Source: Meghimatium bilineatum (taxonomy: Eukaryota; Mollusca; Gastropoda; Stylommatophora; Philomycidae). Taken from it: a stretch of DNA of 64,000 bases. Shown here one piece after another: positions 1-64,000 of this stretch; within the stretch, counting starts at the first letter, position 1; each line of letters begins with the position of its first letter. The translations under genes were made by a program, and so were the position numbers. The notes beneath the pieces are model-generated. The model saw nothing but the letters and a program-made list of their open reading frames with translations. It did no database searches and was not told the origin of the DNA. The stretch lies in contig CM067319.1 in assembly GCA_034231615.1 (NCBI GenBank), forward strand, positions 2,500,501 through 2,564,500. The letters run 5' to 3'.

Positions 1-549
1 TCTAGTCTAAACAGCAGTGTACCATGTTAAAGAGTGCTGCAGACAAAATATAGGGCTGTGAATATAAATGAATATCCTCCCGTACCTCTAAAAAGTGATT
101 CACATATGCAATTTTATGCATTTTGACTTATGATCACGCATTCAGAATAGATTTTAGAGAGAACTAGATCAGGAGACACAGCTACTTATGTCATTAATGT
201 TTCTAGCATAACTTCATCTGCGATCGGCATGACTCATTTGCCACAAGACAAACTGACAACCTAACCAATCCACCACTGACCACCAATCAAATTATAAACT
301 AACTAACCTATGACCACATAAACTGCTTTTATTTCTCAAAGATAACAACTTTCTAAAATGAGAAAAATGTAATTGTAGTTGTATTTATACAACTTTCATA
401 CTTATCTACTTAACCATGCAGAAATTTGGTAACATTCATCCAATGTGTTAGCTCAACTTGGCAGGAAAATCCTGGCTACTTTGTATATTGTTATAATGTA
501 CAACATATCAATGCCTGAGGTGTCCTCTATCATCTTCATTATGTCTATA
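1..549. other. Non-coding, nothing recognised
   Basis: AT-rich sequence with no convincing reading frame, RNA gene or terminal-repeat structure that I can see. It leads into a short minisatellite. Confidence 0.5.
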
Positions 550-712
550 GTATTCAAACTGTCTCTGGTATTCAGCTGTTTCCTGTATTCAAACTGTCTC
601 TAGTATTCAGCTGTTTCCTGTATTCAAACTGTCTCTAGTATTCAGCTGTTTCCTGTATTCAAACTGTCTCTAGTATTCAGCTGTTTCCTGTATTCAGACT
701 GTTAATTGTATT
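550..712. repeat. 35-bp minisatellite, about 4.5 copies
   Basis: Direct repeats of a 35-bp unit beginning tattcaaactgtctc and ending gtttcctg run head to tail. The units are nearly identical, so the array is young or homogenised. No open frame of interest crosses it. Confidence 0.9.
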
Positions 713-1744
713 TTAAAATAGTTCCTGCATGAAAGTTGTTATTCTTCTTCTGTCTTCACTCTCCAATAGCCAGCATAAATGTTCATGTGTTTGACTTGGA
801 GACTGAGAGATACACAGCACTACTAGTTTTACAGCACAGCTGAATTATTTATACTTTTTGGTCCATCATAGGCCTATCTGATTTTGGCATGCATTCAGGC
901 TGTCTGTATTCAGTCCAGTATTTAGACTGTCCTGTTGTCAGACTTCCAGCACTTAGACTTCCTGGGCTCAAACTGTGACCAGTAATTAGACCAGAATTCA
1001 GCAACCTTTTATGATCTGTGGGCTGGATACACAAATGGATAGCAAGGCGCGGGCGAACAATAAATAGAGTTAACCTAAAAGCTTACCGTAATTGCCAGTG
1101 TTATCCATTATATTTATATAGGCCTATAGGTCAGATTGTGCTCAGAATGTGAATACTGGATTACGGAAAGGACCAGTAATAGAAAGCGTCAGTCTTAACC
1201 ACAAGGAGCGAGGTCTGCTAGTTTCCAGAACCATGTTATTACTAAATATTCATTACCAGTACAATTTTTATAAACGTATGAACATTTAAATAGGTAGCCT
1301 ATATTTAGGTTCAGCCCAGCAGGCCGTAGATTGTTGATCCATGATTTAGACTATGTCAAGTGTTCATATTGTTCAGTATTTATACCAATGGTTGGCAAAA
1401 CAAAGGCTTCTGTCTAAATCTGACTTGCCAGTCCATATTTACTGGCAGACTATGCTGCATGAAGCACCATTTGGGACTCCCAAGAGACTTTTTAACAAAA
1501 GTTTTTGTCCCCATCTTTCACAAACAACGCTAAATATTTTATGTAAATCCAAAATAATTACTCACCTTCTAATTTACACTGTCCTGTTGTCAGACTGCGT
1601 CCAGTATTTACTGTCCTTAATTCCAACAATGTCCAGTATTCATGCGACCAAATTTAAAAAAACTTATTGACTCGAGGTACAAGTACTTCACTCAGACTAT
1701 ATTCTGTATCTAGTCTAGATCCTGTTTATAAACTATTTTCTGTC
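713..1744. other. Non-coding, nothing firm
   Basis: Mixed AT-rich sequence with scattered words resembling the 35-bp unit upstream (cagtatttagactg and similar), probably its decayed extension. A 105-codon frame at 1353-1670 has no recognisable domain and a composition like its surroundings, so I do not call it a gene. Confidence 0.5.
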
Positions 1745-1953
1745 CAGTGTTTCCCAACATTTTTTTACAATGACCCACCTCAGTTTTTCTAAAATTCTGA
1801 TGCCCACCTATGTAACATATAGTAGACCTACATATTATTTTATATTCAAAAATTGAATTATTCCCTAAATGAAGCCTAATTACTTGCCCCCCTGAACAAT
1901 CAAATTGCCCCCCCCCCTTCCAGTTTGCGTGGGCACTACGTTGGGAAACACTT
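1745..1953. mobile_element. Probable non-autonomous hAT-like MITE
   Basis: The segment opens with cagtgtttcccaac and closes with gttgggaaacact, a 13-bp terminal inverted repeat of the type seen in hAT elements. It is about 209 bp and has no coding capacity. I could not find a convincing 8-bp target duplication, so the exact edges and the hAT assignment rest on the inverted repeat alone. Confidence 0.6.
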
Positions 1954-2520
1954 ATTTAGACTTCTTGTATTTAGGCATTGTTCCCTCTTTCTTAGGGACA
2001 TAAAACCCATATTTTACCAAATCTTGTATCAAAATTTCAAGTATAAAACTTTGAAACATTAGATCTAACATTTTTCACTGTAACTCAGTTTCATATTATT
2101 ACCTATAGATTCTCTCTAGTTCAATGCTTGTGGACATATGTTCATATACAACCAAATGTTTCGTTTTTATTACTTAATATTTTAGTAATTTAAAATGTAA
2201 TTGGTTGCTTCGTTGTTTTAATTTTATTACAGTGAGAAACTGTTTAATTTTTTTGTTGAAACAATGTATGATGTCATTGTGTGGTACCATTATCTGGTGT
2301 CATTTGGCATGAGTTATTTGTTGTGTGTTTTAGTCAATCAAAAATGAGGAGAAAACAGAAAATGTCATCAGAATACAGATAGTTGAGAAAGGTCAAGGTT
2401 AGGTAACTACTAGCAGAAATTAGACTAATTTGTTGAGTGTCTATATTTGTAGAGGCGGTGCAACTTGTACAAGTTTCTTTTTAATGCTCTGGAGATAGTG
2501 GTTTTTGTGAAGGTATGTTG
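1954..2520. other. Non-coding, nothing recognised
   Basis: AT-rich sequence with no supported feature. Confidence 0.5.
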
Positions 2521-2524
2521 ACTT

Positions 2525-2865
2525 TAAGTTCACATTGAACATTTTGCTCTGAACATTTTGTGATGTTAACTTTTAAAATCACGAGTCTCTGAACATTAAC
2601 TAACAGTCAGACTGAACAATGAGTTTAACTTTGAAATACAGGATGTGGCTGCCTTGATAATTTCATCTGAGTTTTAATGTTGAATCAACTATATGAACAT
2701 TGATTCAGAATATTGCGTCAGCTCTCTCTGAACATGAACATTTGAGTCAGCTGTCTGAACATTTGAGTCAGACTGTATATTGAATCAGCTCTCTGAACAT
2801 CTAGTCGGACTGTATATTGAGTCAGCAAACTTTCAACAGGAGCATTGAGTCAGACTGAATATTGC
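2525..2865. repeat. Degenerate tandem repeat (tgaacatttgagtcag)
   Basis: Words such as gaacatt, gagtcagactg and atattgagtcagc recur many times with irregular spacing. This looks like an old, decayed minisatellite of roughly 25-30 bp units. Confidence 0.6.
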
Positions 2866-3360
2866 AATGAGCTCTAAGCAAATGTTTTGAGTCACTCTGA
2901 ATCACTACTGACTTTGAACATATGACCTGAACTTGTAGACAGTTGTCTAGTACAGATGCTGCAGTATAAAATGTAGTGATGGCAACCATCTCTACTTCTT
3001 CTATCAAGGGCTACATGTTGTAGGATGACTATCTATTGTAGAAGGGCTTCATTTTTAGTACTGGAACTACAAACATGGGGTTTAATGTTACTGGTCAATG
3101 ATTGGAGGTTGAAGATCACATGACTCCCCCAACAGATGGCGCTTGTGTTATCAGTGTTTCACATTGGTTTGTTCATGTGCATTCATTTGTCACTGTTGGG
3201 AAATAAAACACCCCAAAAAAAATATTTGGCTCATGTTGTTTTATTTAGAAACTTTGCTAAATGGTTGACCTTACCCCTTTCACCAGTAACTATGCCTTCC
3301 ATTACTCACTTTTCCATGTTGTTATGTCTCTTTACATGGCCAGAAAACATCAACTTTCTT
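2866..3360. other. Non-coding, nothing recognised
   Basis: No supported gene. A short open frame at 3136-3405 has no recognisable domain and runs into the next degenerate repeat. Confidence 0.5.
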
Positions 3361-3640
3361 GTTATAATGTTGTTTATAAGCCAACCCTCTTGTTATGATG
3401 TTTAGAAGCCAAAACACTTGTTATAATGTTGTTTAGAACTAAACTCTCATGTTATAAATTTTTAGAAGCCAACCCTCTTATGTTGTTTATAATCCACTCC
3501 TCTTGTTATTTAGAAGCCAACCCTCTTGTTATGTTGTTTAGGAGCCAACACTCATTATAAATGTTTAGAAGCCAACCATGTTATAAATATTGTTTAGAAG
3601 CCAACCCTCATAAATGTTGTTTAGAAGCCAACCCTAAATT
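3361..3640. repeat. Degenerate tandem repeat (gttgtttagaagccaaccctc)
   Basis: The phrase ttagaagccaaccctc followed by ttgttat(aa)tgttg recurs about eight times with unit lengths near 30-36 bp. Units differ by small indels. Confidence 0.75.
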
Positions 3641-3726
3641 TGAACATTTAGTTTTCTTACCACTTCTTGGTTCATCTTGTCCGTGGCATTTGAAATATTC
3701 TTCTGTTGCATCTCATTTCTTTTTAT

Positions 3727-3879
3727 TCTTCAGTGTTCATTCTCAAACTCCCACTAGATCTCTCTTGTAGCAGGACCATGTTCCTACTAGATTTTCAGCA
3801 GGATGTAGTTCAAAGAATGGAAATGTATTGTGTCACCATTTTATTTGCACCAATGGCCCGACACATCAGTCTTCAGTGA
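3727..3879 (-). mobile_element. GAA-tailed SINE, copy A
   Basis: On the minus strand this matches the SINE family best seen at 8448-8616 and 9061-9224: a head like caccgaagacggatgtg, a middle with tttccattctctggac, then gtttgagaatgaac and a short gaag-rich tail. It is older and more diverged than the 8-9 kb copies. No A and B boxes are obvious, so the RNA ancestor is unknown. Confidence 0.75.
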
Positions 3880-3917
3880 ATCGCATTTTAAAAGAAATAA
3901 TTCTCTTTGCTACTGTG

Positions 3918-4107
3918 GAAAAATCGTCTGGACAGAAATGGAGGCTGTCGCAGGCTAGGGTAGCCTACTCAAATTGTCAAGGCATGCTGAAATCGGATGT
4001 GCTAGGCCTACAAGGCGCATAACGGTGGCACAGCGTAATCACGCTCCCGGCGGAAATTGCATGGATATCTATGTTGATTACAATGGAGCGAAAGCAAAAC
4101 AAACTTT
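3918..4107 (+). mobile_element. 5'-truncated copy of the 45-kb unclassified retroposon
   Basis: This matches, in reverse orientation, the A-rich end of the element at 45128-46357. Shared words include ggcatgctgaaatcggatgtg and gtaatcacgctcccgg. It has only the last ~190 bp and a small internal deletion, and ends in an A-rich stretch. Retention of only the A-rich end is what 5' truncation during retroposition would give. Confidence 0.75.
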
Positions 4108-4316
4108 GCTACTGTTTTATGAAGTACCTGTGTTTCAGTCATAAATCAACAACAAACCATAAATTGACAACCAATTAACTGCAATCTGGCAGACCCATAG
4201 CTGCTCAATCACTTTCTGCAGATGATAACAGTATACCTGATACATTGAACATTTTCACATAAAAATATTTGGATTAAGACAAGATGGACATCATTCAAGA
4301 TTTACTACAACCAATT

Positions 4317-5082
4317 TTCATATGAAGGTGACACTTGATCTTATATTTTCATATGAAGGTGACACTTGATCTTATATTTTCATATGAAGGTGACACTTGA
4401 TCTTATATTTTCATATGAAGGTGACACTTGATCTTATATTTTCATATGAAGGTGACACTTGATCTTATATTTTCATATGAAGGTGACACTTGATCTTATA
4501 TTTTCATATGAAGGTGACACTTGATCTTATATTTTCATATGAAGGTGACACTTGATCTTATATTTTCATATGAAGGTGGCACTTGATTTTATATTTTCAT
4601 ATGAAGGTGACACTTGATTTATATTTTCATATGAAGGTGACACTTGATTTATATTTTCATATGAAGGTGACACTTGATCTTATATTTTCATATGAAGGTG
4701 ACACTTGATCTTATATTTTCATATGAAGGTGACACTTATATTTTCATATGAAGGTGACACTTGATCTTATATTTTCATATGAAGGTGACACTTGATCTTA
4801 TATTTTCATATGAAGGTGACACTTGATCTTATATTTTCATATGAAGGTGACACTTGATCTTATATTTTCATATGAAGGTGACACTTGATCTTATATTTTC
4901 ATATGAAGGTGACACTTGATCTTATATTTTCATATGAAGGTGGCACTTGATTTTATATTTTCATATGAAGGTGGCACTTGATCCTATATTTTCATATGAA
5001 GGTGACACTTGATCTTATATTTTCATATGAAGGTGGCACTTGATCCTATATTTTCATATGAAGGTGGCACTTGATTTTATAA
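4317..5082. repeat. 31-bp minisatellite, about 25 copies
   Basis: Units of 31 bp (tattttcatatgaaggtgac plus acttgatctta) are repeated head to tail with few substitutions, mainly gacact/ggcact and gatct/gattt, and some shortened units. The paralogous site near 47495 carries only one such unit, so the array expanded in this copy or collapsed in the other. Confidence 0.95.
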
Positions 5083-5116
5083 TTTTTAATGCGAAGTAAA
5101 TCTGGTCGACAACACA

Positions 5117-5470
5117 CTTAGTAACAAACATTGGGTCAAAGGGTATGAGTTCATGGACTACTAGATCAGCAATAACAAACATTGGGTCAAAAAGCTTGAG
5201 TCCATGGAACACTGGATCAGCAATAACAAACATTAAGTCAAAGGGCATGATGTCATGGGTCATAATCAGAAATAAACACTGGGTCAAAGGGTATGAGTCC
5301 ATGGACCACTGGATATTCAATAACAAACATTGGGTCAAAGGGTATGTCTCCTTGGACCACTGAATCATACTAACAAATATTGGGTAAAAAGGCAGGAGTC
5401 CATGGACCACTAATCAGCAATAATAAACATTGGGTCAAAGAGCATGGACCACTGGATCAACAATAACAAA
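5117..5470. repeat. ~50-bp degenerate repeat (aacaaacattgggtcaaagg)
   Basis: About seven imperfect units carry aacaaacattgggtcaaagg, then catgagtccatggaccactg, then gatcagcaat. The same family, in the same orientation and context, is at 47555-47715, which supports a shared segmental origin. Confidence 0.85.
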
Positions 5471-5639
5471 TATACAAAGGACAATAAGGCTAGAAACAAT
5501 TTATGTTCAAGAAAAGTTTGTTTATTGCTATGAAAACTGCAAACATTAACTTTTTAAAGAGTCTCCAATTATAAAAACCAAACTAAGATTACATACGGTA
5601 GTCATTATAAGCATTCAAGGATCGACTCTAAGAACACAT

Positions 5640-6035
5640 GAACGGTCATTGACTACTTATTTCCCATGGGTATTAGACTGACCACTTATTTCCCATAAGT
5701 CTGACCACTTTTTTCAATAGGTCTTAGACTAACCATTTTTTTCCTGTAAGACCTAGGTCTTAGATTAACCACTTCATTCCCATAAATCTGACCACTTATT
5801 TCCCATATGTCTGACCACTTCATTCCCATAAATCTGACCACTTATTTCCCATAAGTCAACCACTTTTTTTCCAATAGGTCTTAAACTACGTTAGTCTTAG
5901 ACTGACCAACACTTACTTTTCAGTCTGTAACCATTTCTTCACTTTCAGTCTTTAACTATTTCTTCACTAAACTTTCAGTCTGTAACCATTTCTTCACTTA
6001 ATTTTCAGTCTGTAACCATTTCTTCACTTAGAAAA
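5640..6035. repeat. Degenerate tandem repeats (ctgaccacttatttcccat; cagtctgtaaccatttcttc)
   Basis: Two adjacent low-copy arrays: a ~25-bp unit around 5650-5880 and a ~30-bp unit around 5930-6030. Both are decayed and non-coding. Confidence 0.7.
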
Positions 6036-6124
6036 TTAAAAGGGCTCAAAAGATGTAGAGGATTGATTGGATTGTATATGAGTTACCACATTGTACTTAG
6101 TCCACCTCAACAAAGTTTCACATT

Positions 6125-6440
6125 TTACTCAACCCATCTTAACATTGCACCATATTGTACATCCAAGGTAACATAGAGATATGCATTAAAAAAAATATGG
6201 GGAATGAGATCAAATAAAACAACTTTGCCTGAAAACAGCATAAACAATAACACAACAAAGGCCTGCCACCCCAATCTAAATAAATGAATGATCAGTATTA
6301 AGACCAAATGGCTCAATCTCAATGGTACCAAACTGCAATATATTGAACTTTTCAAAAGTGTTTCTAGCTCTACCATCGGTGCTGCATGATCTTAATGCAG
6401 TGACCTGATTATCACAGAGACCACAATGATCAGCCAACGC
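6125..6440. repeat. Dispersed repeat, copy 1 of 3
   Basis: It resembles 44010-44430 in order and content: a gagatcaaataaaac-like block, aatctaaataaatga, ataccaaactg and catgatcttaatgcag, then gtgacctgattatcac. A weaker match lies at 50850-51050. No coding potential or terminal structure identifies its class. Confidence 0.65.
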
Positions 6441-6485
6441 CATTTAAATTTATAGCAGTAATAACTTATTGATCATCTCTAGCAA

Positions 6486-7705
6486 TAGATCAACAGCACA
6501 CAGTTACTAGAAGTGTCACTCAGGACCAACAGCGCACAGTAGAAGTGTCACTCAGGATCAACAGCACACAGTTACTAGAAGTGTCACTCAGGATCAACAG
6601 CGCACAGTTACTAGAAGTGTCACTCAGGATCAACAGTGCACAGTTACTAGAAGTGTCACTGAGGATCAACAGCGCACAGTTACTAGAAGTGTCACTCAGG
6701 ATCAACAGCGCACAGTTACTAGAAGTGTCACTCAGGATCAACAGCGCACAGTTACTAGAAGTGTCACTCAGGATCAACAGCGCACAGTTACTAGAAGTGT
6801 CACTCAGGATCAACAGCGCACAGTTACTAGAAGTGTCACTCAGGATCAACAGCGCACAGTTACTAGAAGTGTCACTCAGGATCAACAGCGCACAGTTACT
6901 AGAAGTGTCACTCAGGATCAACAGCGCACAGTTACTAGAAGTGTCACTCAGGATCAAAAGCACACAGTTACTAGAAGTGTCACTCAGGATCAACAGCGCA
7001 CAGTTACTAGAAGTGTCACTCAGGATCAACAGCGCACAGTTACTAGAAGTGTCACTCAGGATCAACAGCGCACAGTTACTAGAAGTGTCACTCAGGATCA
7101 ACAGCGCACAGTTACTAGAAGTGTCACTCAGGATCAACAGCGCACAGTTACTAGAAGTGTCACTCAGGATCAAAAGCACACAGTTACTAGAAGTGTCACT
7201 CAGGATCAACAGCGCACAGTTACTAGAAGTGTCACTCAGGATCAACAGCGCACAGTTACTAGAAGTGTCACTCAGGATCAACAGCGCACAGTTACTAGAA
7301 GTGTCACTCAGGATCAACAGCGCACAGTTACTAGAAGTGTCACTCAGGATCAACAGCGCACAGTTACTAGAAGTGTCACTCAGGATCAACAGCACACAGT
7401 TACTAGAAGTGTCACTCAGGATCAAAAGCACACAGTTACTAGAAGTGTCACTCAGGATCAACAGCGCACAGTTACTAGAAGTGTCACTCAGGATCAAAAG
7501 CACACAGTTACTAGGAGTGTCACTCAGGATCAACAGCGCACAGTTACTAGAAGTGTCACTCAGGATCAACAGCGCACAGTTACTAGAAGTGTCACTCAGG
7601 ATCAAAAGCACACAGTTACTAGGAGTGTCACTCAGGATCAACAGCGCACAGTTACTAGAAGTGTCACTCAGGATCAAAAGCACACAGTTACTGGGAGTGT
7701 CACTC
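6486..7705. repeat. 36-bp minisatellite, about 34 copies
   Basis: A 36-bp unit (gatcaacagcgcacagttac plus tagaagtgtcactcag) is repeated about 34 times. The main variants are caacagcgcac versus caaaagcacac and agaag versus aggag, and the variants cluster toward the right end in an alternating pattern. Because 36 is a multiple of three and the unit has no stops, it stays open for ~390-430 codons on both strands. That is a by-product of the period, not evidence for a protein. Confidence 0.97.
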
Positions 7706-7831
7706 TGAGCATGTACACCTATATCTTTAACTCTTAAAGAAGCAAAACACGCTGTCAGCATATGTCCGGTATATCTGACAGCGTGTGTCCAGTCCATCAT
7801 TTTTCATTCATAAATTTCATTTCTTACAGAC

Positions 7832-8193
7832 CCCATCAAGGCTAGCACCGTGTAGTGGTGATGGGGCTTAGTTCAGCCATCAGGGGCTGGAAACTAAGTT
7901 TGGTCAGACAGTCCTACTTGAGCAGGACCATAGTCCTGTCCAAGTAAGCAGGGTGCTGAAGATGGAGGCAACCAGCCAAAAGACGCACAGATAATCAGGA
8001 TGCCACGCATAAAACAAAATGAGAAGTGTTCTAAGCATGAAACGCTGAGGCAGACATATTGGCCAGAGGAAACAACACTGGAATCGAAGCTCTATGGGCC
8101 ACTGTATGAACTATAAAAGACAGTGAGTTTTATTAAGGAGACAGAATTACAGATATAGACATGTTTCAAGTAAACGAAAGAAGAAGAAGAAGA
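7832..8193 (+). mobile_element. LINE-derived deletion element (5' end joined to 3' end)
   Basis: The first ~190 bp match the head of the LINE at 38940-43048 (ggggcttagttcagccatca, aaggcgcacagataatcagg-like). The remaining ~165 bp match its last part (gcatgaaacgctgaggcaga to the gaa-rich tail). The ~3.7 kb between, including all endonuclease and reverse transcriptase sequence, is absent. The unit is bounded by a perfect 13-bp target duplication, atttcttacagac, at 7819-7831 and 8194-8206. The join lies near 8021-8027 with a little microhomology and no splice-site dinucleotides in the matching LINE. Confidence 0.9.
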
Positions 8194-8206
8194 ATTTCTT
8201 ACAGAC

Positions 8207-8436
8207 AAAAAGCATGCAAAATTCAGAATAATTTCTTCTAATTTGAAGAATACTCATATGCCGTTTATCATAATATTATTGTATATTCATTGATCTGTTG
8301 GTTAGTATTATAATGATGTGTAGTGTCATCAATGTCATTATCAAGGAAAAAATAAATATAGTAAAACTGGTTTTAAAATAGTCTGGCCTTCAAGAGTTAA
8401 GACCTCAGCAGGGATCTTCATAAATTGCAAGAGTTA
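8207..8436. other. Non-coding spacer
   Basis: AT-rich sequence between two retroposons. Nothing recognised. Confidence 0.5.
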
Positions 8437-8447
8437 AGACCTCCATA

Positions 8448-8616
8448 CAACCAAAGACAGATGTGTCTTTCCATGTCTGTCCATTGGCGCAAATAAATCG
8501 GCGACACAAGGCATTTCCATTCTCTGGACTACATCCTGCTGGAAATCTAGAAGGACAATTGTCCTGCTACAAGAAAGATCCAGCGGGAGTTTGAGAATGA
8601 ACGCTAAAGAAGAAGA
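8448..8616 (+). mobile_element. GAA-tailed SINE, copy B
   Basis: A ~169-bp element with head accaaagacagatgtg, middle tttccattctctggac, and end gagaatgaacgct followed by a gaa repeat. It is flanked by a perfect 11-bp target duplication, agacctccata, at 8437-8447 and 8617-8627. This proves insertion by target-primed retroposition and fixes the element's limits. It is one of the two best-defined copies in the window. Confidence 0.93.
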
Positions 8617-8849
8617 AGACCTCCATAGGGGACTTCATAAATTGTATCACTGCATTTATTTTTAATCTCCTAAAGATGAACAGAATGCAGCCAGGAGAAT
8701 GGAATGTCATGGTTTACAGTTTGTCTGCAATATCTGGGCCTTTGACCTGACCCATCTTACTGCAGCATGTAAAATTGCACTTATAAACAGATCATCACGA
8801 CAGTATAAAATCTTGTCCTCATAAGCATAAGCTAAATGGCTCAACTGCT

Positions 8850-9048
8850 ATGCATTGGATAGCCCCCATCAAAGTTTGAAACTCTACATACTAATACAGC
8901 TCTATTGCTGTACACAAATTTTAAAAATTAAGCATTATATACAATTCGATCACCTTCACACTTTAAAAAAAATAAATCTTGAAACATCTAGAAAACAATT
9001 TCATATAAATAATTTGAATCAACTGAAAGACAATTACTCAGCAACATT
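8850..9048. other. Flank segment paralogous to 47790-47980
   Basis: Words such as aagcattatatacaattcga and cttgaaacatctagaaaa match 47840-47920 in the same order and orientation. This is part of the segmental duplication that also holds the two helicase genes. A possible frame of 107 codons at 8855-9178 runs into the SINE and is not called. Confidence 0.7.
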
Positions 9049-9060
9049 AAATAAACAGTA

Positions 9061-9224
9061 TACCACCAAAGACGGATGTGTTGGGCTATTGACACAAATA
9101 AAACGGCAACACACCGCATTTCCATTCTCTGGACTACATTCAACTGGAAATCTTGTAGGACCAGTGTCCTGTTACTAGAGAAATCCAGTGGGAGTTTGAG
9201 AATGAATGCTGAAGAAGAAGAAGA
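9061..9224 (+). mobile_element. GAA-tailed SINE, copy C
   Basis: A full-length ~164-bp copy from taccaccaaagacgg to the gaagaagaagaag tail. It is bounded by a perfect 12-bp target duplication, aaataaacagta, at 9049-9060 and 9225-9236. The paralogous site near 47.9 kb lacks it, so it inserted after the segmental duplication. Confidence 0.93.
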
Positions 9225-9290
9225 AAATAAACAGTATTACTGTAACTTGTGGTTTTTCATACAATTACCAGGTAATTTTTTTAAAATTCC

Positions 9291-9480
9291 CGTTCATTCA
9301 CAAAACTCCAACTGGATCTTTCTTATATCAGGGCAATGTTCATGCTGTGTTTCCAGTAGGATATAGTCCAGATATCTCTCTTAGGGTAATGGTATTACAA
9401 GGTTTCTAGCAAGATGTAGTCCAGAGAATTGGAGATGTGTTGTTACCAGTTTATATGCACCAATGGGCTGACACATCCAA
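9291..9480 (-). mobile_element. GAA-tailed SINE, copy D (old)
   Basis: On the minus strand a diverged copy can be followed from a tgttggatgtgtcagc-like head to a gaatgaacg end. It carries an internal extra segment in which the middle part appears twice. No target duplication is left. Confidence 0.6.
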
Positions 9481-9769
9481 CCAATATGGTAACTAATACA
9501 TTCAGTGTTTTTTTATTTCCACATGGATGTCTGTAGCCATATTGCTCATAGACAAGCAGTACGAGAGAACTGGTTTCCATACTGGGACACAAACTACTGG
9601 TTCCCTTACTGTAACACTGCGACACCAACTACACCGTACACTGGGACACCAACAATAGTCCAACATGCTTGATTTTTTCACAACTGTAGGTATCACTATC
9701 GACACCGACAAACACTAATTAGTCCTTTTATATGCTATGGACACCCACATTTTTTTAACAGTCATACAT

Positions 9770-10330
9770 TTGATATAATTGAGTCTTACAGTCACGACTG
9801 ACAGGGAGCAACTCATCAAACTGAGACTTGAACTTCCCAAATTTTAGGGAATGATGCATTATGTTATCAAACAGAAAATCAGTGCACAGCTCAAACTTTC
9901 AGTGGAGATGTCAAGCTGACCATCATTAGATGGTCAAACTGACCATCAGGTGATGGGTTAAGCTGACCATCAAGGAATATATCCAAGTGACCATCAGTAG
10001 TTGGGACAAAATTACATCAGTGAATAAGTCAAAATGACCATCAAAAGATTGGTGACACTGACCATCAGGGGATATATCCAAATACCATCCTTAGATTGGG
10101 AAAATTTACAAACATTGAATTTAATGAGTCAAAATTACCTTGTTGGAGAAGTCACAATGACCATCAGTTCATGGGTCAAAACTGACCATGGAACAGGTCA
10201 ACCTAACTAGTATATATAGCACTGACTATATATTAAACACAATTTACTGACATTCATTTACTGAATAAAACTGACCATCATTAATTCAAAATGACCATTC
10301 ATTAAGATAATTATTCACTACTAAGTCACA
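9770..10330. repeat. Degenerate repeat (tgaccatcaggtgatgggtca), duplicated flank
   Basis: Phrases built on tgaccatca recur about fifteen times without fixed spacing. The stretch beginning catttgatataattgagtc and including tgcattatgttatcaaac matches 48705-48830, showing that it belongs to the segmental duplication. Confidence 0.7.
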
Positions 10331-10465
10331 AAATGTAATCATTACATCACATATTTCTATATAAATTTGTATGATATCCCAATACCACCAAATGTAATCA
10401 GTACATCAGATATTTTATTACACATATAATTCATATTTACTAGAAAATGTACCCTGAGATGACTA

Positions 10466-10695
10466 TGATACTTCAAATAAAATGTGTATCAAGCCAACTC
10501 AAGTACATCAGGATACTTCAAACAAAATGTGTATCAAGCCAACTCAAGTACATCAGGATACTTCAAACAAAATGTGTATCAAGCCAACTCAAGTACATCA
10601 GGATACTTCAAACAAAATGTGTATCAAGCCAACTCAAGTACATCAGGATACTTCAAACAAAATGTGTATCAATCCAAATCAAGTACATCAGGTCA
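10466..10695. repeat. 45-bp minisatellite, 5 copies
   Basis: Near-identical 45-bp units (aagccaactcaagtacatca plus ggatacttcaaacaaaatgtgtatc). The period is a multiple of three, so all frames look open for some distance, but nothing suggests a protein. Confidence 0.93.
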
Positions 10696-10859
10696 CATCT
10701 ATGATACATACATCACAAAATAGTAGTAAATACATTAAATTATGCCACTGATAAATATCACTGACAAATAAGCCTACATCACATTACATTACTGATAAAT
10801 ATATATGAAAAATACATAAGGATGAATGAATGATGAATACGTAAGGTATGTCCTTGACA

Positions 10860-11281
10860 CATCAGGCGACGCAATGAAAAATTACATCAGGTCACATTGT
10901 TGCCATATATCAGGCCATATCAATGACAAATACATCAGACCACATCACTGACATATCAAACCATATCAATGGCAAATACATCAGACCACATCACTGACAT
11001 ATCAAACCATATCAATGGCAAATAAATCAGGTCAAGTCACATATAACAAGCCACATCAATGACAAATACATCAGGTCATGTCACTGACATATATCAAACC
11101 ACATCAATGACAAATACATCAGGTCATGTCACTGACATATAACAAGCCACATCAGTGACAAATACATCAGGTCATGTCACTGACATATAACAAGCCACAT
11201 CAGTGACAAATACATCAGGTCATGTCACTGACATAACAAGCCACATCAGTGACAAATACATCAGGCCATGTCACTGGTCCT
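10860..11281. repeat. ~48-bp repeat (catcagtgacaaatacatca), duplicated flank
   Basis: About nine units built from ggtcatgtcactgacatat and aacaagccacatcagtgac. A related, more degenerate array is at 49735-50060 in the flank of gene 2. Confidence 0.85.
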
Positions 11282-11579
11282 ATCTGTAACCATATATACA
11301 TGCAGTAAGTATATCCTTGATATTGCCTGTATATCTTGTGTGTTCTACGTCATGCCAATATGGCGCAGTATTTTTTTCACAGTGTCAGTTGTGCTAATGT
11401 TTTCAAAGTTGTGTTAACATCATAACCAGTGTATAACATCAAATTGTGTATTTTAAGACAGTCTAGTTGAGGCTATCAAATGGATATATCTGCGTGATGT
11501 GTAAAGAGTGATTATATATAATAATGTTGAAGTTTATGTGATGAACAAATTTACTTCGGTGTCAATAACACATTGAAAT
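11282..11579. other. Non-coding spacer
   Basis: AT-rich, nothing recognised. Base composition changes to a more GC-rich style near 11580, which I take as the approximate left edge of the LINE. Confidence 0.4.
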
Positions 11580-12049
11580 CGCTCACTATTCACCATGTAG
11601 CTACAACAACAGGTTTGGCGTGTCGTGTGAACACAGCACCAGTGGACTGCCTGGGGCGTGTTCTGGCTCCACACTCGACTGACAGCCTGTTAGGCAGTCA
11701 TAAAGTAGGTGATATTGTGCTGAGACTATCTCAAAAAGCATAACGGTCTTGTCAACCTAAACACGTAAAGTCTGATATTCGGCGAATTTACGCGTACGAG
11801 GTACGATGGTTTATCGGCCCACCTGGTAATGTAGGCAAACGCCAGCAACTCGGTGTGGACCGCATCAGGCATGGTGAGACACATAGAAAACCATAGTCAT
11901 CCACTGCATCATACTTCACTTCCAGTCGTCTTGATTCTTCTTGCCACTGATTTCAAATGAGGTCCGACAAGAGAGTGAGGGCGACGCTTTGCACAACTCT
12001 TCCTCACTTTAATCATAATCCCCAGTGCAAGTCATTTTCACATTCATGA

Positions 12050-12703
12050 AAATTCACCCGAAGGGAAAAGCTTTTTCTACTGACTCTAGGAGCATGGAAT
12101 GTACGTACACTCCTCGACAATGTCTCTAACACAAATAGACCGATTCAAAGAACAGCCCTGATTGGGAGAGAGTTAGCAAGGTACCATATTGACATAGCAG
12201 CGCTGAGTGAAACACGACTTGCTGGAGTCGATCAGCTCTGTGGAAGAGTTGCAGGATATACATTCTTTTGGAGCGGAAGAGATATTAAGGAAAGACGTGA
12301 AGCAGGAGTAGGCTTCGCCATTAAAACAACACTCATTGGCAAACTAGCAGGCCCACCAAAGGCAATAAATGACCGCCACATGACAGTAAAAATCCCCCTG
12401 CTCTCTGGTAAAAAATATGCAACAATCATCAGTGCGTATGCACCAACACTGGCAAATCCAGAAGAAGTTAAAGATAAGTTCTATGATGAACTTCATGCAG
12501 CTATCAGTGCAGTTCCAAAAACTGATAAGCTCATATTACTTGGAGACTTCAATGCAAGGGTGGGTAAAGACAATATCTCCTGGAACAGTGTAATAGGGAA
12601 ATATGGAGTTGGTCAGTGTAACAACAATGGACTTAGTCTGTTACAAACTTGTGGCGAACATGACCTCCTCATTACCAACACCATATTTCAACTCCCATTC
12701 TGA
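12050..12703 (+). pseudogene. LINE endonuclease region, ended by one in-frame TGA
   Basis: The frame opens at 12050 and reads an AP-endonuclease domain: LGAWNVRTLLDN near 12087, DIAALSETRL near 12190 (metal-binding E), LLGDFNARVGKD near 12540 and DYIIVRR-type residues after the stop. A TGA at 12701-12703 interrupts it. The frame on both sides is the same (continuing through TSWIHPQSKHWHLIDYIIV into the reverse transcriptase), so one nonsense change separates the halves. The first in-frame ATG here is only at 12380, so the true start is unclear. Confidence 0.85.
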
Positions 12704-12793
12704 AACCGGACCTCCTGGATTCACCCTCAATCAAAACACTGGCATCTTATAGATTATATAATTGTAAGAAGAAAGGACCACCAAGATGTTAGA

Positions 12794-15277
12794 GTGACAA
12801 AATCCATGTGCGGTGCAGACTGCTGGACTGACCATCGTCTTATTGTGTCAAAACTAAGAATTCGCATACAGCCTGCCAGACGCCCACAAGGAAGCAAAGC
12901 AAAGAAATGTATAGACTTCAGAAAGTTATCAAATGTAAACACACAACAGTCCCTAGCCTCTACTCTGGATGAATGTCTGAAATCTGCACAACTAGAGCAA
13001 GATGTAGATACGAACTGGACATATCTGAGCAAGCAAATTTACGACACTGCTACTGAGGAACTAGGTCATTCTATCAAAAAACAAAATGACTGGATTGATG
13101 AGAATGATAATAAAATCAAAGAAATGTTGGACGAAAAACACCACCTTTTCAAAGCATACTTAAATGATCCAAAATCAATTTCTAAAAAAGAAGCACTCAA
13201 TTGCAAACGGAAAATAATTCAAAATAAACTACGCCATATGAGGGACTCATGGCTGAATAAGAAAGCAGATAAGATACAAAGATTTGCAGACACAAACGAT
13301 TTAAGAAACTTCTATGATGCGCTTAAAATGTTATATGGCCCAACCTCATCGGGATCTTTTCCACTTCTCAATGCAAATGAAACACAACTAATCGTAGAAA
13401 AAGATAAAATCCTGCAGCGCTGGGTAGAACACTTTGAGCACATTTTGAATAACCCATCATCAATAAATGAAGAGGCTATCAACCAACTACCACAGGTTCC
13501 TCTCAATGAAATGCTAGGTGACATCCCTACTTTGGAGGAAACTCGTAAAGCAGTTCATCAGCTTTCTAGTGGAAAAGCACCTGGCTCCGACTCAATACCA
13601 ATCGAAATATACAAATATGGTGGTAAAAATCTTATTGAGAAACTTCACATAATTTTCCAACAGTCATGGATAAGTGAAAAAATTCCACAAAATTTTAAGG
13701 ATGCTACAATTATACACCTGTATAAACGTAAAGGGAACCGCCAGTCCTGTAACAACCATCGTGGTATCTCTCTACTGTCCATTGCTGGAAAGATATTTGC
13801 CAGAATCCTTTTGAACCGTCTTACATCTCATCTAAATGAAGGACTACTACCCGAAAGCCAATGTGGTTTCAGAAAAGAACGTGGAACAACTGATATGATC
13901 TTTGCTGAAAGACAGCTTCAAGAAAAATGTCAAGAACAACACTGTGACCTGTACACAGCATTCATAGACTTGACAAAAGCATTTGACACAGTAAGTAGAG
14001 AGGGTCTGCGAAAGATTCTGGCGAAGTATGGATGTCCACAGAAATTTATCTCAATGGTGCAGCAATTGCATGATGGAATGCAAGCTAGAGTTCAGGATGA
14101 TGGAGAGTTATCTGAAACCTTTCCCGTCTCAAATGGAGTAAAACAAGGATGTGTATTAGCACCTACTCTATTTAGCATCATGTTCTCTGCTATGTTGGAT
14201 GATGCTTTCAGAGATCTAGACCTGGGAGGAAATATCACCTATCGCATAGATGGAAAATTGTTCAACCTTCGGCGGCTTCGAGCAAAAACCAAAGTTAAAT
14301 CACACTCAATCAGGGTTCTTCTATTTGCTGATGACTGTGCCCTAAATGCCAACTCTGAGGCTGATCTACAATGTATTATAGACAGATTCTCCAAAGCCTG
14401 TACCAACTTTGGGCTTACCATTAACACAGAGAAAACAGAAGTCATGTTACAACCAGCACTTGGCAAAAGCTATCTCGAGACCTGCATAAAGGTAAATGGT
14501 GTAGCACTGAAAGTTGTGAATAGATTCACATATCTAGGCAGTACATTATCACAAAATGCCAACGTTGATGATGAAGTGTATACAAGGATCGCCAAAGCAA
14601 GCTGTACTTTCGGCAGATTGTATGCAAATGTTTGGCGTAGAAATGGAATTAACCTTCAGACTAAGCTGAAAGTTTACAGAGCAGTGGTACTTCCAGTGCT
14701 GCTATACGCTAGTGAAACATGGACTGTGTATAGACGTCATGTGAAAAACCTCAATCATTTTCATACAAATTGTCTCAGAAATATTATGAACATCAGATGG
14801 CAAGACAAGATTGCAGATACCACTGTCCTTGATAGAGCTGGTATCCCAAGCATTGACACGATCCTGATGCAGACACAGATTCGTTGGGCAGGTCATTTGG
14901 TGCGTATGCCAGACCATCGTCTGCCAAAGATACTTCTCTTTGGTGAGCTAGAGAAGGGTATACAATCTCAAGGTGGCCAAAGGAAGCGCTACAAGGACTC
15001 GTTAAAGGACTCACTGAAAGCCTTTGAAATAGACCACGATACATGGGAAGAACTTGCACAAAATAGATCTACATGGCGTTCTAAAATAAAAAAGAGCGCA
15101 TCATCTTGTGAAAAGAAGAGAAATGCGGCAGCTCAACAGCGGAGAGCAGCTAGAAAGTCACGGATAGACCAAGATCTGTCTACAGTCGTTATTCCATGTC
15201 CAAACTGTCCAAGGACATTTACAGCTCGAATAGGGCTCATTAGCCATCTACAAACTCATAATCAAGGACACAACTAA
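12794..15277 (+). CDS. LINE reverse transcriptase with C-terminal C2H2 finger
   Basis: This is an 827-codon frame counted from the first ATG after the TGA; it is in phase with the upstream endonuclease and is the 3' part of one long polyprotein. It starts inside the endonuclease (DCWTDHRLIVSKL, the catalytic DH). It then has a linker of ~220 residues, the RT core with GKAPGSDSIPIE, NHRGISLLS, CGFRKERGT, FIDLTKAFDTV, GVKQGCVLAPTLFS and the catalytic LLFADDCAL near 14320. An RTE/R4-like tail (IRWAGHLVRMP) follows. It ends with a CPNC-x12-H-x3-H zinc finger in the last 40 residues. All key residues are present, so the protein looks functional apart from the upstream stop. Confidence 0.92.
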   Translation: MTKSMCGADCWTDHRLIVSKLRIRIQPARRPQGSKAKKCIDFRKLSNVNTQQSLASTLDECLKSAQLEQDVDTNWTYLSKQIYDTATEELGHSIKKQNDWIDENDNKIKEMLDEKHHLFKAYLNDPKSISKKEALNCKRKIIQNKLRHMRDSWLNKKADKIQRFADTNDLRNFYDALKMLYGPTSSGSFPLLNANETQLIVEKDKILQRWVEHFEHILNNPSSINEEAINQLPQVPLNEMLGDIPTLEETRKAVHQLSSGKAPGSDSIPIEIYKYGGKNLIEKLHIIFQQSWISEKIPQNFKDATIIHLYKRKGNRQSCNNHRGISLLSIAGKIFARILLNRLTSHLNEGLLPESQCGFRKERGTTDMIFAERQLQEKCQEQHCDLYTAFIDLTKAFDTVSREGLRKILAKYGCPQKFISMVQQLHDGMQARVQDDGELSETFPVSNGVKQGCVLAPTLFSIMFSAMLDDAFRDLDLGGNITYRIDGKLFNLRRLRAKTKVKSHSIRVLLFADDCALNANSEADLQCIIDRFSKACTNFGLTINTEKTEVMLQPALGKSYLETCIKVNGVALKVVNRFTYLGSTLSQNANVDDEVYTRIAKASCTFGRLYANVWRRNGINLQTKLKVYRAVVLPVLLYASETWTVYRRHVKNLNHFHTNCLRNIMNIRWQDKIADTTVLDRAGIPSIDTILMQTQIRWAGHLVRMPDHRLPKILLFGELEKGIQSQGGQRKRYKDSLKDSLKAFEIDHDTWEELAQNRSTWRSKIKKSASSCEKKRNAAAQQRRAARKSRIDQDLSTVVIPCPNCPRTFTARIGLISHLQTHNQGHN

Positions 15278-15345
15278 AATTGAATTTTCAAAAGTGGATG
15301 TAACAAATGGTCATCATCACTTGTGATGGACGAACAACACATATC

Positions 15346-15933
15346 TTGTCACTTGGTCTTCCTCTCATTAAAAATACGGATCAATGGTAAGAAAATAACA
15401 ACCAAACTTAAAGACATCATTCACTGAATAAAATAGATTAGAATAAATGTATAAATGTGCAAATACCTGGACTGGATATATTTTAGAATAAGTGTATACA
15501 TGTTCAAATACCTAGACTGGATATATTTTATTGACTTTGTTTTGTGAAAATAGGATTAAAGCATGAAATAGTGATAAATACTGGCCTTTACTTCAATATT
15601 AGTGCCATTTTCTTTCCTTCTTGGGGGAATGTCAGAAGTATTCTCAATTCAAGACGCAGTTATGAACTCAACATTGTTTTGCTTAGTAATTTTCTAGACA
15701 ATATTTATTTTCAGTAGGTTGCAATTGTCAATTTGAGACAAGCAGACTATCTTTCAGTTACAGAGCCAAATGTTCCCACATTTAGTCATCTTAAATATGG
15801 TGGGGGTTGTCCCCCCCCCAAAAAAACCACTGTAGGTGTGTTGTCATAGGTGTGCTGTGATATATGTGGTGTCATAGGTGTGGTATCATAGGTTTATCAT
15901 CATAGGTGTGTTGAGACAAAAAAAAAAGAGAAC
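15346..15933. other. 3' flank of gene 1
   Basis: Non-coding. On the minus strand an AATAAA hexamer (tttatt at 15704-15709) lies ~225 nt past the stop of gene 1 and is a candidate poly(A) signal. A short tggtgtcataggtgtg-like repeat occupies 15835-15910. A duplicated phrase around agtgtatacatgt and ctggatatattttag sits at 15440-15530. Confidence 0.5.
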
Positions 15934-18900
15934 TTATATTGTGTTGCCATGTACTTTCATAAGGTGAGCATAACACTTCTGCTCATCTGCACAGATTTCT
16001 AAACACACCCAGCAGAAGTAAGCTTGACAAGATGTACAATGCATTTTATTACAACCTACTATCTTCTCAATTCCAGTTCCGCAACTTGGACAAATTTTGC
16101 GGCAACTTTTATCTCCCTCCATCCAGATTTTCACACTGTCATCAAGTCCTCTTTTAGACGTGCTGCAGGTCATGCCAGCATGATATGCCGTGTGACAGGA
16201 AGTACATAAGCTTATGAAGCAAGATGGGCAATTAAATTCAACTCCATCATCGTTTGTTGTAATCTCGTAAATTGCAGAACAATCGGGAGTTAAACAGAAT
16301 TTATATTTGTCTAGATTTGTAGTCACAAAAGAACTGACAGATTTTTCCACCAATTTTTCTTTCGTTGTCCATCGTTTTTGCAGACAGAAAGTGAAATCTT
16401 TCCACACAAGAGGTACTTTGCAGTTCTCTTGGGCACAAACAACAGGAAAGCTTTTATTTTGTTCACAAACACTGACCTGTGATTTAAGACAGATATGGCA
16501 GTAACAGTGTCCACAGGCCTCAAGTCTATACATTTCAGAAAAGTCATCAACTGGGCATAAGCACACAACACAATCTGGCATATCTTTCTTAAGATTGGAA
16601 AAACCTGATTGTGCCAAAGAACGTTCTAGATCAGATATACTGGACAGTGCCTTATCTACACACTCAGATGGTCCAAATATGGACAACTTCTGCAGTTTGA
16701 AATCAATAAGAACATCGCTGAGAGCAAACTCGCTAACAAAATCATCATGCAAGTTGACATATTTTCTCAAAACTTCTTTCATCAAACCTCGAGGTTTCCC
16801 TTGTCCTCTAAGCAGAACATCCACTTGTTTCCCCTTGGCAAGTTTGCCAAGATATTTATCAATCTCTCCCATTGCCTGAGTAACACTCACCTCTTTCCCA
16901 TATACATGCACTTGTTCTGTGCGGTCATTTACAATGATTAAAATACCCAATGATGACTCAATTTTTTTCAGAGCTTCTTTTCCTTGTCGTTTGATGAGTC
17001 TTCTCAAAAGATCATTAATTTTACAATCAATTACTTCCCCTTCCAGTTCTTTCTGTAATAGTTCTCTGGCTTCAATCATGGAAGATGTTTTTTCTGACTT
17101 TATATCAAATGCAAAATTTCCATCTTTCAGCGATCGAATATTCACTTCAGCATCTTTGTGCATTTTTAAACCTGTGATTATTTCCTCAAAACGTTCTTTA
17201 CAAACATTCATGATGGATTTTGACACATTGAGAGTTGTTTTCAGGGTCAGACTTATCTCAACAGGTTGATTTTTTACTGTCAACACTCCTTGAAGTGCTC
17301 GGCAAGCTTTATAACCATCAGTCGGACTGTCAAAGTTAATAAATGCAATTTGATTCACAGAACTTGGTTTGGCTGACATCAAGTTCAATGTAAACTTATT
17401 TTGTTTCACATATTGTGAAAACATTCCTGACAAGTAATTTTTTATGCTCTCCAGATCTTTCTGTGACTCTTTTTCAACCTGTTCTCGGACAACAGTCACT
17501 TGAATGCTCTGGTTCAAGTTCTCATCATAATCCAAAATGTCCATCACTTTCTTTTTAATCTCCATTTCATTTGCACTTCCTGTGTTAAAGCAAACCAGAT
17601 CTTTCCCTTTTTCTGCCAATTTTAGTTCACACTGTCCACTTGAAAGGTGGATAATCTTGCCCATGAGACCCGCTGTTTCAATGGGTGGACACTTAATAAA
17701 TGCAGTGCCTTTTCCTTTTATAGGTCTTCGACACCAAGACAGCCGTGCTTCAAACTTGTTGACCACTTTTCTAAAATTTCTGTCAATTTTCAAAACTGCC
17801 ACTATTTCTGTATCATTTTGAGTCCCATGAACTGCTGCTTGTGCCTCGGCAAATGAACTGTATTTTATAAATCCCCATGGATTGGATTTTTTAAACCTCA
17901 CACATTCTTTAATACTGCCATAAGTTTCAAATTTTACTCTAATGTCTTCCTCTGTCATTTTTGGACTAGTATTTTTTATCAAAATTTTATTACTTTGACC
18001 TGGCATGAGCAGGGACTTCACACATCCTCCCTGACCAAGTATAACTCTAATCCCACTAGACTCTGTTCCTGACTTGTTCAAAATATCTAATTCATCTTCA
18101 CCAGATTCCAGAGCCTCCAGAGTCTCTTTCTTAACATTGATAAGTTGGTCAATAATAACCTGACTCATTGGGGAAGTTGAGAAAATGTTCAATGTTCCAA
18201 GATCACCATCTGCTTCTACAACCACAGCTTTCATTCCTGCATTTGCCAGACTGTCTTCCCAGACTCTTAATTGAGAGTATCTTATACCAACCAGTTTTCG
18301 GAAGATGGTTAATCCAACAGATTCACTATGAACCAACTCAATTCTCTGCTGTTTAGCCAAGTTAATGTCCACTTGTAGTTTACCTTCTCTGACAGCTTCC
18401 AGGATCCATTCTTCTTCAATCACAGTGATGCCTTTAATAAAATCTCTGGATGTTTTTGTAAACTCTGTATACACTATCCACTCTGGTTGAGAGTTGTGTG
18501 ATGACAAGGTTGAAGATGGATGCAGATGCACCTGTCTGTCCACCACCAAAGCATGATAACCTGCTCGGATGTGACCTAGGTAGTAACAAACTGAGGCCAT
18601 ATTTGCATCAAAGATGATCTTTCTTAACGAAAGTGCTGCAGATTCATCCAAAGAAAATGTGTATTCAAGTTTAATTTTGAGCTCATTATTCAAAATTGTG
18701 GCTACTTCTTTCACACACTGCTTTGTAAAGTTCATCACTTTATAGTTAATTCCGTGATCCTGACACCACTTGGACTGACTCTTGACAGGAATCTGAATCC
18801 AGGCCTTGTATACTTCCAGCCATGTAAAAATATCTCCGTAAGGGGATTCAAACTGGGTTTTACTTTTGGCTGATGATTGTGCTTCAGATTCTGTTAGACC

Positions 18901-21900
18901 TCTGTAAAATAAATTGGAACCATTTGTGATAAGAGAAGCCAGAACTATTGAATCATAGAGCAAATTTGTTCTGTTTCCATGATAAACAAGAAACCCTTCT
19001 GTTGGATGAAATGGCAGTTTAGATATCCAACGTCCAATGTCTGTGATGCCTTTAGAAGATAATGCTCCAAGGTTCCTGAGAGTGTTCAGAGCAGAGTCAA
19101 TAGCTTCCTGACTTGGAGGCTGAACAAAGTCATACAATTTGACATCAATTCCCAGTTCTGCAAGTTTCAATAGACTCTGCCCTAAAGGAACTCGAAGAAT
19201 TTCTGGTTCTGTGGATTGGTTCATATTTTTGTATCCATCCTCAGTAAATAAACGAAAGCATTTTCCACTTCCAGTCCGCCCAGCTCGTCCTTTCCTTTGG
19301 TCTGCTGAACTTTTACTAATTACATAAGTTCCTAACATACAAATATTTCTTTTACCATCAAATCTCATTTCTTTGGCAACCCCAGTATCAATGACATATT
19401 TTATTCCATCAATTGTAATCGATGTTTCTGCACAGTTTGTAGCAAAAACTATTTTTCTGATTCCTGGTTGCAATCTATCAAAAACTAGTCTTTGCTCATT
19501 TGGAGGTAGCTGTCCATGCAATGGAAAACATTTGAAGTCTGTTCTTCCAGCCATTTGTTTTGCAAATTCCTCACAGCAGCGCATAATTTCTACAGGTGAT
19601 GTTAAGAAAACCAGAATATCTCCTGGTCCTTCACTTCTGTGAACCTCTACTGCCTTTAGAACAGCCTTAGTTTCGAAATCTTCAAACTCCTTAGCAGAAT
19701 TTTCCATATTCGAATAAACTACATCCACTGGGAAAGTTCTGCCTGACACACGCAATTCTGGGCTGCTGTTGAAATACTTGATGAAGATTTTTGGATCAAT
19801 AGTTGCTGAAGTTATGACGACCTTAAGGTCTGGTCTGTTTTTCAGACAAACTTTAATCATACCTAGTAAAAGATCTGTATATATACTTCTCTCATGAGCT
19901 TCATCAACTATGATACAACTGTAATGGGACAAATTTGGATCTGTCAAGCACTCATTGAGAAGACAATGGTCAGTCTCAAAGACAATTTTTGTCTTGTCAG
20001 ACATTGTTTTCTTCAGCCCAGTTTTGTAGCCAACTAGTGCTCCAACTTTACCAGCCATTTCTTTTGCAACACGTTCTGCAAGAGTGATTGCTGCCACTTT
20101 CCTAGGCTGAGTGCATACAATCAAACCCCGACCAGCTAGGCCAGATTCATAAATGTATTGGGCCATTTGTGTGCTCTTACCAGACCCTGTCTCCCCAAGG
20201 ATTATTGATACTTGTTCCTGGTATACCTTTCTGACAATATCTTCTCGTCGTGCATAAATAGGCAGAGCTGCTGCCAACCGCACACACTCAACTCCAACAC
20301 TCTGAAGCAAATCTGTTATCTCCTCAGGATCTGTTGTGCTAGGATCCCAGTTTTTAGCTTTTGTAATCAATGAATCTTTTCTTGAACAAAATGTATCTTT
20401 TTGCTTGGCAACCTCCTTCACCTTGTCTAACAAAGCCAGTTCTTCAATTCTGCTATCATCATCATCACTCTCAGTGGAGCTGGAAGATTTCATAACTTTC
20501 AAAGCTTGTTCATACGTCTCCATCTTTTTCTGATGTTCTTCTAGCGTTCTTTTTGTCTTTCTGTTGATCTCCTCTATGGCTTTATTAATCTCAGCTTGCA
20601 TGCGTTCAGATTTATAATTCTGATCTTTATTAGGAGTTGCCGCAACTTCCACATCAGAACAACGTATGCACACATCATCCAAACTGGAAGAATTCAGTTG
20701 TTTTTTTATTTTTTTTGAGTCTGCTTTACTAGCAGCTACAATCTCACAACGAGTTTGTGATGTCTCACTAATAAATGAGTTCTGAATCAGTTCAAAAAAA
20801 CCGTCTTGGATAATTCTAGTGAAAAGTTCATTGAGACTTGCTACATTAGGTAGGACTTTTTTCACAACAATATACAATTTTTTTGGAACTTGTTTTGATT
20901 TGTCGACATTTTTTTCATCATGTTTTCTGTGTTCACTGTTTTTTTCCTGTTTATGTTTAGAAATAGCACTCTCTTGCTTCTTCTCAACTTTCTTTCTGGT
21001 GACCTCATCTATGACTTTATTAGTATCAGCTTGCATGCATTCAGATTTAGAATTCTGATCTTTCTTAGGAGTTGCCACAACTTCCACATTAGAACAACGT
21101 ATGCTTACATCATCCAAACTGGAAGAATTCAGTTGTTTTTTAATCCTTTCTGAAGCTGACTTACTGGGTGCCACAAGCTGACAACGTGTTCGTAATGTCT
21201 CACTAATAAAAGAGCTCTGAATCATTTCAAAAGACACATTGTGGATAATTCTAGTGAGAAGTTCATTCAGACTTGCTACATTAGGTAGGACTTTTTTTAC
21301 AACAACAGACAATTCTGTTGGAACACCAACACTTTTTTCTTCAGGTTTTTTGTTTGCATTAGATTTTTCTTGTTCATGTTTAGAAATAGGACTCTCTTGC
21401 TTCTTCTCAATTTTCTTTCCGGTGATCTCTATGGCTTTATTAATCTCAGCTTGTACGCATTCAGATTTAGAATTCTGATCTTTCTTAGGAGTTGCCACAA
21501 TATCCACATTAGAACAACGTATGCGCACTTCATCTACATTGGAAGAATTCAGTTGTTTTGATATCCTTTTTGAATCTGCCTTACTGGGCGCTATAAGCTC
21601 ACAACGAGTTTGTGATATCTCACTAATAAAAGAGTTCTGTATCAGTTCAAAAGAAATGTCTTGGATAATTCTAGTGAGAAGTTCATTTAGACTTGCTACA
21701 TTAGGTAGGACTTTTTCCACAACAACATACAATTTTGTTGGAACTTGTTTTGGTTTGCCCTGATTTATGTGGTCTAGTTTCCTCTGTTCACTTATTTTTA
21801 CCTGTACATTGTTAGAATTAACACTTTCTAGCATCTCCTCCACTTTTTTGCGCTTGCTTTTTGGTGGAACAACCTTGGTGGGTGACATGCTGGTCTCGTT

Positions 21901-23802
21901 TTCCTCATTGGTGGCTAGCTGGCCTTTAATATTTGTTTCCCCTTCAACACCACAAATATCACATAACACATCTGTCTTCAAGGCTTTTTTCAGCTTTCCA
22001 CAAAGATTTTTGATCATATATTTGCCCAGTTGTTTACTACTGGCATGAATTTTAACTGCCAGACTTCCTTGTCCTTCACTGCAAATGATAGAATCATCAA
22101 CAAACTCTATAAACGACTTCTCATTAGTGCTCATATTACATTCTATAGCATCTTTAAGACTGGCACCATCTTTAAAAGATGTCATTATGTGTACACTAGC
22201 CTTTGTGATGCGAATTGAAGGTAACGTCTTCTCAGTTTCTTGGTCTGGTGTAGGATCATTCGAAGGGGGTTTTTTCCCTTTCTTTTTTCCTGTAAAAGGA
22301 GCAAACAATTTTTTAGCATTTCTTTTTGTATTGGATGCTGATCCAGCATTTTTATTGCCAAGATGGTCTGTAGAAGTTTGGGAGTTATCAGTCATTCTCT
22401 TTCCCGCTTCTGATATAAAGGTTTCCTCTAAATTCTCAAGATTGTTAAGATCAGATGTGCTTTTAAACTTTCCTCCACTTTTTTCCAAAGACAAGTTTTT
22501 TCCTTGGTTACCTGTCTTTCCTTTTTTGCGTCTGCTTGTTTTGCTTCCCAATGTTTCACTTGCAGTGCTAGTTACACTATCCGGATCCGATACATTAGAC
22601 ACACTTCTTTGAAAAGGAACATTTGTTGGAATTCCAGTTTTAAATTCGTGTCCAGATGTTGCACCTTTTAAGACATCCTTATCACTTGAAAAAACTCCCA
22701 CATATTGCAAGTTAGGTGGATAATGTTTGTCTCTTGGGGTTTTATTAGTTTCATGTGCTTTTTGGTTCTCTCCAGGCATGGTAGATAAATTTTGATGATT
22801 TGAGTCCAATGTAGGTCTTTTCTTATGAGACTGAATATGACCTGGTTGACTTTCTTCCTCTGATCTACATGTCTGTTCTACTTTTTTCCTTCCCTTATTT
22901 TTGCCTCCAATATTAGGAGGAAGTTTTCCATAAGGAGGTGGAGGGTCTTCTGCATTTTTATCCATAGAGTTTGATGTCTGTCTTGTAGAATATTCAGCCC
23001 CTTTCTGATCACTTTGATACTTTGGAGGCCTTTCAAATTCATAATATTTCTGATGACCAGATTGGCTGTGATTAGAATTTAAAGGCTGAGCATGAAAATA
23101 ATTTTGACTTCTATTAGCACCATCATATCTCAGAGAATGATCTCTGTCAGCAAAGTGTAGATGCTCATACTGTTGGCTGTAAACATGTCCATCCCGTCCT
23201 GGACCAGTGGGATGTTGGCTGTAAGCATGTCCATCCCGTCCTGGACCAGTGGGATGTTGGCTGTAAGCATGTCCATCCCATCCTGGACCAGTGGGATGTT
23301 GGCTGTAAGCATATCTATCCCGTCCTGGACCAGTGGGACGTTGGCTGTAAGCATGTCCATCCTGTCCTGGACCAGTGGGATGTTGGCTGTAAGCATGTCC
23401 ATCCCATCCTGGACCAGTGGGACGTTGGCTGTAAGCATGTACATCCCGTCCTGGACCAGTGGAATGTGCTGGTTGTCTGGCAACATAATCATGTCCCTGT
23501 TGTATTGGATAATTGTATTCTTGCGGGTGATATATAGGTGAAGGTTGTGAATGTCTATTGCGATCAGAGACAATTTGTGGTTGGATAACATTTACAAGCA
23601 CTTGATGTTGAGGATATTGATGTGGTGGTGGATCAGGCGGATGATAGAAATTGGGATCGGGAGAAGGGAATCGATATTGCTGATCTCTAATTTCAGAAGG
23701 AAAGTTAGGTCTTGAAGGATTCTGGTTGTTCAAATTAAGACCATGATATCTTTGTCCAAAGTCTCTTTTATCCCTATCTCTGCCTTGTCCCTGCTGTGAC
23801 AT
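15934..23802 (-). CDS. DEAH-box RNA helicase / RBR ubiquitin ligase fusion, gene 1
   Basis: A single 2622-codon frame. Residues 1-680 are low-complexity, rich in Y, P, Q, H, G, K and S, with a 14-residue repeat at ~115-212. An RRM-like module is near 550-640, and a ~140-residue module occurs three times at ~688-1105. The helicase core has GETGSGKST (1203), DEAH (1300-1303), SAT (1332-1334), AETSITI and QRKGRAGR (1502-1509), then the DEAH-family C-terminal domains. An RRM ([14 protein letters not shown]) is at ~1938-2010, followed by KH-like sequence. An RBR unit closes the protein: RING1 from C2411, IBR near 2500, RING2 from C2571 with the predicted thioester cysteine C2584 in VGCNKMHC. The architecture resembles plant DEAH11/DEAH12 but is ~900 residues longer. 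The start is supported by an in-frame TGA seven codons upstream (23821-23823). Predicted roles are ATP-driven RNA remodelling and HECT-like ubiquitin transfer; substrates and biology are unknown. Confidence 0.95.
20490..21760 (-). repeat. In-gene triplication of a ~140-residue module
   Basis: Three coding units start with [20 protein letters not shown] or close variants at about 21742, 21322 and 20887, a spacing of ~420-435 bp. Each continues through SFISE, a CE(L/I)(I/V)A block, KKQLNSS and RCS(N/D)V, then a charged linker ending near INKAIE. The predicted strand-helix-strand-strand-helix-strand order suggests a ferredoxin/RRM-like fold, which is inference. Gene 2 has one unit that begins like unit 1 and ends like unit 3. 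Confidence 0.9.
23161..23465 (-). repeat. Coding 42-bp minisatellite, 7 copies
   Basis: Seven 42-bp units encode [14 protein letters not shown]-type 14-residue repeats near residues 115-212 of gene 1. Variants are W/Q/R at position 4 and R/H near the end. The period preserves frame, so copy-number change would lengthen or shorten the protein without breaking it. Residue content (G, P, Y, Q, S, H) resembles prion-like, condensate-forming segments. Confidence 0.95.
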
Positions 23803-24312
23803 GATTAGATTACTGTGTCGTCAGTGTGTTAGAAATACAAATATTGGTACAAACCAAACTTCATACAATTTACAATAAATCTTCAGATTTACACATTGGT
23901 ACAAGCCATAAACTATTTCTTCTAATGAACTTAAATGATGAGTCTGCTGTAAAGTTGATTTACTATTAATAAATCGTAATCACAGAATGCAATCATTCAT
24001 AAACATTTAGAATTCAATAATTCATAAACATTTAGAATTCAATCATTCATAAACATTTAGAATTTAGAATTTACAAAAATTTGGTTGCTTTTGAATCATT
24101 GTCATTGTGGCAGATTGATTTGATTCTAGTCCCATAAGCTTTTAAAAGTGTGGTCTTTATGTGGATAACAGTCTCAAATATGGTCTTTGCTGTGGCTAAG
24201 TCTCAAGTGTGGTCTCTGCCGTGGGTCTCAAGTGTGTGTTACTACTTGATTGAATGCTGTTGAAAGATTGAAGGATATCATAAAAATGTAATCAATAAAT
24301 CAAACGGTTAAT
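23803..24312. other. 5' flank of gene 1
   Basis: Non-coding; no TATA box I would defend. Reading on the minus strand, a possible 3' splice site (ttctaacac, then gacgacacag) ends at 23813, ten bases before the ATG, so an upstream non-coding exon is possible. A 25-bp repeat (attcataaacatttagaatt) occurs three times at 23990-24070. Confidence 0.4.
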
Positions 24313-24601
24313 TACGGGGAGACTTGTCCACATATTCCAACTTTTTAATATTAGGCTTGATTTCATACAGCTTCTGTGACATGGAGATAAAAAACACACT
24401 TTGCTTCCAATCATTCGATATGCATGAAACGCACTGAGAGCCACCCTCCCAAAAGGGTCTTCTTGGAGAGGGGGAAGGGGGCTTCTCAGTGCGTTGCCCA
24501 CATATCGATGGGTGCTTCGTTGTATGCATCTTAACCGAAAGTTAGTTTCATTAAATAATGTATGGTTTGTTTCATAAAAAATCTGGACACACTTCCCCGT
24601 A
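24313..24601. mobile_element. Tc1/mariner-like MITE upstream of gene 1
   Basis: The ends are inverted copies: ttacggggagacttgtccac on the left and, reversed, ttacggggaagtgtgtccag on the right, 17 of 22 positions matching. TA dinucleotides at 24313-24314 and 24600-24601 suit a TA target. The ~285-bp interior is non-coding and includes a G-rich run (gagagggggaagggggc). It lies ~500 bp upstream of the start codon of gene 1. Confidence 0.7.
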
Positions 24602-25572
24602 ATGTACCAAACAAACAAAATAAACTTCCACATTTTATAATGTAATTCAAACATATATGCCTATTTGTATTGATTTTTAAACTATATCTCTGTAAAGATT
24701 TTCCAGCACTACCATAATAGATTTAAAAGTCATTTTAAAAATGGAACAGTCATTGGCTTTCAGAATGGTGGATCAGGTAAAGTGACTGTTTTATATGCTT
24801 ACTGGAAATAAAGAGTTTACTTTCCAAATGTATGTAGCAATATATTTATAGTTAGTGTATCACTAACTTGTAGATTACCAAAGGATATTTATAGAGAATT
24901 ACAGTCTCTACTTCGATTTTTGTTAAATATGTATGAAAATAGGATAGGCTTATATGTGATACAGGCATTGATATTGGAGCAGGATGCCATGGATCCTGTT
25001 GTATGGAGGAGAAAGATAAGGAATAGTAAAGAGACAAAGAAGAAAGTGATAAAAAATAGTTTAACGGCTGCAAGTCTAAGAAGACACAACAACAGGTCTG
25101 GTCTGAAATTAGTCTTGTGAGTCACATTCGTCGATGTGATGTATCACAGATCATACTTCTGATAACACAATAATAATACTATCATTTGGAAAGACATAAA
25201 CGTGCATACTAACATATATACCTTTGCTCTATATACTATTTATATGATTTCTACTCATTTTCTTTGCTATTGAGACATTTGTAACTTTTCAATTCTTTGC
25301 ACATTTTCTATTTGGCCAGTGTTTGAGTACATTTTGGCATCATTGTTTATACATAGCAACCATTTTTCTCTCTTAGTATTAACTTTTATTCTCACTAGAC
25401 TACAGTATCCGGTGATCTTGTTAATACCTATTGTTTGTTCTTATTTCTTGATGAAGGCCCCTTTTAACCGCAACATCAAAAACATCTCGGTTTCTTTTAA
25501 ATATATATTTATTATTTCTTAACCCCTACATTTATTATTTGTAACTACTTTTTATATTTTTAGCAAATGTAA
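24602..25572. other. Non-coding; one possible Penelope-like scrap
   Basis: AT-rich, no supported gene. At 25445-25480 the phrase ttgatgaaggccccttttaa plus ccgcaacatc resembles the 3' end common in Penelope-like elements (gaaggcc...gaaacgt). A similar phrase lies at 37713-37742. This is weak evidence. Confidence 0.35.
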
Positions 25573-25668
25573 TATTTTATTACTTATCATTACTGTTATC
25601 ACTTTATCATTACTGTTATCACTTTATCATTACTGTTATCACTTTTATCGTTACTGTTATCACTTTAC
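25573..25668. repeat. 20-bp tandem repeat, about 5 copies
   Basis: Units of tcattactgttatcacttta run head to tail with one or two changes. Confidence 0.9.
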
Positions 25669-25704
25669 TATTATTTAAGATTATATCTTACGTTATTCAA
25701 AAAC

Positions 25705-25860
25705 ATTGTTCTATGTCCCACCCAACAAAGATGCTATTTTTCTATTTCCCACCCAACAAAAATGCTATTTTTCTATGTCCCACCCAACATAAAAGTTATT
25801 TTTCTATGTACCACACAACAAAACATTTTTCTATGTCCCACTGAACAAAGACGTTTTGTG
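25705..25860. repeat. ~36-bp tandem repeat, about 4 copies
   Basis: The phrase ctatgtcccacccaacaaa followed by atgctatttt recurs four to five times with small indels. Confidence 0.8.
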
Positions 25861-26234
25861 GTGAAAGACATACACCAAATTCTGCTGCCTGAATCTGCAG
25901 AGCAGTAACGCAGACCAGAAAACATACTACAGAATTTCCAAATTTCACTGTTCACAGAACGACAATCTGGTCCACAGGAGGTTCTCTGCAAAACAAGTTG
26001 TGGGAAACCCAAATCCAAGATGACCTAAAACAAACCACTCTATACATGATCACTATTGGACTGGATATTTCACAACTGATCACAGAAAAAAAGATGAAGT
26101 TTTGTGGCCACACAGTTTCATCTTTGTTAATTCATGCCCCGTCCCTCAACAAAAATCTGTGCTCCCCCTCCCCCCGGGAAGCCATATGATCTGTGTTGAG
26201 AACAGCAAAGTAAAATAAATATCGAGACAAAAAT
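25861..26234. other. Non-coding, nothing recognised
   Basis: No supported gene or element. Includes a C-rich run near 26160. Confidence 0.4.
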
Positions 26235-27775
26235 TGTTGATTTAATTATTCATGTATTTATGTATTCATGTATTTATGTATTCATTCATGTATTTATAAT
26301 TCATGTATTTATATATTCATGTATTTATAATTCATGTATTTATGTATTCATGTATTTATGTATTCATGTATTTATATATTCATGTATTTATATATTCATG
26401 TATTTATGTATTCATGTATTTATATATTCATGTATTTATGTATTCATGTATTTATATATTCATGTATTTATATATTCATGTATTTATATATTCATGTATT
26501 TATATATTCATGTATTTATGTATTCATGTATTTATATATTCATGTATTTATGTATTCATGTATTTATATATTCATGTATTTATGTATTCATTCATGTATT
26601 TAAAATTCATGTATTGATGTATTCATGTATTTATATATTCATGTATTTATATATTCATTCATGCATTCATGCATTCATGTATTTATGATTCATGTATTTA
26701 TGATTCATGTATTCATGTATTTATATATTTATGTATTCATGTATTCATGTATTGATGTATTCATGTATTGATGATTCATGTATTTATGTATTAAAGTATT
26801 CATGTATTTATGTATTTATGTACTCATGTATTTATGTATTTATGTATTCATGTATTTATATATTCATGTATTTATGTATTCATGTATTTATGTATTTATA
26901 TATTTATGTATTTATATATTTATGTATTCATGTATGTATATATTTATGTATTCATGTATTTATATATTTATGTATTCGTGTATTTATATATTTATGTATT
27001 CATGTATTCATATATTCATGTATTTATGCATTCATGTATTTATATATTCATGTATTTATGTATTCATGTATTTATGTATTCATGTGTTATGTATTCATGT
27101 ATTTATGTATTCATAATTCATGTATTTATGTATTCATGTATTTATGTATTCGTGTATTTATATATTCATGTATTTATGTATTCATGTATTTATGTATTCG
27201 TGTATTTATATATTCATGTATTTATGTATTCATGTATTTATGCATTCATGTATTTATGTATTTATGTATTCATCTATTTATGTATTCTAGTATTCATATA
27301 TTCATGTATTTATGTATTCATGTATTTATGTATCCATGTATTTATGTATTCATTCATGTATTTATATTCATGTATTTATTTATTCATTCATGTATTTAAA
27401 ATTCATGTATTGATGTATTCATGTATTTATATATTCATGTATTTATATATTCATTCATGCATTCATGTATTTATGATTCATGTATTGATGATTCATGTAT
27501 TCATGTATTTATGTATTCATGTATTTATATATTTATGCTTTCGTGTATTTATATATTTATGTATTCATGTATTTATATATTTATGTATTCATGTATTTAT
27601 ATATTTATATATTTATGTATTCATGTATTTATATATTTATGCATTCATGTATTTATATATTCATGTAATTATGTATTCGTGTATTTATATATTTATGTAT
27701 TCATGTATTTATGTATTCATGTATTTATGTATTCATGTATTTATGTATTCATGTATTTATGTATTCATGTATTGA
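26235..27775. repeat. 16-bp satellite-like array, about 95 copies
   Basis: Roughly 1.54 kb of tatttatgtattcatg and tatttatatattcatg units with occasional shorter units. The period of 16 rotates through all three frames, so long YLCIHVF-type open frames appear in every forward frame. They are artefacts. The array could form unstable AT-rich structure and is a likely place for assembly length error. Confidence 0.95.
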
Positions 27776-28389
27776 ATGGTTCTAATGTATAAATATATTT
27801 ATCTATTGCATGCACATCACATAAAAAATATGAAATGAAAAAAAAACTTACCTGCAACAGAAAATTCCAAGACATTTACTTAAAGAATTTCTGATGCTGT
27901 TATTTTCAATCCTTAAATGTGATGAAGATCTTTGACACAATTATTGGTCTCTTCAGACTTGATGGAGATCTTTGACACAATTATTGGTCTCTTCAGACTT
28001 GATGAAGATCTTTGACAATTATTGGTCTCTTCAGACTTGATGGAGATCTTTGACACAATTATTGGTCACTTCAGACTTGACAGAAATTTAAACACTAGGT
28101 GTTTCTAGATATGATGAAGACTGTGCCACTATTCTTGATCTTCAGAACTTCACATATAACAAAAATATCACTATAACGTGATAAATACTTATTGACCTTG
28201 ATGATCCATCACTGCTAGTTTCAGTGCCCTAATGAATGTTTCATATGTACCTCATGCACATCACAGAATTTGCATTTCATTTGTTTCCATGATCAAAACT
28301 GAAAAAAAATGTACAGAATATTTCATGACAGATTTAAAAAATAGTCTGTCCTTTGTTAAACTCACATTAAATATCTCACCTTGAAACTT
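27776..28389. repeat. Non-coding with a 43-bp repeat
   Basis: Between 27915 and 28085, the phrase gatctttgacacaattattg plus gtctcttcagacttgatg recurs four times. The rest (28086-28389) is AT-rich and holds nothing I recognise. Confidence 0.75.
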
Positions 28390-28560
28390 TCAGAAGAGAA
28401 CAAGTTAAAACTTGTTGCAACAGAAATGGCTTGTCTACATAGAATGCTCGGAGTAACAATAAGAGACGGATTCAGAAATGAAAACATCAGAAGACTAACA
28501 AACACAGTGCCAATCCTGAATTACATTGAAAGACAACAGATTAAGTGGTTTTCACATGGT
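28390..28560 (+). mobile_element. LINE fragment (C-terminal tail of RT), forward
   Basis: Reads KLVATEMACLHRMLGVTIRD and then YIERQQIKWFSHGS, the conserved stretch just after the reverse transcriptase core in RTE/R4-like LINEs. No RT core is present. It stops facing a second, oppositely oriented tail fragment. Confidence 0.7.
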
Positions 28561-28569
28561 TCCAATCTG

Positions 28570-28745
28570 GAAGCATGTGAAAACAGATCTCCAACATCCC
28601 ATCTCTTGCCTTGGTAGTACACTCTGCTAAACTATAACCTGTCCATCGCATGATGTTTCTCACATGCTTGTATCTCCTACTTTTTTCTTGCCTCTTCTCG
28701 ACTTTACCCTCAAGTAAGGTCTTCAACAAGGTGTCATGTCTTTTA
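28570..28745 (-). mobile_element. LINE fragment (C-terminal tail of RT), reverse
   Basis: Reads TLLEGKVEKRQEKSRR and then MRWTGYSLAECTTKARDG, the last part of an RTE-like open frame. With 28390-28560 it forms a tail-to-tail pair of two different fragments. Confidence 0.65.
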
Positions 28746-28929
28746 ATATGTCTAAAATACTTTATTTGTTTGATCTTTGTTTTGCTTGGCTTTAGGTGTG
28801 CATGTTAAGGCCCAGTCTTTTCCACTGTGGCCAGGCAACATTCATTATTATGCCCTGAATGTGTCTCTTGTGCACCACACAAAACTGCTATTTTGTCATT
28901 TGAGCATTCAATCGTTTAGATTCCCCTGC

Positions 28930-29345
28930 CTCGTGTACCATCACAGACTTTTTGAGGTACCCATCTGGCACTAATAGTTGGTTGATTAGTCGAGATATCA
29001 TTATCACTGCACACAGGACACATCCATAGGTGCTGCGATCTCTCCCGAGTATGTCTGATCTCCCCCGAGTATGTCTGATCTCCCTCGAGTATGTCTGGAA
29101 TTACATGACTGCTGACATTTCTGTTGGTTGACAAACATTCTTTGCAGTCCACAATAATCATCATCCATATTAATTTTGTATGATCATGCAATTTCTCTCA
29201 AAGAGTTCGCTATGTCAGCACGGTCCATTGCCCTGCCACTCAATACAGTGATAGGAGGATTTATCCTCACTGCCACTCTGTAAGCCTCTCAGTTCTGTGC
29301 AAGCTGTTCAACCTCTTCCAGTGTCATTTTCAGAAGATCTTTTAT
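28930..29345 (-). mobile_element. LINE fragment (RNase H-side tail)
   Basis: On the minus strand SGRAMDRADI, then SLRE, and later ERSQHLWMCPVC match the tail read at 55090-55470 (GGAMDRADILNALWEN and ERSEHLW). It is broken into pieces, including a three-fold repeat of a 20-bp phrase near 29040-29095. Confidence 0.6.
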
Positions 29346-29446
29346 GTCCATGAAACATGTGGCTATTATTCAGTATTGCTAAATGTTTTCATAGAATGAA
29401 CAAGATTGGGGGAACCACATGTCATCACTGATATGATATTATCACA

Positions 29447-29815
29447 GCAAAGTTGCCAGAGTCAAAAGTGTTGGTTACTAATCACAATAGCAAAATGAAA
29501 ACTACATCTATCTGGGCATATAGAGAGACACAACTGTTTAGAAAGACAAATAATGGAGGGCAGAGTACCTGGGAACCAGAATACCTGGGTACTTGGTACC
29601 CCCTTCTGTCTCAGATTCTCCAACGATGTATTCATGTTATCTTTAATGTCGTCAATCCATCATCTTCTTGGTCTGCCCTTTCTCCTCTTTCCAGGTACTC
29701 TGCCCTCCACTATTTGTCTTCCTAAACAGTTGTATCTCTTTATATGACCAAACAGGTGTAGTTTTCTTTTTGCTATTGTGTTTAGTAACCAACACTCTGG
29801 AATCTTCAATGTATT
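29447..29815. mobile_element. Inverted pair of LINE tails
   Basis: Arm 1 (29447-29577, plus) and arm 2 (29689-29805, minus) are copies of the same sequence at roughly 85 percent identity by eye, separated by ~110 bp. The minus arm reads AKRKLHLFGHIKRYNC and then GKRRKGRPRRWIDDIK, a LINE C-terminal tail. Transcribed through, the two arms would pair as a ~120-bp stem. Confidence 0.8.
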
Positions 29816-30189
29816 TATAATCTGAGTTTCTCTTTTATTCCTTCCATGATATTCTAAGTATCTTTCTGTAGCATTTCATCTCGAAGGTGTTGATCTTCTT
29901 CTTCTATAGGCCTATGAGATTAATATCTACATGATGATGATGATGATAAAATCAAATCACTTTAGCTGTGAACATGCAACTTTTGTCAGGCAGTCCATAG
30001 TCTTTATCACAAAAACTAGTTCTCAGTTGTGTGCCGGAGACTGCATTCCTAGACTCATATATAAGCTCTCAAAATCATGGATGTGTAAAAACTATGGGAT
30101 GGATGGATGTATGGATGTTTAGTCCCCAAAGGGAGACATTCCAGTGTATCAGTAACCCAGGATTATATATCCTGCTAGGAACACAGCAT
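29816..30189. other. Non-coding, nothing firm
   Basis: Contains a short (gat)n run at 29930-29946 and (atgg)n at 30095-30115. No gene recognised. Confidence 0.4.
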
Positions 30190-30540
30190 ACACTTCTGGT
30201 CTAACTAACTCCCGTTATCTAGTCGTTTTGTGCAATACTATGGTTGAGGGTGCACAGCTCGTCCTGGTATCTCAGATTTCAGCACTTGTGCTTGCTAGCA
30301 CAGGACTGTGGTCCTACTAAATGTTGGGGATGGCCTGACCAATCTTAGTTTCTGGCCTTTGTTGGCTGGATTAAATCCCCATCTCCACTTCAAGGAGTTA
30401 GCCTTGATGTGAACTAACTCATCATTCCTCTGTCTGATTTGTTGACCCATCCACAGTGATGGTATTACTGCCATGTCCATCACAGGGGAGTCTGCCACAA
30501 AAGGACAAAGATGCAATGTCTGCTTACCTGCATCTCTTCG
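30190..30540 (-). mobile_element. Fragment of an RNase H-LINE head
   Basis: On the minus strand, gccagaaactaagattggtc, the following aggaccacagtcctg and agtgctgaaatctgag match the head of the LINE at 38940 (ctggaaactaagactggtcg, aggaccatagtcctg, agtgctgaagacggagg). It carries no coding domain. Confidence 0.6.
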
Positions 30541-30576
30541 TCATCCATGGGGATTATTTGATAGAAGACATTTATT

Positions 30577-30930
30577 TGATAACAAAAGTTAGAAATTGAG
30601 ACATGATTTTATGACTGTTTTTCACAGGAGACATATTATCTGCCTATTGATAACAAAAGTTAGAAATTGAGACATGATTTTATGACTGTTTTTCACAGGA
30701 GACATATTATCTGCCTATTGATAACAAAAGTTAGAAATTGAGACATGATTTTATGACTGTTTTTCACAGGAGACATATTATCTGCCTATTGATAACAAAA
30801 GTTAGAAATTGAGACATGATTTTATGACTGTTTTTCACAGGAGACATATTATCTGCCTATTGATAACAAAAGTTAGAAATTGAGACATGATTTTATGACT
30901 GTTTTTCACAGGAGACATATTATCTGCCTA
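30577..30930. repeat. 71-bp minisatellite, 5 copies
   Basis: Five virtually identical 71-bp units beginning attgataacaaaagttagaa and ending acatattatctgccta. The lack of divergence suggests very recent expansion. Confidence 0.95.
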
Positions 30931-31097
30931 TCCCCCAACTCTCCTAAGTCTTCCCTATGACATGCCTGGAAAGAAGACAGTGGTACTATTCTTTACTTTT
31001 GCACCCTGAACTAGAAGTCCAGGCCCAGTTTGCCACATGCACGCTAATAATAATATTTGATATCTAGATAGTATTTTTTTAAACTTGTACATGTCAA

Positions 31098-31495
31098 AAG
31101 TATCCAAATCTGGTTGTATTGTGTGGTAACTAAGTTCTTTCAATATCCAAATCTGGTTGTATTGTGTGTTAACTAAGTTCTTTCAATATCCAAATCTGGT
31201 TGTATTGTGTGTTAACTAAGTTCTTTCAATATCCAAATCTGGTTGTATTGTGTGTTAACTAAGTTCTTTCAATATCCAAATCTGGTTGTATTGTGTGGTA
31301 ACTAAATTCTTTCAATATCCAAATCTGGTTGTATTGTGTGGTAACTAAGTTCTTTCAATATCCAAATCTGGTTGTATTGTGTGGTAACTAAGTTCTTTCA
31401 ATATCCAAATCTGGTTGTATTGTGTGGTAACTAAGTTCTTTCAATATCCAAATCTGGTTGTATTGTGTGGTAACTAAGTTCTTTCAATATCCAAA
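31098..31495. repeat. 43-bp minisatellite, about 9 copies
   Basis: Units of 43 bp (atatccaaatctggttgtat plus tgtgtggtaactaagttctttca) with one variable site, tggt versus tgtt. Confidence 0.95.
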
Positions 31496-31652
31496 GTGGC
31501 AATACTCCTTTGTCCTAATTTCCACCTTCCCAAATATCATGGTAACTATGCAGGCACATATATAAAATGTGTGGCGTAGAAATGGCATCAACCTACAGAC
31601 TAAGCTGAAAGTCTACAGAGCAGTGGTACTTCCAGTGCTGTTATACGCTAGT

Positions 31653-32157
31653 CTTCTTCTTCTATGTTCAGCATCTGTGGTCATGCTATACCGTCAGGCC
31701 TGTCGTCAAGACGAAGTCCACTGTCTTCCCCAGGTCAGAGCTGCTGCCCCATAGCTTTTGCCTCAAGTCTGTTTCCTCTGGCCAGGTCTGCTGTCTCTGC
31801 TCTTTGTATGTTGGGCAGTCCTGAAGTATGTGTTCTGGGTTCCGGATCCATATGGACATTCATCTGTGTATGAGATCCTTAATTGGTAAAGGTGACCCAA
31901 CAGTCTGCAGTGGCCTGTTCTAAGGTGAAATATTGTGGTCTGTTGATATCTTTGGAGGAGATGTATTGCATCATGTTCGTATTCCTCTTCCATTTGTTTC
32001 TTCTACTTTGCTGTGTATGTGTTGTGGATTATTGTTTTTACTTCTCCGTAAGACAGTGGGTGTCTGTGTTGCTCCATTTCACTTCCTGCCTTTGACAGAG
32101 CATCCGCTTTCTCATTTCCCATGATTCCACAGTGTGATGGTATCCACTGAAGGGCAA
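31653..32157 (-). mobile_element. 5'-truncated RNase H-LINE nested in the LINE copy
   Basis: On the minus strand it reads QWIPSHCGIMGNEKAD, the last RNase H motif, then a tail with IFHLRTGHCRLLGHLY, and ends in a gaagaagaag tail. This matches the 3' part of the LINE at 38940-43048 in domain order. The host sequence resumes exactly after it, with tagt on both sides (31649-31652 and 32158-32161) as a short target duplication. Confidence 0.88.
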
Positions 32158-32672
32158 TAGTGAAACATAGACTGTGTATAGATGTCATGTGAGGAAACTC
32201 AATCACTTTCACACAATTTGTCTCAGAAAAGTTATGAACATCAGATGACAAGATTCCAGATAACACTGTCTGTGACAGATCTGGTGACACTATCCTGATG
32301 CAGACACAGATTCGTTGGCAAGTCATTTGGTACATATACCAGACCATCACCTTCGAAATGGTGAGCTGGGGAAAGATACACGATCTCAAGTAAAGACCTC
32401 ACTGAAATCCTTTGAAATAGACGAGGACACATGGGAAGAACTTGCACAAAATAGATCTACATGGCTCTCTACAGTAAAAAAAAAGGCGCATTATCTTGTG
32501 CAAAGATGAGAAATACCGCAGCTCAACAGCGGAGCGGAGCTAGAATGTCAGGGATACAACAAAATCTTTCTACAGTGGTCATTTCATTCCCGAACTATCC
32601 AAGGACATTTGCAGCTTGAATAGGGCTTATAATACTTAGCAATCTACGAAGTATCAGGCATGGACATAGGTC

Positions 32673-32841
32673 CAGTGGCGTAGCGAGGCGGAGGTGCGGA
32701 CCGCCCCGGGCGGCATCATCGGGAGAGCGGCAAATTTATTTTCGTCCAGTCTTTCACAATCACCGACATATTTTTTTCATGTCACAAGGGCGAAAAATTA
32801 TGATTCCGACCTGGGTGCCATTGACCAACGCTACGCCACTG
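32673..32841. mobile_element. hAT MITE, 169 bp
   Basis: Ends are cagtggcgtagcg and its inverse cgctacgccactg. It is flanked by 8-bp duplications cataggtc (32665-32672) and cataggcc (32842-32849), one mismatch, the length expected for hAT. The LINE sequence reads on across it. Confidence 0.92.
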
Positions 32842-32930
32842 CATAGGCCTAATACTAGCTGAATTTTCAAAAGTAGATGCAACAAATATAATGGTCATCA
32901 TCACTTGTGATGGGCGTAATAATACACATA

Positions 32931-33879
32931 ACGTTGAGCTGCGTCCTCCAATAGACCGTGTTACATATTATATCTAGAGTGGGCGTTGGTCACAGATAAT
33001 TGTGCTTACATAACGTGAATTCATTTAACGTCAGCAATTGCAGAATGAGAATGCGTCCCTCACCATTAACCAATAGGTAAAAAGATAATTTGTAGATAAA
33101 CAACTTACGTACACTGTAGCCAACGACGTTGTTTCTCTGATCAGTGATCACAAGTCGTATATACTTGATTAAAATAGTGACACGTCAATCGTGTGATCAC
33201 TTTATTTATTATTTGTACGGTAGGCAAGTCTATTATTGTAAGGTAAAGTAAATATCGTGCTGTCATGCGTTATCAATTTTACATCGATAATATTAACAAA
33301 AAAATGTGTGAAATGAAATAAACTTGCATTGCAGAATTTATTTAACAATAATTATTATTTAAACAAAGTATTAATTACAAAACAGTTATTTAACTAAATG
33401 ATTTTTACAATTTAAAAAATAAACTCGTCCATTTCTCGGAAACGCTAATGCTCTGGAGAAAACGATACTAAAACTATTTTATTAAAGGACCTACATATGG
33501 ACCTTATATTGGCCTTCGTGTGTGGTGTGTGTAGCCTATGTCCTATATCTCAATCTATGACAAGGCGTAATCTAAGGGAGGGCGGAGTTTATATTCTTGT
33601 ATCAGTGTATCTGCAATTCAATTCTGAGACATAGCCTAGGCCTAACTAGACATACAGTTATGCTACAGTTATGTTTAGGTATAGCTATATAGGCATCTAT
33701 CAACCAATAGTGTTTACAAAATACACACGGTCAATTAGTTTTTGCAATGAACACACAGACTGTGACCGTCGCCTGGGAACAGACTATATCAGATTAAAGG
33801 GTCATCATCATCCGGTGCCATGCCGGCTGGTGTATACCATAATAGCTCTCTTTCTCTAGCATTAGGCCCTATGTATCCA
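32931..33879. other. Non-coding, single-copy in this window
   Basis: AT-rich sequence with no supported gene. The phrase gccatgccggctggtgta at 33818 recurs as gccatgccgactggcgta at 38441, so part of it may be LINE 3' sequence. Confidence 0.4.
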
Positions 33880-34585
33880 TATCGTTGTTGTTTCCCTGCC
33901 GTGCCAGGTTGTTAAACCGTCTAATGTTTTCTCATGTTGTCGCCCTCTGTCTCTGTTGCCTTCAATTTTGCCTATTGTGACTATGTTCTCCAAACCTGTC
34001 TCATGAAGTGGCCAAAAAATGAAGATTGTCTTTTTATTATATTATAAATTAAGGTCCGTTTCGCATTTGATTCTTTCAACACCTTAACATTAGTTTTTCT
34101 GGCAGTCCATGGTATTCTCAGCATTCTTCTGTAGAACTAAACCTCTACTGCTTCTAATTTCCAACTTGCCTGTTAGTTTATAGTCCAAGACTCGCATCCA
34201 TATGATAGTATCGGAGTTATATAACACTCAAGAACTCTCTTTCTCTCCTCTAATGAAGCGGTCATATTACAAGATCTATTTTTCATTTTTCTAAATGTTG
34301 TTTTCGCCTGCCCTTTTCTGCTTCGTATCTCTGTTGAACTTCTTCCATCTGCTGTAATCGTTGTAACTAAATATTTGAATTGATGGACCTGTTTTAATAC
34401 TATATCATTCACTTTGATCTTGCAAGGTGTGCTATTTTGTTTCTTTTAAATAACCATTACTTCTGTTTTCTTGATAGTTAGGACGATGCCTTTCTCTTTA
34501 CTTTCTGTGACTACTACATTAATTAAATCTTGAAGGTCTTCCTCACTTTTAGCAATCAGAACAGTATCATCCGTGTATCTCATTT

Positions 34586-35391
34586 TGTAACAGATCAGAC
34601 ACCAGGCTACTGTCCGTTAGTCCTCCTGAGTCTGATTTGTAGTGATTGTAGAGACAGTGTGTACGTTGCGAACTCTGTGTGACTGGCCTAGTTGTTTGTT
34701 TGAGAAGTGCTGTTTAGTAATGCAGTTGTGTATATTTTTTAGCACACGATCAGTTTTGAACGGTGCAGTGCAGTCTTGATAATGAACGGGAGTTCAGTTT
34801 CAGTGGAGGAGAAAGACAGTTAGGTCTTTAGTAACAGGGTTAGTTTGCAACCGTTTCAGTTATAGTCTGTGTGACTTCTGTGTAACTGAGAAAACTTATA
34901 CTACCCTGGAGTTATTACTATTCATTCTGCTAACGATATCAGCTGGAGTAATACGTTGGAGTATTACTATTACTGTCAACATATTGGTCTAATACGTGGA
35001 CTTACTATTTTATACGTGGAGTTGTTGTTTACTGTCAACGATTGGCGAAATCAGTGGGAGTTGCTACAATTACGTGGGTTTACTATTTAACGTTGGACTT
35101 ACTATTTAAACGTTGAGTTATTATTAAATACGTGAACTCTGCGTGACTAACCTTGAATGAATGTATTGGCAACGAGTGAAATTTAAAACGCGTTTGACTT
35201 TTATTCACTGTCGAGTTTGCGCTAAATAAATATATTTTTCAGTGTTTGGAATTTGTTACGTTGGTATGCATTCATAGTTCAAGTCAACCACAGGTATTAA
35301 GCTGGGCACGGCGCCAGTGTTCCAGAAAGTCTCCTCCTTTCATACATGACACCAAACAAACACACACACTACATCGTTAAGATGTGTCACA
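34586..35391. mobile_element. Probable solo LTR of an LTR retrotransposon (fossil)
   Basis: An 806-bp non-coding insert begins TGTAACAG and ends TGTCACA, giving the TG...CA edges of long terminal repeats. It is flanked by attt at 34582-34585 and 35392-35395. It interrupts the RTE-like LINE between its VGGHNIN and YTDDT motifs. An AATAAA lies near 35225. No internal genes accompany it, so it reads as a recombined single terminal repeat. Family is unassigned; Gypsy-type is a guess. Confidence 0.6.
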
Positions 35392-35811
35392 ATTTATGTT
35401 ATGTCCCCCCACCGATATTCTTGGGATATCAACTATTGCACGCATTGTTTTTTTTCTCCACTGTATAAAGGGAACAAGTCTGGTGAAAGTACACATCCTT
35501 GTCTAACTCCTTGTTTTATTTGTTGAAAAGGGCCAAATTGATTTTCTACTCTTATTGCTGCTGTTTGTTGCCAGTACATGTTCTTAGTGATTCTTAAATC
35601 CTTATTGTCGAAGTTCACTAGCATGTGTATAACTTCATTGTGTTTAACTTTATCAAATGCTTTTGTGCAGTCTATAAAACATAGGTACAGGTCTGCTTTA
35701 CCTCTATAGACATCTCTATTAGTGTTCTCAAAATATATATATAGCATTGTTGGTACCTTTGTCTTCTACAAAGCCACATTGCTCTTGACTTATTTCTGTG
35801 TTTATTTTGTT

Positions 35812-35888
35812 TCTACCACCGAAGACGGATGTGGTGGGCCATTGGCGCAAATAAAACGGCGACACGGCGCATTTCCATTCTCTGGACC
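35812..35888 (+). mobile_element. GAA-tailed SINE, copy E (5' half only)
   Basis: Runs from ctaccaccgaagacggatg to cattctctggac and then stops, at the point where sequence associated with the dead hAT element begins. No tail is present. Confidence 0.8.
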
Positions 35889-37520
35889 ATATATATGAAA
35901 CGTGCGGGCCGCATGGCCCTTTGCAAGCATGTATGCGACCCAAACAAAGGGTCTCATTTAATGCCGAAAATTTCAATTTTAATACTTTAAACTGCGTATA
36001 TAAAACAGGTACGGTGCCACGTCTAAGAAAACAATACGGCTATTTTAAGCTAGTAAGGGTTTTCTATCTATGAAAATTGACAACATTGACCGGAAGTAGC
36101 ATGACTGTTATTGCCATGTTAAAATTTTAAAACACTAATAAATTGTATCTTGTGGAATCGTGCCGGTGACTATATTATTTGTTTTTATGAAGTACTGCGT
36201 AAACTGACACCGTTTAAAATGGATACAGCACTTTCAGCTAAGACGAAAAGAACACTTGATGAAGAAAGGCGAGTATTTCAAGAAAAATGGGAACTACAGT
36301 ATTTTTGTACAATGGTAAATGGAAAGATACATTGTTTAGTATGCAATAACATCATTACCACGCCAAAAGAGTACAACTTAAAAAGACATTATGCAACTAA
36401 CCATAGATCCTGCGATAAATATTAAGGCTTACTGCTTGTTTAAAGACTCAAGGGATTGAAGGCTAACTTGATACAGCAACAGACATGTTTTACAAAAATA
36501 TATCAAGCCAATGTCGCTTCTGTTACTTCAAGCTATGAACTCAGCCGAATGGTCGCCATGAGTGGGAAATCTTAGTGAAGGAGATTTCGTAAAGCATTGC
36601 CTTGTAAAAGCTGCTGACATTGTGTGCCCACAGAAAGCACAGTTATTTAAGAATATTTCGTTAACCAGGAATACTGTTGCTGGACGGATTGATGAAATGG
36701 CAGATGATTTGAAACAACAGTTGAAGGCTGCATCATCCAAATTTGAACATTTTTCTATTGCTATTGATGAGACCGTTGACATCACTGGAATAGCACAGCT
36801 TGCAGTTTTTATTAGGGCCTGTGACAGTAAATTTAATATTTATGAAGAACTGATTAAACTAATCCAAATGCATGACACTACAGCGAGCGAAGACAACTTT
36901 GAAAAAGTCGAGCAGATTCTGCATGACTATTGACTATGATTTGAGTAAACGTGTATGTTTATCTACTGACGGTGCTGCGAATATAGTTGGCAGACATAAT
37001 GGTGTTGCTGCCAAGTTGCGAACAAAAATTGAGAACTCGTATCCAGATTCATCATTTGCACATTTTCACTGCATTATACATCAGCACAATTTGTGTTCAA
37101 AGACTTTAAAATTGAATCACGTGCTTAGTGTGGTCACAAAAACAATGAACTTTATCAAATACAATGCTCTCAACCATCGTCAATTCAGTCAGCTATTAGA
37201 AGACATGGATAGTCAGTTCACAGATGTTCCATTCTACACAGCAGCCCGTTGGTTGTCGTGTCACAAAGTGTTGAAATGATTTTATTTGCCGAGACCAGAA
37301 ATTACTTTATTTTTGGAGAGGAAAAGTAAAAACAGTGATAAAATAAAAGATGAAAATGGAATCCAGGATCTAGCGTTTGCTGTGGACATTACTGCACATT
37401 TAAGTGATCTTAATTTGAAATCACAAGGCAGAAACACGCATCACTCAGTTGTACGACGACATCAAGTGTTTCATTACAAAACTAAGCTTATGGTACTCAA
37501 TTCCGACCACTCCTATGTCT
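35889..37520 (+). mobile_element. Dead hAT transposon (GTF2IRD2/Charlie-like transposase)
   Basis: Reading left to right: 36218-36424 has a C2H2/BED-like finger (CLVCN...LKRHYATNH); 36455-36933 has GDFVKHCLVKAADIVCP, LTRNTVAGRI, SIAIDETVDITGIAQL; 36930-37279 has STDGAANIVGRHNGV and FHCIIHQHNLCSK; 37280-37480 has the distal part. This order and the DETVD...DGA...HCIIHQ motifs are those of hAT transposases related to GTF2IRD2-type proteins. Several stops and frame changes break it and the C-terminal dimerisation region is missing. I found no terminal inverted repeats, so the edges are estimates. Confidence 0.85.
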
Positions 37521-37849
37521 AGTACTGGGTTGGTGTGGTCTTTGTCTTTATTCTTTTTGTTCCGTCATTTACTCATCTTTTTGTTCGTTTTGTTTCCACA
37601 TATATTTACATTTTATATGTACTTTCTGACCTTCTGGCATATCTTTTCCATATTTCCTTTGGATGTTGTGATAATTTTTCCATTCGTCGTCTTTTGATGA
37701 TTTGTTTGTGTCTTGATAAAGACCTTTTGGTTGAAACGTTGAATGTGATTTGCGTATTGTAATTTTTATGATTTCTTGTGTGCTCATCATTGCCCATCAT
37801 TACCTACTAGTGTTAGCTATAGTCTGTCGTGTCCCATTGAAACGAAATA
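37521..37849. other. Non-coding; possible Penelope-like 3' scrap
   Basis: T-rich sequence. At 37713-37742 the phrase cttgataaagaccttttggttgaaacg (split here as cttgataaagacc and ttggttgaaacg) resembles the end of Penelope-like elements. No coding sequence is left. Confidence 0.35.
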
Positions 37850-38045
37850 TAAACCTGTGTTTTACGTAAGTCTAATTCCTCTAATGTGATATTGTCTGGT
37901 CCTGGGGCTTTGCCATATTTCATGTGTCTTATGGCCTCCCTTACTTCTGCTGCGATTATTGATGGACCCTCGCCGTTATCTTGTATGTTTATCTCAGGTC
38001 TATTGTCATCATAAAGTTCTTTGATATATTCTGACCATCACTGTA

Positions 38046-38379
38046 TTATCTTTTGTCATTAATACCATAGGGTATGGGAAGAATAATAAGACCCATACAC
38101 CTTCAGGGTCGTAGGAGTGCCACACTGAAAATATCAGCACAAACAGCTCTTCAAACAACTTAACAAGTCTATCCTCGGCCATTCGAAGGAATGTAGAAAA
38201 AGCATGCCGTCGATTTCTTCATGTTATCAATCCAGGATTTTCTAATGCTTCCTCCCCACCTGCGGCTGTTCCTTGCAAAATAATTTTAGAAAGCGGGACG
38301 TGTCTCGTTACAAGTCCAATCCAAACAAGTTCATGGCATTTCACCACTGCTAAAAGTGGTTCTTGATAACCTGCAAGTT
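38046..38379. other. Non-coding, nothing recognised
   Basis: No supported feature. Confidence 0.4.
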
Positions 38380-38845
38380 TGTTTATTTGCTGCCCGACAA
38401 ACATATTTATCTTGTGTTCTATATTCAATTAATCAACTGCCATGCCGACTGGCGTAGGCGATCATCGCCACGACTCTCTGTCTCTTGTGTTGTCAATCAT
38501 CTGACTCATAAGACTAATTGTTCTGTGGTCTTCGCAATCTACTTCACCAGGTTTCTTTGGTAGGGCTAGGAAGATTGATTGTTCTATATTGCTCATTCTT
38601 AACAAACGTCTGCATCACTTGTTTTCAAAAGCCTCAATCCTTTTTTATGTGTCTGCATTGACTGCCCAACGTTCACATCCTTATAAAAGTATAGGCGGTA
38701 CTTAGCACTAGCGGTCTGATTAGATTATTCTTTTTCTGTAATACTGATCTGACTTTTCCAAATCATATTCAACCTTGTCATAGCAGCCATTGCCATCTCG
38801 AGTCTTAGCTTAATCTCATTTCCCAAGTTGTCATCATAACATATT
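38380..38845 (-). mobile_element. LINE fragment (RT thumb/tail)
   Basis: Minus-strand translation, with frame breaks, gives IRLA.AT..K...WKNK, LIRALVLST and a run of motifs matching the region after the RT core of RTE-like LINEs. Heavily decayed. Confidence 0.5.
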
Positions 38846-38939
38846 TCTTCTTCTTCAGCGTTCATTCTCAAACTACCGGTGGATCTCTCTTGTAGCAGGA
38901 CCACGGTCCTTTGAATTTCCAGCAGGATGTAGTCCAGAG

Positions 38940-41900
38940 TTCCATCGAGACCAGCACCGTGCAGAGGTGATGGGGCTTAGTTCAGCCATCAGGGGCTGGA
39001 AACTAAGACTGGTCGGGCAGTCCCACTCGAGCAGGACCATAGTCCTGCCCTAGTAAGCAGAGTGCTGAAGACGGAGGCATCCAGCCAAAAGGCGCACAGA
39101 TAATCAGGATGCCACGCACAAAACACAATGGAAACATGTCTACATCTATAAATAGTTATGGTGCCTGCCCTGTGGCGGACGTTCAGGCAGGGACGGTGCC
39201 GGGCCCTATACCTCGAAAGGGCCCAACCTCAGTTACTGGAAGTCCTTCTCAATTGCCCCGAGGAGCCAGGAGGCAAGGGAATAGAGCTACTGGCCAAACA
39301 AACAAACGACCAATAAAAATAATGCACTGGAATGCTGAGGGTGTCAACAGTAAAAGAGATGGATACAGCAAAAAATTGGAACTTGAAAATGTCCTCAGTG
39401 AAGAACAAGTTAACATATGCTGTATCCAAGAAACACACCTCAGCAGCGACATAGCCTTCAAAATCAGAGGCTACCAGTGCTACCGATCTGACTGAAAGGA
39501 CAGGCGAAAGGGTGGAATTCTGACACTTGTTAAAAACAATATCAGCGCATGTCAGCTTGAAGTATATATGGAAGGGGCAGAATACCAGATGCTCCACCTA
39601 AAAACAGACAGTGCAGAATTCCATCTCCTGAACTACTACTGCCCAAATGATAAACCATTGGCACTAGACACAATTCCAGACAAAGAGAGACTTATGGTGT
39701 GTGGTGACTTCAACAGCCACTCTCAGAGCTGGGGCTACGATCATATCGACAAGAGAGGTGAGGAACTTGAGAGCTGGCAGGATGAAAATAATCTCATCCT
39801 TATTAACCAGCCAGCAGACTCGCCAACCTTCTACTCGAGAGCATGGCACACCACCTCTACACCAGACCTAGCATTCCACTCACCAGGCTTGGAATGGAAC
39901 ATCACACGTGTTGTTGGAAAGCAGCTTGGAGATAGTGACCACAGACCAGTATTTCTGGAAATCCACAATGAATTTACCACGAACAGCAGCACGCTCACTA
40001 GGTGGAACTATAAAAGGGCAGACTGGAAAATGTACCAGCATTTAACCAGTGTTCTAGCTAAGGACATGAACTTGGACAAAGACATCAATAGAGCAGTGAG
40101 TGAATTTAATAGATGTATACTACATGCTGCTAGTAAAACCATACCCAGGGGGGCACGCAAAAACTACAAACCCTACTGGAATGATGAACTGGAAAAGCTG
40201 CAAAATGAGATGGAAACATCTAGACAGCAGGCTGAGAACAGACCTAGCCAAGAACATCACAACAAATATCAGCAAACAAAGGCTAAATTTCAAAGAGCCA
40301 AGTTACAAGCCAGACGGAGCAGCTGGAAAGAAAAAACAGAGTCGCTGAACCTAGAAAGAGATACTAGGAAATTATGGAAACTTGTAAAACAACTAAATGA
40401 TGAAGGTACAGGGAGAAATACCAGGATCACACTTTATAAAGATAGAAACATTTTAACAGGTAAACATGCAGCTGATTACTTTGCAGATTCCTTTGCAGAA
40501 GACAATAACGTCAAAGTCAGCCCAGACAAACAACAGGAGGTTCGAGAGAACCAGTAAAACATTGGACAAGGTGAACCTATACCTGAAGTCATGGAGGCAC
40601 CAATCACAATGAGAGAACTGGAGCATGCAATATCCAAATTGAAAATGAAAAAGTCCCCTGTAGCTGATGGAGTGTCCAATGAAATGATTAGAAACCTGGG
40701 AAGTGCAGCAAGAGCAAAGCTACTGCAGATCTTTAACACAAGCTGGTCCACAGGTAATGTACCACAGGAGTGGAGAGAAGCAATAATGATACCACTCCTC
40801 AAATCATGAAAAGATGGCAACACAGTCTCCAACTACAGGCCCATCAGCCTCACAAGCTGTCTATGTAAAACAATGGAACGCATTATCAATCTTAGGATGC
40901 AGTGGTACCTTGAAAGTGAAAACCTTCTGGTATCACAGCAAGCAGGTTTCAGACAGTGCTACTCTACTGAAGATCAGGCAACCTACCTCTCCCAAGAGAT
41001 TGAGGATGCCTTCCAAGAAAAGAAACTGGTACTAGCAGCATGGATAGACCTCAGGAAAGCATTTGATAAGGTCTGGAAAGAAGGGCTCCTAAAGAAATTG
41101 CGAAATTGCAGGGTTAGCTCAAGAATGTACAAATGGGTAAAAGCATACCTGCATAATAGAAGAGCCAGGGTACAATTAGATGGTCCCAAGAGCAAGAAAG
41201 TTCTACTGCGTCATGGAGTCCCCCAGGGAGGAGTCCTGTCACCCACACTTTTCTTGGTTTACATCAATGACCTAGTTGCTGAACTACCACACGGGATCAA
41301 AGTGGCAATGTATGCTGACGACCTGGTGATCTGGTGCACGGAAGAACATGCAACAGTGGCCACTAAACAAATACAAAGAGCTATCGATGCCCTAACCTTA
41401 TGGGCTAATAGATGGTGCGTCAGCATTAACACAGATAAGTGCAGCACTACACTCTTTACCCTTTCACCAAAACAAAAAGCTGGTCATATCAAGATAGATG
41501 GAGAGCTCTTGAAAGAAGACAAACAACCCACATACATCGGAGTTACTTTTGATGATAAGCTGACATGGAAGCAGCACATAAACAAAGCAACAATAAAAGC
41601 CAGGAGGAAGCTAGCTATCCTGAGAAAACTAAGTGGAACCACATGGGGAGCCAGTGGAAATATACTCAGTAAAGTTTACCAGCAAGGCATAAGACCACAC
41701 CTGGAATACGGTTCAGCTGCGTGGTGTCCTGCATCAAACACCACATTACAAGATCTAGATAAAGTGCAAAACCAGGCACTTAGAATAATGTTGGGAGCAA
41801 TGAAATCAACACCCATAGCAGAGATGCAGAAAATGGGAAGAATGCAAACACTTGGCGAACGCAGAGACACAAAAGTACTCATTCAAGCAGAAAAGTTTCA

Positions 41901-43048
41901 GTGTATGCCAAGTCATCCAATGAAGGAAAGATTCCAAAACCTAGCAATGGGGTGATTGAAAAGAAGCAGCTTTATCCATCAAGCTAAACGACTCCGTAGA
42001 CAACTTACAGACCTACCTGAAGTTGACAGCCCCTTAAGGTCTGTACCAGAGCAAACCCCGTGGAGTGAAAGCCATGGAATGTCAATATACATTCAGACCC
42101 ATGTGAAAGGAATACTAAGCGAGGACGAACAGAACAGTGTGCAGCGAATGACAGTCACCCTCAGTTTCTTGGATGAGGAATATCCACAAGATATATGGGT
42201 CAGAGTGTACACAGATGGGTCAGCACAGAATGCTGTGAGGAATGGAGGTGCAGGTGTATATATAGAATATCCACACAAGCCTAGAGATACAATCAGAACA
42301 CCGACAGGAAAATTCTGCAATAATTATGATGCAGAAATCCAGGCAATTAGTGTGGCAGCTAAAAAACTGCTGAACTCCAACTCTGACCTACAGCCTGTGG
42401 TATTCCTGACAGATGCAAGGTCAGTGCTTCAAGCTCTCCAGTCTGGAAAACTAACAGACTTAAAAAAACTACTTAGCGAATTGTCTTACCAGTATAGGGT
42501 AACCATGCAGTGGATACCCTCTCACTGTGGAATACCAGGAAATGAAAAAGCAGACCAACTGGCTAAGGAAGGTGCTGCCGAAGACCAACCAGATATACCA
42601 ATCACCTACCATCAGAAAAAAACAGATGATAAAGTCAATAAGAAAGCCACAAACACCAACACAAGATGACTATCACAATCTGAACAGATCAGAACAAGTT
42701 ATAATTCTACGTCTCAGAACAGGACACAACCGACTCCGCAGTCACATGTATACAAAGTTCAAGATTGGCAACACGGCCATGTGTACATGTGGACAGGCAG
42801 CACAGAGTGCCAAACATATACTTCAAGAGTGTTCTGAGCATGAAACGCTGAGGCAGACATATTGGCCAGAGGAAACAACACTGGAATCAAAGCTCTATGA
42901 GACACTGTATGAACTACAAAAGACAGTGAGTTTTATTAAGGAGACAGAATTACAGATATAGACATGTTTCAAGTGAACGAAAGAAGAAGAAGAAGAACTG
43001 TCTCTCTGTCTGCCTATCTGCTTCTGGCTGCCTTAAGTAGAAGAAGTA
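38940..43048 (+). mobile_element. Full-length RNase H-bearing LINE (Jockey/I-like)
   Basis: Bounded by an 11-bp target duplication gtagtccagag (38929-38939 and 43049-43059). It has a ~170-bp head, endonuclease, reverse transcriptase, RNase H, a Cys-containing tail and a gaagaagaag end near 42995, then ~50 bp of extra sequence before the duplication. That extra sequence (ctgtctctctgtctgcctat and on) may be a 3' transduction. The copy is complete in length but has several stops and one frameshift, so it is dead though not ancient. Confidence 0.93.
39109..42961 (+). pseudogene. LINE polyprotein: endonuclease-RT-RNase H
   Basis: Endonuclease: IMHWNAEGVNS, CCIQETHL, VCGDFNSHS, GDSDHRPVF. RT: NYRPISLTS, AGFRQCYST, WIDLRKAFDKVW, GVPQGGVLSPTLF, MYADDLVIW near 41310. 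RNase H: VYTDGSAQNA, DAEIQAI, LTDARSV, WIPSHCGIPGNEKAD. The tail has LRLRTGHNRLRSHMYTKF and CTCGQAAQSAKHILQEC. One frame is kept to ~42600 with in-frame stops at 39493, 40555, 40807 and 41953; then a frameshift moves the tail to another frame. No separate gag-like ORF1 with zinc knuckles was seen upstream. Confidence 0.92.
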
Positions 43049-43284
43049 GTAGTCCAGAGAATGGAAATGCGTTGTGTCGCTGTTTTATTTGTGCCAGTGA
43101 CCCGACACATCCGCCTTCGGCGGAATCACATATTTGGGATCCGAGATATTTGAAGGTGTTTACTTCTTCAAGTTTGTGACTATTTTACGGAATATTCGCG
43201 GATTTCACTAGTCACCAATATTTTTCTTTTATCAATGCTATTTTCTGTGTAATATTTCTATTAACGTCTTCCAAATTTGGGATA

Positions 43285-43470
43285 TCCCTAGCGTAGTGGT
43301 TAATCTGTTCAATGGGTCGTGGGTTCGAATCCGGCTCGTGTCATCTTGTTTACAAGGTGGATTTTTCCGTAGAGCCCTACGGATTAGCGCTTGAAGTTAC
43401 GGAGTCACGTGCTATGAGTGGTACTCTAGGCAGGCGGCGTGCTGCTACGTCGAGAGTGACGTAGTACACA
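43285..43470 (+). mobile_element. tRNA-derived SINE-like element
   Basis: Contains tagcgtagtggttaa (A-box-like) and gggttcgaatccgg (B box) spaced as in tRNA, followed by an unrelated body (gtagagccctacggattagc). The stem arms do not close as a functional tRNA, so I call a SINE head rather than a tRNA gene. Confidence 0.65.
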
Positions 43471-43479
43471 TAGAAAACC

Positions 43480-43935
43480 TAGTACTTGGTAGTCAATCCT
43501 CTACGATTTTGGAACCCTTTTTCTTCCAACTTTGAAGTGAGTTCCTGGAGTTCAGTTTCGTAACCAGCCAAGAGATCGACATAAGGTGTACAAAGTGATC
43601 TACCACCAACATGTATTGATGTCACGAGATCCTGCAATGCCTCCTGTATTATATATACAAGGCATATGTTAAAAAGTACTGGAGAAAGTATGCGACCCTG
43701 ACATACTCCTATATCGATATTGAAAAACTCACAAATGTCATTATTTATTTTAACAAAAACAACACACACAAAAAACCAAAAACTGCTTGAATCTTTATAC
43801 AGCGCATCAATGACTTCTATGTTGTTTGTGTCGAAGTTATATTGTCTCAGTATCTGTCATAGACCGTGGTGCTACATACTCGTACAATCAAATGTCTTTG
43901 CGAAATCAATGAAATTACGATACAGTGCAAGTTCA
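43480..43935 (-). mobile_element. LINE fragment (reverse transcriptase core)
   Basis: Minus-strand frame reads GVCQGRILSPVLFNI (usual GVRQGC.LSP.LFN), YIIQEALQDLVTSIHVGGRS and DLLAGYETELQELTSKLEEK. The YADD box is damaged (PYVDLLAG). A decayed internal scrap. Confidence 0.75.
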
Positions 43936-44009
43936 TGTTGTAAGTCAATATTTTGAGATTAGGATATGAAATATACTAATGAAAGTATACCAAGGCAGTT
44001 TCAAGCTTA

Positions 44010-44430
44010 CGGTTTTTTTTTCCAAGATAATATAACAAAAACATTAAAAACTAAAAATAATGGCACTACCATAAAAGCTTTTGATTGAAAACATTTAACA
44101 GCAGCGACATCCAAAGTAACAATGGCGTACGTAAATACAAGTATTGTCATAGAGACGCGCTTTAAAAAATAACGGGAGTGAGAACAAAATAAACGAAATA
44201 CACATGTAAACACCATAAACGACAACACAACAAAGACCGCACCCCCAAATCTAAATAAATAACTGATAGGTTTAAAACCCAAATGACTTAAGGATACCAA
44301 ACTGCATGCAATATGTAACAATTTTCAGGGGTGTACATAATTCTATCGTCTGTGGTGCAAGATCTTAATGCAGCAACCTGATTATCACGGACACCACGAT
44401 GATCATCACCGTTGAAATGTATAGCGGCAA
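44010..44430. repeat. Dispersed repeat, copy 2 of 3
   Basis: Matches 6125-6440 in order and orientation (aatctaaataaata, ataccaaactgca, caagatcttaatgcagc, cctgattatcacgg). It is not collinear with the segmental duplication, so I treat it as an independent interspersed repeat. Confidence 0.65.
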
Positions 44431-44823
44431 GAATATGTGTTCTGTGATTAATGGTACGAAAATGTTGGAAGAAACGATTGATTTAATATTTTGCAAGTTT
44501 CATGCATATGTTTCTGGTCACATAGTTTACACATAATAATGTAAATGTAAAAGTAGCCTTGGGGAATGAAACGAAACATTTTATAACTACATAGTGGCAT
44601 GTGTAGCACCACCGGGGTTGGCAGCGAACCATGCCAAATGATCTGAAATATTAGCCCTGGGGTGACTGTGGACCAAGATGTCGTTAAGATTTGTGTCACG
44701 CTTATAGGCATCTGGAGGAAAGTCTCAGAAAATGGCACGAGTTTAGGGTCAGACTGGAGAAGGGAATATTGCTTGGACACGATTGTACAGACAGTAGAGT
44801 TATAAAAGTCATCTTTTTTGTCT
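44431..44823. other. Non-coding, nothing recognised
   Basis: Open frames on both strands here show no recognisable domain. Confidence 0.4.
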
Positions 44824-44881
44824 TTCACATAAGTGATATGCATATCATTCCCATAAATGATTGCTTATCATTTCTATAAGT

Positions 44882-45044
44882 CCCACCGAAGACGGATGTG
44901 TCGGGCTATTGTCGCAAATAAAACGGCGACACAACGCATTTCCATTCTCTGGACTACATCCTGCTGGAAATCTAGAATGGATCATGGTCCTGCTACAAAA
45001 GAGACCCAACAGGAGTTTGAGAATGAACGCTGAAGAAGAAGAAG
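44882..45044 (+). mobile_element. GAA-tailed SINE, copy G
   Basis: Full-length copy from ccaccgaagacggatgtgtc to gaacgctgaagaagaagaaga. Target duplication cannot be told from the host array. It keeps the intact cggcgacacaacgcatttcc block that seems closest to a family consensus. Confidence 0.9.
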
Positions 45045-45127
45045 ATTCACATAAGTGATCTTCATATCATTCCTATCAGTGATCTGTTTACCATTCCTAT
45101 CAGTGATCTGTTTACCATTCCTATAAG

Positions 45128-46357
45128 TTTGTTTTGTTTTTCGTTCGCTCCATTGTAACCATCACGGATATCCGTGCGATTTCCGCCGGGAGCGTGATTA
45201 CGTTGTGCCACCGTTTTGCGCCTTGTAGGCCTAGCACATCCGATTTCGGCATGCCTTGACAATTCGGGTGGGCTACCCTTAGCCTGTGACAGCCTCTATA
45301 TCTGTCTCCAGGCACGCGTAGTGGAGACTCTTCGCCCAGACGATTTTTTTTTTGTTGCTCTCGTCTGACTCGAACGAGGTGTTCCACTGTCTATGAACTT
45401 GCCTCGTGTAATTGGACGTGCTGTGCCTGTGCCCATTGGGTACTGAACCGTTTCTCATCCGTGAGCCTGGTTCCTTAAGGGGAAGAACTCAACAGAGGAG
45501 TTGGACCCTGGCTCTTTCGCCCTCTTAGCCGAGGTGTCATTCACCGACATCGTGTACCCCTTGTCCAAGTTCGAGTCTCACACCACGCGTTTGAGAGCAA
45601 GGCGTTCTCGAGCTGAGCGTCCTTGTCCCAATAGCGCCTGAGCCCATCAGGTACTGAACCCTTTCTCTCTTCAAGTGTATTTCCGGTGTAGGAAAACCTG
45701 ACAGTAGAGTTGGGCCAGGGCTAAACCGTTGTCCCTTTTGTGCCTGAGCGCATCGAGTACGGAACCCTTTCTCTTCGCGAGCATATTTCCGGTTTAGGAA
45801 GGCTCGACATTAGAGTTGGATTAGGTCTTCTTGCTTTACCAAACGCCAATGAATGGGTCTGGGTCTCTGCCTGTAAGGAACACAGGTAACTAGAAGCTCG
45901 TCTCGAGCTGACGGAGCTTGTAGTTCCCCTTTCCTAGGGACTTTTCACTTTCTATTTGCAGTTCGCGCTGCCCTCTAGCGCTGTTCTGCCCTTTCATTGT
46001 TTCATTGTACTCGGTATGAAATCTATGTCTCTCGCCATGCATCTACCTTTCCGTGCATTTTACATTGGCCGCCCCTCCAATGTTCGGACTGGACTGACTA
46101 GCTTCACTGTATGTCGACAGTGTCGCTATATGTGGTGATACTGGTGGTGTCGGAGATATTGTCTGTCTCTTGTGCAGGCAAATCTCTTTCCATCTGCTAC
46201 CTCCACATTCTCGGACACGATCCCCAAATGATTTGGCCAGAATCAGCTCGAGCTGCTGTATTTCTGTTTCCAGGGTGCACCCCGTGGAGGTACATTTGGG
46301 ATCTTGGTTATCTGCTAACCCTGGGTCCGCCTAGAGCAATGCGTTCCCTCTGCACCC
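45128..46357 (-). mobile_element. Unclassified 1.23-kb GC-rich retroposon
   Basis: The insert is much richer in GC than its surroundings. On the minus strand it begins ggggtgcagagggaacgc and ends in an A-rich tail (gaacgaaaaacaaaacaaac). The array sequence cattcctataagt lies on both sides, but because the host is a tandem repeat it cannot be proven a target duplication. Inside are three related ~100-bp blocks around agagaaagggttc.gtac, gatg.gctcaggc and gggacaa. No reverse transcriptase or other domain was found. A truncated relative at 3918-4107 retains only the A-rich end. It may be a long SINE, a non-autonomous LINE derivative or a retroposed transcript. Confidence 0.7.
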
Positions 46358-46625
46358 CATTCCTATAAGTGATCTGTTTACCATTCCTATAAGTGATCTG
46401 TTTACCATTCCTATAAGTGATCTGTTTACCATTCCTATAAGTGATCTGTTTACCATTCCTATAAGTGATCTGTTTACCATTCCTATCCGTGATCTGTTTA
46501 CCATTCCTATCAGTGATCTGTTTACCATTTCTATAAGTGATCTGTTTATCATTCCTATAAGTGAACTGTTTGTATTTCCCATATGTGACCTGTTTGTGAT
46601 TCTCATAAGTGATTTGTTTATCACT

Positions 46626-46744
46626 TAGGGAATAGTCATTTCAGAAACATAACACACACACACATCTGATAAATCAGACTGAGTTTTATAGCTAATGCAA
46701 GTAGTAAAATTATTACCAAGCACAACGGAGCATAGGCCTATAGG
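46626..46744. other. Short non-coding spacer
   Basis: Contains a short (ca)n run; nothing else recognised. Confidence 0.5.
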
Positions 46745-47035
46745 ACCACAGCTTCCAGTATGTGGGTCAATGCTGCTGCTACATCTCTCTGACAAGAGCT
46801 TACAGTATTAGGGTCAATTCTGCAACTCTCTGACGAGCTTCCAGTATGAAGGTCAATGCTGCAACTCTCTGACAAGAGCTTCCAGTAGGAGGATAAATGC
46901 TGCAACTCTCTGACAAGAGCTTCCAGTATGAAGGTCAATGCTGCAACTCTCTGACAAGAGCTTCCAGTAGGAGGATAAATGCTGCAACTCTCTGACAAGA
47001 GCTTCCAGTATGAAAGTCAATGCTGTTGCTGCAAC
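46745..47035. repeat. ~41-bp minisatellite, about 6-7 copies
   Basis: Units of tgctgcaactctctgacaag plus agcttccagtatgaaggtcaa alternate with a variant ending aggaggataaa. The alternation of two variants suggests a higher-order unit. Confidence 0.9.
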
Positions 47036-47139
47036 TCTAATGCTCTCTGAGATTAATTTTACTATAACATAACTAGTGGCTGATTCTTAGTATTCTGAGT
47101 GGATGGACTTAATAGATTGTTAAAGAAACTATAACAAGG

Positions 47140-47222
47140 AACTGAGAACAGGGAGCTATGGTGAAATGTGTAACAGGGAGCTATGGTGAAATGTGTAACA
47201 GGGAGCTATGGTGAAATGTGTG
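47140..47222. repeat. 26-bp tandem repeat, 3 copies
   Basis: gggagctatggtgaaatgtg plus taacag is repeated three times. Confidence 0.9.
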
Positions 47223-47309
47223 AGTTGATGTTTCCAGAGTGGCACTGCTATGACCTTGAAGGGTTATAGGTTTGATGATAATAGCTATTCCGACCTTTTG
47301 TGTGTCTAA

Positions 47310-47430
47310 TGAATTTACTGCCCAGGACATGCAGGAGTTAAAGGAAATGATGGAGCAGACAAGCTTGTGTCGAATATATCTATAGTCAGTGAATTGATAA
47401 GGGAGACATTATGCAGTTGCATGGTGAGTA
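47310..47430 (+). mobile_element. LINE RNase H scrap
   Basis: Reads YCPGHAGVKGNDGADKLVSN, the C-terminal RNase H motif of a LINE. Only this ~40-residue piece is present. Confidence 0.7.
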
Positions 47431-47449
47431 TTTTTCTCATAAAATGATT

Positions 47450-47740
47450 TGATCAAGATAAGCACAACAATATTAGAGATCCACTGCAACAAACCGTTCA
47501 TGTGAAGATGGCACTTGATCTTCTGTTGTTTAATGCAGTATGGTAGCAACATATTTAATAACAAACATTGGGTCAAAGGGCATGAACTCATGGACTGCTG
47601 GATCAGCAATAACAAACATTGGGTCAAAGGGCATAAGCTCATGGACTGCTGGATCAGCAATAACAAACATTGGGTCAAAGGGCATGAACTCACTGTATCA
47701 GCAGTATTGGGTCAAAGGGTACAAGCACAATGTATCAAAA
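47450..47740. repeat. Duplicated flank: one 31-bp unit and three ~50-bp units
   Basis: gatcaagataagcacaacaa, then one tcatgtgaagatggcactt unit, then three units of aacaaacattgggtcaaagg. This parallels 4275-5470, where the same elements are expanded to ~25 and ~7 copies. After it, aacaatcaagcttgaataag parallels aacaatttatgttcaagaa at 5493. Confidence 0.85.
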
Positions 47741-48019
47741 ATAAAAAACACACCAGGAACAATCAAGCTTGAATAAGTTTATTTTCTAAAAAAAAATATA
47801 GGACCTACATATTAAATATGCAGAGGCATCTATTACTTTAGAACCATAAAGCATTATATGCAATGGGATCACTTTCACGCTTTTTTTCAATAAATCATCT
47901 TGAAACATCTAGAAAATAAAACAGTGGGAATATCTCATAAGACAATTATTTCGCAAATCAGATAAGCAATAATTATTTATTGGCAAATGACATGAATCTT
48001 CAATGTATTGTATCACCAA
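47741..48019. other. Duplicated flank paralogous to 8850-9048
   Basis: Contains aagcattatatgcaatggga and cttgaaacatctagaaaata, matching the copy-1 flank. No SINE is present here, unlike at 9061. Confidence 0.7.
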
Positions 48020-48250
48020 CCTGTTTTGGAACACATCAAAAGACAACAGATTAAGTGGTTTTCACACGCTTCTAGATTATCAACAGATAGCATGCCACAA
48101 ATTGCTATGACACATAGAGATAACGGCTATAAAGTTAGAGGCAGACCATGTAAAAGATGGAACACAGAAATCAAAGAAGCCACAGGAACAAGCTTACAAA
48201 CAGCACACAAGAAGACCATCTCCAGAGAACTCTTCCACCCCTGATGCCAC
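48020..48250 (+). mobile_element. LINE fragment (C-terminal tail of RT)
   Basis: Reads LEHIKRQQIKWFSHASRL and then VRGRPCKRWNTEIKEATG, ending with a stop. It is of the same family as 28390-28560. Confidence 0.75.
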
Positions 48251-48264
48251 AAGGCAAACAAGGG

Positions 48265-48355
48265 CCACAACATATAGATAGATGATATACATAGATAGAT
48301 AGATAAGATAGATTAGATGGATGGATGGATAGATAGATAGAAAGATAGATAGATG
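48265..48355. repeat. (agat)n microsatellite
   Basis: Interrupted agat/atgg tetranucleotide run. Confidence 0.9.
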
Positions 48356-49309
48356 TTTACAACACCATTCTCAGACCCTTGAGGTCCCAGGTTCATTCCA
48401 CAGTTGGGACAGGATATTTTCTTTCGAATGTAAAATCAAAATCCTTCCTGTACATGTTGCGGCGTCTTCTATGGCAAAGCAGCCTTTATTTCCACAGCCC
48501 ATAGAAAGTCATCCTGCACTCCTTCACAGGAAAACATGCAGTCACAAAAGTTTTAATCAATAGTTGCTTTTGCCTCTCAAATTTGTTAAGTCATACATCT
48601 GACAGCAAGGAAAGGAACTGGCCACCCCACCTAATTGTTGCTGCGGCGTAGCACATGAAGAGCTATCTTTGTCTCATTCTCAGGTTGCTGCTATGGGACC
48701 TAACTTTACATTTGATATAACCGAGTCCCAAAATCATGGTTGAAAGGGAGCAGCTCATTAAACTAAGACTTTCCCCCATTTTAGAGAATGTGTTAGATGC
48801 ATTATGTTATCAAACTTACAATCAGTGCAAAGCTCACACTGACCATAATTGAATTGGGTCAACCTGACCATTAGGTGATGGTCAAATTAACCAACAACTC
48901 ACAGGAAAAAATGACCATCAATGGATGGGTTATATCAACCATTAATTCATGGGTAAAAATTGACCACCCGTTGATAAGTCAAATTAATTAAGATATTTAA
49001 CACTGACTATACAGTATAGAAAGTTTACTGACCATCAGTCAATCCAATTGATTATAATTAGACCTAATCCAAAATAGGCATTAGTAAAAAAAAAACTGTC
49101 AATACTGAATATTCCACATGAGGAAGTTGAAGGGACATTTCAAGTGGCTTGTGTGATAAAGGCAGCATGTCCTTGCCATCGCCACATCATGTTTAAGGTG
49201 AGATTTTTAATTTACACTCTGACAGTAAAACCCAGTCCTTACCAAAAAATTAGCCCTGGACATAAATGATGTGTGACAAAAGCTCTAACCTCTGGGCCAT
49301 GCACTAGTC
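48356..49309. other. Non-coding; duplicated flank paralogous to 9770-10300
   Basis: From 48705 the sequence (catttgatataaccgagtcc, gcattatgttatcaaac, tgaccattaggtgatggtca) follows copy 1. 48356-48704 holds nothing recognised. Confidence 0.65.
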
Positions 49310-49500
49310 ATTCATTAACTTTCCTTTAGCACTGAAGTTAGCGTAAGGGCAGAGGTCAGATCTCTCCAATTCTGTCTGTTCAAAGCTATTCTTTACAGTT
49401 CTTGAATAGAATAAATAGTTTGTTTTAATTTCTCGAAGTATTGTTCTTCTGAGTGTTTCCTTTGGTCTACCCCTAGCTCTTATGCTTGTAGGTATCCATG
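49310..49500 (-). mobile_element. LINE tail fragment, reverse
   Basis: Minus-strand residues RGRPKETLRRTILREIKTNY and then SFEQTELERSDLCP are the end of an RTE-like LINE frame. It is head-to-head with the next entry. Confidence 0.65.
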
Positions 49501-49544
49501 CAAGAGATTGGTGGTGTATTCTGTTATTGTCTGAGCGTAGGACA

Positions 49545-49735
49545 TATTAGAAATGATGTCATAAGAGAAAGAGTGGGTGTCTTATCAATTCTACAATACA
49601 TAAAAAACCAACAGATACAATGGTTTGGTCATCTGGAAAGAATGCTGTGTAATTCGTTAGTTTATAAAGCATATATGAAGAGAGGTGAAGCAGAAAGAAG
49701 AGCCAGGGGTAGACAGGGTAGACCAATGACAAATA
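49545..49735 (+). mobile_element. LINE tail fragment, forward
   Basis: Reads RNDVIRERVGVLSILQYIKN, then QQIQWFGHLERM and RRARGRQGRP. It is similar to but distinct from the 48-kb tail and merges into the next repeat. Confidence 0.75.
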
Positions 49736-50062
49736 TATCAAGTCATGTCACTGACATACATTATGGCATATCAATGAAAAATATATTGGGTCATGTCACC
49801 AACACATCAATGACAAATACATCAGCTCATGTCACTGACACTTCAAACCACATGGATGATAAATACATCAGTACATTTCACTGACATTATCAAGTCAAAT
49901 CAATGACAAATACATCAGGTCATATCACTGACATATAGCTAGTATATCAATGACAAATATATGGCATCACTGATTAAAACAACAAGTCACTAACAAATAC
50001 ATCACATCATGTCACTGATATTTATCAAATCAATGACAAATACATCACATCATATCGTCATA
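49736..50062. repeat. Degenerate ~48-bp repeat (caatgacaaatacatca), duplicated flank
   Basis: Counterpart of 10860-11281, with about seven decayed units. Confidence 0.8.
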
Positions 50063-50367
50063 ATTTATGAAGCCATTTATGCAAAATTCCCTATGTAATT
50101 TCACACCTCCATTGCAAAAAACAAAACATGTTTTATCTGTATTACAATCATGAGAATGAAGAAAACTGACAAACAATAAGTTAACAGGACTATTTGAAAT
50201 TCAAGTGAGAAGAATTGTTTAGAATTCAAGAGGTAAGATATCATATTAAAAGTTAGGTAATATGAAATATAAGCTTATTGTATTTTTGTAGCTATAGTAA
50301 ATTCTTCCATCTGAGAATGTTAACAGATACATGTGCAGATGAATTATTAGAATTCAGATACCACACC
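50063..50367. other. Non-coding, nothing recognised
   Basis: AT-rich. The phrase gaattcagataccacacc before the SINE recurs just after it. Confidence 0.4.
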
Positions 50368-50523
50368 CCACCAAAGACAGATGTGTCAGGCCATAAAATA
50401 AAACAGGGACACAACACATTTCTATCCTTTAGACTACATCCTGCTGAAAATCTATTAGGACCATTGTCCTTCTACAAGAGAGATCCAGCAGAAGTTTGAG
50501 AATGAACACTGAAGAAGAAGAAG
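50368..50523 (+). mobile_element. GAA-tailed SINE, copy H
   Basis: Runs from ccaccaaagacagatgtgtc to aacactgaagaagaagaaga, with a few small deletions. A short cacacc on both sides may be a remnant target duplication. Confidence 0.85.
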
Positions 50524-50849
50524 ACATCACACCGGATTAACTCTTAGAATTCAGATACCACACCAGATTAAATCTTAGAATTTAGATAGCACACATATTT
50601 TAAAGCAGCTTATCTGAAGATATACCCGGTAATCTAATGGATGCCACAACAAAATATAATTTTTTTTTGGTTAACTGATTAACTCCATAACTTGCTTCAG
50701 GATACATATATAAATAACCAAAATAACAGAAGATGTCTGACAAAATTGAGAGTACTGCAGTAACCAAACGAAAAATTGGTAAATACTAAATAAAATAAAA
50801 AGGTTAATATAAAATTCGAACTATCAATTTTTAAAATGTATAACTAACA
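50524..50849. other. Non-coding, nothing recognised
   Basis: AT-rich. Confidence 0.4.
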
Positions 50850-51050
50850 CTAAAACAAAGAACAAGAAAATTTTCCACATTACAATCCAACAGGGACCTA
50901 AAGAAACATAACCAAAAAAAGCATGAAACCATAAAAATATTGAAAACTAGGATATCTTTATTTATTTGGGAGTGATGGATGGAGTTACTATAAAGGAGCA
51001 GTATATAGGAATCAAAAGAACAGTTATCAATCAATCAATCACATCACCGT
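50850..51050. repeat. Dispersed repeat, copy 3 of 3 (weak)
   Basis: Shares catgaaaccataaaaat, then tatttatttgggagtgatgg with the middle of 44010-44430 and 6125-6440. The match is patchy. Confidence 0.4.
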
Positions 51051-51141
51051 TATCAATAATATCAGGATACAGCTGTCTATAAGAGTATTTCAAAACATCT
51101 CTGCAGTTCTAAAAAATATTTCAACAATAAATGTTATGCTA

Positions 51142-51173
51142 TAGTCCGTTCAGAATCGTTTGCCGAGATGTTA
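51142..51173 (+). repeat. Left terminal inverted repeat of the DD83E element
   Basis: Thirty-two bases identical to the reverse complement of 53490-53521. Confidence 0.95.
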
Positions 51174-51633
51174 AATTATTTTTATCAAAAACGTATTGTT
51201 CATTTGGATTGATCATTTGAAGTTAGGTTTAGAATAATAATGTCGCTATAGAAATATTTTTTTATCAAAGAAATGTGATCCAGTATCAAAGATACCTTAT
51301 TTAACCTATATTAAAAAAAAGTTAATCTAAATTATAAACAACCGCTGGATTATGTAGATGCTTACATCTCACAGCTGATTATTAAATATAAAGGCATGAC
51401 CCTCACGGTAGAATGTGCACCGTTCTAAAAGTAGTTGTTTCCACTGTACATTTGTATAAAGCAATGTTACATATGGAAATTCCCGTTTAGCACCAAATAT
51501 TATTTTTCCTGAACTTAGAATTATGTGAAATCAAAAACGGCTATTGACTCGATTTCAAGTCACAAGTCAGAGGCACGTCTCAATATTTACAGACAGTAGG
51601 TGGCACTAAGCATATTACCTTCTGCAAGTCTAT

Positions 51634-52134
51634 GTGAGAATGAATCTGAAAGCGAAATATTTTACTGAGCATAACATTGCTATAAAGATTTATCAATACT
51701 TCTGCAGAGAGCGTAAAAAGGGACATCTTTATTGTTCTTTATCAAATCCTGAGAAGAGAACAATGCATATTTTAGGTTTGTGTAAACGTTCATTTGATCG
51801 AATAGTGGAAGCAAGCGGATATTTATTGCCAACAAATTCACGAAAGCAAGGAAGGAAAGAAAAGATAGACAGTTTCGATAAGGACCTAGTAAAAAGAGAA
51901 ATATGTAGAATGTTTGATAAAAACGAAGAAGTGACACTTAGAAAGGTGAAGATTTGGCTGAAAACTAATAACGACATTGAAATATCAAAAACTTTATTAT
52001 GGAAAACTGTAAGAAATGCAGGCTTCACCTTTAGAAAGTATGCTGGTGGAAAAAACATTATTTGTGAAAAGCCACATCTGGTAGCTCTTAGAAGCAAGTA
52101 TTTACGTGAAGGGAATGCGCGAGAATGGTTATGA
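51634..52134 (+). pseudogene. DD83E transposase, N-terminal DNA-binding part
   Basis: A 166-codon frame with a helix-turn-helix-like region (LGLCKRSFDRIVEASG; VTLRKVKIWLKTNNDIEIS followed by TLLWKTVRNAGFTFRK). It overlaps the catalytic frame by ~28 nt in a different phase; the sensible join is near 52100 (SKYLRE versus KGMRENGYDIVYLDETW). A single-base frameshift is the simplest reading, but a small intron cannot be excluded. Confidence 0.8.
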
Positions 52135-52912
52135 TATTGTGTATTTAGATGAAACTTGGATCAACGCTCATCATACAAATGAAAAGGAATGGCAGTTAGC
52201 AGTTGGAAGTATTAAAAGATCAGTACCAAGTAGTAAAGGGCAACGTTTGATAGTTGCACATGCAGGTAGCAGACATACTGGGTTGTTGCAGAATGCTCAT
52301 CTAATTTTCATTTCAAAATCCATTGACAATAGAGACTACCACTCCGAAATGAATGGGCACATATTCGAAGACTGGATCGAAAAAAGTATTCTTCCAATAT
52401 TAGATAGACCTTCTTGTCTGATAATGGACAATGCTTCATACCATAACGTAGTGAACGTAGAAGATAGAATCCCAACATCATCAAGTACAAAAGATGCAAT
52501 CAAAACGTGGCTCATAAAAGAACACATACCATTTACCGACAGGTACTTGAAACCCGAATTGCTTAACCTTGTAAAACAGACACAACGAACAAAGATATTT
52601 AAAATAGACAAGTTAATTGAAGAACATGGTCATAGATGTTTGAGACTACCTCCATATCATGCACACTTAAATCCTATAGAGCTAATTTGGGCAAAAGTTA
52701 AAGGACACGTAGCATCTACAAATACAACTTTCAAATTATGTGATATTGAGACTCTTACAAATCAGGCTCTATCAAATATACATAAAGACTACTGGGTGAA
52801 ATGTGAGGATCATGTGTTACGCCAAGAAGAGGAATATTGGAAAAAGGAAGGTTTGTTGTTTGTTCAGCCGAAAACAGTAATCGACCTATTTGACTCGTCT
52901 GATTATGAATGA
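52106..52912 (+). CDS. DD83E transposase, catalytic DDE part
   Basis: A 268-codon frame with the DDE triad: VYLDETW (first D), CLIMDNASYH (second D) and HLNPIELIWAKVK (E). Between the second D and the E lies an inserted segment with KEHIPFTDRYLKPELLN and FKIDKLIEEHGH. PPYHAHLNPIE is the usual IS630/Tc1 C-terminal box. All three acidic residues are present. The upstream DNA-binding half is in another phase. Confidence 0.92.
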   Translation: MKGMRENGYDIVYLDETWINAHHTNEKEWQLAVGSIKRSVPSSKGQRLIVAHAGSRHTGLLQNAHLIFISKSIDNRDYHSEMNGHIFEDWIEKSILPILDRPSCLIMDNASYHNVVNVEDRIPTSSSTKDAIKTWLIKEHIPFTDRYLKPELLNLVKQTQRTKIFKIDKLIEEHGHRCLRLPPYHAHLNPIELIWAKVKGHVASTNTTFKLCDIETLTNQALSNIHKDYWVKCEDHVLRQEEEYWKKEGLLFVQPKTVIDLFDSSDYE

Positions 52913-53053
52913 TCATTACTCTGATTAAGTCTACACTAAAAAAAGTTTGATTTGCAAAATTTACAAGTTGATTTGTAAAACATTTCATTGCTCAATACCA
53001 CCCAAGCAATTCAAAAAAATGTTATAAGCAAACCATCAACCATTACTTATAAA

Positions 53054-53235
53054 AATTAGCCCGCTTGATTCAATACAGAAGTTCAGATATCTTGGATCAA
53101 CTATTACAGACAAAATTTCCTTACATGAAGAAATATATGTACTTATTTCAAAGGCAGCGACAACATTTGTGAAACTCACACCAAGAGCATGGAACAATAT
53201 CAAATTGACTCTACGAACAAAAGATATATTTTAAA
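53054..53235 (+). mobile_element. LINE scrap inside the DD83E element
   Basis: Reads IQKFRYLGSTITDKISLHEE, then KAATTFVKLTPRAWNN, the fingers/thumb motif after the RT core of RTE-like LINEs. It lies between the transposase stop and the right terminal repeat, so it was captured by, or inserted into, the transposon. Confidence 0.75.
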
Positions 53236-53489
53236 TTTTTTTTACACCTGCCACCGCGTAAAATTTTGTGGACACGCCTATGGGTCATCATTGCACTAGA
53301 TTACTGTAAAATATTTTGTTTATGGTCGAAATAATATTTACATGGGCAAACATCAAAAGAATTCGCCGCTTTCAAATAACCGTTACAGCTAGACATCAAG
53401 TAACACATATGTTTTCGCGACATGGACATTTTAACAACGTATGCCAAAATTCATGTGAAATCATCAAGAACTTTTTGAATTATAAATCA

Positions 53490-53521
53490 TAACATCTCGG
53501 CAAACGATTCTGAACGGACTA
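53490..53521 (-). repeat. Right terminal inverted repeat of the DD83E element
   Basis: Perfect inverse of the left end; followed by the TA target at 53522-53523. Confidence 0.95.
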
Positions 53522-53634
53522 TAATAGAAGTTCAGTAAACAATGGAAATAAATATTAGAATCAAGAATTTGGTACCAGCAATAATACCATGTTTATACTG
53601 ATCATTAAAAAAGAAACTTCATCCAAATTAGACT

Positions 53635-53745
53635 CAATTCACATCACTACAGGTGATGTCAATATACACATCACTATAGGTGATGTCAATATACACATCA
53701 CTACAGGTGATGTCAATATACACATCACTACAGGTGATGTTTTAC
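53635..53745. repeat. 27-bp palindromic tandem repeat, 4 copies
   Basis: Each unit (acatcactacaggtgatgt plus caatatac) contains an inverted repeat, acatcac/gtgatgt, around a five-base loop. Confidence 0.9.
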
Positions 53746-54139
53746 ACAATATTCAAGAAAAATTGTATTGAAAATGTCAAAAAAATATGACAATTTAATT
53801 GAAATTTTTACAAAGTTGAAGAAAATGTCATGGTAAATGAATATGAATTAGGCCTGTGTGAAAATGTCATACTAAATAAATTATAGGAAAATGTTTATCA
53901 CTAAAGAAATATAATGAATATTTTTAAAATGGTACACAGTAAAGAAAATATTGTTAACACTTTACTGACAAAATTCAATGGTCATTGAATTTCCATTATT
54001 AAATATCTTTGGTGACCAATATCAACAATTGTCGAAACTGTTATGATACTCCCAAAAAATGAAAATCTGTGCTGAATGTGGTCATTTTCATTTATAAGCC
54101 CAGACTTGCAGGTGTTAAAGGAAATACTCTTCATTAGAA
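53746..54139. other. Non-coding, nothing firm
   Basis: Repeated aaaatgtca phrases; a short plus-strand RNase H-like scrap near 54097-54115 (ggtgttaaagg). Confidence 0.4.
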
Positions 54140-54960
54140 ACTGGCTTCACAGCACATGGGACACTCCCAGAAGTGTTCCGCTCTCTGTTCCAGCAGCCAT
54201 TCCAGTGTATGTAGACTCAGAATCCTAGTCAGGTGTTGATTACGCAATCTTCGGGTCTATCAAAGAAGACTACTATTCCTTCCCTCATCTTTATACACTC
54301 CCATTTTCTGACATTATATGTCTATTTTCTCAACTTCTTTAACCTCATCTTCATTTCGCAATGAATTTATGATTGCCTTAATCAAGTCTGCTTTAACTCG
54401 TCTCAGAATTAAGCCATTTATCACTGCATTGTCTGCCAATAAGTCGGCTCTCTCATTTCCTCTGACCCCGACGTGACCAGGGTAGTATATCCATGTAATG
54501 CTCTAGACAACTGAGTTATTCAACAAATCAAACCAATTCTTTCTCGGCATGCATTTTTCTATCTTACGCAGCATGCTTTGAAAGTCTGTGAGTATTATGG
54601 AATGTGTTCATGTATCAGTTATCAACCAATTTAATGCTGTAACTTCCTCTATCTACATCCTCATGCGTGAAATGACAGTGGAGTATCCAGATGATATCAC
54701 AACCAACTTCATGCAATTTCTGTAGGCAACAAAACCCAAATTGCCTTTATTTGTGTTTTTGTTGACTGAGCCATCTTTGTATATAATTATGTCTTGTGGT
54801 TTTGAGTGTAGCTCAGCGAGTTCATGCACTGTAACTGCCCTTTCCTATTTCTTCTAATTCACATACACTTTGTAGGTCTTCTGCCTTGCCATCCATGATC
54901 TACTGTGATTGGATATAGCAAAAATTACAGAGATGGCTGTCAAGTTTACTTCTTCTGCTT
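54140..54960 (-). mobile_element. LINE fragment with RNase H
   Basis: On the minus strand: KDGSVNKNTNKGNLGFVAY, the catalytic DGS strand of RNase H; TDFQSMLRKIEKC-like; YYPGHVGVRGNERADLLADN; then a tail with HFWECPMC. Order is correct but stops and small shifts are present. Confidence 0.8.
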
Positions 54961-55089
54961 CTTTAAAGGAAATTTTTAAAAGCATACAAATTTAATTGCC
55001 AGTGTGACCACAATGACAAGTGGTCGTTCAATTCTGGTGTTTTCATTGTAAAAGTGGTTGTTCAATAGACTAGTGTTTTCAATATAAAA

Positions 55090-55470
55090 GTGATTGTTTG
55101 TTAGTTGGTCTTTGGATCATCGTCACTGCACTCTGGACAAGTTCATAGATGCTCAGATCTCTCCTTGAGTGTAGCTGCCATTACACGTTGACTGACAGTC
55201 CCAGAATGCAGTTGATTGACCATCATTCTTTCTTGCCCACGAAACCACTCCTTTCTGGCAACACCACATTTCAAACAAAATTCCTTTATTCTAGTCATGG
55301 AACAAGAACCATCGTCACTTATACAGTCATTTGTTTGTGCGTTTTCCCATAGGGCGTTCAAAATGTCTGCTCGATCCATTGCTCCACCAACAGCCGTAGT
55401 AGCAGCATGTGCTGCCAACCTATCTGCTCTCTCATTACCGCAGACTCCTGCATGTCCCAAAAGTGGTTGT
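55090..55470 (-). mobile_element. LINE fragment with end of RNase H
   Basis: Reads GHAGVCGNERADRLAAHAAT, GGAMDRADILNALWEN, FCLKCGVARKEWFRGQ and LKERSEHL. It is a second copy of the type seen at 54140-54960, placed directly upstream in the same orientation. Confidence 0.85.
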
Positions 55471-55703
55471 TCAATATACTAGTGTTTTCAATGTAATGAA
55501 CCAGTTTTAGGACACAGACTGTATTTCTTTTTCTGTGTCTAAGTCAGCACAGAACAGTTAGTTACCACACGCTGAAGGAAATGCTGAATAGCAGATTGAA
55601 GCACATATGGATGTGTTAAAAGTCCACTGATGATGATCTGATGTCTAACTAAATTTTTAACATAACCTCCTGACGCCATGATGATGAATTCTGACTCTTT
55701 ATA
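55471..55703. other. Non-coding, nothing recognised
   Basis: No supported feature. Confidence 0.4.
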
Positions 55704-55997
55704 TTAATTTGCTTTCAAAATTATAACATTGTCTTCCTCTTGCCAGTTTTTCCCAGTTTCACATTTCTTCATCATAAATTTGTTTGTTTGTTTTAATTTC
55801 AGAGAATAACGAGGGGTGAATCTCTTGTCCCCAATATGCAATGTAAGGGTTTCCTCCTGATCCTTTTTTATACCCAGACGACTACATTTCTTAGTAATAT
55901 GCAATGCTCTGAGAAGAAGCCTCCTATTCAGAGGGGTGTCTATATAGAAGGTATGTTCTGTATGCAGACATCCAATCACGTGAAAGCCTGCAACCAT
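55704..55997 (-). CDS. Unrecognised 97-codon frame, possible exon or relic
   Basis: Residues such as TFYIDTPLNRRLLLRALHI, KKCSRLGIKKDQEETLTLHI and RYSLKLKQTNKFMMKK look protein-like, with mixed charged and hydrophobic residues. I cannot place it in a family. The frame closes a short way upstream and there is no strong splice signal, so a relic of a mobile element or host exon is as likely as a gene. It has no counterpart in the flank of gene 1. Confidence 0.25.
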   Translation of the reverse strand: MVAGFHVIGCLHTEHTFYIDTPLNRRLLLRALHITKKCSRLGIKKDQEETLTLHIGDKRFTPRYSLKLKQTNKFMMKKCETGKNWQEEDNVIILKAN

Positions 55998-56276
55998 TTG
56001 ATGGCATCAATGTTGACCCCTTTTGTCCAAACAATTCATAAAAATTCATTTTTTTCGATATGGCCACTTTAAATAAGAAAAACTGCATGGCTCCAATATG
56101 GCCACTTTAAATAAGAAAAACTGCATGACTCCAATATGGCCACTTTAAATAAGAAAAACTGCATGGCTCCAATATGGCCATTTGTCATAAGTAAAACTGA
56201 ATTTACTTAATAAATATTGACTTACAATTTGTATAGATACATATAAATGTCAAGTATACAATGCCTAATCTGGCAA
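55998..56276. repeat. ~42-bp tandem repeat, about 4 copies, and spacer
   Basis: Within 56055-56185, atggccactttaaataagaa plus aaactgcatggctccaat recurs. The rest is AT-rich spacer. Confidence 0.85.
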
Positions 56277-56366
56277 ATTGATTCATGAAAATGTCATGCA
56301 AGTTGGCACATTTTCTCAAAAGTTTATTTTATTAAATCTCAAGGTTTCCCTTATCCTATTTTAAAT
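56277..56366 (-). pseudogene. Fragment of a helicase-RBR gene
   Basis: About 85 bp align with 58312-58397 of gene 2 at roughly 80 percent identity by eye, in the same orientation. Shared words include catgcaagttggcacatttt and ctcaaaagtt. On the minus strand it corresponds to the [20 protein letters not shown] region just before the RBR domain, with a stop. Neither flank matches the gene. Confidence 0.8.
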
Positions 56367-56469
56367 GTGTGTAGTTAAATATGAAACAAGAATTGAATAA
56401 TAATAATATATTATATAATAATATCAAAACATATCTGTAACTAATACAAAACGAATACATACAAGTCTG
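56367..56469. other. AT-rich spacer
   Basis: Nothing recognised. Confidence 0.4.
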
Positions 56470-57195
56470 AGACCAGGCTCATACAAGTCTAAGATATGTG
56501 ATTCATGCAAGACACAAGTTTGAATCATACAAGTCTAAGAAATGTGATTCATGCAAGACACAAACAAATTTGAATCATACAAGTCTAAGATATGTGATTC
56601 ATGTAAGTAAAAAAAAAAGTAAAGTAACCCATAGCATTTATTAATGCCGTAGGGGTGTGAGATGTTAGCGATCTCACATTTCACAGGCTCTGCAAAATGA
56701 GGGCGGTAGCCATCTCCTCTCCCTCGCAGTCTTTACTTCCCGGATTAATCCGGTACCCATTTAAGGCTGGGTCGACCTGGGAGCCGTTGCGATCTGAAAA
56801 CATTTCCGCCACAGCTGGGGAATGAACCCATGACCACTCATATGCGAAGCCAGTGTGCTAACCACTGCGCTAACGCGGCTCCCTTGTAAGACACAAGTTT
56901 GAATCATACAAGTCTAAGAAATGTGATTCATGCAAGACACAAACAAATTTGAATCATACAAGTCTAAGAAATGTGATTCATGCAAGACACAAGTTTGAAT
57001 CATACAAGTCTAAGAAATGTGATTCATGTAAGACACAAGTCTGAGTCATACAAGTCTAAAGTACGTGATTCATGCAAGACAAAAATGTGACTCATGTAAG
57101 ATATAAGAAATGTGATTCATATAAGACACAAGTTTGAATCATACAAGTCTAAGAAATGTGATTCATGTAAGATATAAGAAATGTGATTCAAGCAA
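56470..57195. repeat. 46-bp minisatellite (caagtctaagaaatgtgattc), about 10 copies
   Basis: Units of gaatcatacaagtctaagaa plus atgtgattcatgcaagacacaagttt, with shortened variants. It is interrupted by a SINE at 56625-56882. Confidence 0.9.
56625..56882 (-). mobile_element. tRNA-derived SINE inside the 46-bp array
   Basis: On the minus strand it begins gagccgcgttagcgcagtgg (A box) with gggttcattcccc (B box) 40 bases on, then a body with ctcccaggtcgacccagcc and a T-rich 3' end. The bases tgtaag on both sides may be a target duplication. Confidence 0.85.
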
Positions 57196-57519
57196 GACAT
57201 AGCCTACTTATTGTTTGTTATGCTGCATTCTAATATCTAGGACATGGAATCTCCAAATCACAGGATCATGCCAATCAATGACATACAAATCAAAGACCAG
57301 GTCACATATAAGCAACCATCTGTGAGAATGTATCCAGACAATAAGTTTATCTACAGATTGTTTCCAGACATCAGTAAGTTTACCTTAACAGGGTAGGAAT
57401 GCCATAGAAAGTCAATTACTAAGTTAGCCTTCTAGATTATGTTAATTATATGGGCAAAAGTGGATCTACCATGGATGTTCCACAGTAACATTAGGTGTAT
57501 GTTTCAAAACAAGAGTTTA
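57196..57519. other. 3' flank of gene 2
   Basis: Non-coding; no AATAAA within ~300 nt past the stop on the minus strand, only a weaker AATAAG near 57208-57213. Confidence 0.4.
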
Positions 57520-60500
57520 TCAAATGAAGCTGCCATGTGCTTTTTTAAGGTGTTTATAACACTCCTGCTCATCTGCACAGATTTCTAAACACACCCAGCA
57601 GAAGTAAGCTTGACAAGATGTACAATGCATTTTATTACAACCTTCTATCTTCTCAATTACAGCTTTGCAATTTGGACAAATTTTGCGTCGACGTGGATCT
57701 TTATTTATCCAGAATTTTACACTTTCTTCAGGTCCATTTTTAGACATACTGCAGGTCATGCCAGAATGATATGCCGTGTGACAGGAAGTACATAAGCTTA
57801 TGAAGCAAGATGGACAACTAAATTCAACTCCATCATCATTTGTTGTAATCTCATAAATTACAGAACAATCGGGAGTTAAACAGAATTTATATTTGTCTAG
57901 ATTTGTAGTCACAAAAGAACTGACAGATTTTTCCACCAATTTTTCTTTTGTTGTCCATCGTTTTTGCAGACAGAAAGTGAAATCTTTCCACACAAGAGGT
58001 ACTCTGCAATTCTCTTGGGCACAAACAACAGGAAAGTTTTTATCTTGTGTACAAATAGTGACCTGTGATTTAAGACAGATATGGCAATAACAGTGTCCGC
58101 AGGCCTCAAGTCTATACATTTCAGAACAGTTATCAACTGGGCATAAGCACACAACACAATCTGGCATATCTTTCTCAAGATGGGAAAAACCTGGTTGTGA
58201 CAGAGAACATTCTAGATCAGAAATGCTTGACAGTGCCTTATCTACACACTCAGATGGTCCAAATAGGGACAACTTTTGCAGTTTGAAGTCAATAAGAACA
58301 TCGCTGAGAGCAAACTGGTTGATAAAATCATCATGCAAGTTGGCATATTTTCTCAAAAGTTCTTTCATCAAACCTCGAGGTTTCCCTTGTCCTCTAAGCA
58401 GAACATCCACTTGTTTCCCCTTGACAAGTTTGTCAAGATATTTATTAATCTCAGTTTTTGCTCGAGTGACATTTTCCTTTGTCCCATATACATGCACTTG
58501 TTCTGTGCGGTCATTTACAATGATTAAAATACCCAATGATGACTCAATTGTTTTCAGAGCTTCTTTTCCTTGTCGCTTGATGAGTCTTCTCAAAAGATCA
58601 TTAATTTTACAATCAATTACTTCCCCTTCCAGTTCTTTCTGTAATAGTTCTCTGGCTTCAATCATGGAAGATGTTGTTTCTGACTTTATATCAAATGCAA
58701 AATTTCCATCTTTCAGCGATCGAATATTCACTTCAGCATCTTTGTGCATTTTTAAACCTGTGATTATTTCCTCAAAGTTTTTTTTACAAACATTCATGAT
58801 GGATTTTGACACATTGAGAGTTGTTTTCAGGGTCAGACTTATCTCAACAGACTGGCCATGTACAAACAACACTCCTTGAAGTGCACGGCATGCTTCAAAA
58901 CCATCAGTCGGACTGTCAAAGTGTATAAATGCAACATGATTCACAGAATTTGGTTTGACCGACATCAAGTTCAATGTAAACTTATTTTGTTTCACATATT
59001 TTGAAAACATTCCCGACAAGTAATTTTTCATGCTCTCCAGATCTTTATGTGACTCCATCTCAACCTGTTCTCGGACAATAGTCACTTGAATGCTCTGGTT
59101 CAGGTTCTCGTCATAATCCAAAATTTCCATCACTTTCTTTTTAATCTCCATTTCATTTGCACTTCCTGTGTTAAAGCAAACCAGATCTCTTCCTTTGTCT
59201 GCCAATTTTAATTCATGGTGTCCATTTGAAAGCCAGATAATCTTGCCCATGAGATCCGCTGTTTCAATGGGTGGACACTTAATAAATGCAGTGCCTTTTC
59301 CTTTTATAGGTCTTCGACACCAAGACAGCCGTGCTTCAAACTTGTTGACCACTTTTCTAAAATTTCTGTCAATTTTCAAAACTGCCACTATATCTGTATC
59401 ATTTTGAGTCCCATGAACTGCTGCTTGTGCCTCGGCAAATGAACTGTATTTTATAAATCCCCATGGATTGGATTTTTTAAACCTCACACATTCTTTAATA
59501 CTGCCATAAGTTTCAAATTTTACTCTGATGTCTTCCTCTGTCATTTTTGGACTAGTATTTTTTATCAAAATTTTATTACTTTGACCTGGCATGAGCAGGG
59601 ACTTCACACATCCTCCCTGGCCAAGTATAACTCTAATCCCACTATACTCTGTTCCTGACTTGTTCAAAATATCTAATTCATCTTCACCAGATTCCAGAGC
59701 CTCCAGAGTCTCTTTCTTAACATTGATAAGTTGGTCAATAATAACCTGACTCATTGGGGAAGTTGAGAAAATGTTCAATGTTCCAAGATCACCATCTGCT
59801 TCTACAACCACAGCTTTCATTCCTGCATTTGCCAGACTGTCTTCCCAGACTCTTAATTGAGAGTATCTTATACCAACCAGTTTTCGGAAGATGGTTAATC
59901 CAACAGATTCACTATGAACCAACTCAATTCTCTGCTGTTTAGCCAAGTTAATGTCCACTTGTAGTTTACCTTCTCTGACAGCTTCCAGGATCCATTCTTC
60001 TTCAATCACAGTGATGCCTTTAATAAAATCTCTGGATGTTTTTGTAAACTCTGTATACACTATCCACTCTGGTTGAGAGTTGTGTGATGACAAGGTTGAA
60101 GATGGATGCAGATGCACCTGTCTGTCCACCACCAAAGCATGATAACCTGCTCGGATGTGACCTAGGTAGTAACAAACTGAGGCCATATTTGCATCAAAGA
60201 TGATCTTTCTTAACGAAAGTTCTGCAGATTCATCCAAAGAAAATGTGTATTCAAGTTTAATTTTGAGCTCATTATTCAAAATTGTGGCTACTTCTTTCAC
60301 ACACTGCTTTGTAAAGTTCATCACTTTATAGTTAATTCCGTGATCCTGACACCACTTGGACTGACTCTTGACAGGAATCTGAATCCAGGCCTTGTATACT
60401 TCCAGCCATGTAAAAATATCTCCGTAAGGGGATCCAAATTGGGTTTTACTTTTGGCTGATGATTGTGCTTCAGATTCTGTTAGACCTCTGTAAAATAAAT

Positions 60501-63500
60501 TGGAACCATTTGTGATAAGAGAAGCCAGAACTATTGAATCATAGAGCAAATTTGTTCTGTTTCCATGATAAACAAGAAACCCTTCTGTTGGATGAAATGG
60601 CAGTTTAGATATCCAACGTCCAATGTCTGTGATGCCTTTAGAAGATAATGCTCCAAGGTTCCTGAGAGTGTTCAGAGCAGAGTCTATAGCTTCCTGACTT
60701 GGAGGCTGAACAAAGTCATACAATTTGACATCAACTCCCAGTTCTGCAAGTTTCAATAGACTCTGCCCTAAAGGAACTCGAAGAATTTCTGGTTCTGTGG
60801 ATTGGTTCATATTTTTGTATCCATCCTCAGTAAATAAACGAAAGCATTTTCCACTTCCAGTCCGCCCAGCTCGTCCTTTCCTTTGGTCTGCTGAACTTTT
60901 ACTAATTACATAAGTTCCTAACATACAAATATTTCTTTTGCCGTCAAATCTCATTTCTTTGGCAACCCCAGTATCAATGACATATTTTATTCCATCAATT
61001 GTAATTGATGTTTCTGCACAGTTTGTAGCAAAAACTATTTTTCTGATTCCTGGTTGCAATCTATCAAAAACTAGTCTTTGCTCATTTGGAGGTAGCTGTC
61101 CATGCAATGGAAAACATTTGAAGTCTGTTCTTCCAGCCATTTGTTTTGAAAATTCCTCACAGCAGCGCATAATTTCTACAGGTGATGTTAAGAAAACCAG
61201 AATATCTCCTGGTCCTTCACTTTTGTGAACCTCTACTGCCTTTAGAACAGCCTTAGTTTCGAAATCTTCAAACTCCTTAGCAGAATTGTCCATATTCGAA
61301 TAAACTACATCCACTGGGAAAGTTCTGCCTGACACACGCAATTCTGGGCTGCTGTTGAAATACTTGATGAAGATTTTTGGATCAATAGTTGCTGAAGTTA
61401 TGACGACCTTAAGGTCTGGTCTGTTTTTCAGACAAACTTTAATCATACCTAGTAAAAGATCTGTATATATACTTCTCTCATGAGCTTCATCAACTATGAT
61501 ACAACTGTAATGGGACAAATTTGGATCTGTCAAGCACTCATTGAGAAGACAATGGTCAGTCTCAAAGACAATTTTTGTTTTGTCAGACATTGTTTTCTTC
61601 AGCCCAGTTTTGTAGCCAACTAGTGCTCCAACTTTACCAGCCATTTCTTTTGCAACACGTTCTGCAAGAGTGATTGCTGCCACTTTCCTAGGCTGAGTGC
61701 ATACAATCAAACCCCGACCAGCTAGGCCAGATTCATAAATGTATTGGGCCATTTGTGTGCTCTTACCAGACCCTGTCTCCCCAAGGATTATTGATACTTG
61801 TTCCTGGTATACCTTTCTGACAATATCTTCTCGTCGTGCATAAATAGGCAGAGCTGCTGCCAACCGCACACACTCAACTCCAACACTCTGAAGCAAATCT
61901 GTTATCTCCTCAGGATCTGTTGTGCTAGGATCCCAGTTTTTAGCTTTTGTAATCAATGAATCTTTTCTTGAACAAAATGTATCGTTTTGCTTGGCAACCT
62001 CCTCCACCTTGTCTAACAAAGCCAGTTCTTCAATTCTGCTATCATCATCACTCTCAGTGGAGCTGGAAGATTTCATAACTTTCAAAGCTTGTTCATACGT
62101 CTCCATCTTTTTCTGATGTTCTTCTAGCGTTCTTTTTGTCTTTCTGTTGATCTCCTCTATGGCTTTATTAATCTCAGCTTGCATGCGTTCAGATTTATAA
62201 TTCTGATATTTCTTAGGAGTTGCCGCAACTTCCACATCAGAACAACGTATGCACACATCATCCAAACTGGAAGAATTCATTTGTTTTTTTATTTTTTTTG
62301 AGTCTGCTTTACTAGCAGCTACAATCTCACAACAAGTTTGTGATGTCTCACTAATAAATGAGTTCTGAATCAGTTCAAAAGAAATGTGTCGGACAATTCT
62401 AGTCAGAAGTTCATTCAGACTTGTTACATTAGGTAGGACTTTTTCAACAACAACATACAATTTTGTTGGAACTTTTGTTGATTTTCTACCCGTTTTATCT
62501 TTGGGTTGTCTGTGTTCACTAATTTTCTCCTGCAAATTTATAGAATTAGTGCTCTCAAGCATCTCTTCAATTTTGTTTTGCCTGATTTTGCTTGGATGAA
62601 TCCTGTTGTTTGACATCCTTATATCCTGTTTCCCATTGGTGACTGAATGTTCCTTTACCTTTGTTTCTCCTTCAACACCACAAATATCACATAACACATC
62701 TGTCTTCAAGGCTTTTTTCAGCTTTCCACAAAGATTTTTGATCAGATATTTGCCCTGTTGTTTACTACTAGCATGAATTTTAACTGCCAGACTTCCTTGT
62801 CCTTCACCGCAAATGATAGAATCGTCAACAAACTCTATAGACGACTTCTCATTAGTGCTCATATTACGTTCTATAGCATCTTTAAGACTGGCACCATCTT
62901 TAAAAGATGTCATTATGCGTACACTAGCCTTTGTGATGCGAATTGAAGGTAAAGTCTTCTGAGTGTCTTGGTAAGGTTTAGGATCATTTAAAGAGAGTTT
63001 TTTCCCTCTAAAAGAAGCGACATCCATTCTAGCATTTCTTTTTATATTGAATGCTGATCCAACATTTTTATTGCCAAAATTGTCTCTAGAATTTTGGGAA
63101 TTATCAGTCATTCTCTTTCCCGCTTCAGATGAACATCTTTCCTCCAGTTCCATTGGTTTTTTTAAATCAGGCGTGCTTTTAAACATTTCTCTACTACTTT
63201 CGATAACAGAATGGTAATCTGTCTTTCCTTTTTTCTGCTGTTTGTTTTGTGACAATTGACTAACAGTTGTAGTCTCACTTTTTGGGTAAGATGCATTAGA
63301 CTTGTTTCTTTCATTTGTTAGCATTCCAGATTTCAATTCTTGTTTGGATTTTGTTGTTCCTTTTATGACATATTTATCACCTGGAAATACTTCCACACAC
63401 TGCAAGTCAGATTCTATATTGTGAGTCTTCTCAACTCGGGCTTGTGTTTTCTGCATTTGATGCTGTCTCTCTCTTGGAGAATAAGTTTCACCAACTTTTG

Positions 63501-64000
63501 AGTTTCCTCCTGTCATGGAAGATACATTTTTATGATTTAATTCCATGGAAGGTCTCTGATTATGGAGCTGAGCCCGGCTTGATTGGCCAACTCTGAAGTT
63601 TTCACTCTTGTTGCTAGCGCCACTACCAGAAGAACTTGATCTATGTCGTTCAGTTTGCATTTTTCCATTATTGCATTTTTGACCTGGTCTATATTCTTTC
63701 TCTGATCTACGTGTACGTGGTACTTTTCTACTTCCCTTATCTTTATCTCTAATATTAGGAAGATGTTTCTCATAAGGAGGTGGAGGCTGTTCAATATTAG
63801 TATCCATAGAGTTTGATGTCTGTCTTCTAGAATATTCAGTCCCTTGATGGTGACATTCAAATTGTTTTTTCTGATGGCCAGATTGGCTGTAATTAAAATT
63901 TAAAGGTTGAGCATGAAAATAATTTTGACTTCTTTTGGAGTCATCATGTCTAAGAAGTTTATCTCTGTCAACAAAGTGTTGCTGCACATGATGCTGATTG
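57520..64000 (-). CDS. DEAH-box RNA helicase / RBR ubiquitin ligase fusion, gene 2 (N-terminus off window)
   Basis: The frame is open from the right edge to a stop at 57520, at least 2155 codons; the true start lies beyond 64000. A low-complexity N-terminal part corresponds to gene 1 from about residue 218 on. One RRM-like module and one copy of the 140-residue module (62150-62480) precede the helicase core, with GETGSGKST at 61782 and DEAH at 61491, SAT and QRKGRAGR intact. HA2/OB-type, RRM and KH-like regions and the RBR follow, with the predicted catalytic cysteine of EGCNKMHC at about 57639. The helicase core differs from gene 1 at only about a dozen residues, whereas RING1, RING2 and the N-terminus differ more. 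All catalytic motifs are intact, so both copies are probably functional. Confidence 0.94.
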   Translation of the reverse strand, partial: NQHHVQQHFVDRDKLLRHDDSKRSQNYFHAQPLNFNYSQSGHQKKQFECHHQGTEYSRRQTSNSMDTNIEQPPPPYEKHLPNIRDKDKGSRKVPRTRRSEKEYRPGQKCNNGKMQTERHRSSSSGSGASNKSENFRVGQSSRAQLHNQRPSMELNHKNVSSMTGGNSKVGETYSPRERQHQMQKTQARVEKTHNIESDLQCVEVFPGDKYVIKGTTKSKQELKSGMLTNERNKSNASYPKSETTTVSQLSQNKQQKKGKTDYHSVIESSREMFKSTPDLKKPMELEERCSSEAGKRMTDNSQNSRDNFGNKNVGSAFNIKRNARMDVASFRGKKLSLNDPKPYQDTQKTLPSIRITKASVRIMTSFKDGASLKDAIERNMSTNEKSSIEFVDDSIICGEGQGSLAVKIHASSKQQGKYLIKNLCGKLKKALKTDVLCDICGVEGETKVKEHSVTNGKQDIRMSNNRIHPSKIRQNKIEEMLESTNSINLQEKISEHRQPKDKTGRKSTKVPTKLYVVVEKVLPNVTSLNELLTRIVRHISFELIQNSFISETSQTCCEIVAASKADSKKIKKQMNSSSLDDVCIRCSDVEVAATPKKYQNYKSERMQAEINKAIEEINRKTKRTLEEHQKKMETYEQALKVMKSSSSTESDDDSRIEELALLDKVEEVAKQNDTFCSRKDSLITKAKNWDPSTTDPEEITDLLQSVGVECVRLAAALPIYARREDIVRKVYQEQVSIILGETGSGKSTQMAQYIYESGLAGRGLIVCTQPRKVAAITLAERVAKEMAGKVGALVGYKTGLKKTMSDKTKIVFETDHCLLNECLTDPNLSHYSCIIVDEAHERSIYTDLLLGMIKVCLKNRPDLKVVITSATIDPKIFIKYFNSSPELRVSGRTFPVDVVYSNMDNSAKEFEDFETKAVLKAVEVHKSEGPGDILVFLTSPVEIMRCCEEFSKQMAGRTDFKCFPLHGQLPPNEQRLVFDRLQPGIRKIVFATNCAETSITIDGIKYVIDTGVAKEMRFDGKRNICMLGTYVISKSSADQRKGRAGRTGSGKCFRLFTEDGYKNMNQSTEPEILRVPLGQSLLKLAELGVDVKLYDFVQPPSQEAIDSALNTLRNLGALSSKGITDIGRWISKLPFHPTEGFLVYHGNRTNLLYDSIVLASLITNGSNLFYRGLTESEAQSSAKSKTQFGSPYGDIFTWLEVYKAWIQIPVKSQSKWCQDHGINYKVMNFTKQCVKEVATILNNELKIKLEYTFSLDESAELSLRKIIFDANMASVCYYLGHIRAGYHALVVDRQVHLHPSSTLSSHNSQPEWIVYTEFTKTSRDFIKGITVIEEEWILEAVREGKLQVDINLAKQQRIELVHSESVGLTIFRKLVGIRYSQLRVWEDSLANAGMKAVVVEADGDLGTLNIFSTSPMSQVIIDQLINVKKETLEALESGEDELDILNKSGTEYSGIRVILGQGGCVKSLLMPGQSNKILIKNTSPKMTEEDIRVKFETYGSIKECVRFKKSNPWGFIKYSSFAEAQAAVHGTQNDTDIVAVLKIDRNFRKVVNKFEARLSWCRRPIKGKGTAFIKCPPIETADLMGKIIWLSNGHHELKLADKGRDLVCFNTGSANEMEIKKKVMEILDYDENLNQSIQVTIVREQVEMESHKDLESMKNYLSGMFSKYVKQNKFTLNLMSVKPNSVNHVAFIHFDSPTDGFEACRALQGVLFVHGQSVEISLTLKTTLNVSKSIMNVCKKNFEEIITGLKMHKDAEVNIRSLKDGNFAFDIKSETTSSMIEARELLQKELEGEVIDCKINDLLRRLIKRQGKEALKTIESSLGILIIVNDRTEQVHVYGTKENVTRAKTEINKYLDKLVKGKQVDVLLRGQGKPRGLMKELLRKYANLHDDFINQFALSDVLIDFKLQKLSLFGPSECVDKALSSISDLECSLSQPGFSHLEKDMPDCVVCLCPVDNCSEMYRLEACGHCYCHICLKSQVTICTQDKNFPVVCAQENCRVPLVWKDFTFCLQKRWTTKEKLVEKSVSSFVTTNLDKYKFCLTPDCSVIYEITTNDDGVEFSCPSCFISLCTSCHTAYHSGMTCSMSKNGPEESVKFWINKDPRRRKICPNCKAVIEKIEGCNKMHCTSCQAYFCWVCLEICADEQECYKHLKKAHGSFI

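Follow-up and report, generated by a model that had tools for sequence, protein, structure and literature searches.

The analysed window, a stretch of 64,000 nucleotides of the Meghimatium bilineatum contig CM067319.1, contains two very long stop-free frames on the minus strand, which we call genes A and B. Gene A is a whole single-frame ORF of 2,628 codons from stop to stop (15934..23820) with its first ATG at codon 7 (23800-23802), and the remaining five frames over the same interval carry 99, 100, 150, 180, and 271 stops. Gene B (57520..63999, minus strand) is open at the window edge, so the 2,159 codons visible in the ORF scan are a minimum, and its 5' end, start, and promoter lie beyond that edge. 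The two genes are paralogues. The preliminary description had called them a tandem pair; there are indeed two copies on the same strand, but they are not adjacent, being 33.7 kb apart, and transposon ORFs and minisatellites were the only features identified in between. A comparison of the 2-kb flanks of A with the 2-kb 3' flank of B gave no common match better than E 0.14. AATAAA-type signals were noted 225 and 402 nt past the stop of A and 878 and 1,187 nt past that of B. Directly before the ATG of A, inspection of the sequence also found a CAG preceded by CTAAC, and a 5' UTR intron ending just upstream of this ATG is possible.

The N-terminal part of A is of low complexity (residues 7-530; 22231..23802, minus strand), with residues 7-240 rich in P (13.2%), Q (11.5%), G (10.7%), and H (9.0%), and it includes a coding minisatellite of about seven copies of a 42-nt unit, or 14 residues (23171..23467). 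The very long low-complexity N-terminus described earlier is thus real, and it may be condensate-like. It is followed by a conserved N-terminal domain (residues 530-650, 21871..22233, in A; 62599..62961 in B), for which positions 21892-22233 of A gave no Pfam match. Next comes a module of about 90 residues, present in three copies in A (residues 690-785, 830-924, and 975-1069; 21466..21753, 21049..21333, and 20614..20898) and in one copy in B (62194..62481), all on the minus strand. AlphaFold models of this module (four sequences) and of the KH-RBR region (two sequences) reached mean pLDDT values of only 41 and 34, probably owing to too little alignment depth. A pattern of strands and helices in the module is no more than a hint. 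We do not claim that the module is homologous to the conserved domain before it (hhalign probability 0.3%, E 0.19), and an LSM match in module copy 2 (PF01423, E 0.0013) was not accepted, its 18.9 bits lying below the cut-off of 23.4.

Downstream of these modules, both predicted proteins join a DEAH helicase, an OB fold, an RRM, DEAH11-type KH domains, and a RING1-IBR-RING2 (RBR) in a single open frame. The helicase core with its OB fold (A residues 1195-1810, 18391..20238; B 59977..61824; minus strand) scored above the cut-offs of PF00270, PF00271, and PF07717 in A as well as in B, and the RRM (A residues 1946-2002, 17815..17985; B 59401..59571) matched PF00076. Three KH matches follow (A residues 2197-2402, 16615..17232; B 58204..58818), to PF24638, PF24641, and PF24471 in order. 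The third is above cut-off in A and B, the second passes it in B only, and the first stays below it in both (E 0.004 and 0.0006). The chain closes with the RBR (A residues 2411-2628, 15937..16590; B 57523..58176), in which PF01485 was matched in two stretches in each copy. DEAD, Helicase_C, OB_NTP_bind, RRM_1, KH_DEAH11, and IBR were accordingly all above the curated Pfam cut-offs in both genes. The helicase ATPase motifs are intact in A and B, as is the GCNKMHC motif of RING2 (at A 2589 and B 2120) with its catalytic cysteine (Cys2590, 16051-16053, and Cys2121, 57637-57639). ORFs, Pfam, and motifs therefore agree with the initial account of two long single-frame genes with helicase motifs, an RRM, and a complete RBR. 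The domains that it listed are present; the KH domains, the triple module of A, and the mosaic divergence described below had been left unmentioned.

By its architecture, the pair fits the Helicase (Plant I, DEAH11/12) subfamily of RBR proteins, and the matches to DEAH11-named KH models, in order, bear out the earlier assignment to a DEAH11/DEAH12-type family. Excerpts from two papers report this subfamily from plants and animals (PMC2904391, PMC3904995), the former describing it as ancient and often lost. In the plant members as these excerpts present them, namely Arabidopsis DEAH11/DEAH12 and soybean GmHELRP1/2, a DEAH helicase lies N-terminal to a C-terminal RBR, as in A and B. The soybean proteins are longer than 1,700 residues, and their helicase domains and RBR lie about 750 residues apart (PMC3904995), whereas this gap is about 600 residues in A (1810 to 2414). 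About 1,200 residues precede helicase motif I in A and at least 739 in B. A also has a low-complexity start, and the repeated module differs in number between the copies. HA2, which is named for the plant members, is represented here only by a sub-threshold HA2_N match (E 0.21 in A, 0.18 in B). Among molluscs, a study of the clams Venus verrucosa and Chamelea used as a nuclear marker a gene named DEAH12, termed an ATP-dependent RNA helicase and picked as single copy with Busco (PMC8765752), in contrast to the two copies found here. No functional study of an animal Helicase RBR member was found in the open-licence library that was searched.

Outside the subfamily, the nearest solved chain by sequence to the helicase of A was DHX8/PRP22 (PDB, E 1e-125), and the HrpA model matched A residues 1180-1808 with 438 of 723 bits, under its curated cut-off. 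The nearest solved RBR was that of the Ariadne protein ARIH2, with its RING2 cysteine in register with that of A. DHX8/PRP22 and HrpA helicases are not known to carry an RBR, nor is ARIH2 known to carry a helicase. Unlike Ariadne proteins, A and B showed no Ariadne domain C-terminal to the RBR among their Pfam matches, and the chain of A ends 12 residues past the last cysteine of the RING2 region (A 2616 of 2628). Searches of viral contigs with the KH-RBR stretch of A gave four pattern matches and those of genome contigs with the A/B KH-RBR alignment gave 162, none of which was confirmed. Of 50,697 phage records, A matched three (two annotated as HrpA, one as HrpB) through its helicase part only.

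Divergence was computed pairwise between A and B, without an outgroup, and was found to be strongly mosaic. Synonymous divergence is far lower in the motor-RRM core (dS 0.006-0.025) than in either the N-terminus (dS 0.28) or the KH-RBR end (dS about 0.1, dN/dS 0.6-0.85). Four-fold sites differed at 3/389 positions in the core versus 17/112 on the N-terminal side (Fisher p 2e-9) and 9/206 on the C-terminal side (p 0.005), the latter contrast coming from few differences. The near-identical tract covers about residues 1009-2050 of A (17671..20796) and 59257..62379 of B, both on the minus strand and with approximate borders, and contains an identical run of 575 nt that was matched by none of 2,000 codon permutations. 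Divergence outside the core is itself uneven, as dS is only about 0.09 in a patch at A 481-634. This contrast between core and ends fits gene conversion of the motor between the copies. It could instead be an artefact of assembly or polishing, in which the reads of one copy corrected both and the true divergence is more even: reads cross-map where paralogues are most similar, and divergence changes abruptly at the tract borders, about A residue 1009 (inside a module) and A 2051. We regard such an artefact as improbable, since scattered differences persist within the tract (e.g., at A residues 1064, 1135, 1921, and 1960) and those of the helicase favour synonymous sites, as in real sequence (6/375 versus 5/1,218; dN/dS 0.25, Fisher p 0.025). 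That the helicase and RBR parts might be separate abutting genes is scarcely credible, because neither copy has a stop or a frame change between them and plant members are described with the same order (PMC3904995). Single open frames and in-frame indels instead favour one protein spanning both parts, as first proposed.

Relaxed selection on both domains had been named at the outset as evidence against a functional fusion; it is not seen in the helicase, while the ratios of the RBR (dN/dS 0.85, p 0.60) and of the N-terminus (0.81, p 0.17) are indistinguishable from 1. Together with differences spread almost evenly over the three codon positions (94/92/109 for the N-terminus, 44/45/52 for KH-RBR), these ratios would suit a decay of one or both copies, pseudogenes in the making with neutrally drifting ends. 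Such decay appears quite improbable against frames of 2,628 and 2,159 codons without a stop. All 12 internal indels of the two aligned stretches (A 215-690 and A 1070-2628) are in frame, so neither gene looks like a pseudogene. In addition, 27/28 cysteines and 7/7 histidines of the RBR region of A are kept in B, although 35/218 residues differ (hypergeometric p 0.04 for the cysteines), 12 of the 35 inside the 21-residue IBR-RING2 linker. This clustering, the raised ratios at both ends, the N-terminal minisatellite, and the module number of three versus one could also point to conflict-driven diversification, antiviral or anti-transposon, with a converted motor and with ends and module number under positive selection. 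Of 41 overlapping 100-codon windows, five had a nominal dN/dS above 1 (nine more were undefined, dS being zero), but no larger segment exceeds 1, and relaxed constraint explains the same ratios; we consider this possible but unlikely. A broader version, in which A and B are RNA-guided ubiquitin ligases of a defence family with a constant motor and variable ends, is unlikely as well: the two would share one gene-converted RNA motor, and conflict of the host with parasites or transposons would drive apart the ends that read RNA and substrate, among them the repeated N-terminal module with its changing number of copies.

Taken as a whole, we favour, with a probability of about 0.62, a duplicated protein-coding Helicase (DEAH11/12) RBR pair acting in RNA-directed ubiquitin transfer, with gene conversion of the motor. 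The domains would suit a protein that couples the binding of RNA with the transfer of ubiquitin, and our best guess from the sequence is that A and B are RNA-guided ubiquitin ligases. The roles in RNA quality control or innate defence suggested at first are conjectural. The RRM, the KH domains, and perhaps the N-terminal modules would anchor the protein to RNA or RNP, and the DHX8/HrpA-like DEAH motor would move or strip RNA. The C-terminal RBR would then pass ubiquitin from an E2 through the RING2 cysteine to proteins on the bound RNA. Through gene conversion, the copies would retain a common motor and yet differ in their N-terminal modules and KH-RBR end. As the gene family, though little studied, had already been described, the case itself is modest; what the pair adds is the nearly identical helicase-to-RRM core between a diverged N-terminus and a diverged KH-RBR end. 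In the Helicase RBR subfamily (PMC2904391), a single chain unites the unwinding of RNA with the ligation of ubiquitin. A duplicated pair of this kind, intact and diverged at its ends but hardly in its motor, would serve as a natural experiment on the parts that set the targets, and would make RNA-guided ubiquitination testable.

The preliminary description had proposed two long single-frame genes on one strand, and a frame scan with translation confirmed that both were stop-free on the minus strand. Gene A (15934-23820) contained 2,628 codons, with the first ATG at codon 7, and the remaining five frames of this stretch held 99 to 271 stops. Gene B (57520-63999) was open at the window edge, with 2,159 codons seen. 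When A was compared with the window by tblastn (E 0.01), the matches were confined to A itself and B, with no sign of a further copy or of a fragment. The intact helicase motifs, RRM and RBR described earlier were found in each gene. Pfam models above their curated cut-offs were the same in A and B (DEAD, Helicase_C, OB_NTP_bind, RRM_1, KH_DEAH11, and IBR), and the motif QRKGRAGR was present in both. When the stretch from the RRM to the RBR was scanned alone, three DEAH11-named KH models were found in the order first, second, third, of which the third passed the cut-off in A and the second and third in B. The closest solved chain to the helicase was DHX8 (E about 1e-125, among the best 60 of the 95 distinct sequences that reached E 0.01), and that to the RBR was ARIH2 (8 distinct sequences matched). 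The RING2 cysteine was in register with the ARIH2 alignment, and we take it to be the catalytic one.

The divergence between A and B was uneven along the gene (Nei-Gojobori estimates, A residue numbering). At A 230-760, dS was 0.281 and dN 0.228; this N-terminal part itself varied, with dS up to 0.49 in 100-codon windows and about 0.09 in a patch at A 481-634. dS and dN fell to 0.016 and 0.004 in the helicase (A 1170-1700), 0.006 and 0.004 at A 1701-1940, and 0.025 and 0.006 in the RRM (A 1945-2010), and were 0.104 and 0.064 in the KH region and start of RING1 (A 2011-2430) and 0.110 and 0.094 in the rest of the RBR (A 2431-2628). Of 389 four-fold sites in the core (A 1020-1990), 3 differed; N-terminal to it (215-760) the count was 17 of 112 (Fisher p 2e-9) and C-terminal to it (1991-2628) it was 9 of 206 (p 0.005), the totals for both sides being sums over segments. 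Neither the identical run of 575 nt nor the 2,700-nt interval with 16 differences (A 1142-2041) was reached by any of 2000 codon permutations. Because protein-level selection alone does not lower dS, gene conversion between the copies is the simplest reading of the near-identical core; the main rival is that assembly polishing with cross-mapped reads produced this identity.

A module of about 90 residues, N-terminal to the helicase, occurred in three copies in A (spacing 435 and 420 nt) and in one copy in B. Codons 35-95 of the B module matched the third A copy at 179 of 183 bases (156 for the first copy, 155 for the second), and its first 34 codons were slightly closer to the first copy (92 of 102; second 80, third 86). 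Since the early and late parts favour different A copies, the border of the near-identical tract seems to fall within the module. Further upstream, the low-complexity start of A (residues 7-240) consisted of 55% Q, N, S, G, P, and Y and 11% I, L, V, F, M, W, and C, and a 42-nt minisatellite lay within this stretch.

The 2-kb flanks on each side of A and the 2-kb 3' flank of B had no shared match better than E 0.14, so the similarity is confined to the gene. The unlike flanks, together with the unequal number of modules, favour the view that A and B are paralogues over the view that they are haplotypes of a single locus. In nucleotide alignments blind to codons, from which the module stretch between the two aligned parts was excluded, all 10 internal gaps between A 215-690 and B 1-506, and both of those between A 1070-2628 and B from 603 on, were multiples of three. 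Together with the lack of stops in either copy, this indicates that the frame is being kept.

Relaxed selection on both domains, which the preliminary description had named as an observation against its proposal, was not seen in the helicase (dN/dS 0.25, below 1, p 0.025; Fisher tests versus 1 on rounded counts); the RBR part (A 2431-2628) showed no significant departure from 1 (0.85, p 0.60). The ratio was 0.61 at A 2011-2430 (p 0.043), and the N-terminus did not depart significantly from 1 (0.81, p 0.17). Five of 41 overlapping windows nominally exceeded 1, and 9 more were undefined with dS zero. In RBR domains, Cys and His residues bind zinc. Although 35 of 218 residues differed at A 2411-2628, B kept 27 of the 28 Cys (hypergeometric p 0.04; the lost Cys 2573 sits in the linker preceding RING2) and all 7 His, and had one Cys without counterpart in A (position A 2427). 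This 21-residue linker accounted for 12 of the 35 changes. A catalytic frame that is kept while the parts connecting it change would fit relaxed constraint as well as functional divergence.

Transposon-like frames and repeats were also seen elsewhere in the window. A LINE-type endonuclease and reverse transcriptase frame (12050-15277, plus strand; one in-frame stop at 12701-12703) was convergent with gene A, whose stop codon lay about 660 nt away. A second, different LINE (39043-42961, plus) had its endonuclease and reverse transcriptase split over several frames and, judged by eye, an RNase H-like end. Two overlapping frames at 51610-52912 (plus) encoded a Tc1/mariner-like transposase (DDE_3, E 3.5e-15; HTH_Tnp_Tc3_2 below cut-off, E 0.0048), and two others at 36562-37279 (plus) resembled a hAT-type transposase remnant on visual inspection, without a Pfam match at E 0.01. 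A 36-nt minisatellite of about 34 copies (6488-7705) contained long open frames on both strands because its unit is divisible by three, and an 8-nt unit (TATTTATG, TATTCATG) repeated in tandem over 1.5 kb (26247-27773) also yielded long open frames; in both, these are most likely not genes. Within a minisatellite downstream of gene B lay a tRNA-derived SINE-like sequence recognized by eye (56640-56890, minus), for which Rfam and ARAGORN gave no report.

In passages of PMC3904995, soybean members of the Helicase (Plant I, DEAH11/12) subfamily are described as longer than 1,700 residues; their DEAD, Helicase_C, and HA2 domains lie about 750 residues ahead of the RBR, and the subfamily's occurrence in animals is cited there. 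In extracts of two other papers, clam DEAH12 serves as a nuclear marker (PMC8765752), and DEAH11 is merely one entry among sorghum B-chromosome candidates (PMC12849586). Judged from sequence, the A/B pair shows the defining features of the subfamily as tested, HA2 aside, which matched below cut-off only, and appears to be a new case of an already known kind of gene. In these two proteins, the RRM, the KH region, and perhaps the N-terminal modules would bind RNA, the DEAH core would drive ATP-powered movement, and the RING2 cysteine would receive ubiquitin from an E2 and hand it to proteins on the bound RNA. Their role may lie in RNA quality control, in defence or in something else.
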